Shown here piece after piece: positions 1-45,252 of a stretch of 45,252 nucleotides of DNA. Origin of the DNA: a virus. The DNA is taken from IMG/VR virus record IMGVR_UViG_3300022540_000340, positions 1 through 45,252 of that record; one strand, given 5' to 3'. The notes beneath the pieces were generated by a model. The model was not told the DNA's origin. It saw nothing but the letters and a program-made list of their open reading frames with translations, and ran no database searches. Position 1 is the first letter of the stretch; the number at the start of each line of letters is the position of its first letter. Both the position numbers and the translations under genes were made by a program.

Positions 1-55
1 GCTTCTGCGGCTTCTGCGGCTTCTGCGGCTTCTGCGGCTTCTGCGGCTTCTGCGG
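1..55. repeat. 9-bp tandem repeat, left copy of terminal overlap
   Basis: Six perfect copies of GCTTCTGCG plus one G. The same 55 bases form positions 45198-45252. Identical ends of this length are what a circular assembly leaves, so this is best read as an overlap and not as a packaged terminal repeat. The repeat is coding (Ala-Ser-Ala). Confidence 0.9.
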
Positions 56-141
56 ATTATGCGGCTTATGCGGATTCATTAGTAGAATTTAAAGAATCAG
101 TAAGAGTCTTTGTTTTTGAAACCCTCAAAACTATAAAATAG
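1..141 (+). CDS. C-terminal part of Ala/Ser-repeat protein spanning the contig join
   Basis: This reading frame is open from base 1 and stops with TAG at 139-141. It reads six Ala-Ser-Ala triplets, then the variant triplets DYA and AYA, then a short tail ending ETLKTIK. The frame joins the 3'-open gene at 44859-45252 exactly if the 55-bp terminal overlap is merged, giving one protein of about 159 residues. Alanine-rich triplet tails of this kind occur on phage proteins often labelled putative immunity protein. That label comes from memory of the family and no function is shown here. The repeat number may be collapsed by assembly. Confidence 0.8.
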   Translation, partial: ASAASAASAASAASAASADYAAYADSLVEFKESVRVFVFETLKTIK

Positions 142-142
142 C

Positions 143-328
143 ATGACCCCAATACAGAAAGCAGAAAAAACGATAAAACGCTTAAAATCTTTTGTAACAA
201 TCCAAAGCACCAAGATACGAAAGTATAAAACTAAGGTTGGAGGACTAATGCGAATTGTTGCTGAGAAGGATAAGGATATTTGTAAACTTGAAAAATACAT
301 TCAAACCATCCACAATGAAAGCGATTGA
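143..328 (+). CDS. small Lys-rich coiled-coil protein
   Basis: A 61-residue protein rich in Lys, Glu and Ile with heptad-like spacing, probably one or two helices. It starts one base after the stop of the repeat protein and overlaps the next gene's start (315) by 14 bases, so it sits in a tightly packed early operon. No family is recognised. Its role is unknown. Confidence 0.6.
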   Translation: MTPIQKAEKTIKRLKSFVTIQSTKIRKYKTKVGGLMRIVAEKDKDICKLEKYIQTIHNESD

Positions 329-674
329 TTTAACCAAGATAGCTTCTTACTTATTCAGGCAGCCCCCCAACCACAAACGCCAGGACTTGATGCACGAGAT
401 TTACGCTATCACTAAGGGATTGCACCCGAAGGATGAAGTAAAGATTGAGTTCAGCAAAGAGCTACAAGACTACCTAAAAAATACCAACGTGAAAGAGATA
501 ACAGAAACCGCAGGGAAGTTATTCAAGATAGCCCAATTCTTAAAGAAGAACGACCACCAAAGCGAACTATCAAAGAAGATATTTAAAGCTGTTAAAAACG
601 TTCCTAAGAGTAAAGATGTAACAGTTCCTTTAACTTTGAATGAGTTTTTAGTCATTGAGTCACTAGAAAATTAA
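315..674 (+). CDS. hypothetical helical protein
   Basis: A 119-residue protein starting MKAIDLTKIAS. The frame is open upstream to 255, but the ATG at 315 fits the dense packing better because the longer start would overlap the preceding gene almost completely. It looks all-helical and charged, with no membrane segment or recognisable motif. Part of the early rightward operon. Confidence 0.6.
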   Translation: MKAIDLTKIASYLFRQPPNHKRQDLMHEIYAITKGLHPKDEVKIEFSKELQDYLKNTNVKEITETAGKLFKIAQFLKKNDHQSELSKKIFKAVKNVPKSKDVTVPLTLNEFLVIESLEN

Positions 675-684
675 AATAAAACAA

Positions 685-1107
685 ATGAAACTAAAAAAGC
701 TAATAGAAGAATTTAAAAACGATGGGGTTTTATTTGATAAGCTTTACACTTTTGATGAGTTTTTCGAGCAGTTAGATGATTATGCTTTTGAAAGCGGAAA
801 TATAAAAAGAGCTTGGAATATTTTAACCAACTATAAGGATTCACTAAAAGAGTCTTTAACCTTGTCTATGTTTATAAAGGAAGATGTGAATCCTTTGTTA
901 TTTGAAGGGTTTAAAATAGAGATTCAAAACAAACAAAACACCATCATAAATAATGGTAATGTCGAGTTGTTTTTTATAAAAGTAAGAGAATGTGTAATAA
1001 TAGGCTTTTGTTATTTAGACAAACCAAGCGGAGAATCTAAGCGACCTAAAACCCTGCACGATTTAGCAGAAGCCACAAAAGAAAACCCCTTAACCCTAGC
1101 CCAATGA
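685..1107 (+). CDS. hypothetical acidic protein
   Basis: A 140-residue protein with an acidic, aromatic-rich N-terminus and a beta-rich middle (residues about 85-115). No family recognised. Its stop overlaps the start of the next small gene in an ATGA arrangement at 1104-1107, which suggests translational coupling. Early operon. Confidence 0.65.
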   Translation: MKLKKLIEEFKNDGVLFDKLYTFDEFFEQLDDYAFESGNIKRAWNILTNYKDSLKESLTLSMFIKEDVNPLLFEGFKIEIQNKQNTIINNGNVELFFIKVRECVIIGFCYLDKPSGESKRPKTLHDLAEATKENPLTLAQ

Positions 1108-1187
1108 AACGACTTTTAACAATCCTATTACTAACCACCCTACTATTCACCGTTATTGGGTTATGGCGGTGGTGCGTGGGGGTCTAA
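1104..1187 (+). CDS. 27-residue membrane peptide
   Basis: A short reading frame that overlaps the previous stop by ATGA. The product is almost entirely one hydrophobic helix (residues 4-20, Leu/Thr/Ile-rich) followed by Trp/Arg/Cys residues, so it should be a single-span membrane peptide. Small membrane peptides are common in phage early regions. Coding status rests on the coupled start and composition only. Confidence 0.4.
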   Translation: MKRLLTILLLTTLLFTVIGLWRWCVGV

Positions 1188-1200
1188 AACAAAAAACAAG

Positions 1201-1464
1201 ATGAAAAAAGTAAATTCGTTATTAGAATCAGATGAAATGCAAAACCAATTTATAGGGTACAATCTACTAATAAGCCAATTTGGCATTTCAGAATACGATG
1301 CAAAAGGGCAATTAGCCGAAGCGAACCAAGACGAAGTATGCGATTTATGTTCTGATGAACATTTTGACGGAATTAGCACAAGTTCTGCAACATTTCTTTG
1401 TGAGGGTAGTAGGTGTCCTGAATCTGTGCAATTGTACTTTGAACATATGAACGATTCTCTTTAA
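1201..1464 (+). CDS. small Cys-containing protein
   Basis: An 87-residue protein starting MKKVNSLL. The frame is open to 1156, but that longer start would overlap the membrane-peptide gene, so 1201 is preferred. It has a CDLC pair (about residues 55-58) and a later C-x4-C pair (CEGSRC), a spacing compatible with a zinc-binding fold. No family is named with confidence. Early operon. Confidence 0.6.
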   Translation: MKKVNSLLESDEMQNQFIGYNLLISQFGISEYDAKGQLAEANQDEVCDLCSDEHFDGISTSSATFLCEGSRCPESVQLYFEHMNDSL

Positions 1465-1503
1465 CCCTGCCACAAACGGCACTTATAACTTATCAACAAC
1501 TTT

Positions 1504-1519
1504 AAAACTTGACAGAATG
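1504..1519 (+). promoter_or_regulatory. start-codon motif AAAACTTGACA, copy 1
   Basis: AAAACTTGACAGAATG: the conserved block directly abuts the ATG of the HNH endonuclease gene. One of twelve copies in the window. There is no Shine-Dalgarno site. Confidence 0.7.
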
Positions 1520-2113
1520 AAAGAAACATGGAAGCCAGTAAATCACAAAGGCAAAACGTACCTAAACTACAAGGTGTCAAATCTTGGTAACGTTTGGAAG
1601 ATAAAAGATAACAAAATCCTTAAACCTGTTATCTTAAAAACTGGCGTACACTATTCCTATTTAGTAGAAGGGAAGAAAAACATTCCTATTCATTTGTTAG
1701 TTTGGCAGTCTTTCAAAGGTAAGATTAAGGAAGGGTTTTTAATCTCTCATAAAGATGGAGATAAGTATAATAATCGCCTGGAGAACTTAGAAAAGATTAC
1801 ACATAGACAAAAGCAGTCTAAAGATAACGGGCTTCCTATTGGGGTACTACTCACTAAGTCGGGTACATTTAGATCAAGCATTCGACTAGGTAAAAAAAAG
1901 CTTCATTTAGGTATTTATTTACGTGCTATCAATGCAGATAAGGCTTATGAGATAGCTTATAAATTAATCATAAGCGGAAAGTGTACCGATGAAATAAAGA
2001 TTAAAGAAGCGGTCAATGTCTTGCGTAAAAAGATACGGCTCAAACCTTTGCTTGATGCAACTAGGAGACTAAGCACACAACCGAAGCCTAAACATATTAT
2101 TTATAATTGGTAG
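1517..2113 (+). CDS. HNH homing-type endonuclease with NUMOD4 and AP2-like domain
   Basis: A 198-residue protein. The N-terminus has the NUMOD4 pattern W-x-P-V ... Y-x-V-S-N-L-G-N-V (residues 5-31). It is followed by an HNH core: a His-Leu-Leu-Val-Trp segment, then SHKDGD and the N-N-R-L-x-N-L-E stretch (about 65-105). The C-terminal part resembles an AP2 DNA-binding domain. Such free-standing enzymes nick or cut DNA and spread between phage genomes, so this gene may be an insertion in the early operon. A weak terminator follows at 2129-2151. The start is set by the AAAACTTGACA motif. Confidence 0.9.
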   Translation: MKETWKPVNHKGKTYLNYKVSNLGNVWKIKDNKILKPVILKTGVHYSYLVEGKKNIPIHLLVWQSFKGKIKEGFLISHKDGDKYNNRLENLEKITHRQKQSKDNGLPIGVLLTKSGTFRSSIRLGKKKLHLGIYLRAINADKAYEIAYKLIISGKCTDEIKIKEAVNVLRKKIRLKPLLDATRRLSTQPKPKHIIYNW

Positions 2114-2128
2114 CTATCTTAAATTAAG

Positions 2129-2151
2129 AAGGGCAAAAATGACCCCTTTTT
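2129..2151 (+). terminator. weak intrinsic terminator after HNH gene
   Basis: Stem AAGGG (2129-2133) with CCCTT (2144-2148) followed by a T run. The stem is short, so termination may be partial. Confidence 0.5.
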
Positions 2152-2169
2152 TCTGATAATATATAGAAA

Positions 2170-2532
2170 ATGAGAAATGCTGAACAAATAAAAGGGCTAC
2201 TTGGTTCTAGTGAAAAATCAAACAACTTGCTAGGAATTTACTGGTGCTTCCATAATGGAATGTTTGCTGATGACATTATTGACTTTTTAAGAATAGATAA
2301 TGAGCATTGGGATATTGCCGAAATTGAAATAAAAGGGAATCTATTATTAGGGATTGACGTAATAGAGCAAAGGACATATGAAAGGTGTTTTTTTGATGTG
2401 CCACTAAGGAAAAGAATTGAGATGATAGGGTTAAAAACTATTATTTCTTTTGATGAGAATATGTTTCAATTAATAGAGTTCATTATTACTGAGGAAGGAA
2501 AAAGATATATCCAAATGAGCATTAAAAAGTAA
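2170..2532 (+). CDS. hypothetical protein
   Basis: A 120-residue soluble protein with mixed helix and strand composition and several aromatic residues (GIYWCFHNGMF near residue 23). No family recognised. It lies between the HNH gene and the first structured leader RNA, and its stop codon is embedded in a tandem 10-bp repeat (2530-2549). Confidence 0.65.
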   Translation: MRNAEQIKGLLGSSEKSNNLLGIYWCFHNGMFADDIIDFLRIDNEHWDIAEIEIKGNLLLGIDVIEQRTYERCFFDVPLRKRIEMIGLKTIISFDENMFQLIEFIITEEGKRYIQMSIKK

Positions 2533-2549
2533 CTGGTTATAACTGGTTA
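2530..2549. repeat. two tandem copies of TAACTGGTTA
   Basis: Two adjacent copies of TAACTGGTTA. Each copy is a near-palindrome (TAAC..GTTA). They sit just upstream of the 27-bp box of the first leader, where an operator would be expected. The first TAA is also the stop of the preceding gene. Confidence 0.5.
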
Positions 2550-2565
2550 TTTTTAGGATGTTTAA

Positions 2566-2592
2566 ATAATTATTCGTATATTGTGGAACGGC
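2566..2592 (+). promoter_or_regulatory. 27-bp box, copy 1
   Basis: Twenty-seven bases identical to 3720-3746, containing TTCGTATATTGTGGAACGGC. The TATATTGT core resembles the Bacteroidota -7 element TAnnTTTG imperfectly. In this copy no TTG lies 19 bases upstream, so it is either a weak promoter or the conserved 5' end of the leader RNA. Confidence 0.55.
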
Positions 2593-2667
2593 AGTAAGTA
2601 AGGTGAGATATACTTTCTGTTGAGTTACAAAAAACAAGACCAAAAAAATATAATTTCTAAAGATATT

Positions 2668-2748
2668 AAAGCTTTGGAGGTACTAGGATTACACGCAATT
2701 TCTTGTTTTAGTCGTGTTTCTCACCCTATACCTCCAAAGCTTTTTTTT
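2668..2748 (+). terminator. terminator hairpin of leader RNA 1
   Basis: Perfect 15-bp stem (2668-2682 with 2729-2743), extended by TAGG (2684-2687) with CCTA (2725-2728), and a run of eight T at 2741-2748. The 46-base loop is long for a plain terminator and contains the A1' and A2' segments. Confidence 0.7.
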
Positions 2749-2764
2749 GTTTAAAATTGAAATT

Positions 2765-3352
2765 ATGGATATTGAAAATTGTGCTTATTCATTTGAAGGA
2801 GAATATTTCGACAAGAATAAAGAGTTTTGGGAATCTGACGACCTAGACCCTATTGATTCTTTTTTTATATCATCACTAAAGGTGTTTCACTATAGCGATA
2901 CTTCGGAGTCGTGGCTTCCTTTTATTGCCTCCTATGAAGATGTTATATTCCTTCCTTCGTTTAATGGCGTTAAAGTAGGTGATGTATTTTTGTCGAGTCG
3001 GGTTGAATGGATGGAAAGAGCAGACGATAAGCCTAATAATATTATATCTGTTTTTGATATTAAGAAAGAACTAAACTACACATATCTAGTTTTTGGAAAC
3101 GACGAAATAAGCCTATCTGTTGATATTAATCACATAGAGCGATACATAAAAGATATAGGAGCAAAATACATTTGCAACGCATTTGACGACAAACACCTAA
3201 TGTATGACAAGTGTTCATTTGAAAGAAATATGGTTGAAAAATCTCATTTAAAACGGTGTTTGCGGTACTACAAAGAAGGGTTTGAGGACTTATCACAGGA
3301 GAAACTAGAAAGAGAGATAGAAGAAGGATTACACGACATGCCATCTAACTAA
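2765..3352 (+). CDS. hypothetical protein controlled by leader RNA 1
   Basis: A 195-residue acidic protein starting MDIENCAYSF. The frame is open to 2714, but that start lies inside the terminator hairpin, so 2765 is chosen. The N-terminal part has F-W/Y-rich beta-type segments (residues 15-110) and the C-terminus is a charged helix. No family recognised. Its start lies 16 bases after the leader's T run, so expression should depend on reading through that terminator. Confidence 0.7.
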   Translation: MDIENCAYSFEGEYFDKNKEFWESDDLDPIDSFFISSLKVFHYSDTSESWLPFIASYEDVIFLPSFNGVKVGDVFLSSRVEWMERADDKPNNIISVFDIKKELNYTYLVFGNDEISLSVDINHIERYIKDIGAKYICNAFDDKHLMYDKCSFERNMVEKSHLKRCLRYYKEGFEDLSQEKLEREIEEGLHDMPSN

Positions 3353-3376
3353 CCCACCGAAAAAAACAACGAAATT

Positions 3377-3706
3377 ATGAAAGAAGAAATTATAATTGAT
3401 TTCATTTATTTAAGATACAAAGCGATGTACGGATTCCCTCAAGGTTATTGTGGGCAAATCGCAGAGGAGATACAAAAAACCATTGGAGGGGAATTAGTAG
3501 CAGGGTATTTGGCTTTCCCTTCTCACAATAGGGAGCATTGGTGGTTGGATTTAGACAATAAGATAATAGACCCGATGTCTGTTGAATTACAAAAAACCGA
3601 CCCACATAGGCATATAGAGATACATAGAGATTTGTCAAGAAGGTACTGGATTAAAGGATTTAATAAACAAAAAAAGATAAAAGCAAACGAAGGAATGCCC
3701 TTCTAA
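3377..3706 (+). CDS. small protein with Cys-His-Asp triad-like residues
   Basis: A 109-residue protein. Residues GYCGQIAEEI (Cys25), REHWWLDL (His54) and IIDPMS (Asp65) follow the Cys ... His-W ... Asp-P layout of compact transglutaminase-like or papain-fold enzymes. The Cys begins a helix and the His and Asp sit on adjacent strands. This may mean a peptidase, amidase or acyltransferase activity, but the family assignment is inference. It follows the leader-1 gene by 24 bases and so may share its control. Confidence 0.6.
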   Translation: MKEEIIIDFIYLRYKAMYGFPQGYCGQIAEEIQKTIGGELVAGYLAFPSHNREHWWLDLDNKIIDPMSVELQKTDPHRHIEIHRDLSRRYWIKGFNKQKKIKANEGMPF

Positions 3707-3708
3707 TT

Positions 3709-3746
3709 TTGCGGTCTGGATAATTATTCGTATATTGTGGAACGGC
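3709..3746 (+). promoter_or_regulatory. candidate promoter with 27-bp box, copy 2
   Basis: TTG at 3709-3711, then exactly 19 bases, then TATATTGT at 3731-3738. This matches the Bacteroidota -33 element and spacing with an imperfect -7. The 27-bp block 3720-3746 is identical to 2566-2592. Confidence 0.55.
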
Positions 3747-3921
3747 GAAAGCCAAATGCTATTTAGAATGTGAGAGACTCTATGTAGTAAGTTTAAAAGA
3801 AACAAACTAAAAATATAACTTCTTTTCAATATCAAATGGTATTGAAGAGAGTAGCACGTGCTTTATGTTTCTTTTGCACACTCTCAAACTTTTACGCTAC
3901 TTTCTTCAATACCATTTTTTT
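3720..3921 (+). ncRNA. structured leader RNA 2 (predicted pseudoknot and terminator)
   Basis: Same architecture as leader 1: A1 TGAGAG (3771-3776), A2 AAAAGAAACA (3795-3804), conserved block AAAAATATAACTTCT (3809-3823), B (3835-3855), inner arm GTGC (3858-3861), A2' TGTTTCTTTT (3866-3875), inner arm GCAC (3876-3879), A1' CTCTCA (3881-3886) and B' (3896-3916), then seven T (3915-3921). B:B' is a 21-bp stem with one G-T pair. The helix sequences differ from leader 1 but pairing is kept in all of them. The T run again ends 16 bases before the ATG (3938). Confidence 0.7.
3835..3921 (+). terminator. terminator hairpin of leader RNA 2
   Basis: A 21-bp stem between 3835-3855 and 3896-3916 followed by a T run to 3921. 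The 40-base loop holds a small GTGC/GCAC hairpin and the segments complementary to the upstream leader. Confidence 0.75.
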
Positions 3922-3937
3922 GTTTAATTTTAAACTT

Positions 3938-4768
3938 ATGAGAGGATTTGTAAAGTTACACAGGCAACTTATAGAATGGGAATGGTATCATGATATGAAT
4001 GTAAAGGCTACTTTCTTGCATTTACTGCTTACTGTTAATTTTAAGGATAAGCGATGGAAAGGTATATTAATCAAGCGAGGGCAAATATTAACTAGCTTGC
4101 AGCACTTAGCCGATGCTATTGGTATATCAGTGCAAAAACTACGCACAGCACTACTAAAGCTAGAGGACACTAATGAAATAACAAGGGAAGCAACAAGCCT
4201 TTTTACTATGATAACTGTCTGTAACTTCGACAGTTACCAAGATAAAGACCTTATGCAGCAACAAGCGGATAACAAACCATCAACAAGCGAGCAACAAGCG
4301 GATAACAAACCATCAACAAGCGAGCAACAACTACTAGAGAATGTTAAGAATGAAGAGAAGGATAATAATGAAGAGAAAAAATACCCTTACATAGAGATTT
4401 TCCAAAAAATAAAAAACGGCGAATTAATCAGAGTAACACAATTAGATAAAAACTTTCACTTTGGCTTATTCCCTGATGATTGGTCTGAAAACTTCCAAAA
4501 TGAAATACTTAGCTTTTGGCGTTACATGGAAAGTAAGAAATCAGATCGTTGGGGCGTAATTGGAACAATATCTAGTCAATTAAGCGCAATTAAAAGTTAT
4601 TTACAAGATTACACCGAAAATGAGATAATAAGCGCATTTGGCGAAACCATAAGCAAAGGAAATGTTTCTTGGAATCCTCTTTGGACTAAAAACCGAGATA
4701 AAATCTCAAAAGCAAAAAACGGACACGTTCCCACTTTTTCATATAACAGCAAAATAAGCAACGCATGA
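3938..4768 (+). CDS. replication initiator-like protein (DnaD / phage O type)
   Basis: A 276-residue protein. The N-terminal 95 residues, starting MRGFVKLHRQLIEWEWYHD, have the winged-helix layout of phage replication initiators (ILTSLQHLADAIGISVQKLRTALLKLE is the helix-turn-helix part). A linker contains QQADNKPSTSE twice in tandem. The C-terminal part (about 155-276) is helical and could contact the helicase. The stop overlaps the DnaB start by 4 bases (4765-4768), which supports a paired role in helicase loading. The frame is open to 3836, but 3938 lies just past the leader terminator and is preferred. Expression is probably set by leader RNA 2. Confidence 0.75.
   Translation: MRGFVKLHRQLIEWEWYHDMNVKATFLHLLLTVNFKDKRWKGILIKRGQILTSLQHLADAIGISVQKLRTALLKLEDTNEITREATSLFTMITVCNFDSYQDKDLMQQQADNKPSTSEQQADNKPSTSEQQLLENVKNEEKDNNEEKKYPYIEIFQKIKNGELIRVTQLDKNFHFGLFPDDWSENFQNEILSFWRYMESKKSDRWGVIGTISSQLSAIKSYLQDYTENEIISAFGETISKGNVSWNPLWTKNRDKISKAKNGHVPTFSYNSKISNA
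4257..4322 (+). repeat. 33-bp tandem duplication in initiator gene
   Basis: Two consecutive in-frame copies of a 33-bp unit encode an 11-residue repeat (QQADNKPSTSE). The copies look identical, so the duplication is recent or kept homogeneous. It lengthens the linker between the DNA-binding and C-terminal parts. Confidence 0.75.
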
Positions 4769-6213
4769 ACCAAGAACTACCAAACGAACCAGAAGTTGAA
4801 GCAAGATTGTTATCTGCAATAATTCAAAGCCCTGCAAGTATTTACAATTGCCTTAGCTTATTGAACGCTGAATGTTTTTATACTCAAAAATATAAGAACC
4901 TATGGGAATTAATAATTGAGCTACACAATAAAAAAGAATCATTTGATTTAGTTGGGATAGCATCAGGACTAAAAGATAAAAACCAATTAGAAGCTTTTGG
5001 AGGATTCGCAGGAGTTGCAGACTTTACAAGTAAATACTTTACTCACGATGTTACAGGAGCAAGTCGCATCCTTCACTCTAAGTTCATAAGAAGGAAAGCT
5101 ATTGTATCAAATTACGAACTAATCCGATTAGCTTTTGACCCAATGACCGACATAGAGACAGAAATATCAAAAGCACAAAACAAGCTAAATGAGGACATAT
5201 CTAGTCATATTGACATTACTAGCACCGCTCAAGATGTTTCAATGGATATAGCAAGGGAAATAAGTGATAATCTAGGGAAATACAAAGAAGTTACGGGCGT
5301 TCCAACTGGCTTTGAAAGTTATGATAAAAGAATTAGCGGATTATCAACAGAAGGAGATATAATAATAATCGCAGGTCGTCCAGCGATGGGAAAAACAACT
5401 TTTGCTTTAAATATTGCTCAAAACGCACAAAAGATATTTGGGAACAATGGCGCATTCTTTAGCCTTGAAATGAGTAAAAGGCAGCTTTGTAGAATCCTTT
5501 TAGCCCAACAAACAGGTGTTTCTGCTGATAGTTTAAAGAAAAACAAAGTAACTGACATTGAAATAGAGCATATTTTCAACAAACTAGCAGAAGATCCAAA
5601 GGCAAAGCTATTTATAGACGATGAAAGCCCACAATTAAGCTACATTGTATCTAAAATCCATAAATTAAAGCGTGACGAAGATATACAATTTGTTGTTATC
5701 GACTATATGCAACTAATCGCTTGTGAAGCTAAGAACAACAGGGAAAAAGAAATAGAGCATATTTCAAGAACATTAAAGAGAGTATCAAAAGCACTTGAAA
5801 TAGCCATAATTCCACTTTGTCAACTAAGTAGAGCAGTTGAGAATAGAGGGGGTTCTAAAGTGCCTCAATTATCAGACTTAAGAGACTCAGGCTCTATTGA
5901 ACAAGATGCTTCTGTAGTTACTTTTATTTATAGACCAGAGTATTACGGAATAACACAAGATGAAGAAGGAAACAGCCTTGAAGGTGTTACCGTTTTGGTA
6001 ACTAAAAAGAATAGATTTGGAGAGATAGGGAATGATTATTTATATTTTGATAAAGAAATGTCAGAGTTTTTTGATTATGACCACACAACAGGAAATAAAG
6101 TATCTGCTGATATGTATGATATGAGATTAGTAACAATGCAAAATATGAGAGTAGATACTGTTAGTAATTTTGCACAAAAAATAGAAGATGAAAACAAAAC
6201 AGAGAATTGGTAA
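4765..6213 (+). CDS. dnaB: replicative DNA helicase, DnaB family
   Basis: A 482-residue protein of normal DnaB length. The N-terminal domain begins with the family pattern NEPEVEARLLSAIIQSP. The RecA-like domain has Walker A GRPAMGKTT (about 204-212), Walker B VVIDYMQLI (about 309-317, Asp313), the arginine-finger region and the LSDLRDSGSIEQDA motif. It unwinds DNA ahead of the phage fork as a hexamer. It is coupled to the upstream initiator by a 4-base overlap. No separate primase was seen, so priming probably uses the host enzyme. Confidence 0.97.
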   Translation: MNQELPNEPEVEARLLSAIIQSPASIYNCLSLLNAECFYTQKYKNLWELIIELHNKKESFDLVGIASGLKDKNQLEAFGGFAGVADFTSKYFTHDVTGASRILHSKFIRRKAIVSNYELIRLAFDPMTDIETEISKAQNKLNEDISSHIDITSTAQDVSMDIAREISDNLGKYKEVTGVPTGFESYDKRISGLSTEGDIIIIAGRPAMGKTTFALNIAQNAQKIFGNNGAFFSLEMSKRQLCRILLAQQTGVSADSLKKNKVTDIEIEHIFNKLAEDPKAKLFIDDESPQLSYIVSKIHKLKRDEDIQFVVIDYMQLIACEAKNNREKEIEHISRTLKRVSKALEIAIIPLCQLSRAVENRGGSKVPQLSDLRDSGSIEQDASVVTFIYRPEYYGITQDEEGNSLEGVTVLVTKKNRFGEIGNDYLYFDKEMSEFFDYDHTTGNKVSADMYDMRLVTMQNMRVDTVSNFAQKIEDENKTENW

Positions 6214-6307
6214 AGTTGCAACAGTTGGAGATATAGCAAAACTATTTCTTCAAGAACTAAAAAAAGAGCATACAACCAAAAAGGCACCGACTACGAAGCA
6301 AAAGTAA
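6188..6307 (+). CDS. small basic protein overlapping dnaB end
   Basis: A 39-residue frame starting inside the end of dnaB (26-base overlap, different frame). The product starts MKTKQRIGKVATVGDIAKLF and is Lys-rich. It fills the gap before the methyltransferase gene. Coding status rests on packing and composition only. Confidence 0.4.
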   Translation: MKTKQRIGKVATVGDIAKLFLQELKKEHTTKKAPTTKQK

Positions 6308-6360
6308 TAGCACGGTACTCTAAACTAATAATATTAAAGTCATATTTAAACTAAAAAGCA

Positions 6361-7080
6361 ATGAATACTAAAGTCATTCACGGATGTTGCATGAAAGAAT
6401 TAAAATCTATACCTCAAGGGTCGGTAGATATGATTCTTTGTGATTTACCTTATGGATGCACAAATAACAAATGGGATAGTGTTTTACCTTTATCAATGCT
6501 TTGGTGTCAATATAAGCGAATTATAAAACCTGCAGGTATAATCGTGTTGTTTGGACAAGGAGTATTTAGTGCAACTCTAATGCTATCAAATAGAGAAATG
6601 TATAGATATAGCTTAGTTTGGGAAAAATCAACACCAACAGGGTTTTTGAATGCTAATAAAATGCCTTTGAGAAGCCATGAGGATATTCTAGTATTTTACA
6701 ATAAGTTACCAACTTATCACCCTCAAAAAACAACAGGACACAAAAGGAAAGTAAGTAAATCATCACACCAAAAGGGCAAATCTACTGACAGCTACAATAA
6801 ATTTCATGCAAGTAGCTACGACAGTACAGAACGATTTCCTAAGAGCGTTTTAAGATTCTCTACTGATAAGCAAAAGAGTGCTATCCATCCAACACAAAAG
6901 CCCGTTAAACTAATTGAGTACCTAATTAGGACTTATACAAATGAGGGTGACTTTATAGTTGATAATTGCGCAGGGAGTGGGACAACAGGAGAAGCTGCAG
7001 AAAATACGAATAGAAAATATTTACTTATTGAAAAAGAAGAAAAATATTATAATGAAATTTTAAAAAGATTAAAGAAATGA
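6361..7080 (+). CDS. DNA (adenine/cytosine-N) methyltransferase, DPPY type
   Basis: A 239-residue S-adenosylmethionine-dependent methylase. The catalytic motif IV is DLPY (residues 28-31) near the N-terminus. HPTQKP and the SAM-binding motif I DNCAGSGTTG (201-210) lie near the C-terminus, which is the beta-class order. DLPY fits N6-adenine or N4-cytosine methylation. The target region is about residues 95-175 and includes a Lys/Ser-rich stretch. No restriction endonuclease is adjacent, so it is probably an orphan used to protect phage DNA or mark it. The next gene overlaps by 4 bases. Confidence 0.93.
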   Translation: MNTKVIHGCCMKELKSIPQGSVDMILCDLPYGCTNNKWDSVLPLSMLWCQYKRIIKPAGIIVLFGQGVFSATLMLSNREMYRYSLVWEKSTPTGFLNANKMPLRSHEDILVFYNKLPTYHPQKTTGHKRKVSKSSHQKGKSTDSYNKFHASSYDSTERFPKSVLRFSTDKQKSAIHPTQKPVKLIEYLIRTYTNEGDFIVDNCAGSGTTGEAAENTNRKYLLIEKEEKYYNEILKRLKK

Positions 7081-7352
7081 AAGTAAGAACAAAAATAGAA
7101 GTAACCGCCATCTACTCCAAAGAAGAAACGGCAGAAGTCAAAGAACTCATAAACCACATGAGTAATGCAAGATTCAAACACGTAATATCATCACTTGCAA
7201 CAGAAACCGAACAAGGAAACTACCGATACGCCAAACAATTTGACCACTTTAGCCTTGATATGCTAAAAAAAGCCTGCCAAACAACTAAGCTACAAAAGAA
7301 CGGCTATACCGTATTTCTAAAAAAGAAAGCTTCCGACTTCGTGCAAAAATAA
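7077..7352 (+). CDS. hypothetical protein coupled to methyltransferase
   Basis: A 91-residue basic protein starting MKVRTKIEVTAIYSKEE and overlapping the methyltransferase stop by ATGA. No family recognised. The same frame continues without another stop for 37 codons past its TAA (see 7353-7503), which is unusual. Confidence 0.65.
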   Translation: MKVRTKIEVTAIYSKEETAEVKELINHMSNARFKHVISSLATETEQGNYRYAKQFDHFSLDMLKKACQTTKLQKNGYTVFLKKKASDFVQK

Positions 7353-7503
7353 AAGCCGTTTAAAACAGAGGAATTAGCACGAGATTTTATAAAATCTTAC
7401 AGGGAAACACCGAAAAAGGGCGAAACGCTTGTTATTATGAAAGAACTACTCAGGGATAAGTAGAGAAGCCTACGAAGAGTGCCAAAATGCGAAATTGAAT
7501 TAA
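7353..7503 (+). pseudogene. remnant of a small coding gene (no start, frameshifted)
   Basis: Right after the stop at 7350-7352 the same frame reads a protein-like sequence that includes EELARDFIKSYRETP and GETLVIMKELL, ending at 7464. A shift of +1 near 7452 continues it as GISREAYEECQNAKLN to a stop at 7503. The two pieces together look like one small helical phage protein, with no ATG at its start and a one-base frameshift. It could be a decayed gene or a read-through extension with a +1 frameshift. The sequence up to 7578 shows nothing further apart from a GATTTTATAAAATC palindrome inside the remnant (7384-7397). Confidence 0.45.
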
Positions 7504-7565
7504 CGAGCTTTATGTCGTGAAAAGAATACACTTGAAGCGTAAAAATTACAAATTAAATAATTATT

Positions 7566-7581
7566 AAAACTTGACAAAATG
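7566..7581 (+). promoter_or_regulatory. start-codon motif AAAACTTGACA, copy 2
   Basis: AAAACTTGACAAAATG abuts the start of the zinc-ribbon-like gene at 7579. Confidence 0.7.
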
Positions 7582-7851
7582 AAAATAAGCGTACCATTTA
7601 CAGCCCTTCAATTAGTTGGAGATAGGACTAAAATTGAAATGAATTGCATTTGCGGACAACCGATAAAGCGAGAGGATATAGAACTCTTTGTAAGGACAAA
7701 GGGAAACAATACAAGAACTAATCTATCCTTTGAATGCTCCAACTGCACCTATGTAACCGAGAACAGCGAATGGGGCGAAATTACAGACGACAAAGAAATA
7801 ATTGAATCAATATTTGATAACGTAGACCAAAACTTAAAAAACAATGTGTGA
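7579..7851 (+). CDS. small zinc-ribbon-like protein
   Basis: A 90-residue protein with a C-I-C-G pair (about residues 22-25) and a C-S-N-C pair (about 53-56), the four-cysteine layout of a zinc ribbon. The C-terminus is acidic. It overlaps the next gene by 8 bases. Its role is unknown. Small zinc ribbons in phage early regions often bind nucleic acid or host polymerase, but that is only a possibility here. Confidence 0.65.
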   Translation: MKISVPFTALQLVGDRTKIEMNCICGQPIKREDIELFVRTKGNNTRTNLSFECSNCTYVTENSEWGEITDDKEIIESIFDNVDQNLKNNV

Positions 7852-8458
7852 ATTTGAAGAACAAATGAAAAATGCTAATTTAAGAGAAGAATACGAAAAA
7901 GTATTAGCAGAAAAGAACGCTCAAAAATTGATAATCATAAAATACGAGGAATCACAGTCCAAAATACTATTGGAGAATACCGACCTAATATTAGATAATG
8001 AGAAGCTAAGAAAAGAATTAAGTATTGAGATTCAAGAACGGGAGAACTTGAAAAATGTGAATAAAAAACAGTACGACCTTATCAAAGAGCTAAATCAAAA
8101 GATAATAGGGAAAAATGAAGAGATAAATGCATTAATTGGGGCGGGAACGGTACATGAAGAAGGGGTTGAGTTATATAAAAAAGATGTTGAAGATTATAAA
8201 GGAGAGATTGAATCATTAAAAGAACACAACACAATACTAAAAGATTGCGACTATAGCCAAACAAAGAAAATAAGAGAACTGCAAAAGTGGGCGAAAATCA
8301 AGAACAAGGACAATGCAAGGCTTGAAAAGCTTTATACTTTAGGGTGGGAAATAGAAGCAAAAAAGAACAAGCTACTTATTAAACTCGACAAGCAGAAACA
8401 CAAAAACCGAAAACTAAAGAAGTTCAAGAAACTTTTAAAGCAGCTAAAAATAAATTAA
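7844..8458 (+). CDS. coiled-coil protein
   Basis: A 204-residue protein that is almost entirely Lys/Glu/Leu/Asn-rich heptad repeat, with a basic C-terminal 40 residues. It should form a long rod-like dimer or trimer. No enzymatic motif. It is the last gene of the early rightward operon and is followed at once by a strong terminator. Confidence 0.7.
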   Translation: MCEFEEQMKNANLREEYEKVLAEKNAQKLIIIKYEESQSKILLENTDLILDNEKLRKELSIEIQERENLKNVNKKQYDLIKELNQKIIGKNEEINALIGAGTVHEEGVELYKKDVEDYKGEIESLKEHNTILKDCDYSQTKKIRELQKWAKIKNKDNARLEKLYTLGWEIEAKKNKLLIKLDKQKHKNRKLKKFKKLLKQLKIN

Positions 8459-8478
8459 TCGGAAATACCGAATAAACA

Positions 8479-8513
8479 AACGCCCCTAATTCGTAAGAAC
8501 AAGGGGCGTTTTC
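8479..8513. terminator. bidirectional intrinsic terminator between convergent operons
   Basis: Stem ACGCCCC with GGGGCGT (8479-8487 with 8502-8510), flanked by A-rich sequence on the left and TTTT on the right. It separates the rightward early operon from the leftward block. Confidence 0.85.
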
Positions 8514-8521
8514 TTAGCACA

Positions 8522-8725
8522 TTAATCTTCTTTCCACTCTTCTATTTGTTCTTTAGAGTCAGCTACAATTCCTGAAACGTCTCTAATTGTTGACTCTTGG
8601 CCTTTCTCGTTAATCAACTCAATAATTTTTAACATAATCAAAACCCCCTCTCTTTTTGCGTCTATACCTCCTAGCCTAAGTCCTAATTGTACTTCTTTTA
8701 CATAATCTTTGGTAATTTCTTTCAT
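8522..8725 (-). CDS. small hypothetical protein
   Basis: A 67-residue charged helical protein starting MKEITKDYVKEVQLGLRLGG. No family recognised. Last gene of the leftward membrane-protein block, 10 bases after the previous one. Confidence 0.6.
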   Translation of the reverse strand: MKEITKDYVKEVQLGLRLGGIDAKREGVLIMLKIIELINEKGQESTIRDVSGIVADSKEQIEEWKED

Positions 8726-8735
8726 TTTTAATAAT

Positions 8736-9020
8736 TTAATTGTTATCTAATAAAGGAATAGTCCTATACTGCCGTTCCCCTTTCTCGTTATCGTAGTACT
8801 CAACCTCAGTAATAACCTCATAGTCCAGGAACGGGTCTTCTATACCGTGCAATTTACAAAGCTCAGTACGGAATAAAGCCCCATCATCGTAATCTAATTT
8901 TGGACATTTTTTGTCTTGACATTTTTTGTCAATTACTCCTATCCTTTCCCAATTTGAATAAGCATCGTAGGCAAAGCAGAAGACCAAAAAAACTATCCAT
9001 ATCCAGTTAAATATTGTCAT
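8736..9020 (-). CDS. single-span membrane protein
   Basis: A 94-residue protein with one N-terminal hydrophobic helix (residues 3-20, Trp/Phe-rich), followed by a soluble Cys-containing tail (KKCQDKKCP, then FRTELC). Overlaps the upstream gene by 4 bases (ATGA), so the two are probably translated together and may form a membrane complex. Confidence 0.65.
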   Translation of the reverse strand: MTIFNWIWIVFLVFCFAYDAYSNWERIGVIDKKCQDKKCPKLDYDDGALFRTELCKLHGIEDPFLDYEVITEVEYYDNEKGERQYRTIPLLDNN

Positions 9021-10204
9021 GATAATTTGTTTCTAATTTCAGTTAAATGGTCAATACGTTGCCTTGTGCTTTGACCTTTGATAAGTGTATTCATTTCCCC
9101 AAAGGTTTTGAGTACAAGACTGCCATTGACAGAACACCAAACCCTATCACGTTTCCGACCTTCGCCTTTCTCAATATCTCCTTCCTTCGTGTGTGCCGTA
9201 GCAAAACCAATAGGCGCAGATGTCTCATTATCAATAACCTTTGGGTTACTTTGACCTTCGTCTTTAGCCTTAATCTTCGTTATAGCTTCTTTCTCTTTGT
9301 CTTTTTCTCCTTCCTGTAACCTCAATATTGACTCATTGTCTTCTACTTCGTCTCTTTCGTACTTTGCACACCAAGCATAAGAGGGGATAAAGACAGCCAA
9401 AAGAACTAAGGTAAGTAAGGATAATCCAAATCCAAAAGAATCGCACCATGCACCAAATTCGGACTTCATAATCTTGTTTTCCTCCTTAGCTAAACCTATT
9501 GCATCTTTCTTATCTGCCATCAAAACAGCAAATACCTTTTCCTTTGCCGAAATTAGGCTATCTGTTCTTTGTTCCTTTTTCCTATGGGTTTTTGCTGCTG
9601 CACTTCTTATCCTAGGTGGGCAACCTTTGCAGTCAACTTTACTATGAACAATAAAAAAAGCAGCAGCAGAACTTGAGGCTTTGAATATATCCATGTTCCG
9701 AGCAGTAGTATCTTTATTGATAATATTGTCATTTCTTAGGACAACCATATCAATATTGTGATAGTCAGGTTGTGCAGCGAAAAACTCAACAGCGTAAGGG
9801 CTATAAAAGAAAGTCGAAGCAGCATAAAAGAACCCAAGAATAACAATTAAAGCATACAAAACAGGGCTTACAGATGTTTCATCATCGTACTTTTGCTCTG
9901 AAATAGATTTATTAACCCAATTAAAAGCAAGTTCAAGCCCAATACTTAGGCATATAGCTAAAGGGATAGATAAATAAGGGCTATCTAACTTCTCTAGTGA
10001 CCAATGCACAAATCCAGTACTAGCTAATAACGCACTGCAAAACTGACAGAAAACCCAAACAGCCGTAAGGATATAGAAAACCTTTTTAAGTCGCTGTATC
10101 TTTGTTTTTGGTTGGAATTTACGTTTTTTTGCTTCGTGCTTTTTTTTGTTTACTCGTAAAGTTGTCTCTTTATTTACATCGTGGTGTGAAATGTTATCGC
10201 TCAT
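9017..10204 (-). CDS. multi-span membrane protein, unknown function
   Basis: A 395-residue protein. A very basic N-terminus (residues 1-42) is followed by hydrophobic helices at about 43-67, 78-97 and 113-135. A soluble loop with a CKGCPP motif comes next, then a fourth helix at about 255-280 and a long charged C-terminal tail. It should sit in the host inner membrane. No family recognised. The position in a separate leftward unit with two other membrane genes suggests a host-membrane function such as exclusion of other phages, but this is inference. Confidence 0.7.
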   Translation of the reverse strand: MSDNISHHDVNKETTLRVNKKKHEAKKRKFQPKTKIQRLKKVFYILTAVWVFCQFCSALLASTGFVHWSLEKLDSPYLSIPLAICLSIGLELAFNWVNKSISEQKYDDETSVSPVLYALIVILGFFYAASTFFYSPYAVEFFAAQPDYHNIDMVVLRNDNIINKDTTARNMDIFKASSSAAAFFIVHSKVDCKGCPPRIRSAAAKTHRKKEQRTDSLISAKEKVFAVLMADKKDAIGLAKEENKIMKSEFGAWCDSFGFGLSLLTLVLLAVFIPSYAWCAKYERDEVEDNESILRLQEGEKDKEKEAITKIKAKDEGQSNPKVIDNETSAPIGFATAHTKEGDIEKGEGRKRDRVWCSVNGSLVLKTFGEMNTLIKGQSTRQRIDHLTEIRNKLS

Positions 10205-10217
10205 CTTGTCAAGTTTT
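10202..10217 (-). promoter_or_regulatory. start-codon motif AAAACTTGACA, copy 3
   Basis: On the minus strand AAAACTTGACAAGATG abuts the start of the multi-span membrane protein gene. Confidence 0.7.
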
Positions 10218-10230
10218 TAAATTATTAACT

Positions 10231-10380
10231 TTAATCGTCTAAGGTTTCTGTATTTAATGGTCTTTCAAAAGTTGGCAACAAAAAAGAATATATAAAAGCA
10301 AAGGGCAGTACAATAACTAAAACAATAGGAAGCAAAATACCCATAGTAATAGCTAGAATCTTATATTGCATATCTTCCAT
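10231..10380 (-). CDS. 49-residue single-span membrane protein
   Basis: A short frame starting MEDMQYKILAITMGILLPIV. Residues 7-34 are almost all hydrophobic and should span the membrane once. The tail ends ETLDD. It is supported by the strong AAAACTTGACA motif at its start and by its place between two other genes of the block. Confidence 0.65.
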   Translation of the reverse strand: MEDMQYKILAITMGILLPIVLVIVLPFAFIYSFLLPTFERPLNTETLDD

Positions 10381-10393
10381 TTTGTCAAGTTTT
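10378..10393 (-). promoter_or_regulatory. start-codon motif AAAACTTGACA, copy 4
   Basis: Minus-strand AAAACTTGACAAAATG at the start of the 49-residue membrane protein. Confidence 0.7.
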
Positions 10394-10420
10394 TAATTAT
10401 TATGAATAGTACTGAGTAGT

Positions 10421-10645
10421 TTATTCCGTAGGTTTAAGCGTTATTGTAACTTCATTGTTTCCATCATCTTTCCAATCGTAATGTTTTTGAAAAACAAAAG
10501 TCTTTCCATGTAAATCATGAAGCCCTCTAAGCATATGAAAGCTATCTAAAATCCCCTTTAGGTCTAATAAAAACAAATCTACATTGTCAGGATTCGTGGC
10601 GTTTACCATATCTGTAAATGTTTCAATCTTAAATTCTTTGTTCAT
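10421..10645 (-). CDS. small hypothetical protein
   Basis: A 74-residue soluble protein starting MNKEFKIETFTDMVNATNPD. Mixed composition, with His and aromatic residues in the middle (FHMLRGLHDLHGK). No family recognised. Part of the leftward block. Confidence 0.6.
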   Translation of the reverse strand: MNKEFKIETFTDMVNATNPDNVDLFLLDLKGILDSFHMLRGLHDLHGKTFVFQKHYDWKDDGNNEVTITLKPTE

Positions 10646-10658
10646 TTTGTCAAGTTTT
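10643..10658 (-). promoter_or_regulatory. start-codon motif AAAACTTGACA, copy 5
   Basis: Minus-strand AAAACTTGACAAAATG. The TGA inside the motif is also the stop codon of the upstream gene (10650-10931). Confidence 0.7.
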
Positions 10659-10931
10659 TGTATTAGGTAAAAACGTTAATTGCTTCATGTACCCACGATA
10701 AAGGCAGTTGTGTAAGTAGTATACTTCTTTTCTCGTTAGTTTTAATTCTGTTTTTATTTTAATTAGTTTTTCTTCTTTTTTATGGACAGTTATTAAAATA
10801 ACACTCTTGAATTTAAAGATAATTAGGTCAGTAGTATCAGCTAAAGATAATGTGATGCTAATATCCTCATAGTTTCTTAATATGTCAAGCCCTAACTCTG
10901 TAACCTCTTTTGATTTTATTCTCCAAAACAT
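10650..10931 (-). CDS. hypothetical protein, first of the leftward block
   Basis: A 93-residue protein starting MFWRIKSKEVTELGLDILRN, with a strand-rich middle and a Lys-rich second half. A TTG start 12 bases upstream is possible, but the ATG at 10931 fits the AAAACTTGACA motif. It is the promoter-proximal gene of the leftward unit, read from the divergent region 10932-11046. No family recognised. Confidence 0.6.
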   Translation of the reverse strand: MFWRIKSKEVTELGLDILRNYEDISITLSLADTTDLIIFKFKSVILITVHKKEEKLIKIKTELKLTRKEVYYLHNCLYRGYMKQLTFLPNTKT

Positions 10932-10948
10932 ATTTTTTGTCAAGTTTT
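10929..10948 (-). promoter_or_regulatory. start-codon motif AAAACTTGACA, copy 6
   Basis: Minus-strand AAAACTTGACAAAAAATATG, with a longer A/T spacer to the ATG than the other copies. Confidence 0.6.
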
Positions 10949-10968
10949 AATAAAATTCTACTTAATAT

Positions 10969-10998
10969 TTGTAATTATGCTATAAATGCGTAACTTTG
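10969..10998 (+). promoter_or_regulatory. promoter of the ribbon-helix-helix gene
   Basis: TTG at 10969-10971, exactly 19 bases, then TAACTTTG at 10991-10998: a perfect match to the Bacteroidota -33/-7 consensus. The start codon lies 48 bases further on. The sequence between contains repeated GTGTAA/TTACAC half-sites. Confidence 0.8.
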
Positions 10999-11002
10999 TG
11001 TA

Positions 11003-11035
11003 ACGCAAGGTAAGTAAAATATTACACTTGTGCAA
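11003..11035 (-). promoter_or_regulatory. candidate leftward promoter, divergent
   Basis: On the minus strand TTG (11033-11035) precedes TACCTTGC (11005-11012) by 20 bases, close to the consensus. It would read the leftward membrane block and overlaps the rightward leader and the GTGTAA/TTACAC inverted repeat. Confidence 0.4.
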
Positions 11036-11046
11036 CAATGTGAAAC

Positions 11047-11220
11047 ATGAAAAGAGACAAAAGCATACATTTTAGGTGTAGTGATGAATTGAAAACCAAT
11101 TTAGAAGGGTTAGCAAGCGACAAAGCGGAGAATGGACAAAAAGTAAGCCTTAGTGATTATGTGAATATTGCCCTTACAAAGCACGTTGAGAGTGAATACA
11201 ATAAAGAAAATAAAGATTAA
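11047..11220 (+). CDS. ribbon-helix-helix (Arc/MetJ-like) regulator
   Basis: A 57-residue protein. It has a short basic N-terminal strand (KSIHFRCSDEL), a first helix (KTNLEGLASDKAE) and a second helix introduced by VSLSDYVNIALTKHV, the layout of ribbon-helix-helix repressors. These bind operators as dimers of dimers through the strand. It is transcribed from a perfect Bacteroidota promoter and is followed by its own terminator, so it is probably a self-contained regulator. The divergent control region upstream, with inverted GTGTAA/TTACAC repeats, is its most likely target. Confidence 0.75.
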   Translation: MKRDKSIHFRCSDELKTNLEGLASDKAENGQKVSLSDYVNIALTKHVESEYNKENKD

Positions 11221-11250
11221 ATAAATTTCATAACCGTAATTTATTGAGTA

Positions 11251-11280
11251 AAAAGGGCGGTTGACTGCTGCCCTTTTATA
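11251..11280 (+). terminator. terminator after the regulator gene
   Basis: Stem AAAAGGGC (11251-11258) with GCCCTTTT (11270-11277). The A and T flanks make it usable on both strands. Confidence 0.75.
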
Positions 11281-11284
11281 AAAT

Positions 11285-11358
11285 GAACATGAGGCTAAAT
11301 TGGCGAAGCGCACCGAAGTAAGTAGGTGAGATTGTAGGTTCGAGTCCTACCTAGTTCA
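11285..11358 (+). tRNA. tRNA-like sequence with irregular anticodon loop
   Basis: A perfect T arm (GTAGG-TTCGAGT-CCTAC, 11334-11350), a D arm GCT...AGC with TTGGCGA in the loop, an acceptor with five of seven pairs and a normal total length of 74. The anticodon stem CACC/GGTG closes an 8-base loop (AAGTAAGT) plus a mismatch, so no standard anticodon can be assigned. AAG follows the only possible U33. It is either a degenerate tRNA or one with an expanded loop. Confidence 0.5.
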
Positions 11359-11408
11359 CAATAAAGAATCATGTTCAAAAGCCGTATTGGCAAAACGAAT
11401 GGGTATTG

Positions 11409-11436
11409 AGGGGCTTAGCGGTATTCGCCCCTCTTT
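11409..11436 (+). terminator. terminator after the tRNA-like sequence
   Basis: Stem GAGGGGC (11409-11415) with GCCCCTC (11427-11433), followed by TTT and an A/T tract. Confidence 0.7.
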
Positions 11437-11450
11437 ATAAAAAAAAGATA

Positions 11451-11600
11451 ATGGGATTCACAAGCGCATTAACATTGTTATTTATAGGGTTAAAGCTAGG
11501 AGATGTTATTAATTGGGGATGGATAGCCGTTCTTTCGCCTCCTATCGTGTGGATTGTGTTATATACAATAGTTTTCATGTTTGTAAATAAAAGTAGATAA
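11451..11600 (+). CDS. small two-span membrane protein
   Basis: A 49-residue protein starting MGFTSALTLLFIGLKLGDVI, with two hydrophobic segments (about 4-17 and 22-44) around a Trp-rich turn. Similar tiny membrane proteins are common in phage genomes. The frame is open to 11406, but that would translate the terminator, so 11451 is chosen. Function unknown. Confidence 0.65.
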   Translation: MGFTSALTLLFIGLKLGDVINWGWIAVLSPPIVWIVLYTIVFMFVNKSR

Positions 11601-11839
11601 TGACTAAAGAAGAAATAAAAACTTATGATAATTATGCAGGGCAAGCATTAAATGCGTTAATCTCTAAGTTGCCTTTAATAGATAGAGACGGAGAACTATC
11701 AAAAGGAATGAGCCAAGAAGACTTAAATCAAATACAAGTCGAAATGTGCGAATCTGCACACGCATATGCTTATTTTATGATGAATACAAGGAGCCAATCT
11801 TTGTTGAACACAACAAATGAATTAAAAATAAAAAAATAA
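11600..11839 (+). CDS. small hypothetical protein
   Basis: A 79-residue helical protein starting MTKEEIKTYDNYAGQALNAL, directly after the membrane protein. Several Met, Ala and Tyr residues; no motif recognised. Confidence 0.6.
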   Translation: MTKEEIKTYDNYAGQALNALISKLPLIDRDGELSKGMSQEDLNQIQVEMCESAHAYAYFMMNTRSQSLLNTTNELKIKK

Positions 11840-11843
11840 AAGA

Positions 11844-12197
11844 ATGAATAAAGGCCATTTACAAAAGACCCTTGAATGGGGTGCAGAATTAGGAGTAGAG
11901 ATTGCAAAAGACTTAGAAGATAAGAAATTAAGCATAGTAGAGGCTATTGGCCTATGGGATAACGCACTTGGATTGATAGGCATAGTGAAGAACTTAAAAA
12001 GTGTTCCTCCTGAATGGGATGCCAATAAAGAGAACGAAGATTATATGAATGCCCTTGTTGATGGTGTTGCATCTAAATTAAAGGGAGTAGGTACAGAAAT
12101 TGCAAGAGATTTAGTACTGCAAGGAATCAAAGCAGGAATAGAAATAGCTAAATTCGTGCAACTATGCGTAAAAGCGCATGAAGCCCGTAAAAAATAA
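11844..12197 (+). CDS. hypothetical Ala/Ile-rich helical protein
   Basis: A 117-residue protein starting MNKGHLQKTLEWGAELGVEI. It has three amphipathic helices, two with the related pattern G-x-E-I-A-K/R-D/F (about 14-20, 77-82, 94-99). No family recognised. Last gene before the tRNA-Cys region. Confidence 0.6.
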   Translation: MNKGHLQKTLEWGAELGVEIAKDLEDKKLSIVEAIGLWDNALGLIGIVKNLKSVPPEWDANKENEDYMNALVDGVASKLKGVGTEIARDLVLQGIKAGIEIAKFVQLCVKAHEARKK

Positions 12198-12203
12198 AGC
12201 TTA

Positions 12204-12221
12204 TCTAATTGGGGAATTAGA
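12204..12221. other. AT-rich hairpin
   Basis: TCTAATT with AATTAGA around a GGGG loop. No T run follows. It could be a transcript end or a processing site. Confidence 0.35.
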
Positions 12222-12229
12222 TTCCAGTA

Positions 12230-12288
12230 CCCACACAAAACAATATCAACAATTTAAACACGATTTTTGAGGGTGTGGGGCTGTTTTT
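12230..12288 (+). terminator. long-loop terminator-like hairpin
   Basis: CCCACAC (12230-12236) pairs with GTGTGGG (12273-12279), then a short spacer and five T. CCAGT and ACTGG lie just outside and can also pair. The loop is 36 bases, longer than normal. Confidence 0.5.
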
Positions 12289-12302
12289 AACTGGAAATGT
12301 CG

Positions 12303-12382
12303 TATATTAGAGGGTAAGCCCTCAATTCTTGCGATTTAAAATAATTTTCTAACTAAGCTAAGTTCGATATTATGAGGGCTTA
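12303..12382 (+). promoter_or_regulatory. tRNA-Cys leader with 10-bp hairpin
   Basis: TCGTATATTAG at 12300-12310 resembles the TTCGTATATTG core of the two leader RNAs, with CTG in place of TTG 19 bases upstream. Then TAAGCCCTCA (12315-12324) pairs perfectly with TGAGGGCTTA (12373-12382), eight bases before the tRNA. It may be the tRNA promoter and a processing or control hairpin. Confidence 0.45.
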
Positions 12383-12389
12383 TTTGAAT

Positions 12390-12460
12390 GGATGAGTGGC
12401 CGAGCGGTTAGGTAGTGGATTGCAACCCCACGCACGAAGGTTCGATTCCTTTCTCATTCT
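12390..12460 (+). tRNA. tRNA-Cys (GCA)
   Basis: All arms can be drawn: a seven-pair acceptor (12390-12396 with 12453-12459, one G-T), a D arm with GAGCGGTTA, an anticodon arm GTGGA-TTGCAAC-CCCAC with anticodon GCA at 12422-12424 (one A-C mismatch), and a T arm GAAGG-TTCGATT-CCTTT. CCA is not encoded. It is flanked by a leader hairpin and a terminator, so it is a separate transcript. Confidence 0.85.
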
Positions 12461-12511
12461 CTATAAAGGAGTTTCATTTTTACAAGTTTAATTAGGTTAA
12501 TTGGATAGTGT

Positions 12512-12544
12512 AAGGCGGTAGTTCATAGGTCTACCGCCTTTTTA
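12512..12544 (+). terminator. terminator after tRNA-Cys
   Basis: AAGGCGGTAG (12512-12521) pairs perfectly with CTACCGCCTT (12531-12540), followed by TTT. The next gene starts at 12555. Confidence 0.85.
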
Positions 12545-12554
12545 AATTTAAACA

Positions 12555-12839
12555 ATGGCAAAAAAGAAACCCCTTGTAATAATAAAGCTCAATCAATTAG
12601 AAGCTTCTATACTTAATCGCCTAATTAAAGAAAATGCAGACGTAATCGAACACGGAGCAGAACAGGAACTAAGACCCTTATCCGCTATTGAAGATTTAGA
12701 AATAGATGTACTTAGTCATATTCACATACAACTAGCGACCCAAGCCGATAAGATGAACCCAGAAGAAATAGAAGTACTTTGGAAGGCTTACAATAAGGAG
12801 TACATTAAGGATTCAGAAGAAAGAGCAAAATTAAACTAA
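12555..12839 (+). CDS. hypothetical protein, start of the late region
   Basis: A 94-residue acidic helical protein starting MAKKKPLVIIKLNQLEASIL. No family recognised. Its stop overlaps the next start by one base. First gene of the continuous rightward run that leads into the packaging genes. Confidence 0.6.
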   Translation: MAKKKPLVIIKLNQLEASILNRLIKENADVIEHGAEQELRPLSAIEDLEIDVLSHIHIQLATQADKMNPEEIEVLWKAYNKEYIKDSEERAKLN

Positions 12840-13099
12840 TGACAACAAATTCAAGCATAAACGAGGTAGTAGCAGAAGTTAAGGAATTGCGGAATAATTA
12901 CAATCAACTTGACACAAAAGAAAGGCAAAGCAAAATAGGTCGTGCGTTCTATAATGCAATAACTGCTAGAATCCAATGGATTAAAAAACAAGATAGCACT
13001 CCTTTTAAAAAACAAGATAGCACTCCTTTTAAAAAACGCTTTGAGCAAAGAAGGAGAAACGTAGGAAACTATAAAAAAGCCATAGATGAAGCAGACTAA
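12839..13099 (+). CDS. hypothetical basic protein with 8-residue repeat
   Basis: An 86-residue protein starting MTTNSSINEVVAEVKELRNN, helical with a basic C-terminus. It carries a tandem 8-residue repeat (KKQDSTPF twice) from a 24-bp DNA duplication at 12983-13030. No family recognised. Overlaps the next gene by 14 bases. Confidence 0.6.
   Translation: MTTNSSINEVVAEVKELRNNYNQLDTKERQSKIGRAFYNAITARIQWIKKQDSTPFKKQDSTPFKKRFEQRRRNVGNYKKAIDEAD
12983..13030 (+). repeat. 24-bp tandem duplication
   Basis: Two identical adjacent 24-bp units within the gene at 12839-13099. The duplication is in frame and so keeps the protein intact. Confidence 0.85.
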
Positions 13100-13460
13100 T
13101 CAACAGTACTTCGATAAGCAGCACAAAACATTGTTTAAAAAAGTACGTTCAAGTATAAGAAGGCTCAAAGATGTAAAGAAGCAAGATAAGAAAGTCCTAA
13201 TCTTAGACGCATCAAAGGCTAACGGGGATTTAATGCACCATCTAGCAACTCCAAAGAGTTACAAAGATGTAAGTGATTACTTCGATACAATAAACGCTTA
13301 TTTGAGGTCAGAATATGATTGCTATGATTCTTATCACAAAAAACCACCTTACAAAATAGGTCAAATGGAAAACCTAATGGAATATATAAGACAGGTTCAC
13401 GTTAGGATGGATAGGATTGAAGAACTTAAAAGTAAAGTAGGGTTAGAAGATGCCAAGTAA
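13086..13460 (+). CDS. hypothetical basic protein
   Basis: A 124-residue Lys/Asp/Tyr-rich helical protein starting MKQTNQQYFDKQHKTLFKKV. No motif recognised. Overlaps both neighbours, so it is translated as part of the same string. Confidence 0.6.
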   Translation: MKQTNQQYFDKQHKTLFKKVRSSIRRLKDVKKQDKKVLILDASKANGDLMHHLATPKSYKDVSDYFDTINAYLRSEYDCYDSYHKKPPYKIGQMENLMEYIRQVHVRMDRIEELKSKVGLEDAK

Positions 13461-13665
13461 AGGGAAAAATAAAAGCTTAACGCCAAATCAAAAGCAAGTC
13501 ATAGGACAGGCTATTAAATTAGTTTGTGAACTTGCTTATGCGGTATCGTTAATTAAAGCATTGAATGAGCTTTACGAAGATCTACTAACAATAGAAGGTA
13601 AAGGTTTAAATTACACACCCGTTCCTTTAGAGAGAAGTTTAACCGTAATAGAATGGAAGAAATAA
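13450..13665 (+). CDS. small hypothetical protein
   Basis: A 71-residue protein starting MPSKGKNKSLTPNQKQVIGQ, basic at the N-terminus and helical in the middle. No family recognised. Overlaps both neighbours by about a dozen bases. Confidence 0.55.
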   Translation: MPSKGKNKSLTPNQKQVIGQAIKLVCELAYAVSLIKALNELYEDLLTIEGKGLNYTPVPLERSLTVIEWKK

Positions 13666-13799
13666 TAGAGGCAATAAAAGAGATAATAGACACACACGAA
13701 GCCAATTTAATTCTTTCTGACTTGACAGACAAACAGAAGATACAAAATAGTGAACATTTGATAAACCATATTAAACAAATGGTAAACTTAATAAAGTAG
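13653..13799 (+). CDS. 48-residue helical protein
   Basis: A short frame starting MEEIIEAIKEIIDTHEANLI, overlapping the previous gene by 13 bases and ending 4 bases before the next start. Strongly helical Ile/Lys/Glu composition. Supported by packing; function unknown. Confidence 0.5.
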   Translation: MEEIIEAIKEIIDTHEANLILSDLTDKQKIQNSEHLINHIKQMVNLIK

Positions 13800-13803
13800 G
13801 ATT

Positions 13804-14028
13804 ATGATAAAGGCAATGTTTCATAGGTTAATGATTTTAGTTGTAACGATATTTTTAGTTCCTTTTAGTTGGGGGGCATTTCTCATAAGTCCTTTTGTGT
13901 GGCTTGCTATTGGAAAGTTTCAACCTCTAAACTATATATTTGATGTTCATTATAACGTATGTACAAACTTAAATAAAAAAGCTAATGCCACCACCCGAAC
14001 CCCAACCAAGAAAGCAATTAAGATTTGA
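13804..14028 (+). CDS. small membrane protein
   Basis: A 74-residue protein starting MIKAMFHRLMILVVTIFLVP. Residues 8-40 form one or two hydrophobic helices with a Pro-Phe-Ser-Trp-Gly turn. The tail is basic and Thr-rich. Probably membrane-inserted; function unknown. Confidence 0.6.
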   Translation: MIKAMFHRLMILVVTIFLVPFSWGAFLISPFVWLAIGKFQPLNYIFDVHYNVCTNLNKKANATTRTPTKKAIKI

Positions 14029-14062
14029 ATACTCTGAATGGAGAGAATAAATATTAAAGATT

Positions 14063-14401
14063 ATGAGTTGTAATTGCCCAGATATAGATATTGAAGATTA
14101 CCCAAATGAATGCCCTATTGAATTGATACCGATGTCATCAGTAAAGTTATACCCAAAGCGAATGACAGCTATGGATAACTTAAATAATTACTTAGGGCAA
14201 TGGGAATATCAAGAAGAATATCAAATAGTGAAGATAACCAAAGACCCTTTTACAATCGTTGAGAATTTTAACGAAAAGACAGGAGATTGTAATTTTTTAA
14301 GGTGTGACTCTCTTGATGGAATAAGAACTAAAGTTGTTGGATGGGTAAAAATTCCAAGAGAATGGCAACTTCAAATGAAACTAATGTTAGGGCTGATTTA
14401 A
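14063..14401 (+). CDS. hypothetical protein with N-terminal Cys cluster
   Basis: A 112-residue protein starting MSCNCPDIDIEDYPNECP. Three Cys within the first 17 residues could bind a metal. The rest is mixed strand and helix. No family recognised. Confidence 0.6.
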   Translation: MSCNCPDIDIEDYPNECPIELIPMSSVKLYPKRMTAMDNLNNYLGQWEYQEEYQIVKITKDPFTIVENFNEKTGDCNFLRCDSLDGIRTKVVGWVKIPREWQLQMKLMLGLI

Positions 14402-14410
14402 ACAATAAAG

Positions 14411-14584
14411 ATGACAGTCGAAGAGTTAAAAAAAAGAATAAGCAAGGAAAAGTATGATAACATCCCTGCTAATTTAGCAGCGTTACAGGCTATCCAAGTG
14501 ATATTGCAACCAAGTGATAGCCATATAGGGAAGTTGGGAGTGATTAAGGAGTATTTGAAGTTAATGGACGATACAATGAAATAA
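14411..14584 (+). CDS. 57-residue hypothetical protein
   Basis: A short frame starting MTVEELKKRISKEKYDNIPA and ending two bases before the next ATG. Helical, mixed charge. It fills an otherwise open gap of 185 bases. Function unknown. Confidence 0.55.
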   Translation: MTVEELKKRISKEKYDNIPANLAALQAIQVILQPSDSHIGKLGVIKEYLKLMDDTMK

Positions 14585-14586
14585 AG

Positions 14587-14931
14587 ATGGAAGCAGCTAT
14601 ATTGAGTTACTTATGTGCAGTTGGGGTTTATGTTAATTTAAAGTGGCTTTATGTGAAGTTAAATAAAAAACCTATAACAGCATTGTCCGTTGCTAAACTA
14701 CTAAGAGATTTAGATAGTGATAAGGTAGATTTAGTGGCTTTTGATTGGACAGGACATAAGCACTATACAAACTTTAGAGTAGACATTGCAGGTAAAAAAT
14801 GTACATGGTTGCATATTCAAGTTCACTTCTCAGTTGAAGACAAAACAGAAGTAGCACAAGTGAAAGAGACACTAAGAAAATTTAAGCCATATATAGATTA
14901 TTCAACATTACTAGAGAAAGATGGCAGATAA
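14587..14931 (+). CDS. hypothetical protein with N-terminal hydrophobic segment
   Basis: A 114-residue protein starting MEAAILSYLCAVGVYVNLKW. The first 22 residues could anchor it in a membrane. The rest is soluble and strand-rich with Trp/His residues. It overlaps the terminase small subunit start by 11 bases. Confidence 0.6.
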   Translation: MEAAILSYLCAVGVYVNLKWLYVKLNKKPITALSVAKLLRDLDSDKVDLVAFDWTGHKHYTNFRVDIAGKKCTWLHIQVHFSVEDKTEVAQVKETLRKFKPYIDYSTLLEKDGR

Positions 14932-15316
14932 GAAACTAACAGAACAACAAAAGGTGTTTTGCCACGAATACATCCTTAATTGGAATAAAGCGGATGCTGC
15001 AAGAAAAGCAGGGTATAGTGAAAATAGCGCAAAGGAGCAGGGGTATAGATTACTCACTTATGCTCACATTCAAGATTATCTAAAAGAAATACAAGACGAC
15101 TTACAAAAGATAGCTTGCATTAGCCGCTTACAGGTGCTTTTAAAGCTTCAAGAGATAATGGAGGATAGTAACTATGAGGACGTAACAGTTAAGGATAAAA
15201 TAAAGGCTATTGAAGTTATCAATAAAATGCTAGGCTATAACGAGGCCGAAAAGAAAGACGTTACAAGCGGAGGTAAACCAATTGAAGGAATAGGGCTTAT
15301 TGAATGGGTAGATTAA
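14921..15316 (+). CDS. terS: terminase small subunit
   Basis: A 131-residue protein of the Terminase_2 type. The N-terminus LTEQQKVFCHEYILNWNKADAARKAGYSENSAKEQGYRLL contains the typical helix-turn-helix DNA-recognition region (about residues 6-45), followed by a helical oligomerisation part. It recognises phage DNA and hands it to the large subunit encoded shortly downstream. Confidence 0.9.
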   Translation: MADKKLTEQQKVFCHEYILNWNKADAARKAGYSENSAKEQGYRLLTYAHIQDYLKEIQDDLQKIACISRLQVLLKLQEIMEDSNYEDVTVKDKIKAIEVINKMLGYNEAEKKDVTSGGKPIEGIGLIEWVD

Positions 15317-15327
15317 ACTAAAGGATA

Positions 15328-15561
15328 ATGAAAAGATATGCAACTTTAAATGTCAAGCAGCCACAGAAACAATTAATTATTTGCAAAGGCAGAGGTATGG
15401 GAAGAAATCACTTAATGCAAGCGCAAATAGAAGCAATTAGGGCTTCGGGAAAATCAGTATTAGTTGTAAGACCAACAAAAAAAGCAAAGGAGTTAAAAGG
15501 TGTGAATAAGCAAATAAATGTCACGAATTACATGGAATGGCTAGAGCAGCAGCAAAAATAA
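15328..15561 (+). CDS. small protein with degenerate P-loop
   Basis: A 77-residue protein. Residues about 16-27 read IICKGRGMGRNH, a glycine-rich loop that resembles Walker A with Arg-Asn in place of Lys-Thr/Ser. It is followed by a helix and a strand SVLVVRPTKKAKE. This looks like the first beta-alpha-beta unit of an ATPase with nothing after it. It lies between the two terminase subunits and overlaps terL by 25 bases, so a packaging role is possible but unproven. Confidence 0.6.
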   Translation: MKRYATLNVKQPQKQLIICKGRGMGRNHLMQAQIEAIRASGKSVLVVRPTKKAKELKGVNKQINVTNYMEWLEQQQK

Positions 15562-16853
15562 AGAAAAAGTATAAACCACTATACACTACTGATAAACGTT
15601 ACCTAATTCTAACAGGTGGGCGAGGTAGTGGGAAAACTCACGCCGTACAAGACCTACTCATTAGGCTAATGGAAGATGTTGGTCAAGGGATTCTTTACAC
15701 TCGATATACAATGAAAAGCGTAAAGGACACAATTATTCCTCTATTTCTTAAATACATCGACACAATAGGAGATTCCAGAAACTACCACACAACAGCTACA
15801 AAGGTTATCAACAAAAGAACAGGCTCGTTTATAATGTTCTCAGGGATTAAGGTTTCATCCAAAGACCAAACAGGTAACTTAAAGTCATTGCCAAACATTA
15901 ATACATGGGTAGTAGAAGAGGCCGAGGATTACAATAGAGCGCAAAGCTTCACAGATATAGACGATTCGATAAGAGATAAGGATAAAACAAATAAAATCAT
16001 CCTTATTTTGAACCCTACCACTAGACACCATTTCATATACAAACGATTCTTTGAGGGACACCATGAAAAAGTACTAATAGAAAACGGTGCCGAATGGGTC
16101 AATGAAGATGGAGAAGTCCAACACTCTACCTACCAAAAATCAACACACCCAGAAGTTGAGCATATCCACACAACATACTATGACAATTTAGAACATCTCA
16201 ACGAGGATAAAGTTAAGCAATGGGAGTCAATAAAAGAAACCGACCCCGAAACATGGACTAACAAATACGGTGGTTCATGGATAGACATGCCAAAAGGTGC
16301 GGTATTTAAAAAAGTTAACTGGATTGAAGAATTTCCTTCACATATTACCCGTATTAGTTGGGGGATGGATTTTGGATTTGAAAATGACCCTACCACATTA
16401 ATTAAGTGCGGAACGGCAGATGGACAACTTTTTGCTGAAATGTTCGTATATGAGAAAGGGCTTATAGCTAGCAATGTAGACAACAAGACTACTAAGAATA
16501 TTAATGATAAATTGATAGGCATAGGATTCAACCGAAAGCATAAAATAATAGCTGATTCATCGCACCCTATAACGATTAAGACATTAAGGCTATTAAAATG
16601 GGATATTAAAAAGGCAAAAAAAGGTCAAGGAAGCGTTGTAAGTGGTATAGATGCGATAAAAACATACGGTAAATTGAATATAGTTTACTGTAAAGAGTGG
16701 AATGAGGAACAATATTCGTATATTTGGGATAAGAATAGAAATTCAGAAAACCTAAGCAATAACCCACAAAAAGGGAATGACCACCTTTGGGATGCTTTAC
16801 GATACGGCATTCAAGGTCTGAGAAGGTCAACAGCTAGGACAACAGTAAGATAA
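15537..16853 (+). CDS. terL: terminase large subunit
   Basis: A 438-residue packaging motor and nuclease. ATPase: Walker A GGRGSGKT (about 27-34), Walker B with catalytic Glu in TWVVEEAED (about 123-131). Nuclease domain: WGMDFGFENDPT (about 275-286), IIADSSHP (about 336-343) and NDHLWDALRYG (about 414-424), which supply the acidic metal ligands of the RNase H-like fold. It drives DNA into the prohead and cuts it. The set resembles the Terminase_3 (PBSX-type) family, which often packages by headful; that mode would fit a circular map. Confidence 0.97.
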   Translation: MARAAAKIKKKYKPLYTTDKRYLILTGGRGSGKTHAVQDLLIRLMEDVGQGILYTRYTMKSVKDTIIPLFLKYIDTIGDSRNYHTTATKVINKRTGSFIMFSGIKVSSKDQTGNLKSLPNINTWVVEEAEDYNRAQSFTDIDDSIRDKDKTNKIILILNPTTRHHFIYKRFFEGHHEKVLIENGAEWVNEDGEVQHSTYQKSTHPEVEHIHTTYYDNLEHLNEDKVKQWESIKETDPETWTNKYGGSWIDMPKGAVFKKVNWIEEFPSHITRISWGMDFGFENDPTTLIKCGTADGQLFAEMFVYEKGLIASNVDNKTTKNINDKLIGIGFNRKHKIIADSSHPITIKTLRLLKWDIKKAKKGQGSVVSGIDAIKTYGKLNIVYCKEWNEEQYSYIWDKNRNSENLSNNPQKGNDHLWDALRYGIQGLRRSTARTTVR

Positions 16854-17020
16854 TGGGATTGAAACCAACAGAATTAAAAGCGGTTACTTGGACGAAAATT
16901 GAACAAAGAGATGTATTTCTTTTTGAGCCAATGAGGGAAATGACAAAAGAGGAGATAAAAAAAAAGATAGAAGAAGAACAGAAACATTGGAACGCACCAA
17001 TAGAACTACCTAAACGATGA
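16853..17020 (+). CDS. 55-residue hypothetical protein
   Basis: A short frame overlapping the terL stop (TAATG) and overlapping the next start by ATGA. Product starts MGLKPTELKAVTWTKIEQRD and ends in a charged helix. Supported by both coupled junctions. Confidence 0.6.
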   Translation: MGLKPTELKAVTWTKIEQRDVFLFEPMREMTKEEIKKKIEEEQKHWNAPIELPKR

Positions 17021-17256
17021 GTAAACCATTAAAGGATTCATATAGGCTGAATGAAGCTTTGGAGCTAATGAAAAGCCCTGAGTGGGAAACTATCGCAGTT
17101 GGTGAGGATTTTAATGAGCCAATAGAAATGACTGAGGAAGAAAGCGAAGAGTTTATTACAAGGTTTACAGAAATGAGTAAGGAGATGGAAGAAAAGGTAA
17201 ACGAAATAGACAAAGCTTTTTTAGATTTCACGGGCGTAGAGGATAAAAAAAAATAG
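17017..17256 (+). CDS. acidic helical protein
   Basis: A 79-residue very acidic protein starting MSKPLKDSYRLNEALELMKS, with many Glu in residues 30-65. No family recognised. It is the last gene before the tRNA cluster. Confidence 0.6.
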   Translation: MSKPLKDSYRLNEALELMKSPEWETIAVGEDFNEPIEMTEEESEEFITRFTEMSKEMEEKVNEIDKAFLDFTGVEDKKK

Positions 17257-17337
17257 TTCGATAAGCTCAAGTCTAGTAAGAGCTGCCAGTTCGGTCTGGT
17301 GGATTGTGGGGGCAGAACCTACTCGGACAGCAATAAA
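17255..17337 (+). tRNA. poor tRNA-like sequence 1 of the cluster
   Basis: A D-arm-like hairpin AGCTC...GAGCT (17264-17285) and acceptor-like ends (GTTCGA near 17257, TCGGAC near 17323) can be paired. The anticodon arm is poor and the T loop lacks TTC. Read as a decayed or non-standard tRNA. The boundaries are approximate. Confidence 0.25.
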
Positions 17338-17342
17338 TACAA

Positions 17343-17428
17343 GGAAGGTGAAGCAGCTACATGGAGTAGCGACTAGTTTTGAAAACTAGGTTTGGTTCGC
17401 CAACGGAGTTCGATTCTTCCTCCTTCCT
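17343..17428 (+). tRNA. tRNA-Ser (TGA)
   Basis: Acceptor GGAAGG with CCTTCC, a perfect anticodon arm CTAGT-TTTGAAA-ACTAG with anticodon TGA, a long variable arm GTTTGG-TTCG-CCAAC as in serine tRNAs, and a T loop TTCGATT. The D arm is unusual: GCTAC-ATGGA-GTAGC forms its own hairpin. The discriminator base would be T and not the usual G. CCA is not encoded. Confidence 0.7.
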
Positions 17429-17440
17429 CAATTAAGAACT

Positions 17441-17561
17441 AGAAGTAAGGCCGAAGGGTGGAGGCTAACGGAAAAGATTAAAGCGGATCGTTACCGTGAT
17501 TTTAAGTATCTAGAAGGCTTAAGTATGAATCAAACAGTCAGTTCGAGTCTGACTACTTCGA
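17441..17561 (+). tRNA. tRNA-like sequence 3, expanded anticodon region
   Basis: Good ends: acceptor GAAGTA with TACTTC, D arm GCC-GGC, T arm GTCAG-TTCGAGT-CTGAC. Between D and T arms there are about 66 bases. ACGG/CCGT closes a 22-base loop and a second hairpin TTAAG/CTTAA could be a variable arm. No normal 7-base anticodon loop exists with that pairing. CGG-ATCGTTA-CCG is an alternative arm. Anticodon not assignable. Confidence 0.4.
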
Positions 17562-17568
17562 GAATAAA

Positions 17569-17662
17569 TGCAAGATAGCTCAGGGGTGGAGCAAACGTAA
17601 ACTTTGCGTTAAACGTAAACGGAAAGAGCGTAGGTCATAAGGTTCAAGTCCTTATTCTCGCA
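17569..17662 (+). tRNA. tRNA-like sequence 4, with 18-bp internal duplication
   Basis: D arm GCTC-AGGGGTG-GAGC and T arm TAAGG-TTCAAGT-CCTTA are perfect, and the acceptor has six of seven pairs. The anticodon region contains AAACGTAAAC twice, 18 bases apart (17593-17602 and 17611-17620), which makes it too long. AACGT-AAACTTT-GCGTT could be the stem but lacks U33. Probably a tRNA disrupted by a short duplication. Confidence 0.4.
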
Positions 17663-17798
17663 CTAAAGCATACATCAAGAGGACAAAGCAATAACGGGTC
17701 AAACTCGGCAGAATCTTGATAGAAGATAGGAAGCAAAAAAAAACCGCAACTATCTATAATGAATATTAGTAAGTCAAAAAAAAATAACTGACTAACAA
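17663..17798. other. gap between tRNA cluster and structural gene
   Basis: AT-rich sequence with no reading frame of note. No exact TTG-N19-TAnnTTTG match was found, although a late promoter would be expected about here. Confidence 0.4.
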
Positions 17799-18446
17799 AT
17801 GGCATACGTATTATCAGCAACCGTATTAGTAGCAGGAACAGAAGCACAGGCAGCCGCATTATTGGCAGCCTATAAGCATTTGGACTCATTATCTACGCCT
17901 GTTACGGAAGCTACAATAAGAGCAGATTTAGAGACAAGTCAAGTACAGCCATTCACAAATGATGGTTGGACTAATTTTGTACGTCAAATGTCTAATTTAC
18001 CTTTAGATGATAGTTCCCTTACTGCTGCACAAGCAAGTATAGTGAATACATTTAGAGCGGTTGTGTCTCCTGACCCTGCATTGGATTGTTGTGGTTTAAT
18101 CCATCCAACAACCTTTACGGCTACGGCACTAAAGAGAACAGGAACAGGAGGAACGTATGAGCATCAGCTAACTATTAAAATAGCAGACAATACAGATTGT
18201 GATATAGTTTACTGTTCTCCATTAATAACCCCAACAGGGGGCGCACCTACTTTAACTTCATTAAATCCCCCAACTTGTACTTTTTTAAAGTGTGAGGGTG
18301 GCTTTAGGTTGTATAGAAATTACTGGCTAACGTTTGGAAGTAATCCAACAGGTGGCGTTTACGATGTAAAACTAGACTTTTACGATGCTGATAGTGTTAT
18401 AATACTTCCTGCTGTTACGATATTAGGAAGTTTAACAATGCCTTAG
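17799..18446 (+). CDS. putative structural protein
   Basis: A 215-residue protein with an Ala-rich helical N-terminus (residues 1-90) and a Thr/Gly/Pro-rich strand-rich C-terminus, compatible with a virion protein. Both parts are joined at a CCG motif. No family recognised. It stands between terminase and portal, where minor head or head-decoration proteins are sometimes found. Confidence 0.65.
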   Translation: MAYVLSATVLVAGTEAQAAALLAAYKHLDSLSTPVTEATIRADLETSQVQPFTNDGWTNFVRQMSNLPLDDSSLTAAQASIVNTFRAVVSPDPALDCCGLIHPTTFTATALKRTGTGGTYEHQLTIKIADNTDCDIVYCSPLITPTGGAPTLTSLNPPTCTFLKCEGGFRLYRNYWLTFGSNPTGGVYDVKLDFYDADSVIILPAVTILGSLTMP

Positions 18447-18533
18447 AATAAAGAAAAAGTTATTTAGATATGAATATTTAGCCGAAAAAAGCAACTGAAA
18501 CTAAATTAATTTATAATCTAAAAATAAGACGTT

Positions 18534-19172
18534 ATGGGATGCAAATGTCCAATACCAACGGTAATGCCAACAGTAGATCCTACTGTATGTGAGTTTGACA
18601 TCAAAGAAGTATGGAGGTTGTGGCCTGTTAGGTCAGGAGAAGTTATTTGGGATTTAGTAGGGCCATTAGGGGCTGCAAATGTTCCTGCTGCAATTATAGG
18701 TGATGTTGTTGAAGATTCGGCAGGATGGACCACATTAAGAGCAGCGGTTGATAGCACTAAAGTTCTTATTCTTCCAAACTTCGCTAGTGACGTAACATTA
18801 GCACCAGGTGCTGAACAGTCAACAATTAGGTTAAGCAACAGAAAAAAACACCAAGGATTAGACCCTTCTGAGTTTGTTGCTTTCTACGAAGGATTAACAG
18901 CGGCACAAGAGGCAGGAATAAGTGATTTAAAATGTGAGGATGTAGAGGTGTTTATGATAATGTACGATAAAGGCATAATTGGTCAAACTGATAATGTAGC
19001 AACGCCTACGACCTTTAAGGGTATATCCCTAGCAAGTGCGATGGTTTTATTTGGACGTGGGATTACAGGCTTTAACGAAAGTGATAAGAATCAATTAAAC
19101 TTTCAATTACCCGCTGATTGGTCACACACAATGCATAAAATTACGCCTAATTTTAATACTTTAACATTCTAA
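18534..19172 (+). CDS. putative structural protein
   Basis: A 212-residue protein with a Cys/Pro-rich start (MGCKCPIPTVMPTVDPTVCE) and a mixed alpha/beta body with little charge. Composition suggests a virion component, possibly tail-tube-like, but the place before the portal gene is unusual for that. No family recognised. No terminator separates it from 17799-18446. Confidence 0.6.
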   Translation: MGCKCPIPTVMPTVDPTVCEFDIKEVWRLWPVRSGEVIWDLVGPLGAANVPAAIIGDVVEDSAGWTTLRAAVDSTKVLILPNFASDVTLAPGAEQSTIRLSNRKKHQGLDPSEFVAFYEGLTAAQEAGISDLKCEDVEVFMIMYDKGIIGQTDNVATPTTFKGISLASAMVLFGRGITGFNESDKNQLNFQLPADWSHTMHKITPNFNTLTF

Positions 19173-19173
19173 A

Positions 19174-19404
19174 ATGGATAGTATAGTAAGGTTGAAAAAC
19201 AGAAAAACGGGGGAAGATAAAGGCATAACTTTTGAACACGCCCAGAATATACTAAGAATAGACAAATACAATGACTTTGAAATTGCAGATAAAAAGAAAT
19301 TCCAATTCATAAACAATGAACTTATCAAGCGACCAAGCCCTAAAGTTAGCAAAAGAGCCGCCAAACCGAAGGGAGATAATCAAGGGGGAGAAGTATCAGA
19401 GTAG
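19174..19404 (+). CDS. small basic protein upstream of portal
   Basis: A 76-residue protein starting MDSIVRLKNRKTGEDKGITF, with a basic, Lys/Pro-rich C-terminus. It begins one base after the previous stop and overlaps the portal start by 89 bases in another frame. Small strand-rich proteins at this place are frequent in phages, but no function is clear. Confidence 0.6.
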   Translation: MDSIVRLKNRKTGEDKGITFEHAQNILRIDKYNDFEIADKKKFQFINNELIKRPSPKVSKRAAKPKGDNQGGEVSE

Positions 19405-21094
19405 GCTAAGGCTTTGGACTGTGCCGTATGATAGGGAGTCAATTTCTAATCAATCAGCATGGAATGAGTTGTTGAACGGGTTAGAGGGTAAATTAAGTGC
19501 AGATAAGTATTCTGCGATTATGAAATACCCTGTTTATCCGTTACCTATTGTGAATATCAGTAACGATATAGCATTGGACTTGTATAAGGTTTTTGATGCT
19601 CGTAACTCTGTATTTAGTGTTGATTATCCACACGATAGATTCAAGGAGGTAGGCGATGTTATGCTTACTGATATGAATGTTAGAGGGTGGATTGAAAAGG
19701 TTGGTAAGGAAGTATTAAAGTGCGCACCTAATACCGTTGTTATCCTTGATAAAGACGACAAAGGCGACATTCTTTTATTAAACGTTCCTAATGAAAAAGT
19801 CTTAGGGTACAAGTTTAATAAGAAAGGGGAATTTGATGTTATTGTTTTTGAGCATTCAAGTGGTAAAGATGCAAACGGTAATGCTTGGCAAAAGATAGGA
19901 GTTTATGATTCTGAGAATTACAGGGTTATATTAAAGGATTCAACAGGCGGTTACTCTATAGATTTAGAGGTAACTCATACCTTAGGTAGTTGTCCTGCAA
20001 AGTTCTTTTATAATAAGCCTTTGATTAACGAGCAGGAGTTTAATAGGTCTATTCCTTTTAGTTCAGTTCGTGGGAATATGGAGCAATGGACAATTTTTGA
20101 CCTGTTCCAATATTATCAAAAGCACTTTGCTAGTTTCCAAGTGGTACAGTATGCTGATTCGGGGTGTGATAATGATGGCTGCAATGATGGTACTATTTAC
20201 ATTGACCCTGTTATGAATAATGACAATGTAGTTACAAAAGCAGGGTATAATACAGAATGTTCAACTTGTGCAAAAAATGCACTAGTTGCTCCTGGTACTG
20301 CACTGGGAATTGTCGTTGGAACAGATAAAGACGATCAAGACACAAGAGGGGTGTTTTCTTTTATCGCACCAGAAATGGAACCACTTAAATACATAGACGA
20401 TTCACAGCGAGCGATTGAAAGCAACATAAAGGAAAACACAGTAGGCTATTCAGATTCAATTACAAGCGATGCAATAAACGAAACGCAAGTAAAGGCCTTA
20501 GTCGAAAGCAGAAAGAAACCTTTACTAGATATTAAGCAGTATCTAGAAGAGTTACATAAATGGATCATAGAAAGTTCTTTTAAACTGGTTTATGATGTTG
20601 ATGTAAAGTCGAATGCGAATTATGGTACTGAATGGTTTATACTTAGTGTAGATGATTTACTAAATATAATCAAATCTGCAAAAGAAGCAGGGGCGCAAAG
20701 TACTTATATTGAGCAATTAAATAGACAGGTAATAGAAACGGAGTACAAAGGTAATCCCAATCTATCTAAGAGAATGCTTATAGCTGCCGATTTAGAGCCT
20801 AATGCTTTTGATTCACAGCAAGAGTCAAGGGATAAGTTCAAAGAAGGTATGATGTCACGTGAGGACTATTATATAAAGTCTAATTTTACGGACTTGTTAG
20901 CACAGTTCGAACGAGACAACGGAAGTATAGTTATGTTTGGTAGTGACTTAGATTATAGCAAAAAGATAGAAAGAATAAAAGAGAATTTAACATTTTATAC
21001 AAGTAAAAAACTAGAAGAAGATGGGCAAAAAAGCGACAATAACCCCCAACAAACTGACACAAGCAATACAGGAGTTGAAGGGAATCGTAACTAA
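19316..21094 (+). CDS. portal protein
   Basis: A 592-residue protein of normal portal size just downstream of terminase. It has a wing/stem type alpha-beta body, a central region containing CDNDGCNDG and CSTCAKN Cys motifs (about residues 283-325), and a long helical C-terminus with many Glu/Lys and a Gln/Asn-rich end. Portals form the dodecameric channel for DNA entry. The call rests on size, order and composition more than on a single motif. The 3' end overlaps the next gene by 74 bases. Confidence 0.75.
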   Translation: MNLSSDQALKLAKEPPNRREIIKGEKYQSRLRLWTVPYDRESISNQSAWNELLNGLEGKLSADKYSAIMKYPVYPLPIVNISNDIALDLYKVFDARNSVFSVDYPHDRFKEVGDVMLTDMNVRGWIEKVGKEVLKCAPNTVVILDKDDKGDILLLNVPNEKVLGYKFNKKGEFDVIVFEHSSGKDANGNAWQKIGVYDSENYRVILKDSTGGYSIDLEVTHTLGSCPAKFFYNKPLINEQEFNRSIPFSSVRGNMEQWTIFDLFQYYQKHFASFQVVQYADSGCDNDGCNDGTIYIDPVMNNDNVVTKAGYNTECSTCAKNALVAPGTALGIVVGTDKDDQDTRGVFSFIAPEMEPLKYIDDSQRAIESNIKENTVGYSDSITSDAINETQVKALVESRKKPLLDIKQYLEELHKWIIESSFKLVYDVDVKSNANYGTEWFILSVDDLLNIIKSAKEAGAQSTYIEQLNRQVIETEYKGNPNLSKRMLIAADLEPNAFDSQQESRDKFKEGMMSREDYYIKSNFTDLLAQFERDNGSIVMFGSDLDYSKKIERIKENLTFYTSKKLEEDGQKSDNNPQQTDTSNTGVEGNRN

Positions 21095-21476
21095 TGAAAT
21101 AGACTTTCTTATTAACGAAGGAGAGGCTATGGAGTTTGTTTATATAGGTATCAAAACAAAAGATTCTCCAGATGGAATGAGCAAAATACACGGTTCAACT
21201 AAACTTTTTGCTCCTGTAGATATGAATGCTAGGATGGTGAAAGACATTCCTTTATTTAAAGGGTTGTTTAATGGTATGTATAACAAAGTAATTATGTTAC
21301 ATGATCCATCACTACCTGCAACACCTCTAAAGAAGGAAGAAAAGAAAGCTAAAGGGTTAAGCCCAACGCATAAAGCTAAGGTTAAAGAAATGATAGAGGA
21401 AGGGAAAGGTACAATACAGATAGCAGAAGCTTTAAATGTATCTACAGAAAGAATAGAAGCATATTTAGGATTATAA
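21021..21476 (+). CDS. hypothetical protein with C-terminal helix-turn-helix
   Basis: A 151-residue protein. The N-terminal 95 residues are mixed alpha/beta. After a Lys-rich linker the last 45 residues read as a small DNA-binding helix-turn-helix (KVKEMIEEGKGTIQIAEALNV then STERIEAYLGL). It overlaps the portal gene by 74 bases. A DNA-binding module among head genes is uncommon and may act in packaging or regulation. Confidence 0.6.
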   Translation: MGKKATITPNKLTQAIQELKGIVTNEIDFLINEGEAMEFVYIGIKTKDSPDGMSKIHGSTKLFAPVDMNARMVKDIPLFKGLFNGMYNKVIMLHDPSLPATPLKKEEKKAKGLSPTHKAKVKEMIEEGKGTIQIAEALNVSTERIEAYLGL

Positions 21477-21504
21477 ACATTTAACTAAAATAACATAGGG
21501 AGTT

Positions 21505-22389
21505 ATGGGAAACGAAGAAGCAATAGAAGGAGTAAAAGAGGTATCAGTATCGGATCAAATAGATAAGCTTAAAGATACACCAGAGTTCGCAGCAATTTTA
21601 AATCAACACGGTAAGGCATACCATGAATTAAAAGCGGATGAAACTGCAGCATCATTTATGGGTAAAGCTTATAACAATGTAGACGTTGCATATATGGACG
21701 AATTAGGACTAACAGAGAAGCCAAAAGGGAAAACGGCTGACATAGTTAGGCAAATCGCCAAAGAAAATAAAGCCTTAAAAGCCAAGTTGGAAGCGGCAAA
21801 ACCTAAAGAGGACACGCAGAACGCAGAAAAAGAGAAGTTGCACAATTCTCAATTATCAGCAATGCAGTTGCAGATAGAGGAATTACAGAAAGTAAATCAA
21901 ACCTTAGAGGTGGCAGGGAAACACCAAAAGGCTAAAAATAGTTTAGCTAGTGGATTAATCGGAGTAGAGTTTAACCCTAATTTAGGAACAAACCTACTAG
22001 ATGAAACTAAAGCAAACAGAATAAATAATGCTGTTCAAAACTCTAAGGAGATTGATGGTAAAATTGTTTTCTATAAGAATGATGGAGATCCTTATACTAA
22101 TTTAAACGGCTTACCTATGAGTGCAGAAGAGGTAGGACATGAATTATTTAAGGATATTCTATTTGTTAAGAAAGCAGGAGGAGGAGCAAACAATGAGGAT
22201 AAACCAACTATTAAGGGTGATATAGTTGTTTTACAAAATCCTCAAAATTTTAATACATTTGTAGAGTTCAATACTGAATTTGCAAAGGCCATGCGAGCAA
22301 AAGGGCTGACTCGTAAGGATGATAAATATTATGAACTTCAAAGGGCAACAATGAACCACTATAAACTAAGCGGTTTACCTTCGGAGTAA
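21505..22389 (+). CDS. capsid scaffold-like protein
   Basis: A 294-residue acidic protein directly upstream of the major capsid gene. It has a central coiled coil (residues about 75-150, ENKALKAKLEAAKPKED and later heptads) and a globular C-terminal part, which is the usual layout of a scaffolding protein that guides prohead assembly. No protease motif was seen. The call depends on position and coiled coil. Confidence 0.7.
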   Translation: MGNEEAIEGVKEVSVSDQIDKLKDTPEFAAILNQHGKAYHELKADETAASFMGKAYNNVDVAYMDELGLTEKPKGKTADIVRQIAKENKALKAKLEAAKPKEDTQNAEKEKLHNSQLSAMQLQIEELQKVNQTLEVAGKHQKAKNSLASGLIGVEFNPNLGTNLLDETKANRINNAVQNSKEIDGKIVFYKNDGDPYTNLNGLPMSAEEVGHELFKDILFVKKAGGGANNEDKPTIKGDIVVLQNPQNFNTFVEFNTEFAKAMRAKGLTRKDDKYYELQRATMNHYKLSGLPSE

Positions 22390-22401
22390 AACACAATTAC
22401 A

Positions 22402-23469
22402 ATGGCTACTACAGCAACGAATTTAGACAATATAAAAGTAAGATACCCGTCAATGATTGACAAATATGATAATCGTTTAGGTGATTATGGTTTGTTAAGA
22501 AAAGCGAATGAATATAGTAACAGCTCTATGGGAATTGTTACAAGTGATTTAAAAGCAAAAGCAATGAACTCTTGGGGTCGTACTCTCGACATTCCAACAA
22601 TGGCACCAAATGGAGGTACTTTGACTTCTGGCCTTGTTTGTACTCCTGGGGATACTGTTGCAATTAGTTCTTTTGTAAATGTTACATGGGTGTCAGTTTC
22701 AGGCAGTTGGTTTATGGAACCTTCTTTGAATGACCAAAATGAGATTAATTACTTGCAAATGTGGTTGAATCATTACCACGCTACAATGGACTTAATTTAC
22801 AATAGTGTAGATTCTACTATTAATACAGGTTTAGTTGCTGCTTTAGCAATTCAAGCTGAATATAGTTCTTCTTATATTGGTGCAGGTAAATATGGAGCTT
22901 TAACGGCAAACCGTATTGATGCATCTTTGGCGCAACGTCCAATGTTTTTGAATGACTTAACATCTATTCAAAAAGCTGATGATATTTTTGGCCGTCAGGA
23001 TATTATAGGATCTACTAATATGGAGTCTATTATTAGAGACTTAGGAGCGCAAGGTGCAGGGAATGATACAAACGATGCTTATCAATTAGGTTTGTTTGAC
23101 TTCTCATTCACTAATAACGTAGCGGTGGGTGCTGCTTCGGATGCTACAGGGTTTGTAGTTCCTAAAGGTGCTTTTGGTATCGTTTACCGTAATCATCCTG
23201 ATTGTGCTGCTGGTCGTTCTACTACTAGTGGAAAACAATACAGTACAGTTTTTGATCCTGTTTTTGGAACTAATTTAGATGTAACATTCCAATCTCTTTG
23301 CGCTGATAACAATGTAAAAAGTGCGAACGCTTTAGATGTTGCAGTAGTTAGAGAGATTCACCAAGTAAATGTAAATTTTGGTATCATAACACCTTCTAAT
23401 TCTTTTGGAGTAGGTGCGTCAGATGCAAAAGGTGGTGTTATTCGTGCTTTTAATTTCCAGACAGCATAA
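22402..23469 (+). CDS. major capsid protein
   Basis: A 355-residue low-charge protein directly after the scaffold-like gene and followed by a terminator. It has a helical arm at the start, a long mixed alpha/beta body rich in Asn, Ser, Gly and Ala, and a conserved-looking end GGVIRAFNFQTA. Size, order and composition fit an HK97-fold capsid subunit. Codon use here is richer in T-ending codons (GCT, GTT, GGT) than in the early genes, as expected for a highly expressed gene. Confidence 0.85.
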   Translation: MATTATNLDNIKVRYPSMIDKYDNRLGDYGLLRKANEYSNSSMGIVTSDLKAKAMNSWGRTLDIPTMAPNGGTLTSGLVCTPGDTVAISSFVNVTWVSVSGSWFMEPSLNDQNEINYLQMWLNHYHATMDLIYNSVDSTINTGLVAALAIQAEYSSSYIGAGKYGALTANRIDASLAQRPMFLNDLTSIQKADDIFGRQDIIGSTNMESIIRDLGAQGAGNDTNDAYQLGLFDFSFTNNVAVGAASDATGFVVPKGAFGIVYRNHPDCAAGRSTTSGKQYSTVFDPVFGTNLDVTFQSLCADNNVKSANALDVAVVREIHQVNVNFGIITPSNSFGVGASDAKGGVIRAFNFQTA

Positions 23470-23495
23470 AAGAGGCTTTTTCTGGTTAAATATTC

Positions 23496-23527
23496 GAGGG
23501 GTTGCGCTACGGTTGCGCCCCTCATTT
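23496..23527 (+). terminator. terminator after the major capsid gene
   Basis: GAGGGG (23496-23501) pairs with CCCCTC (23518-23523) around a TTGCG-containing loop, then ATTT. Probably partial, so that capsid mRNA is in excess over the tail genes. Confidence 0.65.
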
Positions 23528-23538
23528 AAAATATAACA

Positions 23539-24723
23539 ATGGCATACGACAATTCACTTATTACAGAGCTTAGGGATGTTGTAGGATGGGATGATTACCA
23601 AGATACGGGGCAAATTGCTTCACTTGGCGCACCATACAATACAACGGATAGTGGCCAGTACTTCCAACAGTTCAATAGTGCGGTTAGGCTTGATAATATA
23701 TTAGCTTGCTTACCTGTTCATTCTACGTTGGCAGATATAGATAAACTAAAGGCTTATCTTACTAAGACTGAAACTACTGCAATAAATGGCGTGTTAAATG
23801 ACATTGAAGTAAAGAAGCAAATAGGGAATCAAGGACAGGATTTAATTAGTAGTAAAATTATCTTTAATGTAGGGCATAAAGTATCTACACAAACTAATCA
23901 ATCATACTTTTGTGGTGTTATGTTTGAGGTTAAGGATAGCGTAGGAATTAGGGCAACTATTAACAGAATAGGAATGTACCTAACTGCTGCTGTTACTGAT
24001 TTAGATCTTTATTTATTCCACTCTAGTAAGGAAGCGGTAGTACAGCAATTTGCATTTACAAGTGCTATCACTAATTCTTTTGCGTGGAATGAGATTGAGC
24101 GAGTGTTGGATTTTGATGATGGCGTAAATAGTGGAGGCTGCTTTTATCTTGGGTATTATCAGGATGATTTGGCAACGGCCACAACTGCTGCAATTAGCTA
24201 CAATGCTATGAACTTTACAGATGGATATTGTGGTTCGTGTGGTTCTGTTAGTGCTACTGATTCAAACGCTTACAAGGCTATTAGAGATAAGGTAATAATG
24301 CAAGGGTTTTATGTTCCTTCTGCTAGTTTACCAGCAAGTAAAACAGAACGATTTGACAATGATGTTGTAATCAAAACGAATACGAATAATTGGGGGCTTA
24401 ACTTCCATGTATCGGTAGCTTGTAATTTAACATCATTCTGGAAGGCCAACAAACTGACACTAAAAAAAGTGATTGGTTTAAGTGTGGCTATTCAGGTGCT
24501 TAGTGATATGAAAGCTAGCAATGAAATAAACAACGTATCTGAGCATTTAAAAGTCATGATTATTCGAGACTTAGAAGGGGCAAGCGATACAGGACTAAAG
24601 CCTCTTTGGTTGCTTCGTAAAATGGCTATCAATGCTTTAGTTTTAGATGAAGGCAGTATAGGGAAGGATTGCCTACCATGTGCAAGGAAACCTAAAACTA
24701 ATTACGGGGCTATTGGACGTTAA
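23539..24723 (+). CDS. putative virion protein after capsid
   Basis: A 394-residue protein starting MAYDNSLITELRDVVGWDDY. The first 115 residues look helical, the middle (about 130-230) is strand-rich with a carbohydrate-module-like tone, and the end is helical with CLPC. Similar MAY starts occur in the structural gene at 17799. No family recognised. By order it could be a head-tail connector or decoration protein. Confidence 0.6.
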   Translation: MAYDNSLITELRDVVGWDDYQDTGQIASLGAPYNTTDSGQYFQQFNSAVRLDNILACLPVHSTLADIDKLKAYLTKTETTAINGVLNDIEVKKQIGNQGQDLISSKIIFNVGHKVSTQTNQSYFCGVMFEVKDSVGIRATINRIGMYLTAAVTDLDLYLFHSSKEAVVQQFAFTSAITNSFAWNEIERVLDFDDGVNSGGCFYLGYYQDDLATATTAAISYNAMNFTDGYCGSCGSVSATDSNAYKAIRDKVIMQGFYVPSASLPASKTERFDNDVVIKTNTNNWGLNFHVSVACNLTSFWKANKLTLKKVIGLSVAIQVLSDMKASNEINNVSEHLKVMIIRDLEGASDTGLKPLWLLRKMAINALVLDEGSIGKDCLPCARKPKTNYGAIGR

Positions 24724-24738
24724 ACTAAAAGTATAGTT

Positions 24739-25182
24739 ATGGGATTGAACCAATCATTTAAAAGAATGTTGCGAGACTTAGAAAAGTCTATTAATCCATC
24801 TATCAAAAAAGCGGTTAATGATAATAACCAAGTATTAGAAGTTCAACAAACACAAGGGCAATTTGATAAGGGTAAGGATTCTTTAAACATTAGTTTTATT
24901 CCTAGCTATGCAGACAGTACAAGGCGATACAAGAAAGCGAACGGACAGCCAACGAATAGAGTTACTTTGAAAGATTCGGGGGATTTGTACAGAAACCTAG
25001 CAGTAAAAGGAACGGCTACTCAAATTGTTATTGCTCCAAATGTTGAACACTTTGGCTTTTTAGTTGACCACTACAAGAACAATCAGATACTAGGTATTCA
25101 ACCTAAAGCAATGGAGGACTTTACGGATAAGTATATTTGTAAAGAGATAGTAGAAAACTTTAATAAGATAATTAGTAAATGA
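24739..25182 (+). CDS. tail-completion-like protein
   Basis: A 147-residue protein starting MGLNQSFKRMLRDLEKSINP. The layout of an N-terminal helix, then SLNISFIPSYADSTRRYKK, then LKDSGDLYRNL and a strand pair with EHFGFLVDH, is reminiscent of HK97 gp10-type neck proteins. Position between connector and tail genes agrees. Overlaps the next gene by 4 bases. Confidence 0.6.
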   Translation: MGLNQSFKRMLRDLEKSINPSIKKAVNDNNQVLEVQQTQGQFDKGKDSLNISFIPSYADSTRRYKKANGQPTNRVTLKDSGDLYRNLAVKGTATQIVIAPNVEHFGFLVDHYKNNQILGIQPKAMEDFTDKYICKEIVENFNKIISK

Positions 25183-26552
25183 GTACACAAAACCCAACTA
25201 TACCAACAGCTACTAATCTAAAGGGAATAGATGCAACCATCTACGATATACAAACAAGCTTAGATTTGTCTTTATCGTGGCTTACTAATGGGATGGGTAG
25301 AGCTTACAAGCTTACAAAGGTTAAAGGTAAAGATTCAACTGTTTTTCTTCCAGAGGTCTTTCTTGCAGGGAATCACTCTAAATACTTTCCAGCCACTCCC
25401 GACAATGACAAAAAAGGTCAATCAATTTTTGTATTAGGGAATGAAACTTATCTTAATTATAGAGTTGGAAGGTATGGCCAAAAGGATTATGAACTATCTA
25501 TAATCTTTAGTATCAACTTAAAGCTAATAGACCCTACACTCCTACTTACCGAAGATTTTGCAAGACATCAAATAATGGAAGCTGAAGAAGCTTTGACACG
25601 TGGACTACTTGGTAAAGCTTATAGGCTAGTTATAGATAATTGTGTAACTGAATTTGATGATGTTTATAGTGGGTTTGATGTGTCTAAAGAACAAGGTGCT
25701 AGTTTAGTTCCTATGTCTTATTTTAGGTTTAATTGCACGGTAACACTAGACGAAGACTGTCAAGGTGTTTCTTTAGATAGATGCGGTGCTATACTTCAAA
25801 ATTTAAGCCAGTCAGATATATGTAGTTGTATTATTCCTAGTTTAGACTTTAGCGAATCGGGCGAGGATAAAGATTGTTTGAGTCCACAGCAGATTGCAGA
25901 CATTACTAATAGCATGGGGTTTTGTTCTACTAGATACGCAGGTAGCGATGGTTATACAGACTTGTATGATTTAAGCGTAGGGGATAAGTCAATCTCTGCA
26001 TGGATTAATATAGGGTTTTTGCAGTCTCAATATTTATGCGCTAGCCTAAGGACAGGGAGTCATGGGCTTACTATTTTCCTAAACTCAGACGGGACTATTG
26101 GTATCGGTTGGACTGCCGCAGCTAATGTGGTTAGAACTAATATTATAGATGCTTTAGTCTCTAATACATGGGTGAATGTAATTTCTACATTTAAAAACAC
26201 CACAGGTACTATTTACATAAATGGAGTTTCAAAAAAGACTGGTAGTCTTGGAGGCGTTGAACAAGCGGCATTAAGTCGGTTAAAAATAGGCAGTAGATGG
26301 TCAGGAACAAATACAGGGAGTATACAGCCCTTTGTTGGAGGTGTTCGCAATTTCGCAATATTCGATAAAGAATTAACTTCTGCGGAGGCTACTGCTGTTT
26401 TTGATTTAGGATTAACTACAGAAGACTACTCTTCCATAAGCAACATAAAAAACCATTACATCTTAAAGACTCTAAACCCCATAGATGAAGAGGGTTTAAA
26501 TAATGGGGTTTCTGTAAATCAAAAGGTAGAAGATATTTTGTGTGAGCTATAG
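25179..26552 (+). CDS. tail-terminator-like protein fused to a LamG domain
   Basis: A 457-residue protein. The N-terminal 225 residues, starting MSTQNPTIPTATNLKGIDAT, are alpha/beta and in the place of a tail terminator. Residues about 255-420 form a LamG/concanavalin-type fold: KSISAWINIG, the strand GTIYINGVSKKTGSL, and GGVRNFAIFDKELTSAEATAV are typical. LamG modules bind sugars or proteins, so virions would display a binding domain near the head-tail joint. The fusion is unusual at this position. Confidence 0.7.
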   Translation: MSTQNPTIPTATNLKGIDATIYDIQTSLDLSLSWLTNGMGRAYKLTKVKGKDSTVFLPEVFLAGNHSKYFPATPDNDKKGQSIFVLGNETYLNYRVGRYGQKDYELSIIFSINLKLIDPTLLLTEDFARHQIMEAEEALTRGLLGKAYRLVIDNCVTEFDDVYSGFDVSKEQGASLVPMSYFRFNCTVTLDEDCQGVSLDRCGAILQNLSQSDICSCIIPSLDFSESGEDKDCLSPQQIADITNSMGFCSTRYAGSDGYTDLYDLSVGDKSISAWINIGFLQSQYLCASLRTGSHGLTIFLNSDGTIGIGWTAAANVVRTNIIDALVSNTWVNVISTFKNTTGTIYINGVSKKTGSLGGVEQAALSRLKIGSRWSGTNTGSIQPFVGGVRNFAIFDKELTSAEATAVFDLGLTTEDYSSISNIKNHYILKTLNPIDEEGLNNGVSVNQKVEDILCEL

Positions 26553-26563
26553 CCAATTGAACT

Positions 26564-26884
26564 ATGAAAGAATTAATATTTGAGTTTGGGGTTTTCTATT
26601 TTATGGTTTGGTGGGTAATGTCTATTCTTTACACGGACAGCGTAAGGATTCATGCACGACTTGAAACCTTTAGTGATTGGATAGGTGCAACTACTAAAAA
26701 TGGTTGGTTCTTCCGAGAACTAGGAGCTTGTAAGTTTTGCATAGAAAGCCATACAGCTACTTTAATAGCAATAGGGTATTACTCTTATTTGGATTATTAT
26801 TTACTAAGTCCTGAGTGGTACATCTTAATTTGGGGCTTCTTCTTCGCTTCAATTAATTCATGGTTAAGAACATTTTTACAATAA
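26564..26884 (+). CDS. small membrane protein with CxxC motif
   Basis: A 106-residue protein with hydrophobic helices at about 5-22, 63-80 and 83-100 and a motif ACKFCIESH between them. It resembles small membrane proteins of the DUF1360 type, which carry a comparable Cys motif. Function unknown. Located in the middle of tail genes. Confidence 0.65.
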   Translation: MKELIFEFGVFYFMVWWVMSILYTDSVRIHARLETFSDWIGATTKNGWFFRELGACKFCIESHTATLIAIGYYSYLDYYLLSPEWYILIWGFFFASINSWLRTFLQ

Positions 26885-26897
26885 AACTTGATAGATG
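26883..26897 (+). promoter_or_regulatory. start-codon motif AAAACTTGA, copy 7
   Basis: AAAACTTGATAGATG at the start of the tail chaperone gene. The only copy in the late region, and it deviates at the fifth base from the end of the block. Confidence 0.55.
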
Positions 26898-27383
26898 CAC
26901 GTAGTCAAATTTAAGCAACCAAAAGCAAAGCAAAAGAAAAAGTTATTAGATAGGATTAAGCATTTCTTTAAGCATCCTTTAGAGTCTTTTTATACTCATA
27001 GCGTGGTGTTTTATGATAGTGCTGAAACCCTACCATATAGGCGTTATCACAAGTTTAATAAGTTCTTTATGATAGCTAGTGAGGTGGGTTGTTCTGTTGG
27101 GGATTACGATAAGAGAATGCAAAGGGCAATTAGTTATGTGAATACTAAAGACTTTAAATCAGCAGGAAAAGAACTAACGAATCAACGGCAATGCGTACAT
27201 CATGCTTTAGAAGAATACAGCCCTAAAGGGATGGCTTTAGCTGTTACGGTTTACAGTATTAATGGGGCCGTTTGTGATAAGTACCAAGACGATGATTTAA
27301 ACTTGATACTAGATAAGCTTGATGAAATAGGCTTTACTAAGTTAATGGCAGATACTGCGATTGAAACGGTAAAAAAAAAATAG
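26895..27383 (+). CDS. tail assembly chaperone, short form (G-like)
   Basis: A 162-residue soluble helical protein starting MHVVKFKQPKAKQKKKLLDR, directly before the GT-type frame and the tape measure gene. It ends GTA AAA AAA AAA TAG on a run of ten A (27371-27380). This is the standard place and form of the phage tail chaperone, which makes a short product and a -1 frameshifted longer one. Confidence 0.75.
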   Translation: MHVVKFKQPKAKQKKKLLDRIKHFFKHPLESFYTHSVVFYDSAETLPYRRYHKFNKFFMIASEVGCSVGDYDKRMQRAISYVNTKDFKSAGKELTNQRQCVHHALEEYSPKGMALAVTVYSINGAVCDKYQDDDLNLILDKLDEIGFTKLMADTAIETVKKK

Positions 27384-27709
27384 AATTTGAATTAGAAACC
27401 TATCATGCGTCACATTTTAGGGGGAATATGAGTTATAACCTAGCAAGAATTAGGAGGAGTGATTCAATTTTTGATAGAATACTAGGCACGGCAGACGAAG
27501 CGGATACTTTAGAGTTTGAGAATGAAATGATGCGTTTGTCTATTCCTCAAAATTGGAATGTATTTATCAAGGGCAATGCTGAATTGAAAATGAGTAACGG
27601 GTTTGAAGAGTTTATGTTCCTTGTCTCTGAACATACAAATGAGGACTTAGATAAGATTTCTTTATTAAGGTTTTACAACCTGTTAGATTATATTAAAAGT
27701 AAGCAATAA
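26895..27709 (+). CDS. tail assembly chaperone, -1 frameshift product (GT-like)
   Basis: A -1 slip on the ten-A run changes the frame to ATA GAA TTT GAA TTA and continues with no stop for 16 codons into the ATG at 27428, then to 27709. The fusion is about 271 residues. The downstream frame also has its own ATG but is open back to the slip site, which is the signature of a programmed frameshift as in lambda G/GT. The two products bring tape measure and tube subunits together during tail assembly and are not in the virion. Frequency of slipping is unknown. Confidence 0.75.
27428..27709 (+). CDS. T-domain frame of the tail chaperone
   Basis: A 93-residue frame starting MSYNLARIRRSDSIFDRILG. It could be translated separately from this ATG, but the open frame back to the A run favours production mainly as the frameshifted fusion. 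It ends 12 bases before the tape measure gene. Confidence 0.6.
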   Translation: MSYNLARIRRSDSIFDRILGTADEADTLEFENEMMRLSIPQNWNVFIKGNAELKMSNGFEEFMFLVSEHTNEDLDKISLLRFYNLLDYIKSKQ

Positions 27710-27721
27710 ATTTTTTTTACA

Positions 27722-30346
27722 ATGGCTGATTTCTTTATAGATTATAACGACCTTATTAGGGATGATGGAACATTCCAAAAGCTAGATAAGGAGATTGATA
27801 AGCTTGAGAAAAGGCTCAAAGAATTAGCTAAAGTTCAAAAGAAAGCTTTTGAGGGTGTCGCTCCTGATGACATTGCAGGGATTGAGAAGATGGAAAAAGC
27901 AGCTAATGAGTTGTTAAAGTCTGAGAAGGAGCTAGTCAAGCAAAGAAAGATTAACAACAAGGTTAAGAAAAAAACTATTGACTTAACTAATGAGGAATTA
28001 GTCCAACGTGAAGCTGAAAAGATTAAGCAGCGTGAACGAATCCAACGGGCAAAGCAAGAAGCTATAATTCTAAAGGAAGAAAAGAACAACATTGCTAGTC
28101 TTAGGGCGCAATTGTCACTTGCTACATTGGACTGGAAAAAGTTCACAGCAGCAGAACTAAAGAATACTAAAGCAGGAAAGGCAGCCGTAAAGAATAAAAG
28201 GAACTTAACAAAGGAACTTAAAAAGCTTGAAAAGGCAACTGGAGACAACCGCAGAAATGTAGGAAACTATACAAGTGCTTTACAAGGGTTGAATGGTGTT
28301 ATGGTCGGGTTTGGTGGTAACATTGGATTCACATTAGGTGCTTTAAAGTCATTAGGTGGAGTGCTAAAAGCGGTAGCACTAGGATTTAAAACGCTAAGAG
28401 GTGCTTTAATTAGTACAGGAATAGGTGCTATTGTAGTTGCATTTGGCGCATTGGTTACGTTCCTTACTAAAACACAAAGAGGATTAGACTTTGTTAATCG
28501 TGCTTTTGCTGCGGTTACTACCACTATTGATGTAATTATTGATAGAATTAGTAAGTTTGGTGAGGCAATAGGATTAGCTTTTCAGGGTAAATTTGCAGAG
28601 GCAGCGGATAAGTTTAAAGAAAGTGTAAGCGGTGTAGGTGACGAAATTGTAAGAGAAGCAAATGCAGCCGTACAGCTTGAAAAAGACTTACAAAAGTTAG
28701 AGAAGCAAGAAATAAAACTTATCACAGTCAACGCTAAAAAAGCTAGGCAAATAGCAGAACTTGAAAGGCTAGCAGAAGAGAATAAAAATAATGATAAAAA
28801 GCGAGCTAAAGAGCAGCTAGAAAGTGCTATTAAACTACAATCAGAAATATCAGACAATGAAGTAAGGGTAGCAAAAGAAAGGGCTAGAATTGCCAATGCT
28901 CAATTAGCTTTATCAGAGTCTACTAATGACGAAATAAGAGCAGCAGCAGAACTGACAGCAGATATTGAACGAGCAGAGAAAGCAAGAGAGGATAGAATAA
29001 GAGGACTTACAAGGAAATTAAACAGCCTTACAGGGGTTCAAAAAGATAATACAAAAGAGATAGATGCCAATACCAAAGCAGCCGAAAAAAATGCAGAGTT
29101 AAGATTGAAAGCTTTGGATTCTTTAATTAAGCAAGTAGGTCAATTAGAAGCAAAAGGCAAAGTAGATTTAAAAGCCCGTTCTTTAGCTTTAGAAACTCAA
29201 AGATTCAATGAGGAACAGTCATTAAGAATATCTCAATATACAGAATTAAGGACATTAACGGAAACACAAAATGGAGATATTCAGCAAGTTGATGACCTAA
29301 ATAATAGAGCCTTAGAAGCGCAAAAGGACATACACAAAAATAACTTACTAAAAATAGAAACGGATTATGCTGCTAAGTCTATAAAGATTGAACAGGATAG
29401 AGTGAAAGGAATAACAGCGACAGTAAGAGAAGCACAGGACTTAATAAAAGAACAGAGTGCCAAAGATATAGATTTATTTGCAGAGGACTTAAAGAAAAAA
29501 CAGGCTTTAGTGGCCGAAGCGGATGCAGAAGCAAGGACAAAAGAACAGGCAGCACAACAGGAACGCAAAGATAGTAATCAAAAGCTACTAAAGGACGTAC
29601 AAGAAAACGCTAAAAAAGTTTCTGCAATAATAGTAGACCTATTTAACAAGCAGTCAGAACTCGCAGCGCAAAGGGTAACGGATCAAGAAGCTAACTTATC
29701 AAGAGAAGAGGAAAGGGCAGCGAAGGGTTATGATAACCAAGTAGCCTTTGAAAAGAAAGCTTTAGCAGATAGGCAAGCGGAACAAGTTAAAGCAGCGGAA
29801 ACGGCAAAGAATATAGCTAAGGCAGCGGTTTTGATTAACCTAGTCAGTGCTTATGCTGCAAATGGAGATAAGAACGCTTTAACGAGTGGCCTTCGTGACT
29901 TTGGATTGTTACAAGCAGCGGAAGCAGCCTTTGGAGGTTTTGAGGAAGGTGGATATACAGGAGAACAGGGAATTAGTGATATTGCGGGTGTTGTTCATGG
30001 CCAAGAATATGTAGTAACGGCAAGTGATACTGAAAAGTTTGGTCTTCGTGGTAAGGCTGGTAGTGACTTTGGTGAAGCTATGGGGGATTATTTCAATCCT
30101 CAAACGCCACTAAGTACAAATCCATACAAAGCACAAAGCGAAGCATTCAAAAAGAGTGTGACTGTTAAGCAAAATAATGAGGTTTTAACTGAGTTGAAAG
30201 GTATTAAGAAGCAGTTAGCTAGTCAGCCTAATTATAGCAGTCAGATAGTGGAGGTAGAAAAGCAAATGTTTGAACGGGTGCTAAGGATTAACAAACAGAA
30301 TATGACTACTATTCGTAGGGAGATATTAAGAGCAGCTAAGAAATAG
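27722..30346 (+). CDS. tail tape measure protein
   Basis: An 874-residue protein, the longest in the genome. Residues 1-160 are coiled coil, a Gly/Ala-rich hydrophobic region follows at about 190-255, then long coiled coils (about 300-700). The C-terminal region GGFEEGGYTGEQG ... GVVHGQEYVV is typical of tape measure proteins. It sets tail length and is ejected during DNA injection. By length a tail of roughly 130 nm would be expected from the usual 1.5 angstrom per residue rule, an estimate only. Confidence 0.93.
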   Translation: MADFFIDYNDLIRDDGTFQKLDKEIDKLEKRLKELAKVQKKAFEGVAPDDIAGIEKMEKAANELLKSEKELVKQRKINNKVKKKTIDLTNEELVQREAEKIKQRERIQRAKQEAIILKEEKNNIASLRAQLSLATLDWKKFTAAELKNTKAGKAAVKNKRNLTKELKKLEKATGDNRRNVGNYTSALQGLNGVMVGFGGNIGFTLGALKSLGGVLKAVALGFKTLRGALISTGIGAIVVAFGALVTFLTKTQRGLDFVNRAFAAVTTTIDVIIDRISKFGEAIGLAFQGKFAEAADKFKESVSGVGDEIVREANAAVQLEKDLQKLEKQEIKLITVNAKKARQIAELERLAEENKNNDKKRAKEQLESAIKLQSEISDNEVRVAKERARIANAQLALSESTNDEIRAAAELTADIERAEKAREDRIRGLTRKLNSLTGVQKDNTKEIDANTKAAEKNAELRLKALDSLIKQVGQLEAKGKVDLKARSLALETQRFNEEQSLRISQYTELRTLTETQNGDIQQVDDLNNRALEAQKDIHKNNLLKIETDYAAKSIKIEQDRVKGITATVREAQDLIKEQSAKDIDLFAEDLKKKQALVAEADAEARTKEQAAQQERKDSNQKLLKDVQENAKKVSAIIVDLFNKQSELAAQRVTDQEANLSREEERAAKGYDNQVAFEKKALADRQAEQVKAAETAKNIAKAAVLINLVSAYAANGDKNALTSGLRDFGLLQAAEAAFGGFEEGGYTGEQGISDIAGVVHGQEYVVTASDTEKFGLRGKAGSDFGEAMGDYFNPQTPLSTNPYKAQSEAFKKSVTVKQNNEVLTELKGIKKQLASQPNYSSQIVEVEKQMFERVLRINKQNMTTIRREILRAAKK

Positions 30347-30348
30347 TT

Positions 30349-30437
30349 ATTAGGCCCCGTTGGCCAATACGCATTGGGCCCGTTGGCCCACAACATTAGG
30401 CCCCGTTGGCCAATACGCATTGGGCCCGTTGGCCCAC
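30349..30437. repeat. GC-rich array, four units at 23-bp period
   Basis: CCCGTTGGCC occurs at 30356, 30379, 30402 and 30425, exactly 23 bases apart. Spacers alternate AATACGCATTGGG and CACAACATTAGGC, so the array is also two copies of a 43-base unit offset by 46 bases. Neither 23 nor 46 is a multiple of three, which argues against coding. GGCCAAT/ATTGG inverted pairs lie within each unit. It looks like an iteron or a protein-binding array and contrasts strongly with the AT-rich surroundings. Confidence 0.85.
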
Positions 30438-30458
30438 GTATCAATAATAACAATAACA

Positions 30459-32264
30459 ATGGCAAATTCTAGGCATTATTATAAAGAGCAACAGATAGAA
30501 GAACCCGAAGGATGGCAAGGAATAGAGGTAACTATTACCTTTGGCGATGGTCGTACTGAAATTTCTATCAACAAAGATAACCTAGTATTTAAAGGTGACG
30601 ATGCAAAAAAGATAATAGACGACTTCGACAATAACGGCTATTTTGAGGGTAGAGAATACAGGATAGAGATAGGGGAATTATTAGACCCTGCCCTTACCTT
30701 TAATGGCATTTTAAACCCTTCAAAGAATCCTATCTTTATAGATTGCAACCAAATTCAAATCCCACTTGAAAGAAAGCAGGGGAATGATTGGTTACTGGAA
30801 AGTGCTGAAAGTATTAGTTATAGGTTTTTGGCTGATTCTAGCTATAATGATAGAGGTAGCATTTCGGATTCGGATTATGTAAGAGTGCCGTATATTATCA
30901 ATTATATTCCAGATGGTATGCAATTGCTGTTTTTAGCAATATCAACCTTTATGCTAACTAAGGAATTAGTTGAGAGTGTAAAGTCTATTGCTACACAGGT
31001 TGTTGACTTGGTGAAACAAGTAGTTCCGAACGTGGGTACAAGTGTTGGACTAGGTGCAGGGGTTGTTACTTCGTGGAGTATAGGGCAGGTAGTAGGTGCT
31101 ATAATCAATCTAGCTGTTACCGTAGCTTATGCCGTTGGTATGATAGTAGGATTAGTGGAGCTCACAAAACAAATAATAGAACAACTAGCTCCTGTTAAGC
31201 GTTTCCATTTAGGAATGAGCATAAAAAGCTTAGTAGTCAAATCTTGTGAATACTTAGGACTAGAATACAAAAGCACTTTGCTTGATGCCTTAGATACGAG
31301 TGCTGAAAGTTGGACTATTATCCCTAAAAAGTTTCACAAAGGGGGCATACCTCCAACTGGATTGTTATTTGCAGAATTTAAAGAGACAGGAGTACCTGAC
31401 AGTGGTGATGGTATAGATAACTTTGGCCAACTTTTAGGAGTATTAAAGCGTACCTTCAATGCTGATTTTATTATTGAAAATGATGTTTTTCAGTTTGAGC
31501 GGTGGGATTATTGGAAGGACAAAGGAACTTATACAATACCAAGCACTTTTATTGACCAGGACAATTATAGAAACCCACACAAAAAGAATACTGATAGCCT
31601 AAAATCTAATTATGTTATAGGCTGGGAAACTGACATAGAGGATAAAAATACACTCGACAATAAAAACGGCTTAGTTTACCAAGTAATTACCACACAAAAA
31701 GCAATAGCTAATCCCGACTTATCCACATTAAAAGGATTAGAAAACGTGAACGTTCCTTTTAGTATGGCAGTTAGAAAAGATAAATTAACAGCTATCGAGG
31801 AGGTTCTAAAGGTATTCTTACAGGCTGCTGATTTCCTAAGTGGACAACTAGACCAACCTAATAGTTTTGCTGCTCAATTTAGCGCAAGGATAGGAAGTAT
31901 GCACCTGTCAAGTCACAAAACAACCAAGCCTAAGATGGTTGTAATGGCAGGAGCGACACTTGCAAAGAACCAACGGCAAATAATGGCAGCGAGTAAGTTA
32001 TGGTCAGATTATCACTATATCAATAGTTTTGTTACTCAATCAGATGGCAGCAATAACCAACAGTTTATATACGAAGAACAGAAAATACCTTTTTGCTTTG
32101 AAAATTTCGTATCTTTGGGAGGTAACCCGTACCAAAACACAGAAAATGGCGAAAGTGCGAAGATAAAAGAAATAGTTTGGAATTACGAAGCTAACACAGC
32201 GACTATATCCTATAATGTATTTAGGGTTTATGATGATAATTTAAAAGAAACATTCTTAGACTAA
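30459..32264 (+). CDS. tail tip / distal tail protein with hydrophobic segments
   Basis: A 601-residue protein starting MANSRHYYKEQQIEEPEGWQ. The frame is open to 30360, but that start would translate the GC-rich repeats, so 30459 is chosen. Residues about 135-250 hold hydrophobic helices (SLGLGAGVV-type and VGMIVGLVELTK-type), unusual for a tail protein. The flanks are strand-rich and virion-like. Position right after the tape measure suggests the distal tail or tip, and the hydrophobic part might enter the host membrane during infection. Confidence 0.7.
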   Translation: MANSRHYYKEQQIEEPEGWQGIEVTITFGDGRTEISINKDNLVFKGDDAKKIIDDFDNNGYFEGREYRIEIGELLDPALTFNGILNPSKNPIFIDCNQIQIPLERKQGNDWLLESAESISYRFLADSSYNDRGSISDSDYVRVPYIINYIPDGMQLLFLAISTFMLTKELVESVKSIATQVVDLVKQVVPNVGTSVGLGAGVVTSWSIGQVVGAIINLAVTVAYAVGMIVGLVELTKQIIEQLAPVKRFHLGMSIKSLVVKSCEYLGLEYKSTLLDALDTSAESWTIIPKKFHKGGIPPTGLLFAEFKETGVPDSGDGIDNFGQLLGVLKRTFNADFIIENDVFQFERWDYWKDKGTYTIPSTFIDQDNYRNPHKKNTDSLKSNYVIGWETDIEDKNTLDNKNGLVYQVITTQKAIANPDLSTLKGLENVNVPFSMAVRKDKLTAIEEVLKVFLQAADFLSGQLDQPNSFAAQFSARIGSMHLSSHKTTKPKMVVMAGATLAKNQRQIMAASKLWSDYHYINSFVTQSDGSNNQQFIYEEQKIPFCFENFVSLGGNPYQNTENGESAKIKEIVWNYEANTATISYNVFRVYDDNLKETFLD

Positions 32265-32551
32265 TGACCGAAGCAGAAAAGAAAGCAGCAGCGATTAAGG
32301 AAGCGGAACGGGAACAGGAGATTATAGACAACCTAAAGAAGTCTTCAAAACTCCAAGTCCAAGCTAGAAAGGATTTAGATGCTGAAATAGAAAAAGGGAA
32401 ACTAGCTATTAGTGAGTTAATAAAAACGATTCCTGTTCATCATCAAGGGGAAGCTAGAGTAATTGAGATGAAAGTTAATAAGCTATTAGCCGAACTTAGA
32501 AGCGGTGCAGACGTAGAAGATATTACAAAGAAACTAAAAGCTTTAAAGTAA
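32264..32551 (+). CDS. small coiled-coil protein between tail genes
   Basis: A 95-residue Lys/Glu/Ala-rich protein starting MTEAEKKAAAIKEAEREQEI, one continuous helix or coiled coil. It overlaps both neighbours by one base, so it is translated as part of the tail block. Could be a tail-assembly factor; no family recognised. Confidence 0.65.
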   Translation: MTEAEKKAAAIKEAEREQEIIDNLKKSSKLQVQARKDLDAEIEKGKLAISELIKTIPVHHQGEARVIEMKVNKLLAELRSGADVEDITKKLKALK

Positions 32552-35061
32552 TGGGCGTAAAGATATTAAAACAGGATTACATAACACCTTTTAAACCTAG
32601 TTCAAAAACAACTTGGCAGCTAGGTAATACAGGGGATTGGCTCAAAGTCTCCTTAGAGTGCGAATTTTCCGTTGAGAAAGTTTTTACCAACACAGACAGC
32701 TTAACAATTGCGGATCCAAATACTTTGACTTTAAATAGTGGGAAGACTTGGAAAAGCTTTGGGTTTGATGTTGGGTTTACTTGTACTTTAGTTTATTATT
32801 ATACGGATTTAACAAGGCCAAACCCTACGCCCGTACAAAATACTATCTCTTTTACTGTTGAAAGTTTATTAGATAACGTTTTAACAGCAAAAAATCCAAG
32901 CGGTGCGCCAATAACAACGTGGTCTTATTCTTATGGAGCGGTTGCTCCTATTGGAGTTGGAACTTATGAAATATCAAACGTTTATGTTTACGCTGATAAG
33001 CCAATGGAGGGGATTGAGCTTGAATATGGACAGATACAAAACTCATTAGGCCAAACAGGAACTACCCTAAGTCATTTAGATGGTACGACTACCAAAATGA
33101 GAATGAAAGATACACAACTTTTGACAGTTGGAACAGTTACAGAATTTACACACTACCTAGATTTTAAAAGCGGTATGAGTGTAGAGAAAGGAACAGTTAC
33201 TTTTTTAACTCAACAGGCACATAGATATATTTTCAGGCTTGAACTTATCTTTATGATAAGCACCTTTTACGAGTTTATAACGAACTATGAAGATAATGTA
33301 GCGCCCGATTGGGTCAAAGCCGCTGCTGCTATAACAGACAGCTTTATAATTACAGGCTATCCAACATATAACAATCCTAATATAAAAGTCCAAAACGACC
33401 CTAAACAAACATTTCAACTAGGCAATACAGGTTGGTTTGATGAAAACTTTAATCAATTACCAAATCTTTTTGAATTTACCCCCGTAGTGTATAAGAATTT
33501 GGCAGGAACTACGGTAAGCCAATTAGATTATGTGAACCCTATTGTTATGACTACAACAATAAGTGGGATTCAAAATTTAAGCGGTTTATCTACGTTTCAG
33601 TACGGATTCCAATGGGCTACTATTGATGAAGACACTTGGAAGAAAAACAACTATCCATATCATAAAAACACCAAGATTAGTACAGGAGGTAAAGCTGCTA
33701 GTTTAGGCGATGTTTTCAATTTAAGCTCCTTAACCTACGATGCTTACCCTGCTTTAAGAAGTGGGTATAGTCGCGATGGATTGAGCGGAATGGATGTTTC
33801 AGATATTGTATTCTCACAAAACGCAACAGATAGTACGGCAGTAGATGTAAGTTTGACTTTTAGACCTTCAGCATTGTTCAGCCAAGAAATGGGAGAACTA
33901 AGTGAAGATGAAAGACAGTATATAATTTGGGTAAGCGTTGGAGATATAAGCCCTGCTACTAATTTAGGGGATAGAGTAAGCCTAAAAATAGAACCACTTA
34001 ATACATTAGACACCTTTAAAGAACCTATTGGAGAGTTCCCAGGACTAACGATAGGATTCTTAGACCATCCACAAGACGAAACCGACACACCAAGAGTTTT
34101 AAATAATTGGTATATTGAGGATGGATGTTTGGCAAAGGTTAATTTCACAGTTAATACTGCGGTTGGATCTACAATTCCAATAGTGGAGGCTATTAATTTT
34201 GGCGTATTAGTTAAGAGTTTAACGGATGGTAGTACTTACGAGCTAGACAGCACAAAGGTTGATTTAAGTAGCTATCCTGATGCTACGCAATATGACTACG
34301 ATGTTACTAGAGATTTTAAACTAGAGATAGGGAATAATAAGAACTTTTTAAAGGTTTTATATGATGCTGCTACAACGGTAGGAACTGAGATAGGTGCTAT
34401 TGGTTGGTACGGGTTTAAGATGCGTTGGGAGGATTGGAAAGAAAGATTCCCTCATGCACCTATAGCGTTTTATAATAATACATTTAAGAAGAACGGATTT
34501 AACCAAGATTGGTACGAGTACTTTAGTAATGCAGGGTATTCTTTACACTTCTTTGTAGATATGGACTGTGAGCTTGATGGCGATAAAGTTTCTTATAGAA
34601 ACCTAAAAGAAATTGCTTTAAACGATTACGATAGTAATAGTACAATAAGTACACAAATCAAGTACTACGCAGATAATAACGGGGTCAAAGGTGCTGCTAT
34701 TAGTGGTGGGACTTACTTAGGTCTGCCATTAGGAATAATAATAAAAGGAGATTTTGTATGGCTTGATATTGAGTACACAAGCACAGGTACGCCGTGGACA
34801 GATCAAGCCGATGTAGATGCCAATTACTATGGAATTTCTGAAATTGAAGTGGAGAACGGAGGAGGAGAAAAAGACATAAGGCAACTGTCTAGTATTTATT
34901 TGCCTGAGTTTGGGAATCCATTAATGCCATTACCATCTACCACCCTCGCAACAGTAACATTTAACGCTACAAACAAAATAACAGTAAGTTGCAGAATAGA
35001 AGCCAATAAATTAATAACCGCAGAAACTTATAAAGTGACTGGTAAAATAGGAGGTAAATAA
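32551..35061 (+). CDS. large tail or baseplate protein
   Basis: An 836-residue protein starting MGVKILKQDYITPFKPSSKT, strand-rich with many Thr, Asn, Tyr and Gly residues. The composition fits a baseplate or fibre protein built of beta domains. No enzymatic motif was seen. It overlaps the next gene by one base. The specific role cannot be read from the sequence. Confidence 0.65.
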   Translation: MGVKILKQDYITPFKPSSKTTWQLGNTGDWLKVSLECEFSVEKVFTNTDSLTIADPNTLTLNSGKTWKSFGFDVGFTCTLVYYYTDLTRPNPTPVQNTISFTVESLLDNVLTAKNPSGAPITTWSYSYGAVAPIGVGTYEISNVYVYADKPMEGIELEYGQIQNSLGQTGTTLSHLDGTTTKMRMKDTQLLTVGTVTEFTHYLDFKSGMSVEKGTVTFLTQQAHRYIFRLELIFMISTFYEFITNYEDNVAPDWVKAAAAITDSFIITGYPTYNNPNIKVQNDPKQTFQLGNTGWFDENFNQLPNLFEFTPVVYKNLAGTTVSQLDYVNPIVMTTTISGIQNLSGLSTFQYGFQWATIDEDTWKKNNYPYHKNTKISTGGKAASLGDVFNLSSLTYDAYPALRSGYSRDGLSGMDVSDIVFSQNATDSTAVDVSLTFRPSALFSQEMGELSEDERQYIIWVSVGDISPATNLGDRVSLKIEPLNTLDTFKEPIGEFPGLTIGFLDHPQDETDTPRVLNNWYIEDGCLAKVNFTVNTAVGSTIPIVEAINFGVLVKSLTDGSTYELDSTKVDLSSYPDATQYDYDVTRDFKLEIGNNKNFLKVLYDAATTVGTEIGAIGWYGFKMRWEDWKERFPHAPIAFYNNTFKKNGFNQDWYEYFSNAGYSLHFFVDMDCELDGDKVSYRNLKEIALNDYDSNSTISTQIKYYADNNGVKGAAISGGTYLGLPLGIIIKGDFVWLDIEYTSTGTPWTDQADVDANYYGISEIEVENGGGEKDIRQLSSIYLPEFGNPLMPLPSTTLATVTFNATNKITVSCRIEANKLITAETYKVTGKIGGK

Positions 35062-36443
35062 TGGCTAGTTTACATATATACGACCTCAATAGTTGTGGTA
35101 CACATCCTAGTATTTTAGGAGTGACAAGCGGAACTGTATTAAGTGCCTTTGACTTCGCTACTTTAGGGGCTTTGGTTTATTTAGGGGCTAACAGGGGTAG
35201 GCCTCCTATTGTTCCCGCAGAAACTTATACCCTTGATTATGTAGGAATAACTACTAATATGGCTACATGGGTTAGTATTTATGATTTACAAATTACCGAC
35301 TTAGTTAGTTGTGCAGACACGAACAAGGATAAGATGTACAAAATGGTTCAATGTGGAGAACCTAAGAACATTAGAGAGGTTCTTTTGACTTCGGCTCAAA
35401 CTATAGGAGACGTTTTAGTATTTGGAGTTGAAGATACTGCCTGGATAGTACACGAATTAATAAGCACTTATGATGAAATTTTAACCATTACGGCTACTTA
35501 TGCGAATTGTACCTTAGCAAATACATCACTATCAGCATCAGCGACACTAAGCGCAGAAGATGAAAGAACAATAGGTTACGCTGCTTTGGTTACACCGATT
35601 AAGACTGACCCCGTAGATAGGGGATTCAATGATTGTTGCTTTAGTTTGAAGGTCTTAGCGGACTTGTCAGACGATGCAAGCTATAAGAATGATTTTACAA
35701 GCGTATTCTACCAAAGACAAACCCCTGCGGACACTATAAGCTATCAAATAATAAAGGTCGGAGGAGGTACGACTAATTTGTTAGATGGTACGCATGGGGT
35801 TCTTTATGATTTTGCAGCTACGCATCATAATCCAGACTTAACCTATTTTAAAGTTGAGTGGAGGAAAATATATAATTTGCTAGGATTAGGCCAATACACT
35901 ATAAGAATGAATATAGTTGTCGGCGGTTTACCTTCTGTTGCCGTAGATAGTAACACTTTCAATTTAAAAGCGTTTAGTATAAATAACGCTGATGGTACAA
36001 CTCGCTTTGATGGTTCTATGGATGGAAGGTTAGAAGAGATAAAAACCGACTTTAAGAACAGCGGATTTGAAACTAGTCTAAGAATTAGCGGTTATTTTGG
36101 GAATAGAACCCCTAATATTGAGAAAGAAGATTTAGTCTATTCATCAAAAAAAGGGATAAGCTATTACAAGTCTCAAATAACTATGAAAAATGATGATTCA
36201 TTTAGTTATGAGGCTGAAAATATACCTGACTGTATTAGTAAACAATGGTTTGACTTTTTGATGTTCTCTAATGATATACAAATTAGTGACTACAATAAAA
36301 ATAACCATTCTTATGATTATGAATTATTCGACGTGGAATTGGACGAAATAAGCGAGCCGATATATCCACCACAAAACAGAGGTGTTACTATTCAGGCTAA
36401 ATTTAAAAGAAGATCAAAGAATCAAATAAAAACTAACTGTTAA
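35061..36443 (+). CDS. tail or baseplate protein
   Basis: A 460-residue strand-rich protein starting MASLHIYDLNSCGTHPSILG with a Cys-containing N-terminal part and a charged end. Probably another component of the tail tip. No family recognised. Confidence 0.6.
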   Translation: MASLHIYDLNSCGTHPSILGVTSGTVLSAFDFATLGALVYLGANRGRPPIVPAETYTLDYVGITTNMATWVSIYDLQITDLVSCADTNKDKMYKMVQCGEPKNIREVLLTSAQTIGDVLVFGVEDTAWIVHELISTYDEILTITATYANCTLANTSLSASATLSAEDERTIGYAALVTPIKTDPVDRGFNDCCFSLKVLADLSDDASYKNDFTSVFYQRQTPADTISYQIIKVGGGTTNLLDGTHGVLYDFAATHHNPDLTYFKVEWRKIYNLLGLGQYTIRMNIVVGGLPSVAVDSNTFNLKAFSINNADGTTRFDGSMDGRLEEIKTDFKNSGFETSLRISGYFGNRTPNIEKEDLVYSSKKGISYYKSQITMKNDDSFSYEAENIPDCISKQWFDFLMFSNDIQISDYNKNNHSYDYELFDVELDEISEPIYPPQNRGVTIQAKFKRRSKNQIKTNC

Positions 36444-36458
36444 TAAAAGAATATAACA

Positions 36459-36722
36459 ATGGCATTAAGAATAGGCTTAGTAGTGGGAACAGGAAGTGCA
36501 ACGCTACAACACGGAACAGGATCAGTAAAAAATTATGCTTCCAACAACCTAAGATATGATATTAATGGGTTAACAATCAACTTCTATCAATTACAACCTT
36601 ATGTTTGGTTGGGTTCTGAAACTGTTACTTTATTGGAAAATGCTGCAGGAACAGCAATAGGTATTGAATCAGTTGTTAGAACTTACTTAGATGCTTTTGT
36701 AGGTGCTAGTAAATCATTATAA
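36459..36722 (+). CDS. small virion-like protein
   Basis: An 87-residue Gly/Thr-rich protein starting MALRIGLVVGTGSATLQHGT. Low charge. Its place between tail genes suggests a small tail part. No family recognised. Confidence 0.6.
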   Translation: MALRIGLVVGTGSATLQHGTGSVKNYASNNLRYDINGLTINFYQLQPYVWLGSETVTLLENAAGTAIGIESVVRTYLDAFVGASKSL

Positions 36723-36724
36723 AT

Positions 36725-38227
36725 ATGCCAACTAAAGTATATCCAAGCGGTTCAAATGTCATCGTAGACCAAACAGGGCAACCACTCCTTACTATCTTAA
36801 AGGAGAGGGCAAAGTATGTCATTATACAACCTACCGTATCAGTAGATGGAATTACCCCTCCTGTTGCATTTACTATTCAATTTATTGACATTTTTAATGG
36901 AGACATTAGGACTGAATCAATAGCGAATGTACAAGACAGTACAGGGGCTTCTTTTGCTAGTCAAATTTTACTAGAAAAATATTTGAGGTTTATTCCTCAT
37001 ACCTCAACTACACTTTTAGTTGAGCAGCCAACAGTACACACTAAGTACGCTGATTCAATGAGTGTTGATGCTTTTGGACGTGCTAGGGTTTCAAGTACAG
37101 GACAAAGGTTAGATGTGGAGTTTATATATAACAAGCAAGAAGAAATATTTGATGAGGTATTAATTGGAGCGGCAACAGTAACGCATAATGCCAACTCTAG
37201 GGATTTGACACTAGCTATTAATAGTGCGGTAAATGCTGATAGTGCGGTGATGATGAGTTACCCCGTTCCTTATACTCCTGGGAACTCTCAGTTAGTGGCA
37301 ATGACTGGAACAATAAATGAATCTTCTTTAATTGGTGGAGGTGTTGAAATATTTATGAGGTCTAATGTCACAGGTTCTGTTGTTGATACGGCATACTTGC
37401 AATCTGATTGGAATATTAATACGGTTGATAATGTTGAGTGGGACACGTCACAGATTTTTATAATGGACTTCCAGTCTTTAAAAGTTGGGCGTATTCGTTT
37501 TGGACTAGATAGAGGAGGCGTTATTATTCCTGTTCATTCTATTAAAAATGATAACATAAGAAGTACGGGTTTTTGGCAGTTACCTACGTTACCTATATCA
37601 TGGAGAATATATAACGATGCTACCAATACATATTGTGAAGTCTGTTATGGTGACGAATCTAATGGTATAGGATTTAGGTATAAAATTACTGTTGATGCTA
37701 CTGCTCAATTACGGGCTATTTGTGCAACGGTAAAAAGTGAAGGCGGTAAAGATTTAGTTGATTTAACTGGATTCAATAGAACGGCACACATGGGATCTAG
37801 TAGAGCCACTGTTGGTAATTCCTTGATCCCTATTATATCAATAAGGCCAAAAGCTACTTATAATTCTATTACTAGTAATGGTCTTGTAATCCCTATATCT
37901 TTTTCAGTAGATAGTGATAATCCTATTCAGTTGATTGTGGTACATGATGGAGTATTAACGGGTGCAGCGTGGAATGACGTAGACACTACTGAATCTATCC
38001 AAGAAATTGATATAACAGCAAGTTCTTTAGCTAATGGGCATGAAGTTTATTGTGATTATTTTGGTACTGGTAAGAATCAAAGTAACTCAGCAGGGGGAAT
38101 TTTAGGAAAGACTTTGTTATGGGATAGAAAAGGAACAGAAACAGGTGTATTTACTATTTGTGCTATAAGAACAACTAATACCAGTGCAGATGTATTAATT
38201 AGTATTAATTCAAAAGAAATAAGGTAG
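36725..38227 (+). CDS. putative tail appendage protein
   Basis: A 500-residue strand-rich protein starting MPTKVYPSGSNVIVDQTGQP. Residues 120-330 carry repeated beta-type patterns with Trp and Asp; the end looks like a compact beta domain. Likely a receptor-binding fibre or spike by position, but no motif proves it. Confidence 0.6.
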   Translation: MPTKVYPSGSNVIVDQTGQPLLTILKERAKYVIIQPTVSVDGITPPVAFTIQFIDIFNGDIRTESIANVQDSTGASFASQILLEKYLRFIPHTSTTLLVEQPTVHTKYADSMSVDAFGRARVSSTGQRLDVEFIYNKQEEIFDEVLIGAATVTHNANSRDLTLAINSAVNADSAVMMSYPVPYTPGNSQLVAMTGTINESSLIGGGVEIFMRSNVTGSVVDTAYLQSDWNINTVDNVEWDTSQIFIMDFQSLKVGRIRFGLDRGGVIIPVHSIKNDNIRSTGFWQLPTLPISWRIYNDATNTYCEVCYGDESNGIGFRYKITVDATAQLRAICATVKSEGGKDLVDLTGFNRTAHMGSSRATVGNSLIPIISIRPKATYNSITSNGLVIPISFSVDSDNPIQLIVVHDGVLTGAAWNDVDTTESIQEIDITASSLANGHEVYCDYFGTGKNQSNSAGGILGKTLLWDRKGTETGVFTICAIRTTNTSADVLISINSKEIR

Positions 38228-38228
38228 T

Positions 38229-38504
38229 ATGGCTAATATAGTAGTAGTTTCAACGACAAATACAATACAGGTAGATTTTGGGGCATATTCTACGGAATTA
38301 GAAGAAATTAAGGGAACATGGCACAAACAAGATATTGTATTATTGTTACGAGCTACGTTGGTTGAAATAGACATTCCACATGAAAAGAATTGGTTATTAT
38401 CCCATAACGGAAGTGCAGGAACATTTCAAGTTGACTTAGTAGATGGTTTAGCCCCAACGAGTTTAGATGATTTATACACAAAAATACAGGCAATAATACA
38501 ATAA
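38229..38504 (+). CDS. small hypothetical tail-region protein
   Basis: A 91-residue protein starting MANIVVVSTTNTIQVDFGAY, one base after the appendage gene. Strand-rich with no charge clusters. No family recognised. Confidence 0.6.
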   Translation: MANIVVVSTTNTIQVDFGAYSTELEEIKGTWHKQDIVLLLRATLVEIDIPHEKNWLLSHNGSAGTFQVDLVDGLAPTSLDDLYTKIQAIIQ

Positions 38505-38505
38505 A

Positions 38506-38524
38506 CCCTCACAACCCATGAGGG
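38506..38524. other. weak hairpin at end of the tail block
   Basis: CCCTCA pairs with TGAGGG around a 7-base loop. No T run follows, so it may be an mRNA end or processing site and not a terminator. Confidence 0.35.
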
Positions 38525-38567
38525 AATAACTAAAACCGCTTAAAGACGATGAGCGACATGAAAAACT

Positions 38568-38843
38568 ATGGAATTAATGCAAGAATGGTTGGTAATATCG
38601 GCTTATGTAGCAATATGCGTAGCTATTGGAGACAGTTTATATTCAATGTACGTAAAGATAACATCAGCACCCCCCGTGACATTTTTTGAGTTCTTTTCTA
38701 CATTTAGTAAAAGGATGGATGCTCAAGATGAAATAATAAAAGAGGAGTTTAAGAAAAACAAAATAAATAACATAGAAGCACATTTAAACGGATATGACAG
38801 AATCAAACGTCTACTTGAGGACGACAAAGAGAAAGATAATTAA
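38568..38843 (+). CDS. small membrane protein, possible holin
   Basis: A 91-residue protein with one hydrophobic helix (about residues 5-28) and a charged coiled-coil C-terminus, after the tail genes. Holins often have this size and place, and the amidase elsewhere would need one. Nothing in the sequence proves the role. It overlaps the next gene by 50 bases. Confidence 0.55.
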   Translation: MELMQEWLVISAYVAICVAIGDSLYSMYVKITSAPPVTFFEFFSTFSKRMDAQDEIIKEEFKKNKINNIEAHLNGYDRIKRLLEDDKEKDN

Positions 38844-39018
38844 GGCGATTTGTTTGTCTATTTGTTTTTTAATAATCTTCAATAATCACTTTGGGGGTGA
38901 GAGTTACGGTATAATCAATATCTTGGCTTACATTTTTAATGATATTGATTTTTTAGAATTTATTAAAGGTGGGTCAGGTTTAGATCCTACTAATTTTGTT
39001 AATAGTTTTATACAATAA
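38794..39018 (+). CDS. small membrane protein, possible lysis partner
   Basis: A 74-residue protein starting MTESNVYLRTTKRKIIKAIC, with a basic start, one hydrophobic segment (about 18-30) and a Gly/Asn-rich tail. The 50-base overlap with the preceding membrane gene, in another frame, resembles overlapping lysis-gene pairs. Role unproven. Confidence 0.5.
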   Translation: MTESNVYLRTTKRKIIKAICLSICFLIIFNNHFGGESYGIINILAYIFNDIDFLEFIKGGSGLDPTNFVNSFIQ

Positions 39019-39023
39019 ATAAG

Positions 39024-39287
39024 ATGGGAATTAATTTAATTGAGATTGATGGCAATTCGGCTACTTTTGAAAATAGCGAAGGGTCTTTGGAAGGTAGTTT
39101 GACATGGAATGACCCCGTTGAGAATGGGGGTATTTGGGAGGTTACTTTTCAAGGAACAGATACTTTGAGCGACCCTATATCTACTCAGACTACAGAGATA
39201 GACCAATCTGAGACTATTAACCCTACAAAGGTTTTTTGGTGGATTGCGAACAAGTTAAAAGAGGTTCTTTGTCCAGAATGCGAATAA
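39024..39287 (+). CDS. small protein ending in a CPEC motif
   Basis: An 87-residue acidic strand-rich protein starting MGINLIEIDGNSATFENSEG and ending LCPECE. Last gene of the rightward late region, followed by a strong terminator. Confidence 0.6.
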   Translation: MGINLIEIDGNSATFENSEGSLEGSLTWNDPVENGGIWEVTFQGTDTLSDPISTQTTEIDQSETINPTKVFWWIANKLKEVLCPECE

Positions 39288-39309
39288 ATTTGGCTTTGTA
39301 TTATAGTTT

Positions 39310-39343
39310 AGCCCCTCAGTTGTCAAGTACTGAGGGGCTTTTT
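39310..39343. terminator. strong terminator at the end of the late region
   Basis: AGCCCCTCAGT (39310-39320) pairs perfectly with ACTGAGGGGCT (39329-39339) followed by T5. The 11-bp stem can also work for the leftward operon that ends here. Confidence 0.9.
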
Positions 39344-39355
39344 GTGTTTAGAATC

Positions 39356-39640
39356 TTAGGCAAATTCAAATCGTAATTTATGGACTTCTTTAGGTATTTC
39401 AGACATAAAGACCTCAAACCCAACAGAATCATCCGTATTGTATTCGTGTTTGATTATTTCAGTTTCTAGTTTTTCTTCTAGCAAATAAGACTCCACATAC
39501 TCAGACCCAAAGAATTTAGCGGTCTCTTCTGGTAGTTTCTCAATTCCTGCATTCTCACAAGCTTCTAATACTGCCTTGTGTTTTTGGTAATCTTCATTGT
39601 TTTCTGAAATATATCCTTTTAGATAAATTGACATTCCCAT
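39356..39640 (-). CDS. small acidic hypothetical protein
   Basis: A 94-residue protein starting MGMSIYLKGYISENNEDYQK. The region upstream reads AAAACTTAATAAAAATG, a relaxed version of the start motif. No family recognised. Last gene of the leftward operon. Confidence 0.6.
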   Translation of the reverse strand: MGMSIYLKGYISENNEDYQKHKAVLEACENAGIEKLPEETAKFFGSEYVESYLLEEKLETEIIKHEYNTDDSVGFEVFMSEIPKEVHKLRFEFA

Positions 39641-39661
39641 TTTTATTAAGTTTTTTATAAA

Positions 39662-39940
39662 TTATTTAATCAGTTTAATTATCAAAGGTCTGCTCAAAAA
39701 TACATTCTTACCCTCCAACGTTTCAAAAACAGGAGATAATCTCAAATCCTTTTCAACCGTGTAGGCTCGTATTTTAAGCACCTTCTGTATTCCTTTCGCT
39801 TCGACTTCTACGGTTGCGCCTACTGGATAAGGAGCGTTATCCTTTATGAATTTATCTTTAGCAAATCGAATAGCTTTAGTTGATATTTCTATATTCATGT
39901 TGTGGTGGGCTAGTTCTTGTATTAATTCCTGCTTAGTCAT
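39662..39940 (-). CDS. hypothetical protein
   Basis: A 92-residue protein starting MTKQELIQELAHHNMNIEIS, with a helical N-terminus and a strand-rich remainder (a small beta-barrel is possible). No family recognised. The start carries the AAAACTTGAC motif. Confidence 0.6.
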   Translation of the reverse strand: MTKQELIQELAHHNMNIEISTKAIRFAKDKFIKDNAPYPVGATVEVEAKGIQKVLKIRAYTVEKDLRLSPVFETLEGKNVFLSRPLIIKLIK

Positions 39941-39952
39941 TAGTCAAGTTTT
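39938..39952 (-). promoter_or_regulatory. start-codon motif AAAACTTGAC, copy 8
   Basis: Minus-strand AAAACTTGACTAATG. Its TGA is also the stop of the small frame at 39944-40048. Confidence 0.65.
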
Positions 39953-40048
39953 AGAATTTACCCAACCCATAAACGCCAACAAAGACGAATATAGGCAGGG
40001 CTTTAAATTGTTTCGGGTGCAAAATTGCGCGTAGGTTTTAATGCTCAT
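39944..40048 (-). CDS. 34-residue small protein
   Basis: A short frame starting MSIKTYAQFCTRNNLKPCLY and overlapping the upstream stop by ATGA. It ends with the TGA inside the next gene's start motif. Two overlapping junctions support coding, but the length is small. Confidence 0.4.
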   Translation of the reverse strand: MSIKTYAQFCTRNNLKPCLYSSLLAFMGWVNSKT

Positions 40049-40497
40049 TTTAGGATACTTAAAAACAAAGTTTCAAATACTTTCTTATCGTTCTTTGCTG
40101 AAAGAAAATGATTTTCGGTTAAGTCTCCAATTGTATCGCTGTATTGGCAAATAGCTAAACCTAAGTGCATTTTTTGTTCCTCATATCCAAAGTGATTTGT
40201 AAATACGTCTTCGTAGGTATCATAGTTGTTGATAGTTTCTTGCATATTGCTCTCTAAGGCAGTTTGCATTGACATTATTAAGTCATCTACATTACTCTTT
40301 AGTTCCTTTATGTTTTTATCGTTAGATACATCATAATCTCCTACCTCGCATCTTCTTTCGTCTGGAACATCCACGTAAACCTCCAACCATTCAAATTCGT
40401 TGTCAATGGCATCGATTTTATCGTTAAAATCTAAAGTAGTTAAGTATTCTGCTATACTGCAACCTAACCAAGCTTCAAATAGTGTTATTGGTGTCAT
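40045..40497 (-). CDS. acidic hypothetical protein
   Basis: A 150-residue strongly acidic helical protein starting MTPITLFEAWLGCSIAEYLT. No family recognised. It follows the amidase gene by three bases. Confidence 0.6.
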   Translation of the reverse strand: MTPITLFEAWLGCSIAEYLTTLDFNDKIDAIDNEFEWLEVYVDVPDERRCEVGDYDVSNDKNIKELKSNVDDLIMSMQTALESNMQETINNYDTYEDVFTNHFGYEEQKMHLGLAICQYSDTIGDLTENHFLSAKNDKKVFETLFLSILK

Positions 40498-40500
40498 GTT

Positions 40501-41157
40501 TTATTTACGTTTAAAGAAAATATCTTGGTACAAAGACACAAACTCGAGCCAAGATTCAAAAATAGTGAGCGTGTAAAGGTTTCTGAATGATTCTAGTTTA
40601 AGCTTTTCTAATTCTGCTAAGTTGGTCATAAAAGCAGCTTCAAACAGGACAAAAGGCGAAGCTGTGTATTTTGTCATATAAAGCTTCTTATTTCTAACTC
40701 CTCTATTCTTTAAGCCCGTTGCTTTGGCGATGTTATTCAGGGCAATTTCAGCGAATAGCCGAGACTTTGAACCCTTGTTGATAAAAGCCCCTGTTCCATT
40801 CGCAGACTCAACACGGAACGCATCAGCGTGGAAGGACATACCAAAGCAAAGGCGGTCTTTATAGTTTTCATTATAAGCTTTCTTTTCTCTTATAACCCTT
40901 CTATACATTGGCGTATCTTTGTGTTCTAGGCTTAGATTAGAAGAAGTGATGTCAATGCCCGTACTTTTAGCCAAACTACAAAGAATCCCCATTTTAGCTT
41001 CAATGCTTGTATTGAATGTATTCTCTCTTAGGCTACCATCTGTTGCCCGCTTGCCCTTTGTTTCCCAACCGTGACCGCTATCCAGTATCAAGTGCGTAGG
41101 TGTATGGATAAGGTGTTTATAGTGCTGTAAAGTTTTTGAAAAGTCTTTTAATTTCAT
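40501..41157 (-). CDS. N-acetylmuramoyl-L-alanine amidase (Amidase_3), putative endolysin
   Basis: A 218-residue zinc amidase. The metal ligands are His29 in LILDSGHGWE, Glu45 in SLRENTFN and His110 in MSFHADA; Glu173 in LFEAAFMTN fits the catalytic Glu. The enzyme cleaves the amide bond between muramic acid and the peptide. There is no signal peptide, so export would need a holin. It sits in the leftward recombination operon and not beside the late tail genes. Confidence 0.9.
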   Translation of the reverse strand: MKLKDFSKTLQHYKHLIHTPTHLILDSGHGWETKGKRATDGSLRENTFNTSIEAKMGILCSLAKSTGIDITSSNLSLEHKDTPMYRRVIREKKAYNENYKDRLCFGMSFHADAFRVESANGTGAFINKGSKSRLFAEIALNNIAKATGLKNRGVRNKKLYMTKYTASPFVLFEAAFMTNLAELEKLKLESFRNLYTLTIFESWLEFVSLYQDIFFKRK

Positions 41158-41159
41158 TG

Positions 41160-42038
41160 TTAAAGTTTGTTAGCTTCTATAAGAATATAAGAGTTTACTT
41201 TAATTAGTAATTTTTCAATATTTGCCATAATTATATTACCTTCCTTTGTACTTAATTTAGGCTTTTTAAATTCAGACTTAATTACTTCTGCAAATTGTAA
41301 CAACTTTGCTTTGTCGGGTGCTGCTGCTGCTTTGGCCTTTTCAACTAATAGCAGTCTTTTTTCTTCTAGTCTGGCTTCTTCCTTTTTAGCAGCAGCCTTT
41401 TTTAATTTATCGTTCTCTGCTTGTAGTTTTTTACGTTCTTTTTCTTTGGCAATATCCTCTAGTCGTTTAGCTTCTATTCGATTTTCTTCTTCAATCCGTT
41501 CTTGCTCTAATCTCAAAGCTTCCTTCTTTTCAGCTTCCTTTTTAGCTTCAAAAGTTTGTATTGTGCCAATTAAAAAGCTATTCCAAATAGAAACATCCAT
41601 ATCCCCAAGATTCAAAGGAATTACTTCTACTTCGTATTGTTCTAATTGTGATTCTCTCTCTATTTGAAGTTCTTTAATTTTCTCCTTTTCGATATTCTCA
41701 TAATATTTTTCAATAGTAGATAGCTTTTCCTCTATTCCTTGGGATGCCATTAATTGAGCGTTCTTCCAACCATCGACAAAACGTCCACCTTTCAAGTAAA
41801 AAGACTTCAATTCCTTATGTATTGCTGATGTTCCCGTTCGAACTTTTACATACTTTAATCTTAATGTTTTTGCTTGTTTACAAACGTCTTTAGTAAATGG
41901 TAGCTTTTGTAATTCGTTAAACTCCTTTTCTAAATTTACCATTTCTTCCAACATTGGCACAAACATCTTTGAAATATCTGCCGCTTTAGTTTCTTCTAAT
42001 CCGTATTGTTCGTGGTCTACTTTAATTAAGTTACTCAT
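41160..42038 (-). CDS. coiled-coil protein of the recombination operon (DUF1351-like)
   Basis: A 292-residue protein starting MSNLIKVDHEQYGLEETKAA. An N-terminal part (1-130) is followed by a long Glu/Lys/Arg/Ala coiled coil (about 165-245). Proteins with this layout, DUF1351-like, are frequent beside phage annealing proteins. The family call is moderate. The ATG at 42038 is preferred to the upstream TTG because of the start motif. Confidence 0.6.
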   Translation of the reverse strand: MSNLIKVDHEQYGLEETKAADISKMFVPMLEEMVNLEKEFNELQKLPFTKDVCKQAKTLRLKYVKVRTGTSAIHKELKSFYLKGGRFVDGWKNAQLMASQGIEEKLSTIEKYYENIEKEKIKELQIERESQLEQYEVEVIPLNLGDMDVSIWNSFLIGTIQTFEAKKEAEKKEALRLEQERIEEENRIEAKRLEDIAKEKERKKLQAENDKLKKAAAKKEEARLEEKRLLLVEKAKAAAAPDKAKLLQFAEVIKSEFKKPKLSTKEGNIIMANIEKLLIKVNSYILIEANKL

Positions 42039-42049
42039 TGTCAAGTTTT
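42036..42049 (-). promoter_or_regulatory. start-codon motif AAAACTTGACA, copy 9
   Basis: Minus-strand AAAACTTGACAATG, a copy with the shortest spacing to the ATG. Confidence 0.65.
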
Positions 42050-42499
42050 TTAATGTTTATTATCGTGAGTTAAATTTTGTAATCTTTTTTTATCCTCCTT
42101 TTCAAAGCTTATTCTTTGTTGGCAAGCAGATAGAACTTTGTTTAATTGCCTTAATTGGAGACTAATTATGTAGCTCATTTTCTCCTCTTCAATTTCTATC
42201 CTTCTATTTTCCTCGTTTGCTAGTTCTGCTTTTTCTTCTGCTTTAGCTGCTGTGTCACCGTTGCCTATATGGTAGAGTTTTTTAATGCTGTGGTTGTGCT
42301 TTCGCTCAAAGTAAGCAGTTAGATAGGATGCTTTACAATCTCCTGTTATTTTGCCTATATTCGTACTTAATAGGCTAAGTTTATCTTGAAAATCAAGGAG
42401 CTGCAATATGCTTGCTTTGTCTGCATTCTTTTCGTACCAATCTAGTAAGACATTTACCATGCTTATAACCTCTAAGTCATTCTTATTTAGTTGTATCAT
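42050..42499 (-). CDS. helical hypothetical protein
   Basis: A 149-residue Glu/Lys/Leu-rich helical protein starting MIQLNKNDLEVISMVNVLLD. No family recognised. Overlaps the next upstream gene by 17 bases. Part of the recombination operon. Confidence 0.6.
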   Translation of the reverse strand: MIQLNKNDLEVISMVNVLLDWYEKNADKASILQLLDFQDKLSLLSTNIGKITGDCKASYLTAYFERKHNHSIKKLYHIGNGDTAAKAEEKAELANEENRRIEIEEEKMSYIISLQLRQLNKVLSACQQRISFEKEDKKRLQNLTHDNKH

Positions 42500-42761
42500 C
42501 CTTACTTTTATTTAACTCTTCGTAAGAAATAAGGCATTTGTCGTAAAGAACATCATCATAGGTAGCGGATCCAATAGCTATCCCCTCATTAATTTCAAAC
42601 TCCAAAACCTCGTTATCCTCAAACTCTTTGAGTGTTAATGTGGTTTCTTGCTTCGGTTCTTCTGTTGATTCAATTAGGGGCTGGCTTATATTCTCGTTAA
42701 ACCAAGATATATGTTTGACCCTGTTTAGTTCTGTTGAGCATTGCCCGTTAGGTAGTTTCAT
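42483..42761 (-). CDS. small acidic hypothetical protein
   Basis: A 92-residue acidic protein starting MKLPNGQCSTELNRVKHISW. No family recognised. Its start touches the stop of the ERF gene (one-base overlap). Confidence 0.55.
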   Translation of the reverse strand: MKLPNGQCSTELNRVKHISWFNENISQPLIESTEEPKQETTLTLKEFEDNEVLEFEINEGIAIGSATYDDVLYDKCLISYEELNKSKDDTTK

Positions 42762-43414
42762 TACTTCTTAATTTTAGCTTTGTTTAATGCAGTTACTATT
42801 AAGGCTTTTTGTACGGGTGTTATTTTGTAGTTCTTTTCTACCCTTGCGATAGTCCATTTCTTTTCAATAGCCCAATCTATGACTTGATTAACTTTCCCCT
42901 CTATTAAAAAAGTTCTTTTATCAACTTTCTCCTTTTGTGGAGTAGCTATGCTTTCTGAATGTGTTATATCAGTATCGTCTATTTTCCCCACGGGAGTTAA
43001 AAACATATAAAGCAAACAGTTTTTAAGGGCGTATGTAGTTGCTTTCCCTGCTCCTTTATCTTGACTGTCTACTCCATGCCCGTAACCGCTTAATTCAATA
43101 GATTCTCCGCTTTCGTGAAGTAATAAATACTTAGTCACAACCTCAGTTAAAATAGATTGTTTAGTCTTTTTCGCTTTTGGTGTTGCCTTACTCCACGGGT
43201 CAGTTTCCTCCCATCTTGATAGTGTTGTTTTAGGCTCAATACTTATTGGGAGAATACAAAGTCCATTGTTAGCCATTGCCTTATTCATTACCTCCTTAAC
43301 GTCTTGGTCTTTCGTGCCATCATAAGAACTATTACCAGTACCTACACGGCTGTTTTTCTCCATTCCTTTAACTTCCTTCATTACTGCTATAATCGCTGCT
43401 GCTATTTGTTTCAT
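42761..43414 (-). CDS. erf: ERF-family single-strand annealing recombinase
   Basis: A 217-residue protein. The family core is seen as an N-terminal helix with EVKGMEKNSRVG, a middle region LTEVVTKYLLLHESGESIEL and the motif GHGVDSQDKGAGKATTYALKNCLLYMF (about 110-140), which is characteristic of ERF proteins. ERF rings anneal complementary single strands and help circularise and repair phage DNA. A basic helix-turn-helix-like C-terminus follows. It starts with an AAAACTTGA motif. No partner exonuclease was recognised. Confidence 0.9.
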   Translation of the reverse strand: MKQIAAAIIAVMKEVKGMEKNSRVGTGNSSYDGTKDQDVKEVMNKAMANNGLCILPISIEPKTTLSRWEETDPWSKATPKAKKTKQSILTEVVTKYLLLHESGESIELSGYGHGVDSQDKGAGKATTYALKNCLLYMFLTPVGKIDDTDITHSESIATPQKEKVDKRTFLIEGKVNQVIDWAIEKKWTIARVEKNYKITPVQKALIVTALNKAKIKK

Positions 43415-43427
43415 TGTATCAAGTTTT
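43412..43427 (-). promoter_or_regulatory. start-codon motif AAAACTTGATA, copy 10
   Basis: Minus-strand AAAACTTGATACAATG at the start of the ERF gene; one substitution (T for C) in the block. Confidence 0.6.
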
Positions 43428-43800
43428 AAAGGTGGAAAGTATTTTGTTCGTTTTGCATTCTTTTTTCAGCATCCCAGTCCGCTTGCCATGCAAACTCCTG
43501 TTCTCTTTTGGTCAAAACAGGGGTTTCTTCTGTGGCTGTTGGAGGGTTGTTATCTAGGAGCTCAATTAAAGGGTCTTTAGCTTTTTTAGATTCTACCTTA
43601 TAGGTTATAGGGTAATTGTCAATTAATGTCATTATAGACGAATTAAAAAGGGCTTGATTAAAAGTCCTCTCGCTATAAGTATTTACTTGTTGACGATTAA
43701 CGATATGGATATAAACTTTTCCAAGCTTTTTGAATATATCCCCTGTTTGGTAAGAATAGGATTTTGTTTGTGTGTCGATGTGATACGTTGTTGTTTTCAT
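43426..43800 (-). CDS. first gene of the leftward recombination operon
   Basis: A 124-residue protein starting MKTTTYHIDTQTKSYSYQTG with a strand-rich first half and a Glu/Asp-rich end containing WQADWDAEKRMQ. No family recognised. It is promoter-proximal, so may be made early and in quantity. Confidence 0.6.
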   Translation of the reverse strand: MKTTTYHIDTQTKSYSYQTGDIFKKLGKVYIHIVNRQQVNTYSERTFNQALFNSSIMTLIDNYPITYKVESKKAKDPLIELLDNNPPTATEETPVLTKREQEFAWQADWDAEKRMQNEQNTFHL

Positions 43801-43836
43801 TTCAATTTCTTTAGTCGTTAATTAATTAGTGTGACA

Positions 43837-43844
43837 CAAATATA
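43837..43844 (-). promoter_or_regulatory. -7 element of the leftward operon promoter
   Basis: On the minus strand TATATTTG matches TAnnTTTG exactly. No TTG lies at the -33 position, which falls near the edge of the 11-bp repeats, so activity may need or be changed by a bound protein. Confidence 0.55.
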
Positions 43845-43870
43845 CAACGGGTTTCTTTAATTTCCTAATT

Positions 43871-43914
43871 ATTAGAAAGAAATTAGAAAGAAATTAGAAA
43901 AAGATTGGAAAGTT
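43871..43914. repeat. four 11-bp direct repeats, likely operator
   Basis: ATTAGAAAGAA, ATTAGAAAGAA, ATTAGAAAAAG and ATTGGAAAGTT follow each other without gaps. Eleven bases is one helical turn, so a protein could line up on one face. The last copy contains the TTG of the rightward promoter. Confidence 0.75.
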
Positions 43915-43934
43915 AAAATATTATTGTATCTTTG
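43905..43934 (+). promoter_or_regulatory. rightward early promoter
   Basis: TTG (43905-43907), exactly 19 bases, then TATCTTTG (43927-43934): a perfect Bacteroidota -33/-7 pair. The next ATG is at 43963. It overlaps the fourth 11-bp repeat. Confidence 0.85.
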
Positions 43935-43962
43935 AGTTATTGGATAACGAAATTAAAAACAA

Positions 43963-44271
43963 ATGAAACTAAAACAGCGAAAGCAAAAAGGCGTTTCAGC
44001 AGAAGCGTTGGAGTTTATAAAGTCGGAGTACTTATCTTTATTAGATAATTATGGTTTTACTGTTGTATCAGCGACAAGACAGGCATCTAATACCATTAAA
44101 GGGATAACCGTAAGTGGAAAGACTTTAAGAAAGATTTTTGAAGGTGTCCACATTCACACCAAAACCGTAAAGAGTATTATTTTAGAACTTGGCGAGACTG
44201 TGAGCATTGAAAACGGGCTTATTTGTGTTGCTGAAAAAATAGAAAGCGATGAAGACTGTAATAATAATTAA
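43963..44271 (+). CDS. first early gene, possible DNA-binding regulator
   Basis: A 102-residue basic helical protein starting MKLKQRKQKGVSAEALEFIK. Residues about 35-70 could form a helix-turn-helix (TRQASNTIKGITVSGKTLRK then IFEGV). As the first gene after the operator region it is a candidate binder of the 11-bp repeats. Overlaps the next gene by 23 bases. The family is not certain. Confidence 0.6.
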   Translation: MKLKQRKQKGVSAEALEFIKSEYLSLLDNYGFTVVSATRQASNTIKGITVSGKTLRKIFEGVHIHTKTVKSIILELGETVSIENGLICVAEKIESDEDCNNN

Positions 44272-44602
44272 AGGCTTAATAGCAGGGCTTAATGGCTCAG
44301 ATGGACTAATGCAAGAACATTACCGTAAAGGAATAAAGAAAAAGAAAAAGTATCAGCAAATAATTAGAAGCCAAACAAAAAACAGGCACGAAGGGAAAGT
44401 GTCTATTACTTATATTGGTTATAAGTCCGTTCTAATGGATTGGGACAATTTTGCAGCTAGTTTTAAGTACTTAGGGGACTCGCTTGTTAAAACGAAGGTA
44501 ATTATCGACGACAGCCCAAAAATAGTACGTCCGTTTATTATTCAGCAAATAAAATGTAAGAGAATTGACCAACGGGTTGAAATTATAATTGAAGATATTT
44601 AA
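44249..44602 (+). CDS. RusA-like Holliday junction resolvase
   Basis: A 117-residue protein with the acidic residues of RusA: Asp64 and Asp66 in MDWDNF, Asp77 in LGDSL and Asp87/Asp88 in IIDDSP, in the usual order D-x-D-N ... D-x-L ... D-D. RusA dimers cut four-way junctions in late recombination. The Lys-rich segment near 27-35 could bind DNA. Slightly divergent at the N-terminus. Confidence 0.8.
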   Translation: MKTVIIIKGLIAGLNGSDGLMQEHYRKGIKKKKKYQQIIRSQTKNRHEGKVSITYIGYKSVLMDWDNFAASFKYLGDSLVKTKVIIDDSPKIVRPFIIQQIKCKRIDQRVEIIIEDI

Positions 44603-44636
44603 AAATCCCAAAGCGGTAAAACTAATTATTAATAAA

Positions 44637-44652
44637 AAAACTTGACAAAATG
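44637..44652 (+). promoter_or_regulatory. start-codon motif AAAACTTGACA, copy 11
   Basis: AAAACTTGACAAAATG at the start of the 54-residue gene. Confidence 0.7.
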
Positions 44653-44814
44653 GATATAAGCGAAAAAACAATGAAGGGAATGGAACTTCATGAACAAGTT
44701 CAAATAACAACAAAGGGTAAATATCCAACTACCTTTTTCATAACAAGAACAATAGGCGGATGGATTTACGAATCATCAAACGAACCTGTTCAATTCGTTT
44801 TCGTAAAAGAGTAA
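44650..44814 (+). CDS. 54-residue hypothetical protein
   Basis: A short frame starting MDISEKTMKGMELHEQVQIT, strand-rich after residue 15 and ending VKE. The start motif gives strong support for translation. No family recognised. Confidence 0.65.
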   Translation: MDISEKTMKGMELHEQVQITTKGKYPTTFFITRTIGGWIYESSNEPVQFVFVKE

Positions 44815-44845
44815 ACACCCACTTAAAAATTAATTTAACTAAATA

Positions 44846-44861
44846 AAAACTTGACAAGATG
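44846..44861 (+). promoter_or_regulatory. start-codon motif AAAACTTGACA, copy 12
   Basis: AAAACTTGACAAGATG at the start of the repeat protein that crosses the join. Confidence 0.7.
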
Positions 44862-45252
44862 AAAACAATATTCAGTAAAGAATACCTATTAGAGAATAAA
44901 GGATACTACGATAATGAAGATATAGAAAAAGGAATGCTTCATTTCAAAGAAAACAAAGAAATAACTTTGGAGCAGCTTTTTGAGTACCTACCGATTAAAG
45001 ACTTCTGTTGGTTGTTAGTCAGAAAGTGTGAATTAAGTTTATTACAAAAGCAATTCTTTAGTTTATCGTGTGCCGATTTTGTTCTGAAATTTTACGAAGC
45101 TAAATACCCAAATGACATGAGGGTTAGAGAATGCAACAAAGCGACTAGAGATTATATAAATGGCGATATTAGCAAAGAAGAACTTTTAACTTATGCCGCT
45201 TCTGCGGCTTCTGCGGCTTCTGCGGCTTCTGCGGCTTCTGCGGCTTCTGCGG
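44859..45252 (+). CDS. Ala/Ser-repeat protein, N-terminal part (runs off the window)
   Basis: Starts MKTIFSKEYLLENKGYYDNE. The first 113 residues are a compact helical domain with CWLLVRKCELSLLQ and the segment RECNKATRDYINGDISKEEL. An Ala-Ser-Ala repeat then begins and runs to the window end, continuing at 1-141. The sequence before the repeat (KATRDYINGDISKEEL) resembles the part before Ala-rich repeats in phage proteins labelled putative immunity protein. The function of that group is not known to me. Confidence 0.8.
   Translation, partial: MKTIFSKEYLLENKGYYDNEDIEKGMLHFKENKEITLEQLFEYLPIKDFCWLLVRKCELSLLQKQFFSLSCADFVLKFYEAKYPNDMRVRECNKATRDYINGDISKEELLTYAASAASAASAASAASAASA
45198..45252. repeat. 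9-bp tandem repeat, right copy of terminal overlap
   Basis: Six copies of GCTTCTGCG plus G, identical to bases 1-55. See the left copy. Confidence 0.9.

Follow-up and report, generated by a model that had tools for sequence, protein, structure and literature searches.

A recurrent 11-nucleotide motif beside twelve start codons of a phage that very likely infects Bacteroidota

Bacteroidota begin protein synthesis without the usual Shine-Dalgarno (SD) signal, and both the choice of start codons in such SD-less bacteria and the takeover of their translation by phages are open questions. The locus described here touches on both: one short sequence recurs directly before start codons on both strands of a phage genome, and we asked what this sequence might do. 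The window, i.e., the whole stretch of DNA analyzed, is a virus record of 45,252 bases. Both of its ends lie inside the same GCTTCTGCGG repeat in one reading frame, so that the record probably covers a whole genome that is circularly permuted. Flavobacterium, Croceibacter, Elizabethkingia, and B124-14-type Bacteroides phages have structural proteins similar to those encoded here, and Leeuwenhoekiella phage Arctus_1 shares the best terminase stretch with the window; from these likenesses, we infer a host within Bacteroidota, very likely from the flavobacterial lineage. An Rfam scan of the phage returned two tRNAs and nothing else, and scans for sigma-70 promoters and terminators gave no excess over shuffled sequence.

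Motif copies and the genes they mark

Nine exact copies of AAAACTTGACA were found in the window (Table 1), compared to a mean of 0.07 and a maximum of 1 in dinucleotide shuffles. Allowing for one mismatch, the number rises to 14 sites versus 2.46 expected (0/100 shuffles), and 12 of these 14 sites are linked to a start, with three one-mismatch copies joining the exact ones. The probability of this start linkage is approximately 1.6e-18 if all positions are taken as the background (chance 0.023) and still approximately 6e-11 if the background is restricted to AAAAC sites. At two mismatches, no excess remained (42 sites versus 35 expected), which shows that the signal is a precise sequence rather than AT-richness. 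Within the window, CTTGAC directly preceded by AAAA is start-linked in 10/10 cases, as opposed to 0/15 for CTTGAC lacking the AAAA and 0/4 for a reversed-motif control.

All 12 copies, which together mark 12 of the 72 starts in the window, point with their gene on both strands, and in 11 of them the motif ends 0 to 2 nt before the ATG, the gap being exactly 2 nt at eight sites. These results bear out an initial sequence-only reading of the same DNA, which had described a motif abutting twelve start codons on both strands and had suggested counting it against shuffled sequence. They contradict the alternative raised there that the motif might be no more common at starts than in AT-rich sequence. 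While all twelve of its sites hold, three of them are one-mismatch copies, its minus-strand coordinates were 3 to 9 bases too low, and its range of 2 to 9 bases between motif and ATG has to be replaced by measured gaps of 0, 1, 2, or 6 nt.

Table 1. Start-linked copies of the motif in the window and the genes that they precede. Gap, number of nucleotides between motif and ATG.
Motif copy	Position	Strand	ATG	Gap	Marked gene and remarks
AAAACTTGACA	1504..1514	+	1517	2	HNH endonuclease gene, 1517-2113 (HNH_3, NUMOD4)
AAAACTTGACA	7566..7576	+	7579	2	90-aa protein, no assigned function
AAAACTTGACA	10207..10217	-	10204	2	395-aa membrane-type protein
AAAACTTGACA	10383..10393	-	10380	2	49-aa protein
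AAAACTTGACA	10648..10658	-	10645	2	74-aa protein; TGA stop of upstream gene inside motif
AAAACTTGACA	10938..10948	-	10931	6	93-aa protein, leads leftward operon
AAAACTTGATA (one mismatch)	26883..26893	+	26895	1	tail assembly chaperone-like, phrog_8914; overlaps upstream TAA
AAAACTTGACT (one mismatch)	39942..39952	-	39940	1	92-aa protein
AAAACTTGACA	42039..42049	-	42038	0	292-aa protein, homolog in Cellulophaga phage phi10:1; directly after upstream TAA
AAAACTTGATA (one mismatch)	43417..43427	-	43414	2	ERF annealing protein; overlaps upstream TAA
AAAACTTGACA	44637..44647	+	44650	2	54-aa protein
AAAACTTGACA	44846..44856	+	44859	2	alanine/serine-repeat protein running across contig ends

The marked genes include four consecutive leftward ones (10931, 10645, 10380, and 10204), and seven of the 12 encode proteins of unassigned function. 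In agreement with the sequence-only reading, 11 of the 12 are not part of the head and tail module, the exception being the tail assembly chaperone-like gene at 26895. As many of the marked genes are small accessory genes, with an HNH endonuclease among them, and as the phage encodes an ERF annealing protein, the motif could be conceived as a recombination boundary for modular gene exchange that has no role in expression. We regard this as highly improbable, since 11 bases are very short for homologous exchange, similarity stops sharply at both edges of the motif, and the sites are confined to gene starts, including those of the ERF and tail assembly chaperone-like genes themselves.

Anatomy of the motif and its start context

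In an alignment of the 12 sites, nine positions do not vary (AAAACTTGA), and the other two (C or T, then A) hardly do. Conservation ends sharply at both edges of the 11-mer, with only a weak preference for A after it, and no conserved column was found in the 45 nt upstream of the aligned sites. Furthermore, each site is single and asymmetric, with neither an inverted repeat nor an inverted partner. SD-like sequence was present at 0/12 motif starts, compared to 2/60 of the other starts of the phage, and AAAACTTGACA itself lacks an SD core, so that the motif is, as had been supposed, not an SD sequence. Four copies (10648, 26883, 42039, and 43417) form stop-motif-start junctions inside gene series. 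The distances to the upstream gene are 4, 10, 11, 11, 26, 40, 44, 47, 52, 104, and 226 nt, the remaining copy belonging to a divergent start.

The asymmetry weighs on the proposal that the motif serves as an operator on the DNA for a phage repressor, such as the ribbon-helix-helix-like protein encoded at 11047. The abundance of copies close to gene starts on either strand would be compatible with such a role, as would the divergence of this putative regulator gene from the operon that carries four copies. However, an operator is a very unlikely explanation for a single, asymmetric site without an inverted partner that is strictly gene-oriented, keeps its place by the ATG and not by promoters, and occurs inside operons. 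Thus, where the sequence-only reading had left open a translation-initiation or a repressor-binding element shared by a regulon, the first part is the best supported, by gene orientation, the near-fixed distance to the ATG, the stop-motif-start junctions, and the missing promoter partner, and the second part is not supported.

That reading had also argued against a promoter, and the lack of a conserved partner element within 45 nt upstream agrees with it. The promoter to be excluded in Bacteroidota, that of sigma-A, has the form TTG/TTTG-N17..23-TAnnTTTG, not TTGACA/TATAAT. A phage-specific promoter, in which the 11-mer would be a -7-type box giving leaderless or nearly leaderless transcripts, draws some plausibility from the resemblance of AAAACTTG to TAnnTTTG at several positions and from the CTTG-to-ATG distance, which at most sites would have transcription begin close to the ATG. 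Nevertheless, we consider it quite unlikely: there is no -33 element or any other conserved upstream column, and the two positions at which AAAACTTG departs from TAnnTTTG are both invariant in 12/12 copies, while canonical TAnnTTTG boxes occur elsewhere, at 10991+ (with TTTG 19 nt upstream) and 43927+. Moreover, with a gap of 0 (42039) or 6 nt (10938), transcription would begin within the ATG or yield a transcript with a leader, copies are located in dense series of genes, and the proteins scanned yielded neither a sigma factor nor an RNA polymerase.

At the usual gap of 2 nt, the motif places AAAA at -13 to -10, the CTTGAC core at -9 to -4, and A at -3. Among the 12 motif starts, A is found at -3 in 83%, at -12 in 92%, and at -13 in 75%, whereas -6 is G in 67%. 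The 60 other genes of the phage have A at -12 in 75% and at -3 in 67%, but lack the core. In Flavobacterium johnsoniae, the start context is Kozak-like, A-rich, and SD-less, with A favored at -3, -6, -12, and -13 (PMC6847099). The 11-mer might simply offer the host ribosome a strong SD-less binding context, of which one good version was reused without any dedicated factor. Its A-rich shell and the A at -3 match the positive determinants in F. johnsoniae, and the region from -13 to -3 is predicted to be slightly more open at motif starts (0.67 unpaired) than at other starts (0.63). This explanation accounts for neither the invariant CTTGAC nor the G at -6, where A is favored, nor for the 60 other starts that manage without the core, and we judge it unlikely, also in light of the distribution of the motif among phages and host lineages.

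Phage-specific distribution and counterpart motifs

Across 1.25 Mb of related phage and prophage loci, only 1/59 motif sites was start-linked, compared to 12/14 in the window. Host lineages were sampled with 149 genomes of one flavobacterial family, that of a Dokdonia MAG, and 149 genomes of its class, the two draws overlapping slightly. AAAACTTGACANNATG, i.e., motif-NN-ATG, occurred at most twice per genome in both sets, which represent lineages related to the presumed host. Neither related phages nor these host lineages make use of the motif at starts, which argues against a mere host context. Among the IMG/VR matches listed, records with motif-NN-ATG held one to three copies each and no second motif cluster appeared; as a control pattern with AAG in place of ATG also gave many matches, single matches mean nothing. 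Searches by terminase, portal, membrane protein, and DNA found no close relative with the motif. The lack of such a relative among the search results and the variation of the gap from 0 to 6 nt are counterpoints to reading the motif as a start element.

Start-linked motifs were also sought de novo in 19 Bacteroidota phages (the window and 18 others) by scoring 8-mers within 20 nt upstream of starts; ATGs in the middle of genes served as the null, which never exceeded 6.4. An earlier version of the finder had recovered the SD words TAAGGAGG and AAAGGAGG in some other, unrelated loci as a positive control. The window scored 18.0, followed by Croceibacter phage P2559S with 14.8 (ACCGAGAGC, eight start sites) and Bacteroides phage BS-TP2 with 11.4 (TACACGATT, touching the ATG at eight sites). 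The start repeats of phi40:1 (9.7) and P12024S (8.6) extend upstream and look like promoters or duplication: in phi40:1, where two sites share long upstream similarity, the repeat appears to be partly a duplication, and in P12024S, conservation extends further upstream in a manner reminiscent of a promoter. Harreka_1 and phi10:1 scored just above the null with AT-rich words.

The counterpart motifs are unrelated in sequence, and a motif-by-phage table is nearly diagonal, start linkage of each motif being essentially limited to the phage in which it was found. P2559Y infects the same strain as P2559S, and the P2559S motif is found at starts in 0/5 of its sites in P2559Y; this difference despite a common host again argues against a plain preference of the host ribosome. 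A BS-TP2-like fragment retains the TACACGATT sites but is uninformative on motif conservation, since it is 96-97% identical throughout. The tail assembly chaperone-like homolog of P2559S carries AACGAGAGC, its own phage's motif with one mismatch, 9 nt before the ATG, and that of B124-14 carries an extended sequence of the SD type, AAGGAGGTGA. The tail assembly chaperone-like gene as a tag target shared by the window and P2559S is a lead based on one gene; given that approximately 8/68 P2559S genes carry its motif, the chance of such shared tagging is approximately 1 in 8.

A putative start tag and its relation to known systems

Taken together, we favor, with moderate confidence, the explanation that the 11-mer is a start-associated mRNA element in the initiation region of a mostly non-structural gene set, which is read by a putative phage-specific factor. 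The position and orientation of the motif, its place at junctions, and its A-rich shell all point towards the initiation region of the mRNA, from which we infer that the motif acts at the level of RNA and translation, and phage specificity together with the invariant core suggests recognition by something that the phage brings or alters. The outer parts of the 11-mer would supply the normal SD-less context, with AAAA at about -13 to -10 and A at -3, while the CTTGAC at -9 to -4 would be a recognition sequence that is peculiar to the phage and comes on top of this context. The putative factor, be it an RNA-binding protein, a small RNA, or an altered ribosome, probably reads this core on the mRNA by the start codon and thereby raises or lowers initiation on the whole gene set as a group. 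Protein-family scans of most small proteins returned no convincing candidate for the factor, the 11047 protein had no family match, and within the phage, a full complement that could serve as an antisense partner was found only at the motif sites themselves.

The fixed tag described here and the different tags in several phages of the same phylum suggest an undescribed control of phage gene translation. More tentatively, phages of SD-less Bacteroidota might use private start tags of 8-11 nt in place of SD sequences, so that an RNA-binding factor that the phage encodes, or a ribosome that it alters, could switch the translation of a whole set. Being fixed, non-SD, and different among phages, such tags are clean targets for mutagenesis and pull-down.

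Two systems known from Bacteroidota share single traits with the motif. The F. johnsoniae context likewise has A at -3 and -12/-13 in an SD-less start region, but is a weak compositional preference, unlike the invariant 11-mer with its CTTGAC core. Bacteroidota rpsU carries an extended SD read by bS21-less ribosomes (PMC9976891), so that, here too, ribosomes in a distinct state pick out an mRNA by its special initiation region; however, long anti-SD pairing is needed there, which is in contrast to the lack of SD-like sequence at the motif starts.

The closest parallels are found in actinobacteriophages. Cluster K mycobacteriophages carry 11-19 copies per genome of Start-Associated Sequences (SAS; PMC3203893; survey PMC12699233), which contain AGGAG complementary to 16S rRNA and about half of which are accompanied by upstream inverted repeats (ESAS; PMC3203893); their function was still awaiting verification in 2025 (PMC12699233). 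Like SAS, the 12 copies here are short, asymmetric, gene-oriented sequences a few nucleotides before the starts of mostly non-structural genes, they sometimes contain the upstream stop codon, and they are rare in the sampled genomes of related lineages. They differ in lacking SD complementarity and an upstream element, in their unrelated sequence, and in the Bacteroidota hosts; furthermore, SAS sit mainly at genes >50 bp from the upstream gene, whereas most distances here are <50 nt (4-226). In cluster EF Microbacterium phages, the SAS-like GGGAAAGGACCCC occurs in ten copies at the ribosome-binding position; the authors matched it to the 3' end of the 16S rRNA and connected it with an ESAS (PMC7302621). 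The motif shares with it the phage-group-specific sequence at the ribosome-binding position, but neither the match to the 16S 3' end nor ESAS. Because SD core and ESAS were both tested for and are absent, we do not class the motif as a member of SAS; it is a new variant resembling them. The open-access literature searched held no report of an SAS-type motif in Bacteroidota phages, which is weak evidence of absence. Our results suggest that the SAS phenomenon known from actinobacteriophages also occurs in a phylum for which anti-SD pairing is no possible explanation.

Start-associated repeats in other Bacteroidota phages

Croceibacter phage P2559S has its own start-associated repeat, ACCGAGAGC, which lies 1 to 9 nt upstream of the ATG; two of the copies read AACGAGAGC. 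This repeat was not found at the starts of P2559Y, a phage of the same host. In Bacteroides phage BS-TP2, the ATG of eight starts is directly abutted by TACACGATT or a one-mismatch copy, and these sites are retained in a fragment (L411) that is 96-97% identical to BS-TP2.

For Nonlabens phage P12024S, a TTTCCGTTAATA-like repeat with the ATG 4 nt downstream was identified, which on its upstream side is accompanied by a longer conserved AAAACAAATATAC stretch; together, these look like a phage promoter. Furthermore, starts 11447 and 11963 of Cellulophaga phage phi40:1 (L403, minus strand) have in common a long, near-identical upstream stretch terminating in [CA]ACTATCAAA, which perhaps represents a duplicated promoter region.

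Positions of start-associated repeats in the scanned phage loci
Phage	Locus	Repeat	Positions	Placement
P2559S	L374	ACCGAGAGC (two copies as AACGAGAGC)	1506, 2005, 14331, 28258, 30680, 34174, 35886, 37398	before ATG
BS-TP2	L400	TACACGATT or one mismatch	12136, 13071, 13469, 14078	abutting ATG
BS-TP2	L401	TACACGATT or one mismatch	3728, 7501, 9568, 10291	abutting ATG
P12024S	L260	TTTCCGTTAATA-like	163, 3015, 5396, 23945, 25185, 26786	

Contig ends, tRNAs and terminator of the window

Since the same GCTTCTGCGG repeat occupies both contig ends (1-59 and 45195-45252) within one coding frame, which encodes alanine/serine repeats, the genome is probably circularly complete. Two tRNA matches were obtained with Rfam (11285-11358 and 12390-12461), the latter of which was the only one reported by ARAGORN, as a tRNA-Cys. 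Where the rightward and leftward gene sets converge, a strong hairpin of 11 pairs (39310-39339) followed by a T-run probably serves as a terminator.

Tail assembly chaperone-like genes

The tail assembly chaperone homolog of phage B124-14 (L375, start 20889, minus strand) has its ATG preceded by AAGGAGGTGA, an extended Shine-Dalgarno sequence; Bacteroidota seldom use Shine-Dalgarno sites. Within the window, two neighbouring frames at 26895-27709 match the N-terminal and the C-terminal part, respectively, of a single family, phrog_8914, resembling the arrangement in phages whose tail assembly chaperone is frameshifted; in phage 1/32, this chaperone is annotated as a joined CDS.

Follow-up and report, generated by a model that had tools for sequence, protein, structure and literature searches.

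What are the two long intergenic regions that lie near the start of a tailed phage genome, one of them directly upstream of a replication initiator gene? The window, that is, the whole 45-kb stretch of DNA analysed here (45,252 nucleotides of an IMG/VR virus record), encodes a portal protein whose best likeness is to the portals of Flavobacterium, Croceibacter and Bacteroides phages (24-33% identity). Single-protein searches of IMG/VR with P0001, P0002, P0004 and the portal gave no match. The record begins within a GCTTCTGCG tandem repeat (positions 1-60), which may explain why the assembly ends there. A first-pass annotation had proposed that the two regions, at 2566-2764 and 3720-3937, specify leader RNAs of one complex architecture that belongs to no described RNA family and that acts as a cis-acting control element of conditional termination or forms a stable phage RNA.

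The architecture holds at base level (Table 1). Each leader RNA would be approximately 160-185 nt long. The A1, A2 and inner helices are as first described in both leaders, as is the 15-bp B:B' stem of copy 1; the B:B' stem of copy 2, given earlier as 21 bp, has 22 pairs including one G.U. An intrinsic terminator-like hairpin is placed between a promoter-like box and the start codon in both copies. The T runs end at 2748 and 3921 and the ATG codons begin at 2765 and 3938, so the reported spacing of exactly 16 bases is found twice. The box, the A/T block and the T run are the only parts conserved between copy 1 and copy 2. A conserved ligand-binding core, as would be expected of a riboswitch, was not found in the window copies, whose helix sequences vary freely. 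In copy 2 an ATG within B is in frame with DnaD, and no stop codon interrupts the terminator and T run that follow (3836-3937, 34 codons). Leader translation was rejected as a general feature, as the frame is open in window copy 2 and in the relative L103 and closed in the relatives L120 and L102.

Table 1. Features of the window leaders and adjacent genes (window coordinates), followed by leaders of the one-contact form described in the text
Feature	Position	Strand	Remarks
Copy 1 27-bp box, promoter-like, TATATTG core	2566-2592	+	identical to 3720-3746; putative transcription start near box 3' end
Copy 1 5' hairpin P1, A1 in loop	2590-2621 (2590-2600:2611-2621)	+	MFE and centroid fold
Copy 1 A1 (GGTGAGA)	2602-2608	+	pairs with 2719-2725, 7 bp
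Copy 1 A2 (AAAACAAGA)	2631-2639	+	pairs with 2701-2709, 9 bp
Copy 1 conserved A/T block	2644-2662	+	antiterminator-like 5' arm 2653-2662 pairs with B at 2672-2681
Copy 1 B:B'	2668-2682:2729-2743	+	15 bp
Copy 1 inner helix	2691-2695:2713-2717	+	5 bp
Copy 1 terminator-like hairpin	2668-2748	+	B:B', inner hairpin, A2', A1', T8
P0002, gene 3' of copy 1	2765-3352	+	195 aa, without known family
Copy 2 27-bp box	3720-3746	+	identical to 2566-2592 over 27 bp
Copy 2 5' hairpin P1, A1 in loop	3757-3789 (3757-3767:3779-3789)	+	MFE fold
Copy 2 A1 (TGAGAG)	3771-3776	+	pairs with 3881-3886, 6 bp
Copy 2 A2 (AAAAGAAACA)	3795-3804	+	pairs with 3866-3875, 10 bp
Copy 2 conserved A/T block	3809-3833	+	antiterminator-like 5' arm 3820-3833, 14-bp helix with B 3838-3851
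Copy 2 B:B'	3834-3855:3896-3917	+	22 pairs including one G.U
Copy 2 inner helix	3858-3861:3876-3879	+	4 bp
Copy 2 terminator-like hairpin	3834-3921	+	B:B', inner hairpin, A2', A1', T7
P0001, DnaD-like helicase loader / replication initiator, 3' of copy 2	3938-4768	+	PHROG 2514, E=5e-27
DnaB-like helicase, next after P0001	4765-6213		DnaB_C, E=1e-75
Two tRNA genes	11285-11358 and 12390-12460		Rfam tRNA model
One-contact leader, L191			before KilA-N
One-contact leaders, L101 (twice) and L246			before NUMOD4 genes; HNH nuclease domain in the two tested
One-contact leaders, L120/L119, L102 and L237			before DnaD
One-contact leader, L281			
One-contact leader, phage phi18:3			upstream of DnaD gene
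One-contact leader, phage FCL-2	37480-37596 (FCL-2)		before gene with phage replisome-organiser C-terminal domain

The 27-bp box is promoter-like. It resembles the -7 consensus of the Bacteroidota, TAnnTTTG (PMC7366714), from which its core is one T short. Allowing up to 3 mismatches, 22 of its bases occur at 2 places in the window, where shuffled sequences lead one to expect 0. As a handle for finding relatives the box failed, since the exact 27 bp had no match in IMG/VR. With 3 mismatches, 396 Flavobacteriales genomes yielded 5 matches against 4 in reversed controls; the 4 matches inspected had the look of coding sequence and were not taken as members. In the window, the stretch from terminator to ATG contains no TAnnTTTG box. 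Because of this, and because the T run is so close to the ATG, transcription from the box would reach the gene only past the terminator, which favours a conditional terminator.

How much of this could arise by chance? The folding z-scores against shuffled sequence are -3.4 (copy 1) and -5.2 (copy 2), values driven by the long terminator stems. The contacts of the 5' region with the terminator loop are independent of those stems; A1 and A2 taken together have p=0.0067 against dinucleotide shuffles in each copy. Taken alone the two copies are thus only moderately improbable, and they may be duplicates of one another, so that conservation cannot be proved from them. Relatives were sought for this reason.

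Candidate relatives came from alignments of DnaD N-termini (35 loci from genomes and 160 from viruses, with some contigs represented more than once), to which whole phage records were added. They were scanned with a descriptor for a terminator-like hairpin followed by a T run, with loop complementarity to the 100-130 nt upstream. The examples that follow were chosen by their pairing and are illustrative rather than an unbiased sample. The two-contact order of the window copies was found in two other phage contigs, L278 and L103, with unrelated genes and entirely different letters. L278 has a promoter (TATCTTTG), then a 5' hairpin (ATTAGA/TCTAAT) with A1 (TCCAAC) in its loop pairing with A1' (GTTGGA). 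A2 (TGAGATA), an A-rich linker, B (GCCCTTGTAGAA), an inner GGA/TCC helix around A2' (TATCTCA), A1', B' and a T run complete the plan, and the ATG of a GIY-YIG/NUMOD3 gene lies 13 nt downstream. L103 has a 5' hairpin (TGTGTTG/CAACACA) with GTAGAT in its loop, an 11-bp A2, a 13-bp B, a T run and then an ATG. Together with the window copies these make up a predicted two-contact subclass.

A one-contact form, in which the 5' hairpin loop is complementary to the loop of the inner hairpin of the terminator, is commoner and was found in at least 10 independent leaders, two of them from the phage isolates phi18:3 and FCL-2 (Table 1). The window copies also have A1 in a 5' hairpin loop and its complement inside the terminator loop, with A2:A2' as a second contact. 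A GAGUA...CGAAA internal loop, which we take to resemble the bulged-G (loop E) motif, is kept in the one-contact leaders of L191, L101, L120, L102 and FCL-2. Neither window copy has it in the terminator loop, and a terminator-loop model (R1) finds neither of them. Most of the relatives' leaders are immediately preceded by a TAnnTTTG (or TAnnTTTA) box, and in 17 of the 19 listed leaders the start codon is 4-31 nt past the terminator hairpin or T run. We infer Bacteroidota hosts for the metagenomic contigs. Homologues do keep the A pairings, the point on which the first-pass annotation had made its proposal depend. Its statement that the helices are kept by compensatory change is weak when judged from two copies; the evidence for it is supplied by relatives that form the same pairing with different letters.

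Flavobacterium phage 1/32, Croceibacter phage P2559S and Bacteroides phage B124-14 showed nothing convincing, nor did the region upstream of the DnaD-like gene in Riemerella phage CRP2. The strict one-contact form gave no sign of itself in host chromosomes among the 395 Bacteroidia genomes searched with R1, where matches were weak and none of those inspected was member-like.

Several other elements were seen along the way. Leaders of this kind occur several times in the L105/L108 phage lineage; one precedes an HTH repressor-like gene, and in another the A:A' helix reaches 17 bp (L141 14863-14929; L136 10633-10681 in minus-strand coordinates and 16218-16273 on the plus strand). L213 and L217 (approximately 1240-1500) have another type of leader directly before DnaD, GAGAGGTTGAGCCGATCAACTCGTAAAAGG...CCTTCCCTCTCTTTTTT, with a relative in which the stem letters are changed; it may be a second RNA class. 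In L053 (1381-1500, plus strand) a hairpin upstream of DnaD has a loop (GTTGCACG) complementary to the start-codon sequence (CGTGCAAC), which looks like translational control by a pseudoknot. It was not counted as a class member, the complementarity with the DnaD start region being in reverse order. Upstream of leader 1 in the window, 1517-2113 encodes a protein (from MKETWKPVNHKG to VSNLGNVWKIKD) that by eye has the look of a NUMOD4/HNH homing endonuclease. This is the gene type that bears such leaders in L101 and L246; the window's candidate instead precedes leader 1.

For a test free of the selection of examples, leaders were recognised in non-coding DNA from three features alone (a promoter-like box, a hairpin and a T run), and dereplication left 45. 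True pairs had a mean A:A' stacking energy of -17.7, against -13.7 for pairs swapped between leaders. None of 20,000 permutations was as good as the true pairing (p<=5e-5), even though the 45 include unrelated hairpins that dilute the signal; a set of 47 leaders again gave p<=5e-5. In window copy 1 the true pairing was better than every swap.

The crossing of A:A' and B:B' had been taken to mean a pseudoknot or a two-state switch. A pseudoknot is not required, and two alternative nested states fit. When the RNA is folded up to the last loop base, without B', A1:A1' forms in copy 1 with a mean probability of 0.98 and A2:A2' in copy 2 with 0.97, the remaining contact being weak (0.15 for A2:A2' in copy 1, 0.11 for A1:A1' in copy 2). 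In the same fold B is paired with the A/T block in both copies (AUUUCUAAAG:CUUUGGAGGU in copy 1, UUCUUUUCAAUAUC:GGUAUUGAAGAGAG in copy 2). Once B' is added, both copies switch to the 5' hairpin, B:B' and the inner hairpin. In most other class members A:A' likewise dominates the fold before B'. The helices are best read as sorting into two knot-free states predicted by folding, A1:A1', A2:A2' and A/T block:B before B', and P1, B:B' and the inner helix after it. The A/T block may sequester B by supplying the 5' strand of an antiterminator-like hairpin. Chance levels for this helix are p=0.076 in copy 1 and p=0.002 in copy 2, and it is strong in the window copies only, falling short of significance class-wide (p=0.05 and 0.13).

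Which of the two states the phage uses, and what would tip it, we infer as follows. On balance each element is probably a promoter with a cis-acting 5' leader that carries a conditional intrinsic terminator, or attenuator. This part of the original proposal is the best-supported reading, with the A pairings kept, Rfam negative, the terminator next to the start codon and no box between them. As long as RNA polymerase has not passed the hairpin loop, the leader would be closed by A1:A1' and A2:A2', with B held by the A/T block in an antiterminator-like hairpin. Synthesis of B' would then allow the terminator to form from B:B', the inner hairpin and the 5' hairpin. Synthesis order and topology suggest that A:A' delays or blocks B:B', which would let some polymerases enter the downstream gene. 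The ratio would be set by something in the infected cell, such as the rate of transcription, a protein of phage or host origin, or a second RNA, and would time DnaD and the gene after copy 1. In full-length folds, with energies that ignore tertiary contacts, the terminator is at -40.4 and the forced A state at -28.6 kcal/mol in copy 1, and at -48.4 and -39.6 kcal/mol in copy 2. The terminator is so strongly favoured that read-through would need a kinetic or assisted route.

Because B:B' leaves the A nucleotides unused, A:A' could also have the opposite effect: as a kissing contact compatible with B:B' in the final structure, it could strengthen termination rather than oppose it, or give a stable terminated RNA. 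The latter is an unlikely rival, in which the product is a small noncoding RNA made compact and nuclease-resistant by the 5' hairpin loop kissing the terminator loop, the nearby ATG being incidental. The element has its own promoter and terminator and a strong fold, in the one-contact form both A and A' are hairpin loops as in kissing complexes, and the GAGUA...CGAAA loop is kept. An incidental ATG does not sit well with the tight spacing in 17 of 19 leaders or with the recurrent gene types, DnaD and homing endonucleases. It is improbable that the kissing contact makes a constitutive strong stop against upstream transcription, with the gene living on leaky read-through: the B stems and T runs are strong and B:B' dominates the full-length fold, yet promoter and terminator follow one another within a single short unit, so that such an insulator would silence its own promoter, and a plain hairpin would suffice without A:A'. 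We hold as quite improbable that A1 and A2 of terminated leaders pair in trans with nascent A1' and A2', leader concentration setting termination as in plasmid copy-number attenuators. The A sequences do differ between copies within one genome (the window, L101), as in orthogonal antisense pairs, and the 5' part of copy 2 is still able to pair with the loop of copy 1, at -23.8 kcal/mol where the true pairs have -25.4 and -26.9, but intramolecular pairing is kinetically favoured. Chance, or a DNA-level feature such as a duplicated promoter box with unrelated hairpins or inverted repeats of an origin, is very improbable: the single-copy p is modest (0.007), but the same order and pairing recur with different letters in independent phages, at a permutation p<=5e-5.

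Returning to conditional termination, a wider form of it can be put forward, though we think it doubtful: a class of RNA switches that is peculiar to phages and acts during transcription. The loop of a 5' hairpin would seize that of the terminator still being made, with no need of a conserved aptamer, and would gate polymerase entry into replication and mobile-endonuclease genes. Its input might be how fast the polymerase moves, a protein of the phage or, as a dosage signal, terminated leader RNA working in trans. Early-gene timing in Bacteroidota phages appears to be little described, and no protein or RNA mechanism for it was found in the open-licence literature. The leader class points to a widespread, undescribed route of gene timing in these viruses. 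It would provide a concrete RNA-level mechanism and an annotation marker for DnaD-type initiators, KilA-N and homing endonucleases. Because phi18:3 and FCL-2 can be grown, it is directly testable.

At the gathering threshold the Rfam 15 covariance models find two tRNAs only in the window and nothing in L101, L119, L003, L103, L105 and L066. The layout was not found described in open-licence texts either, in agreement with the first-pass view that it matches no described family. Several known systems share parts of it. The rep leaders of plasmids pT181 and pIP501 are transcription attenuators tripped by antisense RNA. The phage leaders resemble them in having alternative helices and in placing a terminator directly ahead of a replication initiator gene. 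In the phage leaders, by contrast, the alternative helix forms within one RNA molecule and extends into the loop of the terminator. The put RNA of phage HK022 modifies RNA polymerase to pass downstream terminators. It and other phage antitermination leaders are likewise structured RNAs at the start of early phage transcripts; in the leaders described here the terminator belongs to the element itself. The c4 antisense RNA of P1/P7 (Rfam RF01695) is a phage RNA with segments complementary within the same transcript, but it acts on the leader of a separate target gene, and the phage leaders have no sequence or model match to it. The expression platform of the fluoride riboswitch (crcB) is similar in that pairing at the 5' end and an intrinsic terminator compete during transcription (PMC11077080), whereas the phage leaders are without a conserved aptamer core or ligand site and without an Rfam match. 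The candidate RNAs Bacteroidales-1, Bacteroides-1 and Flavo-1 (PMC2864571) are from the same host phylum, and no Rfam match at the gathering threshold links them to the leaders. Terminator/antiterminator leaders as such are known; what would be new, judging from sequence, is base pairing of a transcript's 5' end with the loop of the terminator on the same RNA, in a form common to phage initiators, KilA-N and homing endonucleases.

Follow-up and report, generated by a model that had tools for sequence, protein, structure and literature searches.

The window, by which we mean the whole stretch of 45,252 nucleotides that was analysed, carries a short GC-rich array at 30349–30437, between two tail genes as the first-pass annotation had stated. 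Upstream lies the tail tape-measure gene of 874 aa (27722–30346, plus strand; PHROG 20660, tail length tape measure, E 3.8e-13), whose stop codon occupies 30344–30346, and downstream lies a conserved tail gene of 601 aa (30459–32264, plus strand; PHROG 12387, E 1.5e-142). The array occupies the 112-nt gap between them; the remaining junctions across 24.7–38.5 kb measure −4 to 44 nt. Homologues of the 601-aa protein occur in the Flavobacterium phages FpV9 and relatives, tant8-1 and 1/32 (35–37% identity), and the phage is of Flavobacterium type. Alignment of the N terminus with three named phages places the start of this protein at ATG 30459 and not at the upstream TTG 30360, which makes the array non-coding. 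The tape-measure product is 34% identical to its counterpart in the closest relative, L063, in an alignment that reaches nearly the last codon. A Bacteroidetes-type promoter (TAnnTTTG) was found neither in the window's junction gap nor in that of L063.

A 46-bp unit, ATTAGGCCCCGTTGGCCAATACGCATTGGGCCCGTTGGCCCACAAC, is present in the array as two identical copies, 43 bp of which are common to both. Tandem repeat analysis gave a 100% match over 1.9 copies, and 46 bp is thus the true period. Each unit is composed of two unequal half-units, A of 24 bp and B of 22 bp, which explains why the shorter motif CCCGTTGGCC returns at steps of exactly 23 bp (30356, 30379, 30402 and 30425), a fourfold recurrence that had been reported correctly. 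Adjacent 23-bp half-units are merely 67% alike when compared in register. Exact copies of CCCGTTGGCC are confined to the array within the whole window; when up to one mismatch was allowed there were 6 matches against 0.55 expected, a number reached in 0 of 100 shuffles. The sharp departure from the base composition of the genome was confirmed as well, since no other 89-mer in the window is as rich in GC as the array (62.9%, against a mean of 35.5% with an sd of 5.3%). No other exact tandem repeat in the window is as long, except for a 9-bp run at the record ends. Other exact tandem repeats lie at 4257–4330 (33-bp unit, within an ORF) and 12981–13037 (24-bp unit). The record ends (1–77 and 45190–45252) are runs of GCTTCTGCG, into which an open frame from 44859 extends. 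Because the 55-bp end repeat is built of this 9-bp unit, the apparent circularity of the record could be an assembly effect.

The claimed incompatibility of the period with any reading frame holds for the repeat, even though two frames run open through the array by chance. A coding repeat was rejected on the grounds that the 46-bp period shifts the frame and that the downstream gene starts beyond the array in the alignment with relatives. A fragment of a collagen-like gene was rejected too: the unrelated contigs L009 and L013 have similar letters in repetitive stretches that apparently code for Gly-Pro, but no frame is kept in the array. Avoidance of GGCC is not an explanation either, as 28 GGCC sites lie outside the array and GGCC is therefore not rare elsewhere.

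Every half-unit is predicted to form a hairpin with GGCC arms around a loop, a feature missing from the first-pass annotation. All four are on the plus strand. Half-unit A1 (30349–30372) comprises the hairpin ATTAGGCC-CCGTT-GGCCAAT, with a bulged A, and the linker ACGC. Half-unit B1 (30373–30394) comprises the hairpin TGGGCC-CGTT-GGCCCA, with a perfect 6-bp stem, and the linker CAAC. A2 (30395–30418) copies A1 exactly, and B2 (30419–30437) copies B1 exactly up to the last shared C. The first of the four hairpins lies 6 nt past the tape-measure stop and the last ~20 nt ahead of the start of the next tail gene, from which it is separated by an A-rich leader (30438–30458, plus strand). The half-units are predicted to fold individually, at −10.8 kcal/mol for B and −6.6 kcal/mol for A, and B1 and B2 contain the only perfect 6-bp stems in the window with at least 5 G/C per arm and a loop of 3–8. 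The flanking arms GTTATTA (30346–30352) and TAATAAC (30445–30451), inverted pair I9, could in addition pair and close the hairpin cluster, so that the whole structured spacer would span 30346–30451 on the plus strand; the minimum free energy predicted for 30340–30470 is −42.8 kcal/mol.

The array region has the most stable predicted 92-nt fold of the window on either strand. Against dinucleotide shuffles, its z-score is −2.55 for DNA energy and merely −1.6 for RNA energy, and hence a good part of the fold stability is explained by GC composition. The folding energy at the array is the lowest among the 42 gene ends in the window, while by z it ranks fourth, behind 8458, 38504 and 39287. These three are clear hairpins located at the ends of gene blocks, which makes the array the one outstanding hairpin site within the structural block. 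Elsewhere in the window, the intergenic stretch 2664–2752 folds into a long stem of great predicted strength (z −7.3; AAAGCTTTGGAGGT...ACCTCCAAAGCTTTTTTTTG), which resembles a terminator with a large apical region and is perhaps a small RNA.

The first-pass annotation had favoured an iteron-like site for replication, partition, packaging or repression. Iteron arrays of replicons have a regular spacing near two helical turns, and the array resembles them in having four sites at 23-bp steps, each with the short exact core CCCGTTGGCC. In contrast to iterons, however, each half-unit has inverted symmetry with GGCC arms, and the array lies far from the replication, recombination and terminase genes: the DnaB-like helicase gene is at 4.8 kb, about 24 kb away, the terminase gene at 15.5 kb and the ERF recombinase gene at 42.8 kb. 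An iteron origin would consist of direct repeats beside an initiator gene with a change in skew or depth. No replication initiator is encoded nearby, and the GC skew around 30.4 kb, which had been proposed as a check for an origin, shows no switch. Together with the confinement of the exact core to this one place in the window, these results make a protein-binding array at the DNA level very unlikely.

A comparison of the gap between the tape-measure and tail genes in related phages had also been proposed. Our comparison set drew on viral contigs, genomes and named phages and comprised 40 related loci, some of them near-duplicates; the close relative was found by profile A2, and none was found with portal or tail proteins as single queries. 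The array is absent from all 40 loci, and whole-record searches of the relatives revealed no similar DNA beyond one chance-level match. A closed junction, with −4 to +2 nt between the tape-measure stop and the next start, is present in 38 of the 40, near-duplicates included. The other two, L063 and L094, have an open junction with strong hairpins of unrelated sequence. L063, at 57% protein identity, has a gap of 100 nt (L063 2901–3000) with a 12-bp bulged hairpin 5 nt past the tape-measure stop and a T-rich tail (CTATTTCTTT); its z-score is −3.4 by dinucleotide shuffles. L094 is a distant relative (33% identity) with a gap of 85 nt (L094 2811–2895), in which a hairpin with a z-score of −4.75, likewise by dinucleotide shuffles, starts 5 nt past the tape-measure stop and is preceded by an A run. 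Read on the opposite strand, this hairpin is scored as a terminator, and its poly-T tail lies on the minus strand. The spacers of the window, L063 and L094 show no sequence kinship among the three, whereas the A-rich leader (in part) and the gene start align between the window and L063 right beside the differing spacers. Over the 70 nt past the tape-measure stop, mononucleotide-shuffle z-scores were −3.1, −2.3 and −3.4 in the window, L063 and L094, respectively, as against −2.0 to +1.4 in the other 38 loci. The proposed comparison had a divided outcome: absence from the relatives, which the first-pass annotation had named as a refuting result, holds for the array sequence itself, but other hairpins occupy the same junction in two of them. 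Hairpin spacers of unrelated sequence thus recur at this junction in 3 of 41 loci, a small sample in which the pattern was spotted post hoc and is suggestive only.

The exact 46-bp copies with diverged halves indicate that duplication happened at least twice, with the second event recent. A hairpin would have doubled and diverged into A and B, and the 46-bp pair would then have doubled recently. Possibly, the array is a neutral leftover, that is, a small functionless insertion enlarged by slipped-strand duplication. Such an origin would agree with the youth of the copies, as implied by their exactness, with the restriction of the sequence to this record among the collections searched, and with the commonness of tandem repeats elsewhere in the phage genome. 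Yet, the stems have been kept in both half-units despite their low likeness, the composition of the array is unusual, and strong hairpins appear again at the same junction in two relatives. We consider a functionless remnant unlikely.

The sequence of the array is unique to this record among the collections searched, which may omit the near relatives of the record. Phage sequences gave no match, and the sole match in plasmids was 24 nt long and at chance level. The hairpin pattern had no match in viral contigs or genome contigs, and looser patterns gave just unrelated GC-rich matches in 395 Flavobacteriales genomes and none in viral contigs. Those 395 genomes contained no similar array and 395 genomes of the wider phylum no pattern match, although the host genome is probably not in either set. 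The best DNA match in Flavobacteriales, L049 (first 300 bases of the locus read), had an E of 0.0016 for one genome, a value that chance would yield across 395 genomes, and was dismissed. The short core GGCCCGTTGGCCCAC was found in 27 viral contigs as single matches only, and these were rejected as comparable arrays.

An alternative explanation might be that a palindromic repeat of the host, REP/BIME-like or another small palindromic element, was inserted here by chance, with any function residing in the host genome. Intercistronic palindromes of the REP/BIME type go back to Higgins et al. (1982, as cited in PMC12306157), and REPs have been proposed to influence mRNA stability and termination (PMC3733652). 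The array has the look of a BIME: GC-rich hairpins of 20–40 nt in alternating, unequal types form a short array between operon genes of an AT-rich genome, are extragenic palindromes of the 20–40 bp size of REPs, and occur in none of the relatives. Moreover, CGTC-type tagged repeats have been reported in Bacteroidetes (PMC3733652). Tagged REPs are defined by a GTAG or CGTC tag at one end (PMC3733652), however, and no such tag is present on either strand of 30346–30452. In addition, a search of the phage record for the Y1 (RAYT) transposase PF01797 was negative, and the array is at a single locus in a phage, whereas copies would be expected in the host genome. By tag and by phage-borne transposase the array thus falls outside the tagged REPs, although it may still work in a REP-like manner. 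With the searches of Flavobacteriales and of the wider phylum empty, we regard a chance insertion of host DNA as a secondary possibility, on the doubtful side.

The array is best explained as a non-coding RNA hairpin spacer on the late mRNA, a reading to which we give a probability of about 45%. Elements of this kind are common while the repetition is unusual, and we infer the function of the array to be the uncoupling of the two tail genes, combined with shielding, pausing or trimming of the upstream message. In favour of this reading are the predicted fold, the location, the opened junction and the strong hairpins seen there in two relatives; against it weigh the share of GC content in the fold stability, the missing U run and the opposite-strand terminator score of the L094 hairpin. 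Acquired DNA and an RNA element, which the first-pass annotation had listed only as alternatives, indeed fit best. Carried on the late mRNA as an intercistronic spacer, the array would end the translational coupling through overlapping stop and start codons that most relatives appear to have. Its hairpins may protect the tape-measure message against exonucleases at the 3′ end, or may pause or partly stop transcription. The tape-measure protein and the downstream tail proteins would then be produced in different amounts.

Like an intrinsic terminator, the array places a GC hairpin directly past a stop codon, and the L094 junction has such a hairpin as well. In contrast to a terminator, it has four hairpins rather than one, and no T run follows them. 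The terminator scan was negative at the array for both strands, which together with the missing U run makes a classical intrinsic terminator unlikely. Cluster K mycobacteriophages, too, have short elements with inverted repeats immediately ahead of a gene start; their ESAS, 17-bp inverted repeats, lie beside the 13-bp SAS at many genes and are conserved between phages (PMC3203893). This differs from our array, which has four hairpins, lies at one locus instead of upstream of many gene starts, and is common to no relative.

If the reading as an RNA hairpin spacer is true, a few phages of this group opened a normally closed tape-measure/tail junction and filled it with unrelated hairpins. They would then offer a handy natural series in which to test the tuning of tail protein ratios by intercistronic hairpins; failing that, the array is a local curiosity. 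A bolder version would hold that the tandem hairpin array is a new phage regulatory element, bound by a dedicated RNA- or DNA-binding protein and setting the ratio of tape measure to tail tip, in a group whose members repeatedly evolved different hairpin spacers. We consider this highly improbable.

At the array, Rfam gave no structured RNA family above the gathering score. Elsewhere in the record, a gene for tRNA-Cys (GCA) lies at 12390–12461, and Rfam gave a second tRNA-like match, not called by ARAGORN, at 11285–11358.
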